This document shows positions 1 through 24,172 of a stretch of DNA of 24,172 nucleotides, piece after piece. The DNA is taken from positions 1-24,172 of the IMG/VR virus record IMGVR_UViG_3300018428_003605. One strand, 5' to 3'. Every line of letters begins with the position of its first letter. Positions within the stretch are counted from its first letter, which is position 1. Position numbers and translations under genes: made by a program. The DNA comes from a virus. The notes below the pieces were generated by a model. That model did no database searches and was not told the origin of the DNA. It was given only the letters and a program-made list of their open reading frames with translations.

Positions 1-1
1 C

Positions 2-400
2 TATGCACGTAATTCAAAAAGATTCCTATTTTTACATAGAACACAAGGAAAACAGAAAAATCTGTGGGGCTTAGTTGGCGGCACAAACGAAGAGGAGGAA
101 ACTCCTTGGGAAGGATTACGTCGTGAAATTACTGAAGAAATAGGTAAAGTAGAAATCACCAAATCTATACCACTAGAAACTTTTATAAGCAATGACGATA
201 AATTTGCATTCCACACATATCTATGTATTGTAAATGAAGAATTCATTCCTATACTTAACAAAGAGCACAACAGTTACGCTTGGTGTTCTTTTAATTGTTG
301 GCCCAAACCTTTACACTTAGGTTTAAGAAATACTTTAAATAGTAAACAAAATGTTTCTAAATTAGAAACTGTTTTTAAATTGATAGACTTTATAGACTAA
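2..400 (+). CDS. Nudix hydrolase, 5'-truncated
   Basis: The gene enters from outside the window, so its start is not visible; about 132 codons remain. The reading frame contains a complete Nudix box at positions 80-151: Gly, five residues, Glu, seven residues, then REITEEIGKV, matching GX5EX7REUXEEXGU. The acidic residues of this box bind Mg2+ in a family that cleaves nucleoside diphosphates linked to another group. The substrate cannot be deduced; phage Nudix enzymes include ADP-ribose and dinucleotide pyrophosphatases. The C-terminal part reads AWCSFNCWPKPLHLG, which resembles the substrate-side end of small Nudix proteins. The stop TAA shares one base with the ATG of the next gene (TAATG), so the two are probably translationally coupled. 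Confidence 0.85.
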   Translation, partial: YARNSKRFLFLHRTQGKQKNLWGLVGGTNEEEETPWEGLRREITEEIGKVEITKSIPLETFISNDDKFAFHTYLCIVNEEFIPILNKEHNSYAWCSFNCWPKPLHLGLRNTLNSKQNVSKLETVFKLIDFID

Positions 401-753
401 TGGAAAATAATGTAACAAAAACAGATTATGGTTATGCTTTGGAGTGGGCAAAACACGATAATTATGGTGGTAAAATTTTAGTTTTTGAACGTGCTGGTAA
501 AACAGATTTTTCTTACAGTTTGAAAACAGAAAAAAGCTGGTTTGTAAATGACGGTACATTTATGGTACGCTGGGTTGATACAACAGATGGAAAGTCCTAT
601 CAACAAGAGTTACAACCAGGTGTTGTGTTTCATTGCAAAACTAATGTACCTTATTCATTAAGTTGCGTAAGTGAAAGAGGTAGTGTAGCCGAGTGTAATA
701 ATGGTCATCACGAAGGTGATGAATATATAGTAATAAAGAAAGAAGTATTATGA
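400..753 (+). CDS. Cupin-fold protein lacking metal-binding histidines
   Basis: This 117-residue protein is a clear paralogue of the N-terminal domain of the protein at 6210-6977. Shared blocks are GGKILVFERAG versus CGKIMVFEKVG, and SWFVNDGTFMVRWVDT versus TWFVNRGRFLLKWIDT. The relative carries HFHKEKEETW, a typical cupin metal site, whereas this protein has YSLKTEKSW, so the histidines are gone. The second cupin motif is also altered. It is therefore probably a non-metal cupin that binds sugar or protein, or a structural remnant, rather than an isomerase. It starts in TAATG with the Nudix gene and ends in an ATGA overlap with the next gene. Function is unknown; the paralogy is visible directly. 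Confidence 0.75.
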   Translation: MENNVTKTDYGYALEWAKHDNYGGKILVFERAGKTDFSYSLKTEKSWFVNDGTFMVRWVDTTDGKSYQQELQPGVVFHCKTNVPYSLSCVSERGSVAECNNGHHEGDEYIVIKKEVL

Positions 754-1004
754 GATTGACAGATAGTGATAGGTATAAAAAAGATATAAAAAATTACACA
801 AATCTTATGAGAAATTTGGTAGACACAACCAAAAAAGAAAAATGTCAAAAACTTTTAAAAGAATTGCAAGCTGAGGCTTTTCAAATAGACAATGGACACA
901 ATAGCTCTTTAAACGGAATTATAAAACCAAAAGATTTAAGAATTAATATAGAACGTATGTCAGATGTGCGTAGAGAGTTGAACGAACTATTAGATAACAC
1001 TTAA
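750..1004 (+). CDS. Small charged protein of unknown function
   Basis: An 84-residue, lysine- and glutamate-rich protein that I do not recognise. It starts inside the stop of the cupin gene (ATGA), which supports coupled translation and a real gene. The middle part (KKEKCQKLLKELQAEAF) and the end (RRELNELLDN) look helical and amphipathic, so a small helical or coiled-coil protein is likely. There is no signal peptide or membrane segment. Its last 15 bases overlap the 3' end of the minus-strand fibre gene, so the two transcription units converge with no spacer for a terminator. Confidence 0.65.
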   Translation: MRLTDSDRYKKDIKNYTNLMRNLVDTTKKEKCQKLLKELQAEAFQIDNGHNSSLNGIIKPKDLRINIERMSDVRRELNELLDNT

Positions 1005-2600
1005 TCTTTTAATTACTATTCCACCTACCATTGATGGATGACTAGTACATTGATACCTATATGTACCGCTAATTGATTCTGGAATCCTCCAGTAAAGCAC
1101 ACCATCTGTTTTTTCTTGTGCGTTAGATCCTGTAGAAACAGTTCCATTTGTTGAAACATGAACAAGTCCTGTATTATAAGGAGTAGCAGTTGGATCTTGT
1201 ATTTCGAAAGGATGTCCACTTATTTCACTAAGATCAAATGCGATAGTAGTCCCTGCTAGTGCATATATGGTTGGGTTATTACCCGAGTAATGGCTGGCAA
1301 ACGTATATGCACTGGTTCCATCATTGTCAACTCTTAACATAGCTATAGCTGGTTCGTATATTAACCCAACATGTAATCCTGCTGTAGATACATCAGATAA
1401 TCCTGTAAATGCTGACGCACCGCCAGATGCAGTTGAATTAATAGTTAAAGTATCCGTGGTGTTATTAGTAGTTATTGTAATATTTGTGCAGGCAACTAAA
1501 GTTAAAGTATCAGTAGTTGCATCTGCTTCAATTGTATTTTGTCCAGATACAGCAATATTTGAAAAGGCATTTTGATTTTCTTCGCCAGCGCCAGCTACAA
1601 CAGCAGGAACCCAAGCACTTCCATTCCATTGTAGTACATCGTTTGTGCTAGGTGCTGAAGATGTGGTATCAACATCACTTAGTGCATCTATACTAATGCT
1701 ATTTAAATCACTTGCACTAACACTCGTAAGGTAAGATTGTAAATCACTTATTTGACTTTCTGTAACACTTAGCGCAGTCTGGTGTTGTGTAACAGAACTT
1801 TCAGTAATATTAGCATCAGGTACGTTTGCCCAAGTTACTGCCGCTGTCAAATCGTTTACTTCTGCTGTTAAAGCACCTATTCCTGCAGCTGTAGGTGGTG
1901 TAAATTTAAAAACACCTGTAGTATTGTCATATGTTATTGCACCATTACCACTTGCAGGGTTTTCTATACCAACACTCAAACTATCAAGTGCAAGTATAGC
2001 CGGTGTGTTGTTAAGATTGTTATAATCAAGATAGTAAGAACCATCGAAACCATCTAGAGTATCGGCATCAGTGCCTGCACCACCAGTTGTAGCATCTGCA
2101 CCTGGTGCCCATTTTCCGCCATCCCATTTTAATACCTGTCCAGTTGTAGGAGTAGAACTTGTAGTGTCAACATCTGATAAAAAGTCTATTGAAAAACTCT
2201 GTAGGTTTATTGTGACATTGTCTGTATCTGTTGCTATACTAGTGGCAATATTTGTTCCACCTAGTATGTTTAATGTGTCATTTATACTTGCTGCAGTTGT
2301 TGAACCTTCATCAGCTGTAATTGTATCAAACACATTTTGTGTAAGGCCTCCACCGGAACTATTAATGGTTAAGGTATCTCCTACAATTTCTGTAGTTACA
2401 TTGGTGCCACCTGCAACTGTAAGAGTATCACTAGCTATATTAGCTTCAGTGAATCCTGTGTCGGCATTAAATCTTGTAAATTTTGTTGCTACAGAGGCAG
2501 AAGATGTTACATTCCATGCAGTGCCGTCCCACTGCCATGTTGTTATTCCATCTGTAAATGTATCATTTAATTCTGGATTCGCTGGAAAATTTAATGCCAT
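990..2600 (-). CDS. Fibre-like virion structural protein with C-terminal cupredoxin-like domain
   Basis: This 536-residue protein is rich in Thr, Ser, Ala, Asn and Gly and has almost no cysteine, as expected of an extended phage fibre. The N-terminal module NDTFTDGITTWQWDGTAWNV is the short beta module that recurs in marine myovirus tail proteins. A related module occurs twice (LSDVDTTSSTPTTGQVLKWD and LSDVDTTSSAPSTNDVLQWN), showing internal duplication. The last ~110 residues differ: an SGHPFEI segment (His463) is followed by YQCTSHPSM near the end (Cys518, His521, Met524). A late Cys-x2-His-x2-Met with an upstream His is the type-1 copper ligand pattern of amicyanin-like cupredoxins. The start is supported by GAGG eight bases upstream of ATG. 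It lies 19 bases downstream of the protease gene. Structural role is confident; copper binding is inferred. Confidence 0.82.
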   Translation of the reverse strand: MALNFPANPELNDTFTDGITTWQWDGTAWNVTSSASVATKFTRFNADTGFTEANIASDTLTVAGGTNVTTEIVGDTLTINSSGGGLTQNVFDTITADEGSTTAASINDTLNILGGTNIATSIATDTDNVTINLQSFSIDFLSDVDTTSSTPTTGQVLKWDGGKWAPGADATTGGAGTDADTLDGFDGSYYLDYNNLNNTPAILALDSLSVGIENPASGNGAITYDNTTGVFKFTPPTAAGIGALTAEVNDLTAAVTWANVPDANITESSVTQHQTALSVTESQISDLQSYLTSVSASDLNSISIDALSDVDTTSSAPSTNDVLQWNGSAWVPAVVAGAGEENQNAFSNIAVSGQNTIEADATTDTLTLVACTNITITTNNTTDTLTINSTASGGASAFTGLSDVSTAGLHVGLIYEPAIAMLRVDNDGTSAYTFASHYSGNNPTIYALAGTTIAFDLSEISGHPFEIQDPTATPYNTGLVHVSTNGTVSTGSNAQEKTDGVLYWRIPESISGTYRYQCTSHPSMVGGIVIKRLSVI

Positions 2601-2619
2601 TATCTTACCTCAATTATAT

Positions 2620-4680
2620 TTAGTGTTTCTTAATTCGAATATCTAGTCCTCGTCTAACAACTATATTACGAACAATAGGTCGTAACCCTCTTTTGAATCG
2701 TCCATCAAAATATCCTTGATATAAAACTCTTGGTGATCCACCTTCTAAACTATTGTAGTCAGTCCAGTTACTAGTAGTAGGTGTGATTGATTCGACACCT
2801 TCGTAAAAATCTGAACCATTTTGTACATCCAGTCCTAAAACCCAATCTTTTAATTCTTTCCAAGTCCAGTCTCTGTTGTGTTCCATAACAGTTGCTAGAA
2901 ATCCACATGCTACAGGACAAGCTGCACTAGTACCTCCAAATGCACAGTCATATGCAGTTCCATAAGTAAAATCGGTATATGTATCTGGTCGAGATCCTTC
3001 GTTAGTATAACTTTTATTTGCCGCAAGTGTACCATCTCCGGCAGCGTAAACATCTATCTGTTCGCCTCGGTCACTGTAGTTTACTTTTCTTTCTAAATTT
3101 CCTGTAGCATAATCGTCATCAAGCGCACCAATATTAATACTTTTATATTCTATGCTTCCGTCTGGTTTAGTATGACGGCCCGCTTGTTGAGGAAATCCTG
3201 TCCTGTTTGTAGTTCCATAAACAGCAACACCAAATTCAAAAAGTTCTGAATCTGCCAAACTTCCGCCATTTGTAGTCGTTGTATAATTGTTCCAGTCAGG
3301 ATGATTTGATTTAACCACTTTTTGATTAGAATTACCTGCAGCACCTACAAAAATAACACCAGCATTAACCATTTCATCTAGTGCTGTAGTTAATGAATTA
3401 GTTTTCATTTCTCCCTTCCAACGACCTCCATCTCCAGTTACTCCCATATTGCTAATAAAATTAGGCTCAGATGTGTAAGATACATTTGAAGTTGCTCTAT
3501 GAGTATAATATAAGGTTGATGCATTACCAACATTACTATTAAATGCGTTAGGTACCTTGTCTGAACGATACCCCCAACTATTAGAACTCAGTGTTGGATC
3601 TTTTGCACCGTATGCAGGATTAACTGGTTTGTATTGATGGAATATTTTTTGTATATCAAATCCTTCTTCAATACCTGATCCATATGTGCCATATAAATCT
3701 ATCATCCATTTATTAGCATTGTATGCCCAACCTTGTGTTCTACCATATGTAAGAGCGCCACAGGGTGTTCCATGTTCTCCATCTAGTCCGGCTGGCTGTG
3801 TTGCAGGATCACCACTTACATTTAATCTTGTGTAGATAGAAGGAATATTAACAGTACCTGCATTTGCGAAAAGTGTACTTCTTTGCGAACTATTACTCCA
3901 CCAATTTTTTGCAACACTTTCTATAGGCACTATTGTTCCGTCCCATCTGGTTTCCAATCTGTTATCTGGATCAGCATCAAACCATTCTGGATCAATATAA
4001 TAAGGTCCGTCTAATACAACATCTAGCACATCACATGTTCCGTTGCCTGGTAAAACATTTCCTCCTTCATATCCTGCAGGTTTTTCAACTGGTGTTGTAC
4101 CGTCAATAGAAAGAACGCAGTTGTTTTGGAATTCAGGATGGGCTAACCAACAACCTTCATCAGCGACAATAACATCTATATCTTTTCCGGTACCATACTG
4201 GCTTATATTGACTTCTGGTACATCATTATCTGCAAGTCCTTGATCTACCCAAGGATCTAAAAACTGTTGGTGTCTGTATAACGAATAACTAGTACGATTA
4301 GAATCAGTAGAATCGGGTACCCCTGCAAGAGTATTAGAAGCTTCAAACTCTCTATAGTTTTTGATCGTGTCTGTATATCGATTTATTAGTGCAGGCCTGG
4401 TTGCTTTTAATTCGTCTTGTGGTGGTTTAAATTCTTCTGGATATTTAGAGTAATCGATATTAATAAATTTTACTCTATGATCTTTTTTAAGTTCTGCGGC
4501 TTCTTCTTCTGTAAGCAGATATGTTCCTCTAGTAGGACTATGTAATTTTTCATCGTTTACTTCAACTAATCTAATAGGTACAGCTTCGTAGACATTTCCG
4601 TCTGCTATTAATTCGGCATGAAGTTCTTGCCATTGTTGCTGGGTATGTGTACCAATTTGGTAAAATTTTTCTTCAGCCAT
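2620..4680 (-). CDS. Subtilisin-like serine protease (peptidase S8 family)
   Basis: All catalytic elements of a subtilase are present over 686 residues: Asp in DVIVADEG (Asp174), His in GEHGTPCGA (His303), the oxyanion Asn in FVGAAGN (Asn450) and Ser in GGTSAACPVA (Ser585). Residues 1-160 form an N-terminal region without a secretory signal peptide; part of it could act as an inhibitory propeptide, but that is not shown. The Asp-to-His spacing is long because of insertions around residues 190-295. The C-terminus is strongly basic (from GRFKRGLRP to the end). The gene sits between two fibre-like genes with gaps of 8 and 19 bases, so the enzyme is probably produced late. It could be a virion component that cuts host-surface proteins or a maturation protease; the sequence does not decide. 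GGTGA precedes the ATG. Confidence 0.92.
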   Translation of the reverse strand: MAEEKFYQIGTHTQQQWQELHAELIADGNVYEAVPIRLVEVNDEKLHSPTRGTYLLTEEEAAELKKDHRVKFINIDYSKYPEEFKPPQDELKATRPALINRYTDTIKNYREFEASNTLAGVPDSTDSNRTSYSLYRHQQFLDPWVDQGLADNDVPEVNISQYGTGKDIDVIVADEGCWLAHPEFQNNCVLSIDGTTPVEKPAGYEGGNVLPGNGTCDVLDVVLDGPYYIDPEWFDADPDNRLETRWDGTIVPIESVAKNWWSNSSQRSTLFANAGTVNIPSIYTRLNVSGDPATQPAGLDGEHGTPCGALTYGRTQGWAYNANKWMIDLYGTYGSGIEEGFDIQKIFHQYKPVNPAYGAKDPTLSSNSWGYRSDKVPNAFNSNVGNASTLYYTHRATSNVSYTSEPNFISNMGVTGDGGRWKGEMKTNSLTTALDEMVNAGVIFVGAAGNSNQKVVKSNHPDWNNYTTTTNGGSLADSELFEFGVAVYGTTNRTGFPQQAGRHTKPDGSIEYKSINIGALDDDYATGNLERKVNYSDRGEQIDVYAAGDGTLAANKSYTNEGSRPDTYTDFTYGTAYDCAFGGTSAACPVACGFLATVMEHNRDWTWKELKDWVLGLDVQNGSDFYEGVESITPTTSNWTDYNSLEGGSPRVLYQGYFDGRFKRGLRPIVRNIVVRRGLDIRIKKH

Positions 4681-4688
4681 TTTTCACC

Positions 4689-6107
4689 TTAAATTAAATT
4701 AGCCCAAGCACCGTTTTCATATCCTTGGAATTTATTTGTTGTAGTATTGTATATAATATCACCGTTTTGTGCAGAAAGTAAATCTCTTTCTGTTGTGGTA
4801 AATGTTGCCATTTTCAATGGTCCTTGGTTTACAATTACTCTAGTTCCTGCTGTTAGGAAAATTTCATTGTCGGAAAATACTTCAGGTATTCCTGAACCTT
4901 CAGACTGGATGGCGCCAGAAACAACTAAATCATTATTTACGAATAGTCCATTTTCAACAGTAAGATCACTACTCATTGTAACAGCTGGAGTGAATACAAT
5001 ACCGCTACTATCATCAGAATCGATAGTTGTTCCTGAAAATTCTATGCTACCAGTTGTACCACTGCCTGTAATTACAATATTACCTGCTCCCATTATACTA
5101 GTACCATTAATAGTTTTTATATTTGTTCCGCTTACCAATAATTCTTGTGCATCTGTAATTCCAAATCCTGCTATAGTTGTAGGCTTGTCTAATAGGTCGT
5201 TCCATGAATCTGTATCGCTCGCATCTTCAAAAGTAAAGCCACCAGCACCATCAGTGGTCAAAACTTGTCCATTTGTTCCGTCTGATATTCCTAAATCTAA
5301 AATAGAAGTTATATTTGGAAAGGGAGCAGTAGGCTGTACCCATTGTTGGCTGTCAGCGTCTTCTACATACACATACAACACACCACTTGTACTATTGTAC
5401 CAAATTGCACCGCTAGATGGAGATTCAGGTGCTGTATCTGATACACTTATACTAGCAGATCCTCCGCCTGATCCTGGTTGTGCAGTTGTAACTTCGTTAC
5501 CCATGCCAGTGTGGTAAGTACACCAGTAGTATAGTGTAGTAGGTGTTGTACTAAAAACAGTGATCTGCACACTTCTTTGTGTAGCGCCAGCAAATTTATC
5601 GTCGTATGTTTGTCTATCTACAATATCGCCGTCTAATTTATAAACAACTCCTAGTGTATATGTTGTTCCGCCTCCCAATACCCCATTGAGATTATCTGAA
5701 CTAAAGTTTAAAGGATGTTGATTGTTTGCTCCGCCTTCTGGATTAGGAAAATATTCATTTGTTTGATCATTTTGATTGAAAATATAGGTATAACCTACAA
5801 CAAAATTAAGTTTAGGCTTGTACACACCGTTAATAAAATATTTGTTTCCAGATTCAATTCCTTCGGGGTCTGTCCCAACTGTAACAGTGTATTCAACTAT
5901 TGCCACTCCGCTATCAGTTAGATTGTTTTGTAGATTTTGATTGGTTAATACTGTGAAACCGCCTTGGAAATCTCCGTCATATAGCCTAAGAGAATTACTG
6001 TCTTTATCAAAAAAGACTTCACCGCTGTTACCAAAATTTCTGTCCAAGAAATCATCTGTTCTTGGTATTATTCTTATTCTATCTACTACAGGTGCTGCTG
6101 ACGACAT
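4689..6107 (-). CDS. Virion structural protein with internal cupredoxin-like domain
   Basis: This 472-residue protein starts with RIRIIPRTDDFLDRNFG followed by a VFFDKDSNSLRLYDGD module and ends with GDIIYNTTTNKFQGYENG, both typical of T4-like marine phage structural proteins. Between residues ~70 and 210 is a separate domain with His131 (NNQHPLNF) and YYWCTYHTGMG (Cys196, His199, Met202). This again gives the Cys-x2-His-x2-Met pattern with an upstream His seen in amicyanin-type copper proteins. The rest is Gly/Ser/Thr-rich with short modules such as GAIWYNSTSGVLYVY. AGAGGA lies eight bases before the ATG. It is the first gene of a minus-strand unit facing the divergent promoter region, and a GATAAATA box lies 19-26 bases upstream. 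It is probably tail-fibre or baseplate-associated. Confidence 0.85.
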   Translation of the reverse strand: MSSAAPVVDRIRIIPRTDDFLDRNFGNSGEVFFDKDSNSLRLYDGDFQGGFTVLTNQNLQNNLTDSGVAIVEYTVTVGTDPEGIESGNKYFINGVYKPKLNFVVGYTYIFNQNDQTNEYFPNPEGGANNQHPLNFSSDNLNGVLGGGTTYTLGVVYKLDGDIVDRQTYDDKFAGATQRSVQITVFSTTPTTLYYWCTYHTGMGNEVTTAQPGSGGGSASISVSDTAPESPSSGAIWYNSTSGVLYVYVEDADSQQWVQPTAPFPNITSILDLGISDGTNGQVLTTDGAGGFTFEDASDTDSWNDLLDKPTTIAGFGITDAQELLVSGTNIKTINGTSIMGAGNIVITGSGTTGSIEFSGTTIDSDDSSGIVFTPAVTMSSDLTVENGLFVNNDLVVSGAIQSEGSGIPEVFSDNEIFLTAGTRVIVNQGPLKMATFTTTERDLLSAQNGDIIYNTTTNKFQGYENGAWANLI

Positions 6108-6126
6108 GTTTTATTCCTCTTAAACA

Positions 6127-6134
6127 TATTTATC
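6127..6134 (-). promoter_or_regulatory. Putative T4-type late promoter box (GATAAATA)
   Basis: On the minus strand the sequence reads GATAAATA, differing only at the first base from the T4 late promoter TATAAATA. It lies 20 bases upstream of the ATG at 6107, and the Shine-Dalgarno AGAGGA sits between the two. An identical box faces the other way at 6172. That a box occurs once per direction in a 102-base divergent spacer argues for function. No -35 element is expected for sigma-gp55-type late promoters. Confidence 0.6.
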
Positions 6135-6171
6135 GTTTAACTCAATTAGAAAAAAATCTACTGATAGTACT

Positions 6172-6179
6172 GATAAATA
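6172..6179 (+). promoter_or_regulatory. Putative T4-type late promoter box (GATAAATA)
   Basis: GATAAATA on the plus strand ends 30 bases upstream of the ATG at 6210 and would transcribe the heptose/oxygenase unit. It is identical to the oppositely oriented box at 6127. If both are late promoters, the sugar and oxygenase genes are expressed together with virion genes, which fits a role in virion maturation rather than early host takeover. Confidence 0.6.
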
Positions 6180-6209
6180 TAAAAACTACGCAGTTAATGA
6201 TCGGAAAAT

Positions 6210-6977
6210 ATGACTAGATTAGAAGGAAAAGTTAAAAAAGGTTGGGGCCACGAATTGATATGGGCAACCAATGAAAAGTATTGTGGAAAAATTATGGTTT
6301 TTGAAAAAGTAGGGGCCAAATTTAGTATGCATTTCCATAAAGAAAAAGAAGAAACATGGTTTGTAAACAGAGGCCGATTTTTGTTAAAATGGATAGATAC
6401 CAACAATGCAACTATACATAGTAAAGAATTAGTGCAAGGAGACAAATGGCATAATCCGCCTTTACAGCCGCACCAACTTGAAGCATTAGAAGAAATGAGC
6501 GAAATATTTGAAGTAAGCACAGCAGACAGCGTTGAAGATAATTATAGAATATTTCCTGGAAGTAGTCAGCAAACAGGTAAACGTATTATAGTTAACGGAA
6601 GTTTTGATATAGTACACAAAGGACATGTCAATCTACTAAATTATGCAAAATCATTAGGAAACTACCTACTAGTTGCTATTGATACGGATGCTAGAATAAA
6701 AGAATTGAAAGGTGAGGATCGTCCCGTAAATCAACTTGATGAAAGATTACATCTATTACAGAATCTAAAAGCAGTTGATGAAGTTGTTTATTTTGATTCA
6801 GAACAAGAACTAATTGATATTATTAAAAACTACCATCCTGATGTTATGGTTAAAGGTAGTGATTACAAAGATAAGAGAATTGTAGGTGCAGAATATTGTA
6901 ACTCAATTGAATTTTACGAGATAGAAAATGGATATTCAACCACAAGAAAAATTGAAAATATTATTAGTAGGCGATAG
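6210..6977 (+). CDS. Cupin fused to D-glycero-beta-D-manno-heptose 1-phosphate adenylyltransferase domain
   Basis: Residues 1-118 are a cupin with intact ligands (HFHKEKEETW, His41, His43, Glu47 or Glu48; further His81 and His88). Residues 124-255 match the C-terminal domain of HldE: FDIVHKGHVNLL carries the nucleotidyltransferase HxGH site (His136, His139), followed by KGEDRPVNQLDER, DVMVKGSDYK and GYSTTR. In E. coli this domain transfers AMP from ATP to heptose 1-phosphate, giving ADP-heptose. In HldE it is joined to the kinase; here the kinase is a separate downstream gene and a cupin takes its place. It is the first gene of a plus-strand unit and overlaps the kinase gene by 50 bases. The transferase domain is confident. 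The cupin's job is unknown; it might be a sugar isomerase or epimerase or a binding domain. Confidence 0.9.
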   Translation: MTRLEGKVKKGWGHELIWATNEKYCGKIMVFEKVGAKFSMHFHKEKEETWFVNRGRFLLKWIDTNNATIHSKELVQGDKWHNPPLQPHQLEALEEMSEIFEVSTADSVEDNYRIFPGSSQQTGKRIIVNGSFDIVHKGHVNLLNYAKSLGNYLLVAIDTDARIKELKGEDRPVNQLDERLHLLQNLKAVDEVVYFDSEQELIDIIKNYHPDVMVKGSDYKDKRIVGAEYCNSIEFYEIENGYSTTRKIENIISRR

Positions 6978-7680
6978 TTGTATTGACGAATATCACTATG
7001 GGCGAGCTGATAGACTTAGCCCAGAAGCACCTGTCCCTGTATTAAACTTTTCTGAAACAGTTGTCAAACCGGGTATGGCAGCAAATGTAAAAGAAAATTT
7101 AATTTCTTTTGGTTGTAATGTAGAATTTGTTACTAACAAAGAAAAAATTGTAAAATCTAGATACATCGACAAAAGGTCTGGTCAACATTTATTAAGAGTA
7201 GACCAAGAAAACACAGTAAAACCTGTTGATATTGAAAATTTAAATTTAGATGTTGACGCTATTGTTGTAAGTGACTATGATAAAGGGTTTGTTACGGAAG
7301 ATCTAATTATAAATCTTAGAAAAGAATTCATAGGACCTATATTTGTTGACACTAAAAAATTATATCTTGATAAATTTGAAGGTTGTATACTAAAAATTAA
7401 CACACTAGAATACGAAAGAGCAAAAACTTTTTGCTCTGATCTAATTGTAACTAGAGGTAAAGATGGTGCAACATATAAAAACAAAAGTTTTCCTGCACCT
7501 GTAGTTGAAGTTCATGATGTTTGTGGTGCTGGCGATACTTTTTTGTCGGTACTAGCATATTTTTACTTTAAATCCAAAGACATAGAGCTTGCAATAGAAA
7601 AAGCAAACCGAGCAGCAGCAATATGTGTTCAACACAGTGGAGTTTATGTACTCAATAAAAGGGACATTAAGCAATTATGA
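6928..7680 (+). CDS. PfkB-family sugar kinase, HldE N-terminal type (heptose 7-phosphate kinase)
   Basis: The 250-residue protein follows the HldE kinase domain: ILLVGDSCIDEYHYGRADRL, SPEAPVPV, PGMAANV, VVSDYDKG and the ATP/catalytic signature HDVCGAGDT with catalytic Asp203. The known reaction is phosphorylation of D-glycero-beta-D-manno-heptose 7-phosphate at C1. It is shorter than the ~318-residue E. coli domain: a segment of about 25 residues, between the VEFVTN strand and the KSRYIDKR strand, is missing, where the bacterial enzyme has part of the sugar-covering region. The ATG at 6928 lies 50 bases inside the previous gene and has only a weak GAGA upstream; TTG at 6952 is a less likely alternative. 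The stop overlaps the next ATG (ATGA). Confidence 0.9.
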   Translation: MDIQPQEKLKILLVGDSCIDEYHYGRADRLSPEAPVPVLNFSETVVKPGMAANVKENLISFGCNVEFVTNKEKIVKSRYIDKRSGQHLLRVDQENTVKPVDIENLNLDVDAIVVSDYDKGFVTEDLIINLRKEFIGPIFVDTKKLYLDKFEGCILKINTLEYERAKTFCSDLIVTRGKDGATYKNKSFPAPVVEVHDVCGAGDTFLSVLAYFYFKSKDIELAIEKANRAAAICVQHSGVYVLNKRDIKQL

Positions 7681-8489
7681 AGATATTAATCACAGGTCAT
7701 AAAGGATTTATAGGTCAAAATTTAAGATTAGCATTACTAAATGATCATGAATTGTTTGGATACGAGTGGGACAGCGAATTATTACCAGATGTAAAAGGTT
7801 TTGACTGGGTAATTCATCTAGGTGCAATATCTGATACAACTGAACGAGATGTAGATAAGATAATTTTACAAAATTATGAGTTTTCAAAATGGCTTTATAA
7901 TGAATGTAATAGAAAAGATGTAAACTTTCAATACGCATCAAGTGCAAGTGTCTATGGCACTAGTGAAAACTTTGATGAAGATGCTCCTAAGAATCCACAA
8001 AGTCCATATGCTTGGTCAAAATACCTGTTTGATAGATGGCTTTGGAACTTACCTTATCATAAAATAATCGTGCAAGGGTTTAGATACTTCAATGTATATG
8101 GTCCATACGAAGAACACAAAGAAAATCAAGCAAGTCCTATTACAAAATTTACAAAACAAGCAAAAGAAACAGGAAAAATTCAACTATTTGAAGACAGTGA
8201 CCAGTATTTGAGAGATTTTGTTTTTGTAGGTGATATTTGCAAAGCTCATATTCAACTTTTATCGAGCCAAGAGTCGGGATTGTTTAATATTGGTTCGGGC
8301 AACACTACAAGTTTTCAAGAAATTGCTGAAATTATTGCAAAAAAAGAAAATGCAACAATTGAATACATACCAATGCCTAAAATATTAGAAGGTCAATACC
8401 AAAAATACACTTGTGCAGATATTACAAAACTAAAAAATTTAATAAAAATTGATTTTACTACTGTTGAGGACTATATCAATGGATTATGA
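7677..8489 (+). CDS. hldD: NAD-dependent epimerase, ADP-L-glycero-D-manno-heptose 6-epimerase-like
   Basis: An extended short-chain dehydrogenase/reductase of 270 residues. The N-terminus has the NAD(P)-binding TGHKGFIG, followed by HLGAISDTTERD and YASSASVYG, and the catalytic pair is in SPYAWSKY (Tyr111, Lys115). The segment FRYFNVYGPYEEHKENQAS strongly resembles HldD/RfaD, where RYFNVYGP, an HK pair and a downstream Ala-Ser follow in order. HldD inverts C6 of ADP-heptose, the last step before transfer to LPS. The protein is about 40 residues shorter than E. coli HldD (310). It overlaps its upstream neighbour by ATGA and its downstream one by 11 bases. Next to the kinase and adenylyltransferase, heptose specificity is likely, though another NDP-sugar cannot be excluded. 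Confidence 0.88.
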   Translation: MKILITGHKGFIGQNLRLALLNDHELFGYEWDSELLPDVKGFDWVIHLGAISDTTERDVDKIILQNYEFSKWLYNECNRKDVNFQYASSASVYGTSENFDEDAPKNPQSPYAWSKYLFDRWLWNLPYHKIIVQGFRYFNVYGPYEEHKENQASPITKFTKQAKETGKIQLFEDSDQYLRDFVFVGDICKAHIQLLSSQESGLFNIGSGNTTSFQEIAEIIAKKENATIEYIPMPKILEGQYQKYTCADITKLKNLIKIDFTTVEDYINGL

Positions 8490-9144
8490 TATACTTAACA
8501 TTGATTATATATGGAGAATTAATGATTTAGATGTATATTATACCAATGATACTAACGGAGGAGGTGATTATTTTTTACCAGAGTATGCTAGTATTGTAAA
8601 AGAATGGTATGGACAAGTAGATAACATGCTAGAATGGTGTAGTGGGCCTGGTTTTATAGGTTATGGAATGCTTGCTACAGGTTTGTGTAAAAATATTTCT
8701 TTTTCTGAAATATTTAGACCAGCTATTAGTATGTTAAACAAAACTGCTATAGAAAATAACCTTTCTGTAGATATTTTTACTAATGATAGTCTAGATAATA
8801 TAGATAAACAATTCGATTTGGTGGTTGGAAATCCTCCTCACTGGGGGAGTGTTGCAGATGCCAAACACTCCTTGCAAAAATTTGGTAATTATGCACCAAT
8901 GAACGACAGATTGTTACAAGTATTAGTTGATGATGGTTGGAAAACTCATTTAAGTTTTTTTCAAAATATGAAAAAACTGCTAAAAAAAGATGGAAAAATA
9001 CTTTTACAAGAAAATAATACAGGTTCAAATCCTGAATTATTTTCACAATTAATCAAAGATACAGGACTAAAAATTCTTAGCACAGCACAAAGCGTAGAAT
9101 ATAAACCATTAAACATTTATTATTTAGAAGTAGGTCATGCATGA
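8479..9144 (+). CDS. Class I SAM-dependent methyltransferase with NPPH motif
   Basis: I place the start at the ATG at 8479, because GAGGA lies ten bases upstream; a longer reading from 8449 would add ten mostly hydrophobic residues and overlap the epimerase more. The 221-residue protein has a SAM-binding loop LEWCSGPGFIGYGML (residues 51-65), an acidic motif II residue in FSEIFRP, and LVVGNPPHWG (Asn118-His121). NPP[YFWH] motifs occur in enzymes that methylate amide or amino nitrogens, such as PrmC on glutamine or DNA adenine methyltransferases. No DNA recognition domain is visible, so a protein or small-molecule substrate is more likely. It lies between the heptose and oxygenase genes. The target is unknown. 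Confidence 0.85.
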   Translation: MDYDILNIDYIWRINDLDVYYTNDTNGGGDYFLPEYASIVKEWYGQVDNMLEWCSGPGFIGYGMLATGLCKNISFSEIFRPAISMLNKTAIENNLSVDIFTNDSLDNIDKQFDLVVGNPPHWGSVADAKHSLQKFGNYAPMNDRLLQVLVDDGWKTHLSFFQNMKKLLKKDGKILLQENNTGSNPELFSQLIKDTGLKILSTAQSVEYKPLNIYYLEVGHA

Positions 9145-9704
9145 GTATAGATGTAATAGATAATTGTATACCGCAGTTCTATCAAGACATGTTTGAATCT
9201 TTAGCCCTTGGTCGTACAGGAGGCAATGAAATCGAAAATAGTTTGCCTTGGCGTATAAAATATGAACAAACTGCTAAAAATAATGGAGTGTGTCCTATTA
9301 GTTTCAAACATATTTTAAAAAGTGATGCTGAACTATCTAACCATTTAGCTGATTTTGCAAAGATACCTCAAATTATTACTGCAAATCTTAATTATACATT
9401 GGCTGACTTAATGTATGCAAGAGTATTTCTCACTTTACCTTATAAAACAGAACTAAAATACCATTCGCCTCACACAGATTTGAACTATCCTCACACTAGT
9501 TTAATATATTATGTAAACGATAGTGACGGTGACACTGTATTTTTTGAACCAGATATGAAAACAATTTTCCGGAAAGTTTCTCCTAAAAAAGGAAGGTGTG
9601 TATTATTCAATGGTTTAATACCTCACGGTGCTGGAATTCCGTCAAAAGGAGCCAGATGTATTGTAAATTACAATATACAGATAGGAATGAAAAATGAGTT
9701 TTGA
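9141..9704 (+). CDS. 2OG-Fe(II) oxygenase-like protein, canonical HxD
   Basis: This 187-residue protein has the double-stranded beta-helix signature: YHSPHTDLNYPHTSLIYYV supplies His111 and Asp113, GLIPHGAG supplies the distal His162, and ARCIVNYNI supplies Arg172, which would hold the 2-oxoglutarate carboxylate. The family uses O2 and 2-oxoglutarate to hydroxylate proteins, nucleic acids or small molecules. It resembles prolyl-hydroxylase-type phage oxygenases. The gene starts in an ATGA overlap with the methyltransferase and overlaps the next oxygenase by 11 bases. All four key residues are present, so activity is plausible; the substrate is not known. Confidence 0.85.
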   Translation: MSIDVIDNCIPQFYQDMFESLALGRTGGNEIENSLPWRIKYEQTAKNNGVCPISFKHILKSDAELSNHLADFAKIPQIITANLNYTLADLMYARVFLTLPYKTELKYHSPHTDLNYPHTSLIYYVNDSDGDTVFFEPDMKTIFRKVSPKKGRCVLFNGLIPHGAGIPSKGARCIVNYNIQIGMKNEF

Positions 9705-10329
9705 AGATAATGTTATGGAAGTGCCATTCTTTTCTCAAGAAGAATGCCAAGAAATAAAGGAATGGGCATTTGATTTTGAGAAAAAATTAATACAATCAGG
9801 ATTCGAAGATTACAAACCAGCACCAGAATTTTTTGATAATGTAACTACTTCTAACTATCATCATTATAATTTCTTTCATTTTTTCCCACATCATGCAGAA
9901 AGACTTGTAGACTGTCTTTATCATGTAAACAAAGATTTAGAATGGCCTATTATATGTCAGGCTTGGGTGAACATTTATAGAAAAGGACAGGGTATAAATT
10001 GGCATAACCATCAAGGAAGAATGGGCAAAAGTTTTAGTTGCAATGTTTTCATTGACGGTGACACAAAACCAGGTGTTACTTATAAACCATTTAACAGTAA
10101 GGGCATAACAAGAGAAAACAAAATAGGATTTATGCATATATTTCCTTGTGAACTTTTTCATTATGTGCAGCCAAGCGAATCAGATACTCCAAGAATTACT
10201 CTAGGAATGACTGTTCACAGCAATTCGGATATAAATATTAACATTATTAATCAATTAGCTTTTAATAGTAAGCAATATCAAGATTCGATAATACTAACTA
10301 AGGAACATTATGAGCAATCCTCATCCTAA
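9694..10329 (+). CDS. 2OG-Fe(II) oxygenase-like protein, HxH variant
   Basis: The 211-residue protein shows QAWVNIYRKGQGINWHNHQG, then SFSCNVFIDG, a distal His in ELFHYVQPSE (His156) and Arg167 in TPRITLGM. This layout fits the phage 2OG-FeII_Oxy_5/TIGR02466-type group. The first iron ligand pair is His104-x-His106 instead of His-x-Asp, so the metal site would be three histidines if His106 is a ligand. The N-terminal 80 residues are helical and rich in aromatic and histidine residues (NYHHYNFFHFFPHH). GGAA precedes the ATG. It overlaps both neighbours in the plus-strand unit. Family assignment is good; catalysis is uncertain. Confidence 0.78.
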   Translation: MSFEDNVMEVPFFSQEECQEIKEWAFDFEKKLIQSGFEDYKPAPEFFDNVTTSNYHHYNFFHFFPHHAERLVDCLYHVNKDLEWPIICQAWVNIYRKGQGINWHNHQGRMGKSFSCNVFIDGDTKPGVTYKPFNSKGITRENKIGFMHIFPCELFHYVQPSESDTPRITLGMTVHSNSDININIINQLAFNSKQYQDSIILTKEHYEQSSS

Positions 10330-10651
10330 AGTTCGTTGTAGCCATATATTATTAAGCCACGAAGATGCAATAGAATCTTCACACAGTAGGCAGCTATATT
10401 TTGCTGTATGGGATGCCAAGCAAATTATAGGTGAATTAATTCGTGGCGGTATAACTTGGGGTACGGCTGTAAAGGAACACAGTGCTTGTCCGCACAGTTG
10501 GTATCGTGATGGTGATTTAGGATGGTTTGATATAAATGATGGAGTTGTACCGGAGCTCTATTATAGTGTGCTTGCAGCACCCAAAGACCAATTACTAGAA
10601 GAGCCGATACAAACTCCATATGGAATACATATTATTGTAAGAACTGGTTAG
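10310..10651 (+). CDS. Parvulin-type peptidyl-prolyl cis-trans isomerase
   Basis: This compact 113-residue protein matches a stand-alone parvulin domain. Visible are KVRCSHILLS (His12), KEHSACPHSW (Cys60), DGDLGWF, the VVPE segment and QTPYGIHIIV (His107). These correspond to the conserved His, Cys and His of E. coli PpiC and Pin1. The reaction is cis-trans isomerisation of peptide bonds before proline. There is no signal peptide, so it acts in the cytoplasm. It closes the plus-strand unit, after two oxygenases, and AAGGAA lies before its ATG. A folding or maturation role for proline-containing virion proteins is a reasonable inference. It overlaps the oppositely oriented next gene by 4 bases. 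Confidence 0.9.
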   Translation: MSNPHPKVRCSHILLSHEDAIESSHSRQLYFAVWDAKQIIGELIRGGITWGTAVKEHSACPHSWYRDGDLGWFDINDGVVPELYYSVLAAPKDQLLEEPIQTPYGIHIIVRTG

Positions 10652-10977
10652 TCTAGCTCGCCGTTAATTGTAAAGTTTGTTAAAACACCTGATGCTGGAG
10701 TGTTTCTGTTAGAAACATTTACAACACCATCTGGTGTATCAGGATTCATAGACAAATTATATTTATTTTGAATAATTTCGTCGTCTTGCCCAATTTCATA
10801 TCCTATTTCTACAACTTCACAACCTTTGTCTGGATGATATGAATTTACCCAGGCTTGTGCTAGTTCTTGTGTTGGAAATTTTCTAATTTCCTCGTATCCA
10901 TCACCGTCAGGATCCCATGAGTGCCAGACTTTTACATTAGCATGTGTCGGATGTGGTTTTTTAACTGCGTATGGCAT
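10648..10977 (-). CDS. Protein of unknown function
   Basis: A 109-residue protein that I do not recognise. The first half contains a compact region with VKVWHSWDPDGDGYEEIRKF and TQELAQAWVNSYHPD, which looks like a small alpha/beta fold; DPDGDGYEE resembles a Ca2+-binding loop but has no partner helix-loop-helix. The second half is polar with many Asn, Thr and Pro, probably extended. AGGAG seven bases before the ATG is a strong ribosome binding site. It is the last gene of the long minus-strand unit, and its end overlaps the parvulin gene tail to tail. Confidence 0.65.
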   Translation of the reverse strand: MPYAVKKPHPTHANVKVWHSWDPDGDGYEEIRKFPTQELAQAWVNSYHPDKGCEVVEIGYEIGQDDEIIQNKYNLSMNPDTPDGVVNVSNRNTPASGVLTNFTINGELD

Positions 10978-10986
10978 TAATATCTC

Positions 10987-11544
10987 CTATAATTCTTCTG
11001 CAAAATCTTGCAAAGAGTTAAAAACATAAGTTCTATTTTTTATGTTTTTATATATGTATTTATCCAAATCCTTCTCAGTTTCAAGACCGTGGCCTGTTCT
11101 AACTAGTACAGGTCTAGCTCCTACTTTTTTTGCGGCTTTTAAATCTGTTAATTTATCACCAACATAAAAGCTATTTTTCCATCTCAAACCTGGGATATCT
11201 TTTTGACACATTTTAAACATACCTGTATTTGGTTTTGCATATATGTCTTTTTTACTACTAGTTTCGCTATAGTATATCCCATCAATGCTTTCACAACCAG
11301 CTTGACCTAACAACCAAAGCATATGTTCGTGAATTGCGTTAACATCTTCAGCAGTCATTAATCCTTTGGCAATGCCACCTTGATTTGTTATAATAACAAT
11401 GCCATAACCTTTGTGTCTTAGATTAGCAATAGCTTCTAAACTACCAGGTATAGGTTCAAAGTCTCTCGGATGTGTACAGTAATCTCCAAGATCAGTATTA
11501 ATTACGCCGTCCCTATCTAGCCCTATAAAGACTTTACTCGTCAT
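10987..11544 (-). CDS. gmhB: HAD-family phosphatase, D-glycero-D-manno-heptose 1,7-bisphosphate 7-phosphatase-like
   Basis: The 185-residue protein carries the GmhB-type HAD motif FIGLDRDGVIN (nucleophile Asp10, general acid Asp12), motif II in IVIITNQGGIAKG, a lysine in IYAKPNTGMF and motif IV in FYVGDKLTDLKAAK. GmhB removes the 7-phosphate between the HldE kinase and adenylyltransferase steps, exactly the reaction missing from the plus-strand unit. E. coli GmhB has a cysteine-rich zinc loop before the KPxxGM motif; here that loop is shortened to ETSSKKDIY and has no cysteine. Such loop-less forms belong to the same HAD subfamily, and histidinol-phosphate phosphatase is the main alternative, but the neighbours favour heptose. 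It overlaps the upstream oxygenase by 11 bases. Confidence 0.85.
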   Translation of the reverse strand: MTSKVFIGLDRDGVINTDLGDYCTHPRDFEPIPGSLEAIANLRHKGYGIVIITNQGGIAKGLMTAEDVNAIHEHMLWLLGQAGCESIDGIYYSETSSKKDIYAKPNTGMFKMCQKDIPGLRWKNSFYVGDKLTDLKAAKKVGARPVLVRTGHGLETEKDLDKYIYKNIKNRTYVFNSLQDFAEEL

Positions 11545-12127
11545 ATGTATACCATCCTGTGATGATGTACTTTAGTCCTTTGTAAATAGGGTTGCCTCTA
11601 TGCGGATGCGTAAAGGCTGTAGGAAAAATTACTAATTTGCCTTCTTCAGGAGCAATGCGTTTACCTTGATATAAGAATTCTGTCTCACCTCCTTCTTCCA
11701 CATTATTAAGATATACCATATAATTTACAACTCTACAGGCACTACTTTTACAGGCCGCTTCTGCATGCCAAGCATGATATCCTTGGTGTGGACTTGTGCG
11801 TTGCACATTCATTCCTTTTGCACTATGTTGTTTGCTATGCTGAAGTATGCTATATTTTTGCATGTATTCATTAGTATATATTTCTTTGAGCCTTTCATAA
11901 AAATAATCACAAATCTTGTAATCATAGTGATATACGCCTTGTGTATGAGCCCAATCAAATACTATACGGTCATCAGTAACAAATCCATGCCCTTGTCTAT
12001 TAGCATTAATAACTCGATTGTCGTCTAGTGTTTCAAAATGCCTGATTACTTCTTGGCAAAAATCTTTATCAAAAGCATTAGGATATTCTTCTATTCCTGA
12101 ATAATCTTCGTATGTTTTCTCTACCAT
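11534..12127 (-). CDS. 2OG-Fe(II) oxygenase-like protein, HxE
   Basis: In this 197-residue protein YHAWHAEAA provides His121 and Glu123, and FPTAFTHPHRGNP provides the distal His174. The cosubstrate position reads KGLKYIITGWY, with Lys186 where most relatives have Arg. The strand MVYLNNVEEGGETEF is characteristic of prolyl-4-hydroxylase-like members (YLN..EEGGET). The acidic ligand is Glu instead of Asp, a known but rarer variation. A preceding region rich in His and Lys (LQHSKQHSAKG) is unusual. It starts near the end of the SGNH gene with a 7-base overlap. This is the clearest P4H-like member of the cluster; the target residue is unknown. Confidence 0.85.
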   Translation of the reverse strand: MVEKTYEDYSGIEEYPNAFDKDFCQEVIRHFETLDDNRVINANRQGHGFVTDDRIVFDWAHTQGVYHYDYKICDYFYERLKEIYTNEYMQKYSILQHSKQHSAKGMNVQRTSPHQGYHAWHAEAACKSSACRVVNYMVYLNNVEEGGETEFLYQGKRIAPEEGKLVIFPTAFTHPHRGNPIYKGLKYIITGWYTYDE

Positions 12128-12924
12128 GCTTTCTCCTTTACATATGGTATATATCTCTTTGCAATAGCATCATGCACATCTGTTGAATAATGTTCTCCAT
12201 CTACTGTATCTATTTTTATATATTTTTTTAAATAATTTTCAGCATCTTTAGGTGCGATCTTAGCATCTAGTTTTGTATAATAATCTTTAGTTTCTTTTGG
12301 TATATAACATCTATCATTAATATTCCATATATACATATTTGCATTATTTTTTGAACATAAATTGTCGCACATAGTCATATATGTGAAATAGTCTTCCTGT
12401 TCAAGATTAGTGTTACTATAATGCCACATTTGCATATACAAATGAGAAGATCTTCTAATATCGGGTTCTGTTTTCCAAACTTGTGTGTCTCGTATATAAG
12501 GAAAATGATCGTAATCGCTTACATCTGGTTTTAAATATGTTTCTAAATATTTGTTGTTAGGTGAAAGTGCAATACTATATCTGTCTATTGTATCTGTAGA
12601 AAAGTTTTCATCTATAAAAAAGTCTAACGGAAATATTTTCTTTGCATCTAAGTCAGGATTTATTGCAATAGGAAATCTACCCCAGTATGTGCTTTGAACA
12701 AAAACTTCTGTTATATCTTTGTATTTTTTAAAGGCATATGATAAAAATCTAGGAAATGCTCTATTTCCTGCTCCTGCACTTGCCATAATTACAACTTGCT
12801 GACCAGTATTTTTACTGTATATTTCTGCATAATTATTATCACGCCATACGTTAGGCTCGTTGGGCGGCGCATCTTCTCTATAACCCATTGTATGACTACA
12901 ACCTACAAATAATGTTCTACCCAT
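12121..12924 (-). CDS. SGNH/GDSL hydrolase-like protein
   Basis: I choose the ATG at 12924, because GAGG lies six bases upstream and it gives the typical start MGRTLFVGCSHTMG; an in-frame ATG at 12942 would only lengthen the overlap with the previous gene. The 267-residue protein has the N-terminal FVGCSHT in place of GDS, with Ser10 as candidate nucleophile, SAGAGNRAF as candidate Gly/Asn block, and a C-terminal DGEHYSTDVHDAIAKRY with histidines placed as in block V. Such enzymes are esterases, often removing or adding acyl groups on glycans. GCS instead of GDS makes activity uncertain. A second SGNH-like protein lies at 15716-16411. Confidence 0.65.
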   Translation of the reverse strand: MGRTLFVGCSHTMGYREDAPPNEPNVWRDNNYAEIYSKNTGQQVVIMASAGAGNRAFPRFLSYAFKKYKDITEVFVQSTYWGRFPIAINPDLDAKKIFPLDFFIDENFSTDTIDRYSIALSPNNKYLETYLKPDVSDYDHFPYIRDTQVWKTEPDIRRSSHLYMQMWHYSNTNLEQEDYFTYMTMCDNLCSKNNANMYIWNINDRCYIPKETKDYYTKLDAKIAPKDAENYLKKYIKIDTVDGEHYSTDVHDAIAKRYIPYVKEKAW

Positions 12925-13468
12925 ATGTTGCCTCAAAGTCAAAAACCATTACTCTGCGCTCATCAATAGTAGGATACGCTCCGTGCCAAATACGTGCATC
13001 CATAATTAACAACAATCCTTTTTTAGGTTGCCACCAATTCACATGTGTTTCGCCTTTTTCATCTTGTAATACTGCGTAGAAGGCCCCTTCATCGTTAGGC
13101 TGATCTTCAATATCGTCAAAGTATAGAACTGCTGTACAACCTGTACGACCTTTAGTATGATTGTGCATACCTTTCCAGCCGCCTGGAAAATAACGGATAC
13201 TCCAAGTTTGTATATGATCGTGTATTGTACACGGCACGTCACCTTCTGCTAGTATTGTGTTAGTTTTATCAATTATAAAATCAGCAACACCCTTTGTTTC
13301 TTCTAAGGTGTGTGGTATTTGATAACCGTTAACAGTTGTACTTCTACCAGGCTCTACAAGGTTAGGATGGTCGCTATCAAATAAATGTTCATAGTCTTTC
13401 CACATAGGAACATGTGTTTCTACTATCCACTGATTATTTGCAATGTAAAGTGTATCATTCATTTGCAT
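12917..13468 (-). CDS. 2OG-Fe(II) oxygenase-like protein, HxH variant
   Basis: The 183-residue protein has SIRYFPGGWKGMHNHTKGR with His102-x-His104, then CTAVLYFDDI, the distal His162 in ARIWHGAYP and Arg171/Arg172 in DERRVMVFDFEA. The fold order fits the oxygenase-like group, and the iron motif again has His in place of Asp. MQM at the start offers two ATG codons (13468 and 13462); neither has a strong Shine-Dalgarno sequence, so translation may depend on coupling to the overlapping upstream gene. A conserved Asp/Glu-rich stretch (DDIEDQPNDEGAF) separates the two halves. Substrate unknown. Confidence 0.78.
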   Translation of the reverse strand: MQMNDTLYIANNQWIVETHVPMWKDYEHLFDSDHPNLVEPGRSTTVNGYQIPHTLEETKGVADFIIDKTNTILAEGDVPCTIHDHIQTWSIRYFPGGWKGMHNHTKGRTGCTAVLYFDDIEDQPNDEGAFYAVLQDEKGETHVNWWQPKKGLLLIMDARIWHGAYPTIDERRVMVFDFEATYG

Positions 13469-14069
13469 TTGCAGGTCTTATAACAAAGTTTGCGGCAATA
13501 GTTGCACGTCTGCTGTCTGTTTTGTTAGGTAATACATAGTGTGATACCCAACTAGGAAACAATACAAGTGTGCCTTTTTGTAAAGGTGGTGTAATATGTT
13601 GGTAGTTGTAGGCATTAAAGATCCTATCCATGCCACTACTACGTATTGTTGGAAAATTAGGACATTCTAGTACCAACTGCCCGCCTACGTCTTTCTCTTG
13701 ATCTGGAAAATCTAACACATAAACTGCACTTAAACTGCGTCCTGGAAAAGCATGATCATGAGGTTCTTGATAGTCACCCTTTTTATATTTGTTAAACCAC
13801 ATCTCGTCACAGAATACACTATATGGCACTTGCGGGTCAAGTTTTTCAAGGTATTTGTTTATATGAGGCTGTACAGCATCAAACCATATTTTCCAAGGCA
13901 GTTTATCATTGTTTTCATTTCTTATACTGCTCTTTGTATTAGCCATAGTCCACAAGCTATCTGAAATATAAGATTCATCTTCAATATATGGATCCCATTC
14001 TTTTAAAATATCATCAGCTTCAGTTAGAACATTTGTATAAAAATGTGTTTCCCAAAACTTTACGTGCAT
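13455..14069 (-). CDS. 2OG-Fe(II) oxygenase-like protein, HxH variant (2OG-FeII_Oxy_5-like)
   Basis: The start at 14069 forms TAATG with the stop of the upstream gene, so I prefer it over an ATG nine bases earlier (14078). The 204-residue protein contains DEMWFNKYKKGDYQEPHDHA (His104 and His106), SLSAVYVLDFP, LVLFPSWVSHYVLPN (His177) and RRATIAANFVI. The sequence FPSW.SH.V.PN is the hallmark of the TIGR02466/2OG-FeII_Oxy_5 group. It lies in a chain of four oxygenase genes joined by overlaps. With HDH the second position is Asp but the third is His, so which residue binds iron needs a structure. Family assignment is strong. Confidence 0.83.
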   Translation of the reverse strand: MHVKFWETHFYTNVLTEADDILKEWDPYIEDESYISDSLWTMANTKSSIRNENNDKLPWKIWFDAVQPHINKYLEKLDPQVPYSVFCDEMWFNKYKKGDYQEPHDHAFPGRSLSAVYVLDFPDQEKDVGGQLVLECPNFPTIRSSGMDRIFNAYNYQHITPPLQKGTLVLFPSWVSHYVLPNKTDSRRATIAANFVIRPANANE

Positions 14070-14572
14070 TACACCCATCCATTCTGTTCAGCATTAAAGA
14101 AAAATACTTGTGTTAGTCTGCCCGTTTTAGGAGAATCACCAAATCCTGCAAGTAGGCTTGCATGATCCATATTTCCATCATACAGCACAAGTCTATTATA
14201 AACATTACCAATAACATTTACAAGATCGTAACCTCCATCTTTTTCTAAATATAAACCTGTTCCTGATTCTGTAGGTGCATCTGGATTAAGGTATAAAACA
14301 CCTGCCCAATCACATCCGTCTTTGTGTATCCAAGTTTCAGCACCTTCGTAACATAGTTGAAAGCAAAAACTGTCCATAACAAATTCAGTTATACTTACAT
14401 TTAATATTTCTTGGAACCTATGATGGATAAACATCTGATAATCATCATCACATGCAAGACTACGCATACCAGGAAATTCTCCTGTAGTAGGATAATCTAA
14501 CTGGATTGCTTGTTCTCTAACAAGATCAGGTGCAGGTAAAAAGTTGTCTATAACTATTGATGTTTTCTTCAT
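14069..14572 (-). CDS. 2OG-Fe(II) oxygenase-like protein, HxD (DUF6445-like)
   Basis: This 167-residue protein begins with VIDNFLPAPDLVREQAIQLD, a typical start of small phage oxygenases. ETWIHKDGCDWAGVLYLNPD gives His83 and Asp85; RLVLYDGNMDHAS gives the distal His137; and GRLTQVFFFN gives Arg152. The core YLNPDAPTESGTGLY and the MDHAS...GFGD segment match the DUF6445-type family as I remember it. All canonical residues are present. The gene's ATG overlaps the stop of the upstream gene in TAATG, and its own stop does the same with the next one. Confidence 0.83.
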   Translation of the reverse strand: MKKTSIVIDNFLPAPDLVREQAIQLDYPTTGEFPGMRSLACDDDYQMFIHHRFQEILNVSITEFVMDSFCFQLCYEGAETWIHKDGCDWAGVLYLNPDAPTESGTGLYLEKDGGYDLVNVIGNVYNRLVLYDGNMDHASLLAGFGDSPKTGRLTQVFFFNAEQNGWV

Positions 14573-15090
14573 TACATAAAATCCATATAAATATTGCCAC
14601 TTATAGTAGTGCCTGTATTTCCAGGCATTACAAAGTGTTCTATAAAACTAGGAAAGATAACTATATCTCCTTGCTTACATTCTGGTCGAAAATCTAAAGG
14701 AAATTCTGGAACACTACTACCAAACTGATTTTGAACATCTTTAAATAACGGACTCATAAAAACAGTTTTGCCAGTTTCAACTGACTCATAGATTACAAAA
14801 CTCCAACTACTACGTGGATGTATGTGTATGTCTTGCCAGTCATTCTTTTCATATTTGTTGCGCCATATTTCTCCAAATCTTGGATTTTGACCAATTAGAT
14901 CTGGACCTAAGTTGCGTCCAAATACTTCTATTAGGTATTCGTATGTGGTTTCAGATATTTCGTGTTGTTGTCCTAGTGTGCTGTTAGTTTTACTTAGCCA
15001 AATCTTTTCATAAGGGGCTTCGCCTATGTCAATACGATCTAAGTCAACTTGATCGATAAAAAACGGAACATGGAATAGATTATGCTTCAA
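14572..15090 (-). CDS. 2OG-Fe(II) oxygenase-like protein, HxH variant without cosubstrate arginine
   Basis: The 172-residue protein shares EIWRNKYEKNDWQDIHIHPR and IVIFPSFIEHFVMPGN with the 2OG-FeII_Oxy_5 group, giving His89, His91 and His152. Where relatives carry Arg about ten residues after the distal His, this protein reads TGTTISGNIYM, without a basic residue. It therefore may not bind 2-oxoglutarate in the usual way and could be an inactive or altered member. It starts four bases inside the upstream oxygenase gene (ATGA-type overlap) and ends in TAATG with the next. Relation to the family is clear; catalytic competence is doubtful. Confidence 0.78.
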   Translation of the reverse strand: MKHNLFHVPFFIDQVDLDRIDIGEAPYEKIWLSKTNSTLGQQHEISETTYEYLIEVFGRNLGPDLIGQNPRFGEIWRNKYEKNDWQDIHIHPRSSWSFVIYESVETGKTVFMSPLFKDVQNQFGSSVPEFPLDFRPECKQGDIVIFPSFIEHFVMPGNTGTTISGNIYMDFM

Positions 15091-15722
15091 CCAAATCTCC
15101 TTGCTGGCAAAGGCACACTGCGCATAGTCTTATATACTAGTGTTGCACGTAGTCCTTTGTATTTTTCGTTAGGTGGTAACCCATGATGTGGAATATTACC
15201 TTTGAACAAGAAAATACGTCCTGGCTTTGGATATACTTTCTTCCATTCGCCGTCAAGTTTAATAATTGTTTCTCCGCCCCATTCTTCTTTCCACTCTCTG
15301 TTTACATAATAGATCCAACTTAATCCATTGTCACACTGACAGTCTGTGTGTTCTGTAGTGTTGTGTATAAACTGCTGGCCGTTAACAAGGATTTCACCTA
15401 TATCTAACTCAAATGGTATAAGACTAGTAACAGCATCATATATCATATTCCAGCAACTATCATGTGCATTGTTACTATGTGGCGGATATATCTGTTGTTT
15501 GAATGCAGGAACTTCAGGCCAATCTGGATCTGCTCCTACGTCATACAACGGATCTTCGTGGTAGTTACTAGTATGACCATATGTCCAATTATATCCGTTA
15601 AATACAGTTTTATGAACGTGATCAATAACATATTGTGGGAACATATCATCAATCACAATCATTTGATCTTTTGCTAGATCAAATTCAGATAAGTCTTTTG
15701 CTTCTTTGTCGTTAATCAACAT
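15087..15722 (-). CDS. 2OG-Fe(II) oxygenase-like protein, canonical HxD
   Basis: A 211-residue protein whose core reads QQFIHNTTEHTDCQC (His125, Asp127), LSWIYYVNREW, EEWGGETII, PGRIFLFKGNIPHHGLPP (distal His179 or His180) and LRATLVYKT (Arg192). WGGET with the following strand is a prolyl-hydroxylase-like hallmark. The N-terminus (MIVIDDMFPQYVIDHVHKTV) matches other phage oxygenases. It is the most canonical member of the minus-strand group and the first in transcription order among four consecutive oxygenases. It overlaps the SGNH gene by 7 bases. Substrate not known. Confidence 0.86.
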   Translation of the reverse strand: MLINDKEAKDLSEFDLAKDQMIVIDDMFPQYVIDHVHKTVFNGYNWTYGHTSNYHEDPLYDVGADPDWPEVPAFKQQIYPPHSNNAHDSCWNMIYDAVTSLIPFELDIGEILVNGQQFIHNTTEHTDCQCDNGLSWIYYVNREWKEEWGGETIIKLDGEWKKVYPKPGRIFLFKGNIPHHGLPPNEKYKGLRATLVYKTMRSVPLPARRFG

Positions 15723-16411
15723 TTAATAAATTCCTTTTTAAAACTATCTGAAAGATTAAGTTCTTTACTTTCTGTAGATAGACATTGGTATAATTTGTTT
15801 GCAAAAATCTTATGGTTTTCTTTACTCATATGATTTTGCCTCGGATCTACTCCGTAATGTTTGTACCATTTTTTCCTTTCGATGTCATTAATAAATTCTA
15901 AGTTTGCTATGTCTGACATTGTTCCGTTCACTTCGGGACATGGTTCAAAACCTGGTATTATTTTCCACTGATTACTAGCTGTAATGTTTAGTATTGTATA
16001 TAATCCATAAAAACATTGTTGATATAAAATACTGTCAGACTGCGGGTGATGTAAGCAACTCATGTATTCTTTTACTGCTTGTTTTGTTTTTTTATTAATT
16101 ACGTCATTAAATTGACTATCTAAGATATTATGGTAATTTCCATATGTTGGATCGTTTTCTAAAAACCATCTCCTACTCGGATCTGTTAGTTGTACTAGAA
16201 CATAATCAGTTTCATGAATTTTTTGTGCATCATCAACAACAGTTTTAAATATGTATTCATTTGCATATCCATAACCAGAGCGGTATTCTATAGTATCACA
16301 ACCTAGCAACTTAGCCAATTGTACCGACCATATAGAAAAATTATTTTCTAAAGGAGGCAATTCTTCATTATACGGAGCTGAAAAACTGTCTCCAAAAATC
16401 CATAGCTTCAT
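15716..16411 (-). CDS. SGNH/GDSL hydrolase-like protein
   Basis: The 231-residue protein begins MKLWIFGDSFSAPY, with GDS at residues 7-9 as the nucleophile block. EYRSGYGYANEYIF may be the Gly/Asn block, VLVQLTDPSRRW follows a hydrophobic strand, and DPRQNHMSKENHKIFANKLY near the C-terminus carries the expected Asp/His pair. Such proteins are esterases or acyl-group transferases acting on carbohydrates. The start shares a base with the carbamoyltransferase stop (TAATG), placing it among the sugar-modifying genes. It differs from the protein at 12121-12924 in having an intact GDS. The specific substrate is unknown. Confidence 0.75.
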   Translation of the reverse strand: MKLWIFGDSFSAPYNEELPPLENNFSIWSVQLAKLLGCDTIEYRSGYGYANEYIFKTVVDDAQKIHETDYVLVQLTDPSRRWFLENDPTYGNYHNILDSQFNDVINKKTKQAVKEYMSCLHHPQSDSILYQQCFYGLYTILNITASNQWKIIPGFEPCPEVNGTMSDIANLEFINDIERKKWYKHYGVDPRQNHMSKENHKIFANKLYQCLSTESKELNLSDSFKKEFIKC

Positions 16412-18216
16412 TAATTAGAAACCTTTGCTAACAGGCCGTGTTCTGCGATGTACAAGTATTCAATTTCACTACTTGCAAGTGTTCTAAATGCATCGTCAAG
16501 TGTTTCTACCAAAGGCTCGCCACCTAAGTTGAAACTTGTATTAAATATAATTGGTACGCCTGTTTTTTCATAATATTCTTTAATGTACTTATAGTATAGT
16601 GGGTTTTGACTTTCTGTTACTGTTTGTATACGGCAAGTTCCATCTACATGAATAATGCTTGGAATCTTTTCTTCAACACCTTCTTGACAGTTAACAGCAT
16701 ACATCATGTGCGGTGTTTCGTCCAGGCCGCGCAAATCAAACCATTCATGTACGTGTTCAGCAAGTATTGTACCAGCAAATGGACGGAAGTATTCACGGCG
16801 CTTGATACGGTTTACCCAGTCTTTACCGTCCTTAAATGTAGGATCGAACATAAGGCTTCTATTTCCTAATGCACGTGGTCCTGATTCAGAACGTCCTTGG
16901 AACATAGCAACAATGTTTTTGTCACACATAATATCTACTACTTCTTTATCTGTAGCTTCTACAAGTGTTGCATTGTATTTTTCTGCTGTTGCTTCAACAT
17001 CTTGTTTTGAATAATCATACTTAGGACCCAAGTAAAGACTTTCACCATATGGCATTACTTCTTCACTGTTTGTAAGTTGATGATATGCAAAGTATGCTGC
17101 ACCAATCGCTGTACCTGCATCACTACTAATAGGTTCAACATACAGTTTGATGCCATGTTTGTTTAATTCTGTAAGATAAAAATAGTTTGCTACACAATTT
17201 AGTCCATAACCACCCGACAACACAACATTTTTGTTTCCAGTCCTCTCTACTGCATCTAATATAAGATTTAAAACTTGTTGCTGTGTCTGTGTTTGCACAG
17301 CATATGCAAGATCTCTTCTGTTTTCAAGTTTTGTAACATCATCTTTTTGATAATCAAAGTTTTCTGGAGTGCGTAAAAACTTATATCTACCTTCATTGAT
17401 CCTTGAACTATTAGGATAAGTTGGAATAGTTACATGTCTATTTGCACAAGTCCATTCACCTTCATCTGTAAATAAAGGAGGAATAGCATCATTAGGCTTA
17501 CCATATGGAAATAAGCCCATAGTCTTACCCGCTTCAATTGCTTGGAAGCCACAATAATTTGTAACTGCTTCGTATACTTTCGTTATACCTGCACCGTCAC
17601 TGATAATACATTCATGTGTACCGGATTCATCATATCTTTCGCTACTCATATCCGGTACCCAAGCATTCCTAAACGGACCATTGCCACCTAAATGTTTGTA
17701 TAAAGTTTTGATTTCAAATGGGTATTTACAATCAAATATTGTTTCTAATTCAAACACCATATGATTTTCGCCTTCTTCTAAACTTAGCGGAATAAAAGTG
17801 CCTGCGCCGTCAACAATAACTGCTGTAGCAGTTTCAAATCCACTTCGATAGAATGCACAAGCCGCATGTAATTTGTGATGCATATGTGATAAGTCTACAA
17901 CTTGTGGATGTTTGTAAATGTCAACATTTGTTTGTTGATCAATAAGTCCTAGCTTACGTGCTAGACCTGTGTATACATCATCACCTGTAAAATCAACTCT
18001 TGCCGCTGTTTCATTTAGTGGCTGAGTATGTGCTATCACCAAGTAGTCAAGTTTATCAGTGTATTTTAGTATCTTCACCATAGAAGCAAAAGGACCACCA
18101 TCATATTTGTGTCTTGACAATCTTTCTTCTTCTATTGCAAAAACTATTTCGCCATCTTTAAGCAAACATACACCGCCATTATGTCCGCGTGTAATAGCTG
18201 CTATCCATTTAGTCAT
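16411..18216 (-). CDS. O-carbamoyltransferase, NodU/CmcH family
   Basis: The 601-residue length is normal for the family. The N-terminal domain starts with RGHNGGVCLLKDGEIVFAIE and EERLSRHK, then HHKLHAACAFYRSGF (residues 113-127), the metal-site motif HHxxHA, and VIVDGAGT. The C-terminal domain has LSGGYGLNCVAN, SSDAGTAIGAA, GRSESGPRALGNRS and VPIIFNTSFN, all highly typical. Enzymes of this family move a carbamoyl group from carbamoyl phosphate, through an adenylate, to a hydroxyl of a sugar or antibiotic. It follows the GT9 gene by two bases and precedes the SGNH gene, so the target is probably a sugar made or transferred here. Carbamoyltransferase genes occur in several cyanomyoviruses. 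No sign of truncation. Confidence 0.95.
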   Translation of the reverse strand: MTKWIAAITRGHNGGVCLLKDGEIVFAIEEERLSRHKYDGGPFASMVKILKYTDKLDYLVIAHTQPLNETAARVDFTGDDVYTGLARKLGLIDQQTNVDIYKHPQVVDLSHMHHKLHAACAFYRSGFETATAVIVDGAGTFIPLSLEEGENHMVFELETIFDCKYPFEIKTLYKHLGGNGPFRNAWVPDMSSERYDESGTHECIISDGAGITKVYEAVTNYCGFQAIEAGKTMGLFPYGKPNDAIPPLFTDEGEWTCANRHVTIPTYPNSSRINEGRYKFLRTPENFDYQKDDVTKLENRRDLAYAVQTQTQQQVLNLILDAVERTGNKNVVLSGGYGLNCVANYFYLTELNKHGIKLYVEPISSDAGTAIGAAYFAYHQLTNSEEVMPYGESLYLGPKYDYSKQDVEATAEKYNATLVEATDKEVVDIMCDKNIVAMFQGRSESGPRALGNRSLMFDPTFKDGKDWVNRIKRREYFRPFAGTILAEHVHEWFDLRGLDETPHMMYAVNCQEGVEEKIPSIIHVDGTCRIQTVTESQNPLYYKYIKEYYEKTGVPIIFNTSFNLGGEPLVETLDDAFRTLASSEIEYLYIAEHGLLAKVSN

Positions 18217-18218
18217 AA

Positions 18219-19250
18219 TTATTTCTCTCCGAATCTTTTTATTGTAGTGTTTCCAGGAACTAGTTTAGGTACGGGTGTAGATTTATTTTCCTGTGTAGAT
18301 TTTTGTTTAGTTGATGGTCCAAGTTTATCCCTAACACTTTTTAAGATTTTATCTATTTGAGTTTTATCTAGCTCCATTACTTCATCATTCATTCTATCTT
18401 GTTCTTCTTCTATAGTAAGTCTAATTGGGGCATAAATTCTTTTGCCATCTCCTACATCTATAATATCAAAGTTTTTATCTTCAGGATAGGATATGTTTAC
18501 AGGATATGTAGACCCTGTAACAATAGTTGCTGTTTTTCCTAGAGCTTTTACAATGTGTTGACCTAAACTATCACAACCTAAAAAGTAATCTGCTACTTCT
18601 ATTATTCCTGCCCATATCCTCATATCCGGAATTTCTGGTTGTGCTACTGGGTATTGTGTATTAGGTGTTTTATCAATTGACACAGGATGTTCACTCATAA
18701 TAATAACACCGTATTCTTTTCTTAATTGATCAATTATATCAATAATGTTATTAAGTTGAAAACTTCTCGATGTTGTATCTATTAGGAAACTTCCTATATT
18801 TTCAATTGTTCTACCAAAAGGCTGTACAACTAAAACTTTATCAAAACCTGTGACTTGTTTAACTTCTTCTACAACATTTGCTGCACTTACAATTTCTTGT
18901 TTATTTAAAATTAAAGTAGGTCTATCTAAGTGTCTTACACCTTTGTTGTTAATTTCAATATCAAATGCTTGTGATAAACTGCATTTTTGATTGTAATATT
19001 CCCATACACGATAAGGTTCAGGACTTACACAATTACGGTCTTTAATATAAGTTTCAAATAAACCTTTGTGCCAATGATCAAAAACTCTTTTGTATAGAGT
19101 AGGGTGTCCTTTATAAAAATCAGTTCCGCCTTCACATACAATTATAAAATTGTCGTTTGGATTTTCTTTTTCGTATAGTTCAAATGCAGGAATGCTTGCA
19201 ATAACCCTTCCTGCTCCGCCGTTAATAAAAAATGCTGTAGATCTTGCCAA
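18219..19250 (-). CDS. Glycosyltransferase family 9-like protein (heptosyltransferase-like)
   Basis: The start codon is TTG at 19250, supported by AGGAGA just upstream. The 343-residue protein has INGGAGRVIASIPAFELYE at its N-terminus (acceptor-domain glycine loop of GT9) and ADYFLGCDSLGQHIVKALGK with ATIVTGST in the C-terminal domain, equivalent to the ADP-heptose-binding D.fiG.DSG..H motif. GT9 enzymes add L-glycero-D-manno-heptose from ADP-heptose to LPS core or proteins. Two departures are clear: the usual DSG reads DSL, and residues ~312-343 form an unstructured, Lys/Ser/Thr/Pro-rich tail. With phage genes for ADP-heptose synthesis close by, heptose transfer is the best guess. It is the first gene of its unit, behind a late-promoter-like box. 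Confidence 0.75.
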   Translation of the reverse strand: MARSTAFFINGGAGRVIASIPAFELYEKENPNDNFIIVCEGGTDFYKGHPTLYKRVFDHWHKGLFETYIKDRNCVSPEPYRVWEYYNQKCSLSQAFDIEINNKGVRHLDRPTLILNKQEIVSAANVVEEVKQVTGFDKVLVVQPFGRTIENIGSFLIDTTSRSFQLNNIIDIIDQLRKEYGVIIMSEHPVSIDKTPNTQYPVAQPEIPDMRIWAGIIEVADYFLGCDSLGQHIVKALGKTATIVTGSTYPVNISYPEDKNFDIIDVGDGKRIYAPIRLTIEEEQDRMNDEVMELDKTQIDKILKSVRDKLGPSTKQKSTQENKSTPVPKLVPGNTTIKRFGEK

Positions 19251-19302
19251 AGTAATTCTCCTATTATGTTTATAATAGCATAGGTTCTAACTTATTGCAA
19301 GA

Positions 19303-19310
19303 TATTTATT
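19303..19310 (-). promoter_or_regulatory. Putative T4-type late promoter box (AATAAATA)
   Basis: AATAAATA on the minus strand, one mismatch from TATAAATA, lies 52 bases upstream of the TTG start of the GT9 gene and directly downstream of the hairpin at 19321-19351. A terminator followed by a promoter in a 99-base spacer marks the border between the tail-gene unit and the glycan/oxygenase unit. Confidence 0.5.
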
Positions 19311-19320
19311 GGGGTTGATA

Positions 19321-19351
19321 AAAGTAATGCGTCATTGTGGCGCATTACTTT
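19321..19351 (-). terminator. Rho-independent terminator hairpin
   Basis: A perfect 11-bp inverted repeat (AAAGTAATGCG / CGCATTACTTT) with a 9-base loop. On the minus strand it is followed by a T run (CTTTTATC). Its upstream arm overlaps the TAA stop of the tail-chaperone-like gene at 19350. The GC content of the stem is modest, so the hairpin is weaker than bacterial ones but strong for such AT-rich DNA. Confidence 0.7.
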
Positions 19352-20063
19352 ACATTGTTATTAGATCGCCGGTGTCTGGTTCTTCTTCACTTGCAGGATC
19401 AATCGGCGTCATATTGTAAGCTGCCCAAGCAGGAATTCCTGCATTCTCCATTACAGTTGGCCAGTCGCGTAGTGCTTGTCTATAATTTTGCCACTTTGTC
19501 TTAAGAGCTGCTGGCATATCTTCAACAATTTCACTGTCACTATTTTTAAGTAACTGCATACGCTTTGCACGTACATCAGGCCAATCTGGAAGTCTATCAC
19601 CTCCGCCCATAACCGCTTGTGGTAATGTTACTGCATCAACAGTTATATTGTCATTTGCGTCAACTCTAATACTATCATGTTGATACACGTCTCGTACTTG
19701 TAAAGGTGTTTGATAATTAAATACAGTGTGTCCGGGTATTTCTCTTACACCGGGTGGAAATGCTGCACCTGTGTAATCTTCTTCCTCTTCGTCAATCACA
19801 GGACCAATTAGCTGACAAATCAAAGGATTGCTTATGCAATCTACTTCAACATATCTACAACCTAGTCCAACTGGACGACCATCATCCTTTTCCAACTGAG
19901 TGATAGGTCCGCTTTCTTGCATTCCTGTCTCATTGTTAATAATCATATATAATTTATCAGGTCCGTCATATACTTTTTGACAAGTATTGCCATCAGTAAA
20001 AGTATGATCGACCATAAATTCATTTGGTAAGTTCATTGTCCAAGTAAATTCTACCATAGCCAT
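19350..20063 (-). CDS. Phage tail assembly chaperone-like protein
   Basis: The 237-residue protein ends with a region typical of phage tail-fibre or tail assembly chaperones: LLKNSDSEIVEDMPA, then KWQNYRQALRDWP, where the YRQALRD pattern is a hallmark (pfam Phage_tail_APC type). The N-terminal ~150 residues are less clear; they contain LYMIINNETGMQESGP and an acidic run of Glu and Asp at residues 91-96, and end in a Gly-rich patch. An AGGAGATATACA Shine-Dalgarno region, similar to that of T7 gene 10, precedes the ATG, suggesting strong translation. It lies downstream of the three Cys-rich genes and may help fold or place them. Chaperone role is inferred from the C-terminal motif. Confidence 0.7.
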   Translation of the reverse strand: MAMVEFTWTMNLPNEFMVDHTFTDGNTCQKVYDGPDKLYMIINNETGMQESGPITQLEKDDGRPVGLGCRYVEVDCISNPLICQLIGPVIDEEEEDYTGAAFPPGVREIPGHTVFNYQTPLQVRDVYQHDSIRVDANDNITVDAVTLPQAVMGGGDRLPDWPDVRAKRMQLLKNSDSEIVEDMPAALKTKWQNYRQALRDWPTVMENAGIPAWAAYNMTPIDPASEEEPDTGDLITM

Positions 20064-20084
20064 AATTGTATATCTCCTTCTGAG

Positions 20085-20092
20085 TATTTATG
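20085..20092 (-). promoter_or_regulatory. Putative T4-type late promoter box (CATAAATA)
   Basis: CATAAATA on the minus strand in the 36-base gap between the first Cys-rich gene and the chaperone-like gene, 21 bases before its ATG. It fits NATAAATA, like the boxes at 6127, 6172, 19303 and 23646, and could give this gene its own late transcript. Confidence 0.5.
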
Positions 20093-20099
20093 ATTCATT

Positions 20100-20909
20100 T
20101 TAGAAAAAAGTCACTTTAACGACTCCACCGCCGCCAGTGCCTCCCTGTCCGCAACATCTGCCACAATAGTTTGAGGTCGCGCTTTGTCCGCCTGCACCAT
20201 AGTCTGCAATCCAGCAACCACAACGTATCCAGCAGTAGTTTGAATTCTGTTCATAGTAATTATCACTTAGGTTAGGTGCTCCTGTTGAATGTCCGTGGTG
20301 TTTCCAGCAGTGACATGCACTACCTGGATACATGTACGGTGATTGTGCTTGGAAGTTACCACCGTGTGTGTAACTTGCCCAGTCGCCACTTGAACTTGTT
20401 CCATGACAACCTGGTCTTACACAGTAAGGCATAGTTGAGTAACAGTGATCAGTCCAAGAGCCGTTAGTACAGCCTCTTTGCCCACCACATGCACAACTAT
20501 TAATATTATAGCCACAAACATAAGAGCTACAACCGTTGCAACCGTTACATTCTCTACTTAAACAACGATATACTCCACCTGCGCACACCCTATATGTACA
20601 GCCAGCATTTGTATCAATGCTTTTACTAGTGTATGCTCCACCGCCTGGTGGAGCTGTGTGTTGACATCTGTTACATGAACACGCACCTGCACCATTGCCA
20701 CCGGCGCCCCACATTTCCCAGTTTGCTCTGCGAACATTACTAGGCACAGTCCATAAACAACAGCATCCTGCAGAACAACGACAACTTATTCCGTAAAACC
20801 ATTTTACACAAAAAGTTTCTCTTACTCCGCTTGCTAAGTTGTCGTAATCAAATGTGCTGTTAGGAATTTGATCTGCAACTACTTTTTTGTAACTATCATA
20901 TGATGCCAT
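20100..20909 (-). CDS. Cysteine/glycine-rich virion structural protein, paralogue 1
   Basis: A 269-residue protein with 30 cysteines (11%) and very high glycine. It begins MASYDSYKKV, like its two neighbours. Conserved blocks in order are WFYGISCRCSAGCCCLWTVP, WGAGGNGAGACSCNRC, GVYRCLSRECNGCNGC, YCWIRCGCW and YCGRCCGQGGTGGGG. The WGAGGNG...GGG framework is that of glycine-rich phage fibre-tip domains, with cysteines inserted at fixed places. The C-terminal VVKVTFF closes a beta strand. There is no membrane segment. Similar proteins occur in marine T4-like phages as I recall, usually annotated as structural or hypothetical. AGGAG precedes the ATG. Dense disulfides or metal binding are both possible. 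This copy has an extra cysteine/histidine-rich section (ACHCWKHHGHS). Confidence 0.82.
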   Translation of the reverse strand: MASYDSYKKVVADQIPNSTFDYDNLASGVRETFCVKWFYGISCRCSAGCCCLWTVPSNVRRANWEMWGAGGNGAGACSCNRCQHTAPPGGGAYTSKSIDTNAGCTYRVCAGGVYRCLSRECNGCNGCSSYVCGYNINSCACGGQRGCTNGSWTDHCYSTMPYCVRPGCHGTSSSGDWASYTHGGNFQAQSPYMYPGSACHCWKHHGHSTGAPNLSDNYYEQNSNYCWIRCGCWIADYGAGGQSATSNYCGRCCGQGGTGGGGVVKVTFF

Positions 20910-20917
20910 TATAACTC

Positions 20918-21697
20918 CTAAATATATGTAACCCTAACAAGTCCGCCACCACCTGTGCCACCTTGACCGCAACATCTGCCACAGTAAGTATTCATAGCAC
21001 TTTGACCTCCTGTTCCGTAAGGCACACTCCAACAACCACAGCGAATCCAACACTGTCTTATACCTTGATGTGAGTTGCCTGCAATCTTAGGTGCCATACC
21101 TTGATGTATTTCTTGTGGGTGACAATGACAATATCCTGATGCTGTACTAAATGCTTGTGTGGCTCCGCCCACTGCAAAATCACCACCTGTTGTAGTTGGT
21201 TCAAGACATAAGTGTCTTGTATAGAAACATCCTGTTGACCAACTTGTATTTGATTCTGCTCTGTGTCCGCCACATGCACAGAAGTCACTTAGATTGTAAC
21301 CATTTACATAACTTTTACAACCATAACAACCTGTACATTCACGTGATAAACATCTGTAAACACCTGAAGCGCAAACTGTATAACTGCATCCTGGCGTTGT
21401 TCCAATTGTTTTAGCTGAATAGGTTCCGCCTCCTGCAGCTCTAAAGTGGTGACATCTATTACATGAACAAGCACCTGCACCATTGCCGCCTGATGCCCAT
21501 AGTTCCCAGTGCAATCTCTTTACTTGGCTTGGTACTGACCAGTTACAACAGCATCCTGCAGAACATCTACAAGGAATACCATAAAACCACTTAACACCAA
21601 AGTTGTTAAGTGTGTTGCTGTTAATCATATCGTCAGTAATTATACCATCGGAAATTTGTGATCCATTTACTTTTTTATAACTTGCGTAATTAGCCAT
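20918..21697 (-). CDS. Cysteine/glycine-rich virion structural protein, paralogue 2
   Basis: A 259-residue tandem relative of the proteins on both sides, with 26 cysteines. It keeps YGIPCRCSAGCCCNWSVP, GGNGAGACSCNRCHH, GVYRCLSRECTGCYGC, NGYNLSDFCACGG, CWIRCGCW and YCGRCCGQGGTGGGG. The variable stretch around residues 150-205 differs completely from the other copies apart from CHCH, so it is the likely exposed, specificity-bearing surface. The N-terminal 35 residues (ASYKKVNGSQISDGIITDDM) are a fibre-like head for attachment. AAGGA precedes the ATG by about ten bases. Only eight bases separate it from copy 1. Confidence 0.82.
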   Translation of the reverse strand: MANYASYKKVNGSQISDGIITDDMINSNTLNNFGVKWFYGIPCRCSAGCCCNWSVPSQVKRLHWELWASGGNGAGACSCNRCHHFRAAGGGTYSAKTIGTTPGCSYTVCASGVYRCLSRECTGCYGCKSYVNGYNLSDFCACGGHRAESNTSWSTGCFYTRHLCLEPTTTGGDFAVGGATQAFSTASGYCHCHPQEIHQGMAPKIAGNSHQGIRQCWIRCGCWSVPYGTGGQSAMNTYCGRCCGQGGTGGGGLVRVTYI

Positions 21698-21708
21698 CTA
21701 ATTTTTCC

Positions 21709-22485
21709 TTATGCAAATGTAATTTTAACAACACCTGGTCCTCCAGTACCGCCTTGTCCACAGCATCTACCACAGTATGAGGTCATACCATTTTGCCCAC
21801 CGTGTGCAGGTGGTGCAATCCAGCAACCACAACGTATCCAACAAACGTTAATAGCCTGTGACACATTGCCGCCTAAGAATGGTGCGTTTGTAGGTCGTAC
21901 ATATTGTGAATGGCAGTGACAATTAAATATTCCAGAGAACATACCAGCATGACTGCCCATACCAAAGTCTCCGTTGTTATCATTTGGTCCTAAACAACAG
22001 GTCCAACAACTCATACAATAGTGTGTCCAGTCTGTATTACCTCTGCCGCAACCGCCGCCGATTGCGCAGAAATCACTTAGATTGTAGCCATTTACATATG
22101 TTGTACATCCTCTACAACCTGTACATTCACGTGATAAACATCTGTAAACACCAGCAGCACACATTGTATAACTGCATCCTGGTGTAGTACTGATCATTTT
22201 TGAATTGTAGTATCCACCGCCAGCACCTTGATAATGGTGACATCTGTTACATGAACACGCACCACTTCCATTACCACCTGCACCCCATAGTTCAAAGAAC
22301 ACACGTCTTACGTGGCTTGGTACTGACCAGTTACAACAGCATCCTGCAGAACAACGGCAAGCATCACCAATTAGCCATTTTGTACACAGCCTGTGACGAG
22401 TGTCTGTACCCAGCTTTGTTTGGGTAACAGTGCCGTCGATGACCATTTCGTTGCTAATTTTTTTGTAACTTGAATATGTAGCCAT
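21709..22485 (-). CDS. Cysteine/glycine-rich virion structural protein, paralogue 3
   Basis: I set the start at the ATG at 22485 because it gives MATYSSYKKI, aligned with the starts of the two other copies, and has AGAGGA upstream; a longer frame from 22524 adds 13 unrelated residues and runs into the next gene. The 258-residue protein has 29 cysteines and the same blocks: DACRCSAGCCCNWSVP, WGAGGNGSGACSCNRC, GVYRCLSRECTGCRGC, NGYNLSDFCAIGG, CWIRCGCW and YCGRCCGQGGTG. Its central variable part has MSCWTCCLGP and FNCHCHSQ. It is the first transcribed of the three copies. Confidence 0.82.
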   Translation of the reverse strand: MATYSSYKKISNEMVIDGTVTQTKLGTDTRHRLCTKWLIGDACRCSAGCCCNWSVPSHVRRVFFELWGAGGNGSGACSCNRCHHYQGAGGGYYNSKMISTTPGCSYTMCAAGVYRCLSRECTGCRGCTTYVNGYNLSDFCAIGGGCGRGNTDWTHYCMSCWTCCLGPNDNNGDFGMGSHAGMFSGIFNCHCHSQYVRPTNAPFLGGNVSQAINVCWIRCGCWIAPPAHGGQNGMTSYCGRCCGQGGTGGPGVVKITFA

Positions 22486-22502
22486 GTAATTTCTATCCTC
22501 TA

Positions 22503-23228
22503 TTAGATTGTGAATATTCTCCAACCGTAAGTGTTGTTAAAGAAAACCAACTCAAAAGCTGCTCCTTCAGAATTCACTGTTAGGTTAGCTGCGTCTCCTT
22601 GTATTAGCTTGCCATTTCTAGCTATAGTAAGGTTACTTGTATCAAAAACTTTTGCACAGTCGAAAAATCTAATTCTATCACCTTTAGCAGGATTTGCTGG
22701 TAGTGTGATTGTAAATCCGCCAGTTGTACACCAGTTTGTTTCAAATGCTTCTGTTGTTCTAGTACCGCTTACATCTACATCTTTAAATCCCATAACTACC
22801 CAACTAGACCCATTGTATACTTCAGGCAATCCGTAAGTGGTATTAAAACGCATCATTCCTGCGGATGGAGATCCAGGTCTTTGTGCTGTAGTACCGCTTG
22901 GCATTTTCATATAATCAGTTCCTGAAGCTTCAAAACCGTTAGATACAGTTACTATATCTCCGCCTAGTACTCCGATGTTATTGCCTACAGTGACATTTTT
23001 AGTAACAGCAATGCCGCCAGCAAATTGTGCACCACCTGTAGTAACGTTTGTACTTTCTGTATCATCATTTACTTTTAAAGTTGCTGAACTATCAACTATA
23101 ACATCTCCTGTACCGTCGGGATTTAGTGTAATATCTGCGTTAGGAACTAGAGACCCAATAGTATCATCAATACTCACTAATCTAGCTAGTAGTGGTCTAC
23201 CAGTTACTCCTGTGCTTATCCTTCTCAT
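22503..23228 (-). CDS. Tail-fibre-like virion structural protein
   Basis: The 241-residue protein combines modules common in marine myovirus fibres: a repetitive N-terminal region (TGDVIVDSSATLKVNDD, VTKNVTVGNNIGVLGGDI), the linker MKMPSGTTAQRPGSPSAGMM with FNTTYGLPEVYNGSSWVVM, and a C-terminal beta domain with GGFTITLPANPAKGDRIRFF and LTIARNGKLIQGD. The C-terminal domain is the small beta domain often found at the end of cyanophage structural proteins. AAGGA lies before the ATG. It sits between the small virion protein and the Cys-rich copies in one minus-strand unit and probably belongs to the same tail structure. Exact position in the virion cannot be told. Confidence 0.83.
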   Translation of the reverse strand: MRRISTGVTGRPLLARLVSIDDTIGSLVPNADITLNPDGTGDVIVDSSATLKVNDDTESTNVTTGGAQFAGGIAVTKNVTVGNNIGVLGGDIVTVSNGFEASGTDYMKMPSGTTAQRPGSPSAGMMRFNTTYGLPEVYNGSSWVVMGFKDVDVSGTRTTEAFETNWCTTGGFTITLPANPAKGDRIRFFDCAKVFDTSNLTIARNGKLIQGDAANLTVNSEGAAFELVFFNNTYGWRIFTI

Positions 23229-23238
23229 ATCATTTTCC

Positions 23239-23559
23239 TTATGCTGTTGCTGTTTCTAAACCATAAACAACGGCTGTTACGTCGGTACTGCTTGCATATA
23301 CAACAATTTGTTTTGTTGCGTCTAACACTACACCACCTCTTTCCAAAGTTCCATTTCCAAGTAATTCTGTATCGTATTCGATATATTCATCATTGCCCGG
23401 TGTGCCTGACGCGGCTAGAGCAACTCTAATATCTCTAGAACTTGCATTCCTATTAGTTACATTTATAGTAACAACTGCGAATGTATCGGCTGGCACAGTG
23501 TATATGGTTGTATTTGTAGATGCCGACAATGCAGCTTTACCTAATATTCCATTTGCCAT
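23239..23559 (-). CDS. Small virion structural protein
   Basis: A 106-residue beta-rich protein starting MANGILGKAALSASTNTTIY, with VVTINVTNRNASSRDIRVAL, DEYIEYDTELLGNGTLERGG and a final VYGLETATA. I recognise this pattern as a small protein widespread in T4-like cyanophages and relatives, annotated as a virion structural protein. The fold is probably an immunoglobulin-like beta sandwich; no catalytic residues are seen. GGAGA precedes the ATG. It lies 10 bases upstream of the fibre-like gene and 15 bases downstream of the large structural gene, in one unit. Confidence 0.8.
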   Translation of the reverse strand: MANGILGKAALSASTNTTIYTVPADTFAVVTINVTNRNASSRDIRVALAASGTPGNDEYIEYDTELLGNGTLERGGVVLDATKQIVVYASSTDVTAVVYGLETATA

Positions 23560-23574
23560 TTTATTTTCTCCATC

Positions 23575-24172
23575 CTATCTTAAAAAGTAGTTATATGCTA
23601 AAGGTAATCCTAAAACAGATTTTGTAAAGTTTACATTAGCTTTAATATTTATCGTTGAGCCAGTAATTGTTGTTATTTGCGTAGTATTGATAAAAATGTC
23701 GCCAGCTGTTAAGCTGTTAACAATTAATGATGCTTGCCCACCACCAATTTGTGCCTCAATGTATGCCTTAATTGCTCTTTGTGTAGGTATCACACTATCT
23801 GAATTAGCAGTAAAGAATGGATCTGTACTGAATTCTGTAATACTTGCGGAGTTTCCTCCTAGTGTAACTTCACCTAGTGTAAGTTCTTGTAATCCTGCAA
23901 TGTTAAATGCTTCTGCATTTAATGTTGCAACACCTGTTGCCTGCTCAATACTAAACAATCCGCCAACTCTAAAGTTACCATCTTGGTCAGTAGCTGTGTA
24001 AAATACTCTACCTCCGTTAGATTCAATTGTTTCTTTAGTTTGATCTGGTGGATTAACCGGATCGCCATAGACTTCATTTGGATAATTAGTATCGTCAAAG
24101 TTACCAGTACCAATATCTAAAAAGTCGTGTCCTGTTAGACGTACCTGTGAATATCTAATTCTAAGTGTTACA
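23575..24172 (-). CDS. Large virion structural protein, 5'-truncated
   Basis: The frame is open through the window edge, so the N-terminus lies beyond 24172; an apparent start at 23958 is an internal TTG and not the real one. About 198 residues are visible: RLTGHDFLDIGTGNFDDTNY, GGRVFYTATDQDGNFRVGGL, FSIEQATGVATLNAEAFNIA, EFSTDPFFTANSDSVIPTQR and AIKAYIEAQIGGG. These motifs are typical of a long structural protein of T4-like cyanophages, thought to be part of the tail or baseplate periphery. The C-terminus is a short beta region. The position in the virion cannot be stated from this fragment. Confidence 0.85.
   Translation of the reverse strand, partial: VTLRIRYSQVRLTGHDFLDIGTGNFDDTNYPNEVYGDPVNPPDQTKETIESNGGRVFYTATDQDGNFRVGGLFSIEQATGVATLNAEAFNIAGLQELTLGEVTLGGNSASITEFSTDPFFTANSDSVIPTQRAIKAYIEAQIGGGQASLIVNSLTAGDIFINTTQITTITGSTINIKANVNFTKSVLGLPLAYNYFLR
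23646..23653 (-). promoter_or_regulatory. Possible internal late promoter box (GATAAATA)
   Basis: GATAAATA on the minus strand, identical to the pair at 6127/6172. It lies inside the 3' part of the large structural gene, 86 bases before the ATG at 23559, and could drive the small virion protein and fibre genes. It also encodes part of the protein, so chance cannot be excluded. Confidence 0.4.

What the first reader, a model, noticed from the sequence alone, without database searches (positions are those of the whole stretch)
990..6107. Two tail structural proteins with amicyanin-like copper signatures
Both the 536-residue protein (His463, Cys518, His521, Met524) and the 472-residue protein (His131, Cys196, His199, Met202) contain an upstream His followed by Cys-x2-His-x2-Met in an aromatic strand (YRYQCTSHPSM, YYWCTYHTGM). 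This is the ligand set and spacing of type-1 copper in amicyanin. In one case the domain is at the fibre end, in the other in the middle. A copper-binding or electron-accepting fibre would be unusual; copper could also serve as structural metal or to sense the cell surface.
Basis: partly seen in the sequence, partly recalled or inferred. Interest (0 to 1): 0.7.

Follow-up and report, generated by a model that had tools for sequence, protein, structure and literature searches.

The report
Copper-type domains in phage tails
Two tail proteins of an aquatic virus of bacteria carry a protein module built like the blue-copper proteins that cells use to pass electrons, with all four copper-holding residues in place; the same module turns up, unnamed, in many viruses of ocean bacteria, but nobody has yet shown here that it holds copper or what it does.

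Summary
AlphaFold2 predicts confident cupredoxin folds for both domains (pLDDT 93.8 and 97.0). Foldseek's best PDB hits are amicyanin (E 7.6e-6) and rusticyanin (E 2.1e-3). The two domains join one family through a third, compact type (hhalign E 2.6e-25 and 3.9e-17). With profiles in which the ligand columns were masked, 180 of 204 distinct domains keep all four ligands, 2 keep three, none keep two, and 22 have lost the site together while keeping scaffold residues. That all-or-none pattern is what a metal site would give. The domain occurs in 353 of 50,697 phage records, 345 of them cyanophages by name, usually in 'baseplate wedge tail fiber connector' or tail-fibre genes, and in secreted bacterial proteins. 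My paper searches found no description of it in phage tails. Copper binding, ligand distances and function are untested. Most likely it is a copper-loaded cupredoxin recruited as a rigid display/attachment module of the tail; a redox role is possible but unshown.

The parts
990..2600 (-). P0001, 536-aa tail protein related to the cyanophage 'baseplate wedge tail fiber protein connector' (phrog_677); carries cupredoxin domain A at its C-terminus
   Evidence: ORF; phrog_677 E 1.2e-66, residues 207-531
993..1400 (-). Cupredoxin domain A, residues 401-536
   Evidence: AF2 pLDDT 93.8, pTM 0.88; Foldseek amicyanin 2idq E 7.6e-6; VIA Z 11.2 to Cu nitrite reductase 3wi9; Pfam Copper-bind below cut-off
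1212..1214 (-). Codon of His463 (first ligand, SGHPFEI)
   Evidence: invariant in 44 of 44 rows of A1
1029..1049 (-). Codons of Cys518, His521, Met524 (CTSHPSM loop)
   Evidence: invariant in 44 of 44 rows of A1
4689..6107 (-). P0002, 472-aa tail protein; residues 68-206 match phrog_708 (baseplate wedge subunit), other parts match tail-fibre families
   Evidence: ORF; phrog_708 E 3.6e-17
5487..5909 (-). Cupredoxin domain B, residues 67-207, with long inserts between the first His and Cys
   Evidence: AF2 pLDDT 97.0, pTM 0.91; Foldseek rusticyanin 1rcy E 2.1e-3, probability 1.00; VIA Z 8.5 to 2dv6
5715..5717 (-). Codon of His131 (first ligand, NQHPLNF)
   Evidence: His in 92 of 94 matches, Asn in one, one cut
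5502..5522 (-). Codons of Cys196, His199, Met202 (CTYHTGM loop)
   Evidence: present in 94 of 94 matches
2620..4680 (-). Context: 686-aa subtilisin-like protease (Peptidase_S8) between the two tail genes; the profile of its phage family ends in a cupredoxin domain, this protein does not have it
   Evidence: Pfam PF00082 E 2.4e-16; phrog_9158, residues 4-641 on profile 5-540 of 696; compact-type domains match phrog_9158 in 20 of 20 rows, the first row at positions 593-695; the masked-profile census shows only domains A and B in the window among complete non-redundant rows

Best explanation
Both domains are real cupredoxin modules with an intact mononuclear type-1 copper site (His, Cys, His, Met), built into baseplate/tail-fibre proteins of a T4-related aquatic phage. 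I think the apo-domain folds in the infected cell and takes up copper there or after lysis. The metal then locks the loops at one end of the beta-sandwich, making a rigid, exposed module on the tail that helps attachment or tail assembly. Shown here: sequence, predicted fold, family, conservation and all-or-none loss of the ligands, and tail-gene context. Inferred: copper occupancy (about 0.75), and a structural/interaction role rather than electron transfer (about 0.45). The confidence given is for 'copper-binding cupredoxin module of the tail', not for the role.
For: Fold. Sequence link to copper proteins: the compact-type profile A4 finds 37 PDB sequences at E<=10, of which 33 are copper proteins, best E 0.002. 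NCBIfam amicyanin, halocyanin, rusticyanin or plastocyanin models match 6, 4, 2 and 1 of 20 members at E<=1. Pfam Copper-bind matches 34 of 44 A-type and 7 of 20 compact-type members, all at E<=1. One family. Selection on the site: of 204 domains found with ligand-masked profiles, 180 keep 4 ligands, 2 keep 3, 0 keep 2, 4 keep 1, 18 keep 0. In the 22 ligand-less rows the scaffold F, G, T, G, G stay in 22, 22, 21, 20, 20 of 22, while first His, Cys, second His stay in 0 of 22 and Met in 4. The tree needs 3 changes, or 2 without one very long branch. One variant is Gln for Met (L184), the axial ligand of stellacyanin (recalled). Tail context. Phages of Synechococcus, Prochlorococcus, Pelagibacter, Methylophilales and an actinobacterium keep the four residues. 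Extracellular context in cells: 44 of 46 bacterial loci carry C-x2-H-x2-M in the ORF, several in proteins with lipoprotein-like starts.
Against: No experiment shows copper. Ligand distances could not be measured. The window's own domains do not reach any curated copper family's cut-off (A: Copper-bind 12.9 bits against 21.2; B: Copper-bind matched none of 45 A3 members). Foldseek TM-scores are moderate (about 0.4-0.5) with large rmsd, and B's Z of 8.5 is only just above the level the tool calls common. The profile of B alone found no copper protein in the PDB, and A1 against A3 directly gave only 20% probability; the link runs through the compact type. Sampling of loci used peptide patterns that often held one ligand residue, which inflates the share of intact sites. 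Cupredoxin folds without copper exist, e.g. SufI (recalled), itself in the match list.
Confidence: 0.7

Rival explanations
1. Working redox centre: the copper cycles between Cu(II) and Cu(I) and its state changes how the tail fibre or baseplate behaves at the cell surface, so that attachment or triggering follows the redox state of the host surface.
For: The weak axial ligand Met is kept as strictly as the strong ones (180 of 204; only one Gln variant), which a purely structural metal would not obviously need. Folds match electron-transfer proteins. Adsorption of the myovirus P-HM2 is inferred to fall to about zero in the dark while that of the podovirus P-SSP7 is not (PMC7112961, passages), and P-HM2 has an intact domain while P-SSP7 has none.
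Against: The light comparison is two phages of different morphology, hence confounded. The domain also occurs in phages of non-photosynthetic hosts. No redox partner is known.
Confidence: 0.2
2. Copper-free fold: the module is a cupredoxin-shaped beta-sandwich used for sugar or protein binding, as Ig-like domains are in other phages, and the four residues are kept for packing or for another ligand.
For: Window domains score below curated copper cut-offs. A clade of 20 domains keeps the scaffold without ligands, so the fold has a use without metal. SufI in the match list is a cupredoxin fold that needs no copper (recalled).
Against: The four residues are lost together rather than one at a time (180/2/0/4/18), and scaffold residues are kept when they go. 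His, Cys, His and Met meeting in the type-1 topology has no other known use (knowledge of the family).
Confidence: 0.18
3. Metal lure ('copper version' of the Ferrojan horse idea): tail-bound copper is recognised by host outer-membrane copper or metallophore receptors and so promotes attachment.
For: A comparable proposal exists for iron held by HxH motifs in tail fibres of marine phages (PMC11705849, passages). The domain is frequent in phages of open-water bacteria.
Against: A type-1 site is buried and binds copper very tightly (knowledge of the family), a poor bait. No receptor is known. The domain is spread over different tail proteins and positions, unlike one receptor-binding tip.
Confidence: 0.07
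4. Chance motif or artefact of a first-stage reading.
For: None beyond the shortness of the motif.
Against: Predicted folds, invariant ligands and a wide family.
Confidence: 0.02

Closest known systems
Amicyanin (type-1 copper protein; NCBIfam TIGR02657)
   Same: Cupredoxin fold (Foldseek best hit of domain A) and C-x2-H-x2-M loop; 6 of 20 compact-type phage domains match its model weakly
   Different: Amicyanin is a free periplasmic carrier paired with methylamine dehydrogenase (recalled). Here it is a domain inside a tail protein; the first-His-to-Cys distance is 55 or 65, not 39 (recalled); where a bit score was shown, for a cellular relative, it was 14.8 against a cut-off of 110.2
Rusticyanin and the cupredoxin domains of Cu nitrite reductase and two-domain laccases
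   Same: Nearest folds of domain B and, for nitrite reductase, of domain A by VIA
   Different: Longer Cys-His-Met loops in rusticyanin and laccases (recalled) and enzymatic or respiratory context; no type-2 or trinuclear copper ligands were looked for in the phage domains
Phage-encoded plastocyanin (petE) of cyanophages
   Same: A cupredoxin gene in the same phages; Syn9 has both
   Different: petE is a separate auxiliary photosynthesis gene. The tail module is not; one record labels a small 168-aa tail-cluster protein with the module 'PetE' (S-SCSM2R)
Ig-like and other display domains of phage virions; HxH iron sites in tail fibres
   Same: Beta-sandwich modules placed at varied positions in tail proteins (Ig-like: recalled); metal in tail fibres has precedent (PMC11705849, passages)
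   Different: Different fold family and ligand chemistry: a thiolate type-1 site instead of histidine pairs
PF25489 At5g54830-like domain (Pfam)
   Same: Matches 11 of 20 compact-type phage domains (best E 0.00038) and 6 of the 10 cellular relatives scanned, the latter all below its cut-off of 27 bits
   Different: Named from a plant protein; Pfam's description gives no function; whether the plant domain holds copper was not tested here. It did not match the window's domains A or B at E<=1

Membership tests
Cupredoxin superfamily with type-1 copper site | Greek-key beta-sandwich cupredoxin fold | tested here: met
   Confident models; top Foldseek and VIA matches are cupredoxin-fold proteins. 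Prediction, not an experimental structure
Cupredoxin superfamily with type-1 copper site | Ligands His + Cys-xn-His-xm-Met, the last three in the loop between the last two strands | tested here: met
   Residues against strand positions; HMMER aligns Cys and second His, and in one plastocyanin (weakly) the first His, to the copper proteins' own
Cupredoxin superfamily with type-1 copper site | Ligand side chains within bonding distance | not testable with these tools
   No coordinates returned by the structure tool
Cupredoxin superfamily with type-1 copper site | Binds copper; about 600 nm absorption, narrow EPR hyperfine splitting | not testable with these tools
   Needs purified protein
Pfam PF00127 Copper-bind as curated | Score at or above the gathering score (21.2 bits) | tested here: not met
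   Domain A 12.9 bits, E 0.16; domain B no match
Amicyanin (TIGR02657) | Stand-alone secreted electron carrier; amicyanin first-His-to-Cys spacing | tested here: not met
   Domain is part of 536- and 472-aa tail proteins; spacing 55 and 65 against 39 (recalled)
phrog_677 baseplate wedge tail fiber protein connector (P0001) | Match over most of the profile, including its C-terminal cupredoxin part | tested here: met
   E 1.2e-66, profile 88-409 of 412; the compact-type domains match its profile in 20 of 20 rows, for the first row at positions 310-408
phrog_708 baseplate wedge subunit (P0002) | Match over most of the profile | tested here: not met
   Only residues 68-206 match positions 555-683 of 1383, i.e. 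the shared domain alone

The most novel reading that the evidence does not exclude
Many cyanophages and other open-water phages carry redox-active type-1 copper centres in the baseplate/tail-fibre apparatus, and the oxidation state of that copper gates attachment or tail triggering; in cyanophages this could contribute to the unexplained light-dependence of adsorption. The phage virion would then be a redox-sensing cuproprotein assembly.
Probability: 0.1. Interest if true: 0.88.

Novelty: new variant of a known kind. Interest (0 to 1): 0.62.

Why it matters
If the site binds copper, a large share of cultured cyanophages (345 records named as Synechococcus, Prochlorococcus or cyanophage) build a copper protein into the tail. 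That would make copper a virion component worth measuring and would give a testable candidate for surface sensing or tail stability in marine phages. It would also explain a piece of 'baseplate wedge tail fiber connector' and unnamed tail genes that annotation leaves blank. It is unlikely to matter for the ocean's copper budget: even 1e7 virions per mL with 100 sites each is about 2 pM, against roughly nanomolar dissolved copper (my own estimate from recalled values).

Tried and rejected
Chance motif: rejected by conservation. A direct sequence link of B to copper proteins: PDB profile searches with A2 and A3 found none and A1-A3 hhalign gave 20% probability; the link was made through the compact type instead. 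The superoxide-dismutase copper-chaperone hits of P0001 (E 0.036-0.045) run over residues 281-464, mostly fibre sequence before the domain, and do not cover the Cys-His-Met loop; disregarded. A photosynthesis-only explanation: weakened by intact domains in Pelagibacter, Methylophilales and actinobacterial phages. A simple match of domain presence to light-dependent adsorption: only two phages could be compared, of different morphology, and only 45 kb of P-HM2 was scanned; no conclusion drawn. One primary paper on dark infection was sought by DOI and not held; Jia et al. 2010 is known to me only from a reference list. Literature: eight searches for cupredoxin, plastocyanin-like or copper domains with phage, cyanophage, baseplate or tail terms listed nothing on this; the library is open-access only. 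I saw passages of PMC7112961, PMC9229316, PMC2984593, PMC5082946 and PMC11705849 and only listings of the rest.

Rows dropped before the ligand count: 711 raw profile hits became 400 non-overlapping, 227 after 90% redundancy removal, and 204 that cover all four ligand columns. Of the 23 dropped, 11 look ligand-less, 2 look intact (-CHM, -CHQ) and 10 are cut off. One search's spacing table picked the last His before Cys, which in A-type domains is another conserved His (His81 of the domain), so its 37 is not the ligand distance; the ligand is His63 of the domain, shared by all types.
Full report
WHAT WAS CLAIMED AND WHAT IS THERE. P0001 is a member of phrog_677, 'baseplate wedge tail fiber protein connector' (E 1.2e-66). 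P0002 is a patchwork whose residues 68-206 match part of phrog_708, a baseplate wedge subunit, and whose other parts match tail-fibre families. Between them lies a subtilisin-like protease. The window is an IMG/VR virus record, 24,172 bases in all. Its protease and P0001 have their nearest listed phage relatives among Synechococcus and Prochlorococcus phages, so it is most likely a T4-related aquatic phage; its host is unknown.

FOLD. Alignments of window domains with viral-contig relatives (A1, 44 sequences; A3, 45 sequences) were folded. Domain A: mean pLDDT 93.8, pTM 0.88. Domain B: 97.0 and 0.91. Foldseek against the PDB put amicyanin first for A (E 7.6e-6, with 315 matches at E<=0.001; the 50 shown are blue copper proteins, laccases and other multicopper oxidases, and Cu nitrite reductase) and rusticyanin first for B (E 2.1e-3, probability 1.00; no match at or under 0.001). 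VIA-align gave Z 11.2, rmsd 3.6 over 120 residues for A to Cu nitrite reductase 3wi9, and Z 8.5, rmsd 2.5 over 96 residues for B to 2dv6. Foldseek TM-scores are only 0.4-0.5; both phage domains carry extra loops. In both models Cys ends the second-last strand, His and Met lie in the next loop and the first His lies just before an earlier strand, as in type-1 copper proteins.

SEQUENCE LINK. Curated copper families are not reached at their cut-offs by the window's domains (12.9 bits against 21.2; none). Below the cut-offs the signal is consistent. Copper-bind matches 34 of 44 A-type members at E<=1. The compact-type profile A4 finds 37 PDB sequences at E<=10, of which 33 are copper proteins. 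NCBIfam amicyanin, halocyanin, rusticyanin and plastocyanin models match 6, 4, 2 and 1 of 20 compact members. Profile-profile comparison joins A and B to the compact type (99.7%, E 2.6e-25; 98.9%, E 3.9e-17), although A and B compared directly give only 20%.

IS THE SITE UNDER SELECTION? I masked the four ligand columns in three profiles (A, B, compact) and searched the ORFs of 410 loci plus the window (4,839 distinct ORFs). After removing overlaps and 90% redundancy, 227 domains remained; 204 cover all four columns. Matches to H,C,H,M: four in 180, three in 2 (N,C,H,M and H,C,H,Q), two in 0, one in 4, none in 18. All 180 have exact C-x2-H-x2-M; their median pairwise identity is 36%, the lowest 13%. 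In the 22 ligand-less rows, scaffold F, G, T, G, G are kept in 22, 22, 21, 20, 20 of 22, while first His, Cys and second His are kept in none and Met in 4. The residues beside the ligands (Tyr two before Cys, Pro after the first His) go as well (2 and 1 of 22). Twenty of the 22 form one clade, the second such domain of the Syn9 gp103 type of baseplate protein; the tree needs three changes, two if one very long branch is left out. So the fold can live without the site, but the four residues come and go together. That is the best evidence here that they form one site. Caveat: loci were gathered by peptide patterns that often contained one ligand residue, so 180 of 204 overstates the intact share.

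DISTRIBUTION. The P-SSM2 domain finds 353 of 50,697 phage records at E<=0.01: 271 Synechococcus, 55 Cyanophage, 19 Prochlorococcus, 4 Marine, 2 Pelagibacter, 1 uncultured, 1 Actinomycetia. A T4-type neck protein finds 2,376 records, among them 622 Escherichia, 377 Synechococcus and 61 Cyanophage. By names alone the domain is found in about three quarters as many Synechococcus and Cyanophage records (326 against 438; not matched record by record), and no Escherichia, Klebsiella or Vibrio record is among the domain hits. Copies per record range from 2 to 9 profile matches in nine records searched, some of them pieces of one domain. Melnitz (Methylophilales), Mosig and Baldr (Pelagibacter), DSL-LC01 (actinobacterium), P-GSP1 (podovirus), S-BM3, S-SCSM2R and P-HM2 all have a domain with the four residues; in P-SSP7 none was found. 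In bacterial genomes a scan with ten compact-type sequences gave 46 loci, 44 with C-x2-H-x2-M. Several are in proteins with lipoprotein-like starts, and a group of OCS116/PS1/Rhodobiaceae proteins holds two motifs each. At least one bacterial locus looks like phage DNA (L455, whose protein begins like the phage protease). The module is thus an extracellular cupredoxin of aquatic bacteria that phages share, or the reverse; direction not tested.

MECHANISM. Shown: family, predicted fold, ligand conservation, tail context. Inferred: the domain binds copper (about 0.75); the copper mainly stiffens a display/attachment module (about 0.45), against a redox role (about 0.2), a copper-free role (about 0.18), or a copper lure (about 0.07). 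The strict keeping of the weak Met ligand speaks somewhat for copper chemistry rather than mere stiffening, but is not decisive. A link to light-dependent adsorption is only a hypothesis. P-HM2 has an intact domain and is inferred to adsorb hardly at all in the dark; P-SSP7 lacks the domain and is not so limited (PMC7112961 passages). But that is two phages of different build, and phages of non-photosynthetic hosts carry the domain too.

NOVELTY. The fold family is well known. Its use in phage tails was not described in anything my eight relevant searches listed in an open-access library. Individual database labels come close: one tail-cluster protein is called PetE. BFVD models of cyanophage tail proteins match the domain. 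I file it as a new variant of a known kind.

Noticed in passing
window 9141-15722: Seven genes matching 2OG-Fe(II) oxygenase families (one below the cut-off) and one DUF6445 gene within 6.6 kb, interleaved with a few others, and a carbamoyltransferase at 16411-18216; an unusually dense set, function unknown.
   Followed up: partly
window 20100-22524 (-): Three successive proteins of about 260-270 aa, alike and rich in Cys and Gly (the first matches phrog_4205); possible disulphide-rich or metal-binding tail proteins.
   Followed up: no
window 2620-4680 (-): Subtilisin-like protease encoded between the two cupredoxin-bearing tail genes; relatives in cyanophages lie next to, or are fused with, cupredoxin domains (S-SCSM2R, S-BM3, phrog_9158).
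   Followed up: partly
Syn9 record NC_008296.2 about 81912-82121 (in L249) and 20 viral-contig rows: A clade of baseplate domains with the cupredoxin scaffold but no ligands; in Syn9 gp103 it follows a copy with C-x2-H-x2-M: a natural ligand-free control.
   Followed up: yes
L184 ORF at base 3, residues 37-174: Domain with Gln in place of the axial Met (H,C,H,Q), the arrangement known from stellacyanin (recalled).
   Followed up: partly
L426, L428, L430-L433, L435, L436, L439-L443, L448: Marine alphaproteobacterial proteins of about 417-449 codons with similar N-terminal stretches, holding two C-x2-H-x2-M motifs each; possible two-copper surface proteins.
   Followed up: no
L429 5038-6303: Muricauda lipoprotein joining Lipoprotein_15 repeats (PF03640) to a C-terminal domain of this family; may point to an extracellular redox role.
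   Followed up: no

What the first reader, a model, noticed from the sequence alone, without database searches (positions are those of the whole stretch)
9141..15722. Eight 2OG-Fe(II) oxygenase-like genes within 6.6 kb of a phage genome
Eight distinct proteins with the oxygenase beta-helix layout lie at 9141, 9694, 11534, 12917, 13455, 14069, 14572 and 15087, split over two converging units, four of them in one overlapping chain. Marine T4-like phages are known to carry several such genes, but this density is striking. They are diverged from one another, so they are not simple recent duplicates. Their position between tail genes, with a prolyl isomerase and a glycan-modifying set, suggests sequential modification of virion proteins or sugars.
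Basis: partly seen in the sequence, partly recalled or inferred. Interest (0 to 1): 0.78.

Follow-up and report, generated by a model that had tools for sequence, protein, structure and literature searches.

The report
Oxygenase-rich phage tail-adhesin modification cassette
A marine virus of bacteria carries eight different oxygen-using enzyme genes packed beside its tail-tip genes, inside a sugar-attachment gene set that recurs in dozens of marine viruses, which suggests that these viruses chemically decorate the tip they use to grab their hosts.

Summary
All eight ORFs are conserved, under purifying selection, and match double-stranded beta-helix (DSBH) oxygenase families by profile; two predicted structures gave DSBH folds. 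They are old, separate lineages (17-32% identical), not recent duplicates.

One correction: only four (9141, 11534, 14069, 15087) keep the canonical HxD/E...H...R/K site. The other four (9694, 12917, 13455, 14572; PF13759 type) have invariant HxH...H, and 14572 also lacks the C-terminal Arg. Their 2OG dependence is untested.

The eight sit in a module that recurs in IMG/VR contigs and in cultured cyanophages (S-SSM7, Sf-FS3, P-SSM2, S-CAM1/3): tail fibre, one to three Cys/Gly-rich adhesin-like proteins, GT9-like transferase, carbamoyltransferase, ADP-heptose genes. Adhesin and carbamoyltransferase are constant partners (65/65 and 69/69 testable loci); oxygenase number varies from 0 to 8, eight being the maximum seen.

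Best reading: a virion-modification cassette that oxidises, heptosylates and carbamoylates the tail-tip adhesin or its glycan. The gene association is shown; substrate, reaction and order are inferred. Multiple 2OG genes in marine phages were already published; I found no description of this linkage or of the HxH split.

The parts
9141..9704 (+). OX1, DSBH oxygenase, PF13640, HxD...H...R
9694..10329 (+). OX2, DSBH protein, PF13759, HxH...H...R
10310..10651 (+). parvulin-type prolyl isomerase (PpiC)
   Evidence: PF00639 6.5e-9
10648..10977 (-). small conserved protein of unknown function
   Evidence: no family hit; conserved in related loci
10987..11544 (-). GmhB-type heptose bisphosphate phosphatase
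   Evidence: NF006506 1.5e-43, 148 bits, below its cut-off of 178
11534..12127 (-). OX3, DSBH oxygenase, PF13640, HxE...H...K
12121..12942 (-). conserved SGNH-hydrolase-like protein
   Evidence: invariant GCSH, GN and D..H blocks; Pfam hit weak (Lipase_GDSL_2 0.2 in one member)
12917..13468 (-). OX4, DSBH protein, PF13759-like, HxH...H...R
13455..14078 (-). OX5, DSBH protein, PF13759, HxH...H...R
14069..14572 (-). OX6, DSBH oxygenase, DUF6445, HxD...H...R, prolyl-hydroxylase fold
14572..15090 (-). OX7, DSBH protein, PF13759, HxH...H, no C-terminal Arg, invariant Arg77
15087..15722 (-). OX8, DSBH oxygenase, PF13640, HxD...H...R
15716..16411 (-). SGNH-like protein, seen only in the window
   Evidence: sequence motif GDS...D..H by eye; no homologue in related loci
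16411..18216 (-). NodU-type carbamoyltransferase
   Evidence: PF16861 1e-56, PF02543 4e-27, phrog_1601 4e-165
18219..19250 (-). GT9-like glycosyltransferase (probable heptosyltransferase)
   Evidence: PF01075 in 2 of 11 orthologues, best 1.1e-4
19251..19349 (-). terminator-like hairpin, AATAAATA box and sigma70-like promoter (TTGCAA-17-TATTAT)
19350..20063 (-). protein with Phage_tail_APC (tail assembly chaperone) domain
   Evidence: PF16778 1.6e-9
20100..20909 (-). Cys/Gly-rich adhesin-like tail protein 1
20918..21697 (-). Cys/Gly-rich adhesin-like tail protein 2
21709..22524 (-). Cys/Gly-rich adhesin-like tail protein 3
6210..6977 (+). cupin domain fused to HldE-type cytidylyltransferase-like domain
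   Evidence: PF01467 3e-17, phrog_7878 1e-41
6928..7680 (+). HldE-type heptose 7-phosphate kinase
   Evidence: TIGR02198 6e-44, 150 bits, below its cut-off of 345
7677..8489 (+). HldD-type ADP-heptose 6-epimerase
   Evidence: TIGR02197 2e-72, 244 bits, below its cut-off of 274.6
8449..9144 (+). methyltransferase that neighbours OX1 here and in contigs G001 and G007
   Evidence: PF05175 6.6e-9

Best explanation
The eight genes are the oxidation arm of a virion-modification cassette of a T4-like marine phage that is probably not a cyanophage. SHOWN: the eight DSBH-type genes run together with, or converge on, genes for a GT9-like transferase, a carbamoyltransferase and an ADP-heptose pathway. 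The block follows one to three Cys/Gly-rich adhesin-like tail proteins and a tail-chaperone-domain protein, and this order recurs across many marine phages. The unit from the transferase onward has its own conserved promoter and terminator region. INFERRED: the canonical enzymes (OX1, OX3, OX6, OX8) hydroxylate side chains of the adhesin or carbons of its glycan. Phage-made ADP-heptose is transferred by the GT to the adhesin, and the carbamoyltransferase caps hydroxyls of that glycan. The HxH proteins (OX2, OX4, OX5, OX7) perform further oxidations with a three-histidine iron site, or act as sugar- or peptide-binding partners. Different oxygenase sets would diversify the receptor-binding tip between phages.
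For: GT survey: a Cys/Gly-rich protein lies directly upstream in 65/65 testable loci and a carbamoyltransferase downstream in 69/69, while oxygenases in the densest 6.6 kb vary 0-8. The same skeleton with 0-5 oxygenases sits in cultured S-CAM1, S-CAM3, P-SSM2, Sf-FS3 and S-SSM7 beside tail genes. OX1, OX3, OX6 and OX7 are related to S-SSM7/Sf-FS3 cassette genes. Cyanobacterial LPS lacks heptose and KDO (PMC4390846), so the heptose genes of the cyanophage versions are hard to explain as host LPS synthesis. OX6 is closest in fold to protein prolyl hydroxylases, among them P. putida P4H, solved in complex with EF-Tu. Motifs are invariant and dN/dS is low.
Against: No substrate, product or proteomic data. 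S-CAM1 and S-CAM3 have the Cys-rich proteins and glycan genes with no oxygenase in the cassette, so oxidation is not required for the core function. The 'adhesin' role is inferred from position and composition; no Pfam domain was found. The heptose kinase, phosphatase and epimerase score below NCBIfam cut-offs, no GmhA isomerase was found in the window, and HMM evidence for GT9 is weak.
Confidence: 0.55

Rival explanations
1. The cassette remodels host LPS or capsule during infection (superinfection exclusion or release), with heptose, carbamate and hydroxyl groups added to host surface glycans; the neighbouring tail genes merely share the receptor theme.
For: ADP-heptose, GT9-like and, in related contig G001, KDO-type genes are LPS-core chemistry. 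The modification unit has a sigma70-like promoter of its own.
Against: The cyanophage versions infect hosts whose LPS lacks heptose and KDO (PMC4390846). The Cys-rich tail genes are the constant neighbours (65/65), with the tail-chaperone-domain gene directly adjacent in the window.
Confidence: 0.15
2. The four HxH proteins are not oxygenases but non-catalytic or metal-binding DSBH (cupin-like) proteins, for example sugar- or peptide-binding assembly factors; only four true 2OG oxygenases exist here.
For: All PF13759-type proteins here and in S-SSM7/Sf-FS3 have HxH. OX7 lacks the C-terminal Arg expected to bind 2OG.
Against: The three histidines are invariant, and the Arg is kept in OX4 and OX5 and in 9 of 10 OX2 homologues, as in an active site. 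Three-histidine non-haem iron oxygenases exist (EgtB, PMC13426267).
Confidence: 0.2
3. The enzymes act on nucleic acids (AlkB-like repair, as proposed for Syn9 2OG genes) or on 2OG/nitrogen signalling (Sullivan et al. 2010).
For: Published proposals for cyanophage 2OG genes (PMC2984593, PMC3037559). AlkB is the second-best fold group for OX7 (Z about 11-12).
Against: No replication or repair gene lies in the cassette; the neighbours are tail and glycan genes in every relative examined.
Confidence: 0.08

Closest known systems
S-SSM7 / Sf-FS3 cyanophage tail-fibre cassette (NC_015287 98-114 kb, PV340856 94-107 kb)
   Same: Cys/Gly-rich proteins x3, tail-chaperone-domain protein, GT (58-61% identical), carbamoyltransferase, HldE/HldD genes, five and four DSBH oxygenases
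   Different: Cyanophages with about 20 oxygenase-like places genome-wide, a tryptophan halogenase (S-SSM7) and a second carbamoyltransferase-like gene; no stretch with eight oxygenases in 6.6 kb among those examined; the OX8 orthologue lies elsewhere in the genome
2OG gene sets of HTVC023P-type pelagiphages (PMC9599517)
   Same: Eight distinct non-orthologous 2OG-Fe(II) families in one phage group
   Different: Podoviruses; genes near but not adjacent; partnered with ferrochelatase, not with an adhesin/heptose/carbamoyl cassette
Cyanomyovirus 2OG-FeII oxygenases (Sullivan et al. 2010, PMC3037559)
   Same: Same Pfam superfamily; 14 of 16 genomes carry them, up to five listed per genome
   Different: Interpreted there as 2OG metabolism or DNA repair, not as part of an adhesin cassette
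Peptidyl prolyl-4-hydroxylases (P. putida P4H 4j25/4iw3, PHD2)
   Same: Predicted fold of OX6 (Z about 15) and HxD...H...R motif
   Different: Sequence identity about 10-24%; substrate of OX6 unknown
2rg4 and 3bvc (PF13759, uncharacterised proteins of Oceanicola and Roseovarius)
   Same: Best fold matches of OX7 (Z 13.4-13.7); same HxH motif
   Different: No known function; OX7 lacks the C-terminal Arg

Membership tests
2OG-Fe(II) oxygenase superfamily (OX1, OX3, OX6, OX8) | double-stranded beta-helix fold | tested here: met
   OX6 predicted and matched to P4H/PHD2 at Z about 15; OX1, OX3 and OX8 by profile only
2OG-Fe(II) oxygenase superfamily (OX1, OX3, OX6, OX8) | HxD/E...H metal triad | tested here: met
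   invariant in 12, 32 and 54 distinct sequences for OX1, OX3 and OX6; OX8 HxD 19/19, third His 15/19
2OG-Fe(II) oxygenase superfamily (OX1, OX3, OX6, OX8) | C-terminal Arg/Lys that binds the 2OG carboxylate | tested here: met
   R172, K186, R152 and R192 invariant
2OG-Fe(II) oxygenase superfamily (OX2, OX4, OX5, OX7) | HxD/E...H metal triad | tested here: not met
   HxH...H invariant in 10, 29, 49 and 17 distinct sequences; also in 2rg4/3bvc and S-SSM7/Sf-FS3 homologues
2OG-Fe(II) oxygenase superfamily (OX2, OX4, OX5, OX7) | C-terminal Arg/Lys that binds the 2OG carboxylate | tested here: inconclusive
   present in OX2, OX4 and OX5; replaced by T/S/A in OX7, which has invariant Arg77 instead
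2OG-Fe(II) oxygenase superfamily (OX2, OX4, OX5, OX7) | double-stranded beta-helix fold | tested here: met
   OX7 predicted, Z 13.4-13.7 to 2rg4/3bvc and about 10-12 to AlkB and P4H; the others by profile only
PF13759 (2OG-FeII_Oxy_5) | profile match over the curated cut-off | tested here: inconclusive
   OX2, OX5 and OX7 over 27 bits; OX4 below it (20.2 bits)
2OG-Fe(II) oxygenase superfamily (all eight) | 2OG- and O2-dependent turnover of a substrate | not testable with these tools
   needs purified protein
ADP-heptose pathway | isomerase, kinase, phosphatase, adenylyltransferase and epimerase | tested here: inconclusive
   the last four are best hits, but kinase, phosphatase and epimerase lie below NCBIfam cut-offs; no GmhA isomerase found in the window
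GT9 heptosyltransferase | PF01075 profile match | tested here: inconclusive
   2 of 11 orthologues, best 1.1e-4; the window protein itself has no hit
cyanomyovirus | psbA photosystem gene (PF00124) | tested here: inconclusive
   absent from 12 related contigs up to 262 kb, but these may be incomplete; terminase of G001 is closest to PA5oct-like phages at 54%

The most novel reading that the evidence does not exclude
A widespread marine phage system builds a multiply oxidised, heptosylated and carbamoylated cysteine-rich receptor-binding tip, using canonical 2OG oxygenases together with a previously unrecognised three-histidine (HxH...H) class of DSBH oxygenase (PF13759).
Probability: 0.25. Interest if true: 0.85.

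Novelty: new variant of a known kind. Interest (0 to 1): 0.6.

Why it matters
Marine phages are full of '2OG-Fe(II) oxygenase' genes with no known role; published guesses are DNA repair or 2OG metabolism. The constant linkage of this group to a Cys/Gly-rich tail protein, a glycosyltransferase and a carbamoyltransferase gives a concrete, testable role: making or varying the host-binding tip. It can be tested on cultured phages (S-SSM7, P-SSM2, S-CAM1). The HxH observation also says that the Pfam family PF13759, annotated as 2OG-Fe(II) oxygenase, may use a different metal site, which would affect annotation in bacteria and algal viruses too.

Tried and rejected
Recent tandem duplication: rejected, 17-32% identity and separate clades with 97-100 bootstrap. 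Assembly or ORF artefact: rejected, an independent contig G007 has all eight in order. 'DNA endonuclease V' (phrog_274) and 'minor coat protein' (phrog_1644) labels: no support; S-SSM7 'denV' hits PF13640 and no endonuclease family in Pfam. DNA-level match to known phages: none by megablast. Host inference from the HemE gene of G001: no relative found in genome contigs. Profile comparison of OX4 with OX5 and of OX6 with OX8 gave low probabilities with shallow alignments, though the motif columns of OX4 and OX5 line up. PDB sequence search for the GT: no useful hit. Literature: no held paper joins cyanophage, heptose, carbamoyltransferase and tail fibre, or cyanophage, cysteine-rich, tail and adhesin. 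I expected the oxygenases to be strictly tied to the Cys-rich proteins; S-CAM1 and S-CAM3 have Cys-rich proteins without cassette oxygenases, so that idea was dropped.
Full report
CHECK OF THE OBSERVATION. The window is a 24,172-base IMG/VR virus record. All eight ORFs are present as stated. Profile searches place OX1 (9141), OX3 (11534) and OX8 (15087) in PF13640, OX2 (9694), OX5 (13455) and OX7 (14572) in PF13759, OX6 (14069) in DUF6445, and OX4 (12917) below the PF13759 cut-off but in phrog_81 at 1e-9. Five of the eight (OX8 to OX4), not four, form one end-to-end overlapping chain.

FOLDS. I spent the two structure predictions on OX6, whose Pfam family has no assigned function, and OX7, which lacks a key residue. 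OX6 gave pLDDT 92.4; its nearest solved folds are protein prolyl hydroxylases: Foldseek best 4j25 (P. putida P4H) at 5e-6, VIA-align Z about 15 over about 150 residues to PHD2, P4H and OGFOD1. OX7 gave pLDDT 79.5; its best matches are 2rg4 and 3bvc (Z 13.7 and 13.4), then AlkB and P4H at Z about 10-12.

ACTIVE SITES. In orthologues from related contigs the metal-site residues are essentially invariant. OX1, OX3, OX6 and OX8 have HxD/E...H...R/K. OX2, OX4, OX5 and OX7 have HxH...H. The same HxH is seen in the PF13759-type proteins of S-SSM7 and Sf-FS3 and in the two PDB members. OX4 and OX5 keep the C-terminal Arg, as do 9 of 10 OX2 homologues; OX7 has T, S or A there but an invariant Arg77 on an earlier strand, which could stand in for it (inference; not checked on coordinates). 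So 'eight 2OG-Fe(II) oxygenases' should read: four canonical, four of a three-histidine variant whose cofactor use is unknown. One paper gives HX[DE] as part of the conserved core of the superfamily (PMC10598087). Three-histidine iron sites do occur in other oxygenases such as EgtB (PMC13426267).

REALITY AND AGE. Two scans found about 25 related IMG/VR loci. Their common order is: tail fibres, Cys-rich x3, chaperone-domain protein, GT, carbamoyltransferase, OX8, OX7, [heptose kinase and epimerase in some], OX6, OX5, OX4, SGNH-like, OX3, GmhB, small protein, then the converging PpiC, OX2, OX1 unit. Contig G007 holds all eight in order. dN/dS is at most about 0.35, and about 0.015-0.06 for OX4-OX8 against the closest relative L007. 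Each OX orthologue group is a well-supported clade; deep branches are long and the backbone is unsure. OX1, OX3, OX6, OX7 and OX8 group with proteins of S-SSM7/Sf-FS3 (OX1 with moderate support).

WHERE IT SITS. In cultured cyanophages the same skeleton lies next to tail fibre and, in four of them, the gp13 neck gene: S-SSM7 (five oxygenase-like genes in it), Sf-FS3 (four), P-SSM2 (one at the cassette end, more further on), S-CAM1 and S-CAM3 (none). I surveyed the 80 best IMG/VR matches to the GT, out of at least 563. A Cys/Gly-rich protein lies just upstream in 65/65 loci with enough sequence, and a carbamoyltransferase downstream in 69/69. The densest 6.6 kb holds 0-8 oxygenases; among 59 loci with 8 kb downstream the commonest value is five, and eight occurs once, in G007, besides the window itself. 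The survey is biased to close GT relatives and contains near-identical contigs.

REGULATION. Between the chaperone-domain gene and the GT there is a terminator-like hairpin (sequence varies, a stem recurs) followed by a conserved AATAAATA box and a sigma70-like promoter, TTGCAA-17-TATTAT in the window. The combined pattern matches in 19 of 145 fetched loci (some overlapping), once each and just upstream of the GT. The box resembles the T4 late promoter TATAAATA (own knowledge; inference).

PHAGE IDENTITY. Contig G001 (115.6 kb) carrying the cassette has gp23, tail sheath and a terminase closest to PA5oct-like phages at 54%, so it is T4-like. psbA is absent from 12 related contigs up to 262 kb. 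G001 also encodes a TonB-dependent receptor, uroporphyrinogen decarboxylase and KDO-type enzymes, which points to a heterotrophic Gram-negative host (inference). The host is not identified.

MECHANISM. I favour modification of the tail-tip adhesin or its glycan. Shown: gene linkage, folds of two proteins, motifs, conservation. Inferred: phage-made ADP-heptose is used by the GT9-like enzyme on the adhesin; the carbamoyltransferase caps it; oxygenases hydroxylate side chains or sugar carbons. A useful argument is that cyanobacterial LPS has no heptose (PMC4390846), so the cyanophage versions need another acceptor. Against: cassettes without any oxygenase exist, so the oxygenases are add-ons; no product is known. 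Rivals are host-surface remodelling, non-catalytic HxH proteins, and the older DNA-repair or 2OG-signalling ideas (PMC2984593, PMC3037559).

NOVELTY. Multiple 2OG genes in marine phages are published (PMC3037559: up to five listed per cyanophage; PMC9599517: eight non-orthologous families in HTVC023P-type pelagiphages). Cyanophage heptose genes have been noted and attributed to LPS synthesis (PMC7378029). I found no paper in the held library on the linkage to Cys-rich tail proteins plus heptose and carbamoyl genes, or on the HxH site of PF13759. The library lacks most subscription journals, so this is not proof of novelty. I rate it a new variant of a known kind.

Noticed in passing
20100-22524: Three paralogous tail proteins with very high cysteine and glycine content (about 8-12% Cys, 14-18% Gly in the relatives), next to the GT in every testable related locus; no Pfam match. 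Possibly disulphide- or metal-stabilised receptor-binding tips.
   Followed up: partly
PHROGs phrog_274, phrog_1644, phrog_2297; S-SSM7 SSSM7_124 'denV' (L044 18960-19514): Families labelled 'DNA endonuclease V', 'minor coat protein' and 'DNA endonuclease' match DSBH oxygenases; S-SSM7 'denV' hits PF13640 and no endonuclease family. These labels look wrong.
   Followed up: partly
19251-19349: Terminator-like hairpin plus conserved AATAAATA box and sigma70-like promoter separating tail genes from the modification unit.
   Followed up: yes
6110-6190: Divergent GATAAATA boxes (T4 late-promoter-like) between the tail fibre gene at 4689-6107 and the plus-strand heptose/oxygenase unit.
   Followed up: no
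15716-16411: SGNH-like ORF found only in the window among the related loci, inserted between carbamoyltransferase and OX8.
   Followed up: no
11534-12127 compared with L007, L026, L028, L029: OX3 is 91-93% identical to four contigs but about 60-68% to the others, and its dS to L007 (1.71) is far above that of neighbouring genes (0.27-0.58): suggests exchange of OX3 alleles by recombination.
   Followed up: partly
2620-4680: Subtilisin-like (S8) protein among the tail fibre genes, identified by eye from its D/H/S motifs; homologues near the cassette in related contigs.
   Followed up: no
L064 (G001:17500-21500): A second carbamoyltransferase, an OX1 orthologue and the methyltransferase form a separate three-gene unit elsewhere in contig G001, so MTase and OX1 stay paired when relocated.
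   Followed up: yes
L034 (G001:20001-40000): This phage contig encodes a TonB-dependent receptor, uroporphyrinogen decarboxylase and KDO-type synthase and cytidylyltransferase genes.
   Followed up: partly
L044 19511-20998 (S-SSM7): An annotated tryptophan halogenase gene sits inside the S-SSM7 version of the cassette, hinting at halogenation as a further modification.
   Followed up: no

Follow-up and report, generated by a model that had tools for sequence, protein, structure and literature searches.

The window analyzed here, a whole stretch of 24,172 nucleotides, is a genome fragment from a T4-like cyanophage (Kyanoviridae), an ocean virus of cyanobacteria. A megablast search of the window against phages gave zero matches. 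The same cassette is carried by P-SSM2, S-SSM7, S-CAM1, S-CAM3, and Sf-FS3, and it is not new as sequence. It corresponds to T4-GC 302 to 308 of P-SSM2 and S-SSM7, published as lipopolysaccharide (LPS) genes of unknown function, for which “stuffer DNA” was raised as a possibility; the accessible portions of that paper draw no link to Cys-rich fiber-tip proteins (PMC3037559). The new element is that the GT9-like glycosyltransferase (GT) g25 is paired with Cys-rich tail proteins. The initial annotation placed a possible modification system for tail proteins between 9141 and 22485. Its enzyme families are confirmed by Pfam, PHROG, and NCBIfam searches, although the SGNH pair is recognized by motifs only, and most of the ADP-heptose genes (6210 to 8489) and the methyltransferase gene g10 lie outside that range. 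The features are as follows.

6173 to 6179, plus strand: ATAAATA late box of the Hld unit (g07)
6210 to 6977, plus strand: g07, cupin fused to heptose-1-phosphate adenylyltransferase (HldE-C; TIGR02199, E 3.6e-37; PHROG 7878/7851)
6928 to 7680, plus strand: g08, heptose-7-phosphate kinase (HldE-N; TIGR02198, E 5.8e-44)
7677 to 8489, plus strand: g09, ADP-heptose 6-epimerase (HldD; TIGR02197, E 1.8e-72)
8449 to 9144, plus strand: g10, accessory HemK/MTS-type methyltransferase (PF05175, E 6.6e-9)
9141 to 9704, plus strand: g11, accessory 2OG-Fe(II) oxygenase (PF13640 above cut-off; HTD...H...R)
9694 to 10329, plus strand: g12, accessory 2OG-Fe(II) oxygenase (PF13759 above cut-off)
10310 to 10651, plus strand: g13, accessory parvulin-type prolyl isomerase (PF00639, E 6.5e-9)
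10987 to 11544, minus strand: g15, GmhB-like heptose bisphosphate phosphatase (PRK08942 [GmhB], E 1.5e-43, scoring below its curated threshold)
11534 to 12127, minus strand: g16, accessory 2OG-Fe(II) oxygenase (PF13640, E 2.9e-13)
12121 to 12942, minus strand: g17, accessory SGNH-like protein, motif only (GCSHT and DGEH read by eye)
12917 to 13468, minus strand: g18, accessory 2OG-type oxygenase, weak (PF13759, E 7.8e-4, below cut-off)
13455 to 14078, minus strand: g19, accessory 2OG-Fe(II) oxygenase (PF13759, E 3.6e-14)
14069 to 14572, minus strand: g20, accessory DUF6445 oxygenase-like protein (PF20043, E 3.6e-11; HKD...H motif)
14572 to 15090, minus strand: g21, accessory 2OG-Fe(II) oxygenase (PF13759, E 8.9e-9)
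15087 to 15722, minus strand: g22, accessory 2OG-Fe(II) oxygenase (PF13640, E 2.4e-8)
15716 to 16411, minus strand: g23, accessory SGNH-like protein, motif only (FGDSF read in the translation)
16411 to 18216, minus strand: g24, NodU/TobZ-type O-carbamoyltransferase (PF16861, E 1e-56; PF02543, E 4e-27)
18219 to 19250, minus strand: g25, predicted GT9-like heptosyltransferase (PHROG 8954, fold, homologues)
19303 to 19309, minus strand: ATAAATA late box of the GT unit (g25)
19350 to 20063, minus strand: g26, tail-fiber assembly chaperone (Phage_tail_APC C terminus, PF16778, E 1.6e-9)
20085 to 20091, minus strand: ATAAATA late box ahead of g26
20100 to 20909, minus strand: g27, Cys-rich fiber-tip paralogue, 30 Cys in 269 amino acids (PHROG 4205, Cys count)
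20918 to 21697, minus strand: g28, Cys-rich fiber-tip paralogue, 26 Cys in 259 amino acids (AF2 model)
21709 to 22524, minus strand: g29, Cys-rich fiber-tip paralogue, 29 Cys (PHROG 4205, alignment A1; by homology in A1, the likely start is the ATG at 22485)
22503 to 24171, minus strand: g30 to g32, fiber genes directly upstream of the Cys-rich genes (PHROG tail/fiber matches)

The ATAAATA motif is not enriched across the window (9 sites, with 13.3 expected). Four of the nine sites lie within 321 intergenic bases, where 0.36 would be expected (P ~2e-4), and these are correctly oriented ahead of g06, g07, g25, and g26. The proposal that the same kind of late box opens both the Hld unit and the GT unit is thus borne out.

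At the junction between the fiber genes and the Cys-rich genes, the order FIB32-FIB31-FIB30-CYSx3 is conserved, as is the placement of g26, which separates the Cys-rich genes from the GT; comparison of g26 with the PDB found nothing useful. Cysteine makes up 10.0 to 11.2% of g27 to g29, compared with 0 to 2.6% of all remaining proteins of the window. The fiber proteins of the window also display cupredoxin-like C/H/M motifs. An AF2 model of g28 (pLDDT 81.5) has the TNF-like plus glycine-rich fold of a Pam3-type tip and matches the Pam3 fiber 7ypx with a Z of 17.1 and an rmsd of 2.6 over 184 aligned residues. A profile search of the PDB with the Cys-rich alignment gave no match, and the relation to Pam3 is therefore drawn from the model. 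On this basis, g27 to g29 are probably Pam3-type fiber-tip proteins, and their fiber neighbors suggest that they are present in the virion. In Pam3, fiber gp24 has the fold predicted here for the tip protein and the gene for a chaperone, gp25, likewise adjoins it (PMC9608196), whereas the window has three position-conserved paralogues with ~10% Cys, a residue that the Pam3 paper does not mention.

No Pfam family matches g25 directly, and its assignment to GT9 comes from homologues and fold. Schitovirus homologues match PF01075 at 24.5 and 25.4 bits against a cut-off of 22, and g25 is linked to them through alignment A3; the archaeal and Aeromonas phage homologues fall below the threshold. An IMG/VR scan for the Schitovirus-type GT matched SBP1 itself and nothing else. 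In a structure search with the model, the computed GT-B fold is closest to GT9 structures (3tov, Z 23.1; WaaF 1psw, 20.4; WaaC 2h1h, 18.9), with the next family at a Z of 11.7. WaaC and WaaF also share a C-lobe D..H motif with g25, but their N-lobe motif is GD(V/L), whereas the phage GT has an invariant GGxGR whose Arg (R15) may lie at the motif position of the catalytic WaaC Asp, where the WaaC alignment is insignificant. Moreover, WaaC and WaaF are genes of LPS clusters, whereas the phage GT genes lie within tail operons.

The model also shares the catalytic-domain fold of TibC (4rb4; Z 19.9, 267 residues aligned). TibC and AAH, which are BAHT protein O-heptosyltransferases (eLife 2014, PMC4358343), resemble g25 in their heptosyltransferase-type GT-B fold, in their donor (ADP-heptose, as proposed for g25), and in having as hyper-modification target a surface adhesin encoded by an adjacent gene, again as proposed on the phage side. 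However, TibC modifies Ser, assembles as a dodecamer, and has both an iron finger and an N-terminal barrel, whereas the phage partners are Cys-rich rather than Ser-rich. Residue 1 of the g25 model aligns to TibC residue 92, and g25 lacks the N-terminal beta-barrel domain; the four-Cys iron finger is absent as well, g25 having 4 Cys in total and no conserved set of four in alignments A3 and A5. The bacteriocin S-glycosyltransferases (SunS, glycocins) are of the GT2/GT-A type and modify one or two Cys in small peptides. Their fold differs from the GT-B, GT9-like fold of g25, but they would share an S-glycosidic link on Cys with the proposed phage system, in which the partners contain 25 to 148 Cys.

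The window encodes the HldE kinase, a GmhB-like protein, the HldE transferase, and HldD of the ADP-heptose pathway, with NCBIfam scores below the equivalog cut-offs. It encodes no GmhA, and a PF13580 search covering 9 phage records plus 2 virus contigs detected none; a protein labeled “phosphoheptose isomerase” was rejected as GmhA, being a short HAD-like phosphatase without a SIS domain. The cupin part of g07 has weak matches to cupin isomerases. An HldE kinase is present in 13 of 15 GT-positive cyanophage-type contigs longer than 60 kb and absent from all three Vibrio and Aeromonas phages searched whole; Schitoviridae phages that pair the GT with a Cys-rich tail protein have none in the genome. 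This computed coupling in cyanophages suggests, indirectly, that g25 may use ADP-heptose. The carbamoyltransferase follows the GT in 70 of 72 loci; g24 has Carbam_trans_N and Carbam_trans_C domains above cut-off, as does its archaeal homologue, and is predicted to carbamoylate a sugar hydroxyl.

The pairing of the GT with Cys-rich proteins is near-obligate. The initial annotation had proposed a co-occurrence analysis of the enzymes with these proteins, and its outcome is strong: a protein of at least 5% Cys lies within 5 kb upstream of the GT in 65 of 65 loci of the first scan, and the GT lies downstream in 63 of 63 Cys-rich loci detected by homology. A tblastn search of phages with an L030-type Cys-rich protein had no match, which indicates that homology alone undercounts the pairing (55 of 65 loci by phmmer, compared with 65 of 65 by Cys content). 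In a scan of divergent loci, 58 of 65 had such a protein within 5 kb; seven did not, one of them having a neighbor at 3.8%. Ninety-two of the 103 genes at or above 5% Cys lay no more than 6 kb upstream of the GT, compared with 1 of 84 genes in GT-free comparison loci. The partners comprise 404 distinct proteins in 37 sequence clusters and reach 1,397 amino acids with 148 Cys; in both virus scans their Cys content is usually ~10%. Because they are not homologous, simple inheritance of synteny was rejected as the cause of the pairing. Many viruses that are unrelated to one another have the same GT beside Cys-packed tail proteins, and so does one archaeon, a Woesearchaeota MAG in which a contig with Cbf5 and enolase carries the GT, the carbamoyltransferase, and a GmhB-like gene beside an exported 52-Cys protein. 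The full GmhA-HldE-HldD set lies elsewhere in that bin. This is the one full-length member (E 4.5e-99) among 371 Woesearchaeota genomes; the other matches cover part of the C-lobe (E ≥ 7e-17), look like generic GT9, and were set aside. The Woesearchaeota host of the pair has no LPS.

The Cys-rich proteins are probably the acceptor. In Schitoviridae, tail proteins adjoining the GT have 41, 41, and 39 Cys, compared with 4, 7, and 4 in relatives from GT-less phages; over aligned residues, the counts are 21 versus 2, 27 versus 7, and 15 versus 1. Across the partners, Cys is enriched 27.6-fold, with Ser at 0.92 and Thr at 0.64. Whether the sugar is attached to sulfur, as this enrichment suggests, is evenly balanced. 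The GT might instead glycosylate other residues, with the cysteines serving as disulfides or metal sites that stiffen the extracellular tip. Met, Trp, and His are enriched alongside Cys, which would leave room for metal coordination or an unusual surface chemistry with the sugar elsewhere, and the cupredoxin-like motifs of the fiber proteins point the same way. However, Cys numbers show no even bias (67 odd, 68 even; in long partners a slight, nonsignificant even bias, 36 even to 23 odd), and single Cys positions are gained and lost between close homologues, a pattern more readily reconciled with attachment sites than with a constant set of disulfides. Since no other acceptor residue is comparably enriched and Cys-richness arises in unrelated families only next to the GT, we consider this alternative unlikely.

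Less probable still is remodeling of the host surface (LPS or polysaccharide) against superinfection, with receptor coevolution explaining the adjacency to fibers, which is how cyanophage “LPS genes” have been read in print. Consistent with it, large nucleotide-sugar islands of S-T4, S-SM2, and P-TIM68 contain Hld genes but not this GT, and Sullivan et al. (2010) list the genes of the cassette as LPS clusters of unknown function (PMC3037559). Against it, the GT tracks Cys-rich proteins from unrelated families, and the Vibrio phage GT sits inside a tail operon without HldE. Because LPS of marine Synechococcus contains no heptose (PMC4515613) and an archaeon without LPS carries the pair, the acceptor does not appear to be LPS. 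The initial annotation had the oxygenases hydroxylate fiber residues, with heptose O-linked to the new hydroxyls, and this is the most improbable of the alternatives. The window has eight 2OG-Fe(II)-type oxygenases (g11, g12, g16, and g18 to g22), and in its lineage 56 of 58 loci have at least one in the 10 kb that follow the GT downstream. In divergent loci, however, one lies nearby downstream in only 4 of 56 and is absent from 52, while the core (Cys-rich protein, GT, carbamoyltransferase, and Hld genes) is kept, so that the oxygenases are computed to be dispensable beside the GT. No oxygenase or carbamoyltransferase is annotated in the Schitoviridae loci inspected, and the partners show no enrichment of Ser and a depletion of Thr. 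The comparison with collagen is thus unlikely to describe the core, since oxygenases are mostly absent from the divergent loci and it is Cys that goes with the GT. A late-expressed pathway serving tail proteins, in which ADP-heptose synthesis, GT9, and carbamoyltransferase work jointly, is supported; the hydroxylation step is not. The oxygenases, the methyltransferase, the SGNH proteins, and a halogenase in relatives look like lineage-specific additions; g17 occurs in 17 of 58 related loci, and g17 and g23, recognized by GDS/GCS and D-x-x-H motifs, have no Pfam or PHROG match.

On balance, we favor hyper-heptosylation of Pam3-type fiber tips, probably S-linked on Cys, followed by carbamoylation. 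Late in infection, ADP-heptose would be made by the g08 kinase, g15 phosphatase, g07 adenylyltransferase, and g09 epimerase, with the first isomerase step supplied by a host enzyme or the g07 cupin. The g25 enzyme would move heptose onto the adjoining tip proteins g27 to g29, most likely onto many Cys thiols, and g24 would carbamoylate it. The lineage-specific enzymes may further tailor the sugar or the proteins, and the receptor-binding tip would end up coated in modified heptose; the order of these tailoring steps is our inference. A wider proposal is tentative, though quite possible: a GT9-derived family of protein S-heptosyltransferases, represented in tailed phages that are not related to each other and in at least one archaeon, may modify dozens to >100 Cys per protein, with viral tail adhesins rewritten to ~10% Cys as acceptors and a dedicated carbamoyltransferase finishing the sugar. 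The claim that no such system had been described holds for the function within the literature searched, which yielded no phage S-heptosylation and no paper on Cys-rich fibers; it does not hold for the cluster, which has been in databases as LPS genes since P-SSM2.

Cyanophage “LPS genes,” unexplained since the first genomes, would thereby acquire a testable role in decorating the receptor-binding tip of the virion, and the two-gene Schitovirus version represents a minimal system. If the sulfur link is true, a viral adhesin would be heavily glycosylated on Cys by an enzyme, with consequences for host range, for virion stability, and for how host Calvin-cycle sugars (sedoheptulose phosphate) are used, and viruses and archaea would have a further protein glycosylation route in common.

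The GT9-like transferase encoded by g25 (GT; 18219 to 19250, minus strand) is accompanied upstream by three Cys-rich paralogues, g27 to g29. A scan of IMG/VR with GT yielded a best 80 loci, 65 of which had at least 3 kb of upstream sequence and were counted; in all 65, the 5 kb upstream of GT includes a gene whose product is at least 5% Cys, and in 10 of them this protein (287 aa, 37 to 43 Cys) is too diverged for phmmer. Conversely, GT was present in all 63 loci having enough downstream sequence among the best 80 matches to the Cys-rich family, and the co-occurrence with Cys-rich proteins that the initial annotation had proposed as a check is thus borne out for GT. A carbamoyltransferase follows GT in 70 of 72 loci among the best-80 scan matches. 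Because each of these two scans was limited to the best 80 matches, the GT scan was repeated from a divergent branch. In 58 of 65 loci, it recovered a protein reaching the same 5% Cys threshold, with 92 of the 103 such genes lying within 6 kb upstream of GT and partners reaching 1,397 aa with 148 Cys. In the 45- to 48-kb regions of four isolates, a single further protein of at least 120 aa reached 5% Cys, a 121-aa endonuclease VII. Since many loci come from related phages, the locus counts do not represent independent events; the independent support for the pairing is partner diversity, with 404 distinct partners falling into 37 clusters (E < 1e-8), an approximate number because biased composition shifts BLAST both ways. 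Some GT relatives (L268, L273, L280, L282, L283, L286, and L293) have no neighbor of at least 5% Cys, and four of these (L268, L280, L282, and L286) also lack the carbamoyltransferase; these relatives may have a different acceptor.

Schitoviridae infecting Vibrio offer a comparison between genomes with and without GT. A short GT homologue, above the Pfam GT9 cutoff, is inserted directly ahead of the tail-tip gene, and the adjoining tail protein contains 41 (SBP1), 41 (D505), or 39 (K479) Cys, versus 4 (PG11), 7 (1.261.O), and 4 (VBP47) in the homologous proteins of relatives lacking GT. Over aligned residues, the counts with and without GT are 21 versus 2, 27 versus 7, and 15 versus 1. The two closest tail proteins from GT-bearing phages have 27 Cys in common, with 9 and 11 individually different, Ala being the most frequent replacement. 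In the GT region of Aeromonas phage HJ05, the upstream neighbor of GT encodes a protein with 23 Cys, and all other genes encode few.

Megablast found no near match to the window among deposited phages, and protein comparison places it with the T4-like cyanophages (Kyanoviridae). S-SSM7, Sf-FS3, S-CAM3, S-CAM1, and P-SSM2 have the same gene order: fibre genes, two to three Cys-rich genes, a tail-chaperone-like gene, a hypothetical protein (corresponding to GT), a NodU-type carbamoyltransferase, HldE-C, HldE-N, a HAD phosphatase, a cupin, and HldD. The gene cluster itself is already known; Sullivan et al. (2010; PMC3037559) list part of the cassette among LPS genes and leave undecided whether it is functional or “stuffer DNA.” Within the scope of our literature search, the pairing of GT with Cys-rich proteins and its reach past cyanophages are undescribed. 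A subtilase gene (PF00082; 2620 to 4680, minus strand) is flanked by two fibre genes, and P-SSM2 has a subtilase in the same setting. The fibre proteins g04 and g06 contain cupredoxin-like H...C..H..M stretches (YRYQCTSHPSMVG; YYWCTYHTGMGNEV; 990 to 1130 and 5490 to 5825, both minus strand), as if copper-binding domains had been built into the fibres.

With corrections, the gene inventory of the initial annotation stands, as does its observation that both units open with an ATAAATA late box (four of nine such sites fall within 321 intergenic bases). It was right to propose a tail-protein modification system, but the chemistry it favored, with oxygenases hydroxylating fibre proteins and heptose then added to the new hydroxyls, is most likely wrong. 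Oxygenases occur in 56 of 58 loci of the window’s lineage among the best-80 scan matches and in 4 of 56 loci of the divergent branch, where the core is kept (carbamoyltransferase in 47, GmhB in 44, HldD in 43, and cupin in 42), which argues against hydroxylation as a general prerequisite for glycosylation. Oxygenases, Trp-halogenase-like proteins, SGNH proteins, and methyltransferase resemble tailoring enzymes that vary between lineages. Of 58 loci, 31 have Trp-halogenase-like genes downstream of GT (L019, L043, L051 to L086, and others), near Cys-rich tips also rich in Trp, and a function in halogenating proteins is possible. The proteins encoded at 9141 to 9704 and 15087 to 15722 match PHROG 274, “DNA endonuclease V” (denV), whereas Pfam identifies them as 2OG-Fe(II) oxygenases, suggesting a widespread misannotation in cyanophages.

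The LPS of marine Synechococcus is heptose free (PMC4515613), so a cyanophage has to carry the ADP-heptose pathway itself. The HldE kinase was found in 13 of 15 GT-bearing contigs longer than 60 kb and in every GT-bearing cyanophage isolate with a complete genome; it was found in none of the three GT-bearing Schitoviridae-type genomes searched whole. LPS synthesis in Vibrio and Aeromonas uses ADP-heptose that these hosts produce themselves. GmhA was not found in these phages, with no SIS domain (PF13580) detected in nine phage records and two virus contigs. The window’s cupin (g07; 6210 to 6569, plus strand), fused to HldE-C and labeled “cysteine dioxygenase” in PHROGs, weakly matches lyxose and mannose-6-phosphate isomerase cupins; it could replace GmhA, or the host may supply this step. 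Phage proteins labeled “phosphoheptose isomerase” (L006:34312-34656, L003:31055-31390, and relatives) were rejected as GmhA, since their sequences read as those of short HAD-like phosphatases (DIDGT ... KPHAD.FIDDK) and their genomes yielded no SIS domain. S-T4, S-SM2, and P-TIM68 (L183, L184, and L185) carry Hld genes without GT in separate nucleotide-sugar islands distant from tail genes, which points to a second, different use of ADP-heptose in cyanophages.

Archaea have no LPS. One Woesearchaeota metagenome-assembled genome encodes a 52-Cys protein with a signal-like N terminus, followed by GT, a carbamoyltransferase, and a GmhB-like gene, flanked by archaeal housekeeping genes (Cbf5 and enolase). 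A second contig of the same bin, for which above all a binning error is possible, encodes GmhA, HldD, HldE kinase, GmhB, and HldE-C consecutively.

The model of g28 (pLDDT 81.5) matches the Pam3 cyanophage fibre, with its TNF-like domain and glycine-rich tip (Z 17.1, RMSD 2.6, 184 residues). Among the nearest relatives of the three paralogues (<75% identity), 271 of 306 occupy the same position, versus about one-third by chance, suggesting that the tip is heteromeric and perhaps a heterotrimer. For GT, the model (pLDDT 87.2) matches GT9 3tov (Z 23.1), WaaF (20.4), TibC (19.9), and WaaC (18.9), with the next family at 11.7. The protein heptosyltransferase TibC acts on Ser residues of adhesins (PMC4358343). 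Its N-terminal domain and iron finger are missing from the phage GT, which would therefore work in a TibC-like manner outside the TibC family. Relative to other structural genes upstream of GT, partners 450 aa or longer are enriched 27.6-fold in Cys, versus 0.92 for Ser and 0.64 for Thr. Cys numbers are odd in 67 partners and even in 68, and this lack of even bias speaks against a fixed set of intramolecular disulfides. Met, Trp, and His are also enriched (about 2.4-fold, and 2.4- to 4.5-fold across the partners of all loci); the glycosylation model offers no account of this enrichment, and metal binding is a possible reason for it. Overall, the Cys-rich proteins are probably the acceptor, and we put the chances that the heptose is S-linked at about even.

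Follow-up and report, generated by a model that had tools for sequence, protein, structure and literature searches.

Cysteine-rich triplet proteins as probable receptor-binding tail-fibre heads of a marine T4-superfamily phage

Background

The window analysed here is a stretch of viral DNA of 24,172 nucleotides (positions 1 to 24,172 of the IMG/VR record IMGVR_UViG_3300018428_003605). It contains three adjoining genes whose products are 10-11% cysteine. What might a phage do with such proteins, synthesized as they are in a reducing cytoplasm? The original prediction, made from the letters alone, took them for virion proteins, possibly adhesins, with a fixed cysteine frame and a variable centre that diversifies host recognition. 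In our analysis the best explanation of the locus as a whole, which we regard as probable, is that the genes encode cysteine-stapled, receptor-binding tail-fibre heads of a T4-superfamily marine phage.

The gene triplet and its neighbours

The three genes and the features flanking them are listed below.

22503..23228, minus strand: gene just upstream of the triplet, 241 aa, with matches to phage tail and unknown families
21709..22485, minus strand: copy 1 (c1), 258 aa, 29 Cys (11.2%), predicted TNF-like plus glycine-rich fibre head; PHROG_4205, E-value = 3.1e-50
20918..21697, minus strand: copy 2 (c2), 259 aa, 26 Cys (10.0%), Gly at position 34; PHROG_4205, E-value = 2.4e-49
20100..20909, minus strand: copy 3 (c3), 269 aa, 30 Cys (11.2%); PHROG_4205, E-value = 1.9e-41
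20085..20091, minus strand: ATAAATA sequence motif upstream of the chaperone-like gene
19350..20063, minus strand: single-copy gene immediately following the triplet, like tail fibre assembly chaperones, 237 aa with 4 Cys; PF16778, phrog_9740

Three adjoining cysteine-rich genes are thus present as described, and the five cysteine blocks said to be fixed (CRCSAGCCC, ACSCNRC, RCLSREC, CWIRCGCW and YCGRCCGQGG) were each found in c1, c2 and c3. The 29 other genes of the window, taken from the ORF list, contain 91 cysteines in 7205 residues (1.26%); against this background the binomial tail probabilities of the excess are 1e-18 for c1, 9e-16 for c2 and 3e-19 for c3. Cysteine richness is not peculiar to the window, since the content ranges from 8.8 to 12.7% (mean 10.7%) across 129 family sequences including those of the window; glycine makes up a mean 16.7% of the chain in the family. 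The PHROG_4205 profile match covers the whole protein (residues 1-257 of c1, 1-259 of c2 and 1-269 of c3). PHROG_35878 is also matched by c1-c3, and similarly cysteine-rich proteins of S-CAM1, S-CAM3 and P-SSM2 match too; PHROGs gives no function for either family. With Pfam Gly_rich_2 (PF21722), c1 scored 14.7 bits, below the cut-off of 24.3, and no match was reported for c2 or c3.

The product of the downstream gene matches Phage_tail_APC (PF16778) with 37.9 bits against a cut-off of 26.6, and phrog_9740 with an E-value of 8e-33. The upstream gene (22503..23228) is a possible shaft or attachment partner. We take the ATAAATA motif to be T4-type late promoter-like. Late-promoter motifs of the form HTAAATA were found within 120 bp upstream of the three copies in 10, 0 and 5 of 45 cases, respectively, which lends no support to such promoters there.

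Distribution and copy number

In a search of 50,697 phage records, 21 matched c1, all of them marine. Full-length matches with 57.5-58.6% identity came from S-SSM7, S-SSM6a and Sf-FS3 (four records); S-CAM1, S-CAM3, P-SSM2, P-SSM5 and two single-cell viruses gave partial matches. The relatives in annotated isolates are labelled hypothetical proteins. In IMG/VR, relatives are encoded on 137 stretches. We retained the 80 best, and these contigs together with the window and three isolates constitute 84 sources. Exactly three tandem copies occur in 82 of the 84, in one of which the contig end cuts the third copy. The two other sources are a contig with two copies cut by its end (L079) and the P-SSM2 locus, with one copy at that threshold. 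A search of whole records returned three copies in 15 of 16, P-SSM2 having two. The triplet is a fixed arrangement, with P-SSM2-type phages having two copies.

In S-CAM1 and S-CAM3 the three copies are diverged (8.0-11.6% Cys), with a phrog_9740 gene after them; one copy is identical among the four S-CAM3 records. P-SSM2 and AG-345-F15 have two longer cysteine-rich copies (7.5-10.1% Cys) flanking a cysteine-free gene. At the sister loci of P-SSM2 (L003) and L089 this middle gene encodes 225-247 aa, the P-SSM2 one being without any PHROG match; it is a possible candidate for a chaperone of the P-SSM2-type loci. Among contigs of marine metagenome-assembled genomes (MAGs), 3/3 close relatives carry three copies and the chaperone-like gene; their bins are assigned to three separate bacterial groups, perhaps through mis-binning of phage contigs. 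Another MAG contig, assigned to Deltaproteobacteria (L093), encodes a 280-aa protein that has 10 Cys and matches the family weakly; it is possibly a less cysteine-rich relative.

In 80 of 83 loci a single chaperone-like gene comes after the triplet; the three remaining loci (L044, L068 and L079) reach the contig edge first. With the chaperone-like protein as query, tblastn matched 4 of the 50,697 phage records, only S-SSM7, S-SSM6a and Sf-FS3.

Predicted fold

An AlphaFold2 model of c1, built from the 129 sequences of the window and IMG/VR, has a mean pLDDT of 85.7 and a pTM of 0.81. Searched against the PDB with Foldseek, the model found the fibre of cyanophage Pam3 in first (7ypx_A, E-value = 7.8e-8) and third (7yfw_a, E-value = 4.6e-6) place, the Bxb1 tail tip in second, and the glycine-rich domains of ALK/LTK after Pam3. 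VIA-align gave Z scores of 16.8 for 7ypx_A (225 residues, 7.3 A), 15.7 for 7yfw_a (197 residues, 3.1 A), 11.8 for the Bxb1 tail tip (9d93_Qa; 187 residues, 3.9 A) and 7.7-10.0 for ALK/LTK; among the matches listed, the remaining entries reached 4.2 at most. In BFVD the model has 213 viral matches with E-values up to 0.001, and many of the 50 listed are "glycine-rich domain-containing" or tail proteins.

According to passages of PMC9608196, Pam3 gp24 is a trimeric receptor-binding fibre and gp25 its chaperone, in a 3:3 ratio; gp24 was detected in virions and gp25 was not. The likeness of the locus to gp24/gp25 (PDB 7YPX and 7YFW; PMC9608196, same passages) comprises the TNF-like plus glycine-rich fold over residues 29-258 of the c1 model, a conserved stem with variable loops, and the chaperone-like gene directly downstream. 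The AlphaFold model of the chaperone-like protein (pLDDT 86.5) resembles gp25 in outline, with a beta-rich N-terminal and a helical C-terminal part; no fold match to gp25 was obtained at E-values up to 0.001, the best Z score being 5.5 to 2kz6, in the helical part. The differences are also clear. The Pam3 fibre is a single protein forming a homotrimer, whereas here there are three paralogous genes with about 10% cysteine and no detectable sequence similarity to it; a sequence search of the PDB matched no Pam3 or other fibre chain at E-values up to 10. Glycine amounts to 16.7% of the whole chain here, compared with the 39% given for the Pam3 glycine-rich domain in those parts of PMC9608196. The S16 gp38 adhesin (PDB 6F45), likened to Pam3 in the same passages, also has a glycine-rich head with variable distal loops, but its middle domain is described there as a beta-helix and not as TNF-like. 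It was absent among the 50 fold matches listed for c1.

The adhesin part of the original prediction gains support from the Pam3-like fold of the c1 model and the chaperone-like neighbour, and the three proteins are likely to be fibre-head adhesins with a dedicated chaperone. That they are instead secreted or cytoplasmic cysteine-rich proteins outside the virion appears very unlikely to us: the isolate relatives bear only the label of hypothetical proteins, and virion membership is something we infer, but the fold, the chaperone-like neighbour and the position of the triplet, flanked by tail-fibre genes and the chaperone-like gene, all speak against it. Virion proteomics in PMC3037559 covers S-SM1, together with data of S-PM2 and Syn9; none of these three matched c1 in the search of 50,697 phage records, and the word "cysteine" is absent from the main text of that paper. 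Our literature search found no report on cysteine-rich cyanophage fibres.

The mechanism that we propose is as follows. The three genes would encode the distal, receptor-binding heads of the tail fibres, each chain being made up of a TNF-like beta-sandwich, a glycine-rich domain with host-facing loops and, at its N-terminus, a short stretch for attachment. About 20 nearly invariant framework cysteines would probably form disulfides that hold the extended loops together once the particle passes from the reducing cell into oxygenated water. The downstream gene product would act as a chaperone in folding the heads and bringing them into register, and would probably leave afterwards, and the copy-specific central loops would form the contact surface. 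Presence in the virion, trimerization, disulfide formation, its timing and receptor contact are all steps that we infer. If right, this would give a function to two marine-phage families without an assigned one (PHROG_4205 and 9740) and reveal a receptor-binding head stabilized by unusually dense cysteine despite synthesis in a reducing cytoplasm; it would also offer a direct test of whether post-lysis oxidation matures phage adhesins.

Disulfides or metal

Of 28 cysteine-majority alignment columns, 20 are at least 95% conserved, compared with 23 of 50 glycine-majority columns. Some of the variable cysteines replace one another. Exactly one of positions 142 and 163 is cysteine in 129/129 sequences. 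For positions 104 and 134, Cys104 occurs alone in 110 sequences and Cys134 alone in 14 (always with Trp104), while 5 have neither and none has both. On a tree built without the variable cysteine columns, where 378 cysteine pairs were tested (hypergeometric p), the 104/134 swap falls on six branches (p = 2e-7) and the 142/163 swap on two (p = 3e-5). Pairs with p <1e-4 numbered 2 of 378 for cysteine and 5 of 27,668 in a control with 14 other kinds of residue. Such mutual exclusion is the pattern expected of alternative partners for one fixed cysteine. In the c1 model, position 104 borders the predicted strand 105-110 and position 134 the strand 129-133, which makes the spatial nearness of the two residues plausible.

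Full pairing within each chain was rejected, as the parity of the cysteine count is unconstrained (58 even and 71 odd chains; triplet sums 27 odd and 16 even). Odd counts imply that some cysteines are unpaired or bonded between chains. Co-gains of cysteines suggested by plain correlation (132/137, 60/166, 31/145) proved not to be repeated events on the tree, where co-gains are at best weak (strongest 101/134, p = 1e-4). Sulfhydryl oxidase (Erv/ALR) was matched in 0/16 records and the control was likewise blank, so that this search is uninformative; glutaredoxin, found in 8/16, is ordinary.

The suggestion that the cysteines form disulfides thus receives indirect support from the mutually exclusive pairs. 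Alternatively, the same fibre heads could bind metal (Zn, Cu or Fe) through CxC, CC and CxxC clusters. The style of motifs such as CRCSAGCCC, CHC and CWIRCGCW resembles that of metal-thiolate proteins, His190 inside CHC is at least 90% conserved, and swapping at 104/134 and 142/163 would equally keep a ligand. Against this, Pfam reports no metal-binding family for c1-c3 at E-values up to 1, just 1 of 10 histidine-majority columns reaches at least 95% conservation, and the cysteines of c1 are spread over the whole chain (11 of 29 in predicted strands) with no single compact stretch. We consider metal binding unlikely, and disulfides the more likely state of these residues.

A PNAS paper on the whole Pam3 phage reportedly describes fibres attached by disulfides and a redox-dependent contraction. 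For phage Milano, PMC10811340 describes numerous disulfides in proteins of the particle, and the tail contracts only when some of these bonds are reduced; the proteins concerned are those of sheath, baseplate and fibre attachment, and cysteine makes up 2.1% of its structural proteins, compared with 10% in the fibre heads here. Phage 7-7-1 is another precedent for a disulfide-rich virion, with 2.6% cysteine in capsid proteins according to PMC12796354.

Evolution of the triplet

A phylogenetic tree was built from 45 of the 81 sources with three full copies, a source being dropped if all its copies were >93% identical to a kept one. Gene position predicts lineage: the three position labels require 6 changes on this tree, with a minimum of 2 and a mean of 64 for shuffled labels. 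The tree separates two phage groups, A (18 genomes including the window) and B (27 genomes including S-SSM7 and Sf-FS3). Each position forms one clade in group A. In group B, c2 forms one clade, and c1 and c3 form three clades each. Between the two groups, only c2 is most similar to its own counterpart. The exact runs shared by paralogues of group A are 23-25 nt long within a genome but only 17 nt between genomes, which hints at limited gene conversion in that group; in group B the runs are about equal within and between genomes.

Between the copies of the window, pairwise identity is 68-79% for residues 43-141 and 66-75% for 215-258, and falls to 33-36% in the centre (142-214). The N-terminal 42 residues, with 33-48% identity, are nearly as variable between copies as the centre. 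Among 15 genomes of group A and 16 of group B, the centre is 63-80% identical between orthologues and 31-44% between paralogues of the same genome. The mean pN/pS among orthologues in these genomes is 0.32-0.52 for the centre, 0.20-0.31 for residues 43-141, 0.10-0.21 for 215-258 and 0.26-0.49 for the N-terminus. In 6/6 copy-by-group comparisons, both frame regions are better conserved than the centre, so that equal conservation of centre and framework among relatives was not found. For copy 3 of group A the centre pN/pS (0.315) equals that of the frame (0.313), and synonymous differences in group A are near saturation (pS about 0.6), which weakens the ratios there. By these ratios all regions of the proteins appear constrained, and the centre is under purifying selection between orthologues.

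The idea of a variable surface that diversifies host recognition is weak, although the centre does differ between copies and is the less conserved region. Its rapid diversification is not supported, given the purifying selection, the low centre pN/pS and an N-terminus with comparable values. Nor is there a sign of a diversity-generating retroelement, since reverse transcriptase (RVT_1) was found in 0/15 records, several of which are fragments (control, 3/14); diversification by this route was rejected. The mostly copy-specific centre fits better with distinct roles of the three chains than with fast diversification.

Phage groups and module exchange

Photosystem proteins (Photo_RC) were found in 6 of 20 records, namely three of group B (L042, L048, L067) and S-SSM7, Sf-FS3 and P-SSM2; they were not found in the other 14, which comprise nine group A records and five group B fragments. 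Of 15 group A records, 4 yielded the capsid protein gp23. The gp23 of a close relative of the window in group A (L005, record L095) is 65-69% identical to those of jumbo T4-like phages of Vibrio, Sinorhizobium, Pseudomonas and others (best 20 of 2494 records), and only 37-38% identical to those of S-SSM7, Sf-FS3 and P-SSM2. An assignment of the window to the cyanophages was dropped on these figures. Between groups A and B the triplet proteins share 52-57% identity; set against 37-38% for gp23, this points to a recognition module common to the two phage groups. The cysteine-rich module looks like an exchangeable host-recognition unit.

Assembly of the three chains

Cysteine 34 lies where the first long strand begins. 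Of 82 sources, 57 have this residue in c1 as well as c3, 10 have it in just one of these two chains and 15 in neither. In c2, position 34 is glycine in 83/83 and never cysteine. The pattern may reflect a mixed trimer in which c1 is bonded to c3, with shared descent as the alternative explanation. An obligate heterotrimer would contain one each of c1, c2 and c3 on a single chaperone trimer, with the inter-chain bond at Cys34. Such assembly is suggested by the constancy of three copies (82/84 sources, 15/16 whole records, 3/3 MAG relatives), by the single chaperone-like gene at each locus, by the prediction of lineage from position (6 changes against a shuffled mean of 64) and by Cys34 in c1 and c3 of the 57 sources and never in c2. 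However, P-SSM2-type phages have only two copies, Cys34 is found in one chain only or in none in 10 and 15 of the 82 sources, and with only c2-c2 recognizable between groups A and B, c1 and c3 split and a hint of gene conversion, common ancestry alone could suffice. We hold the obligate heterotrimer to be possible but somewhat doubtful. If true, it would depart from the usual homotrimer of phage fibres.

The three genes might equally encode three separate homotrimeric adhesins that widen the host range and have one chaperone in common. The centres are strongly different (33-36% identity in the window) and the frames similar enough for one chaperone; yet one would expect fibre genes for different hosts to be gained and lost over time, and copy number is constant in the 82 sources with an intact locus. 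This arrangement, too, we can put forward only tentatively.

A more elaborate version of the fibre-head reading is a covalently locked heterotrimer. Three paralogues of about 28 cysteines, one of each, would be assembled in the reduced state inside the cell by a single chaperone. Release into oxygenated sea water would cross-link them, both within chains and from chain to chain (c1-c3 at Cys34), oxidation being the maturation step of the receptor-binding head, and the module would have passed between cyanophages and a separate T4-like group. Taken with all its parts, this scheme is an unlikely one.

Other genes of the window

Eight small 2OG-Fe(II) oxygenase-like genes (9141-10329 on the plus strand and 11534-15722 on the minus strand) lie beside fibre genes. 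Six of them score over the Pfam cut-off, one is below it and one is a DUF6445 protein; their products may modify fibre or cell-surface molecules. A gene at 2620-4680 (minus strand), among the tail genes, has a product of the subtilase family (PF00082, 60 bits). Proteins in S-SSM7, Sf-FS3 and one group B contig (L067) share 44-46% identity with it, and in a further contig (L004) the match is split in two by an extra segment.
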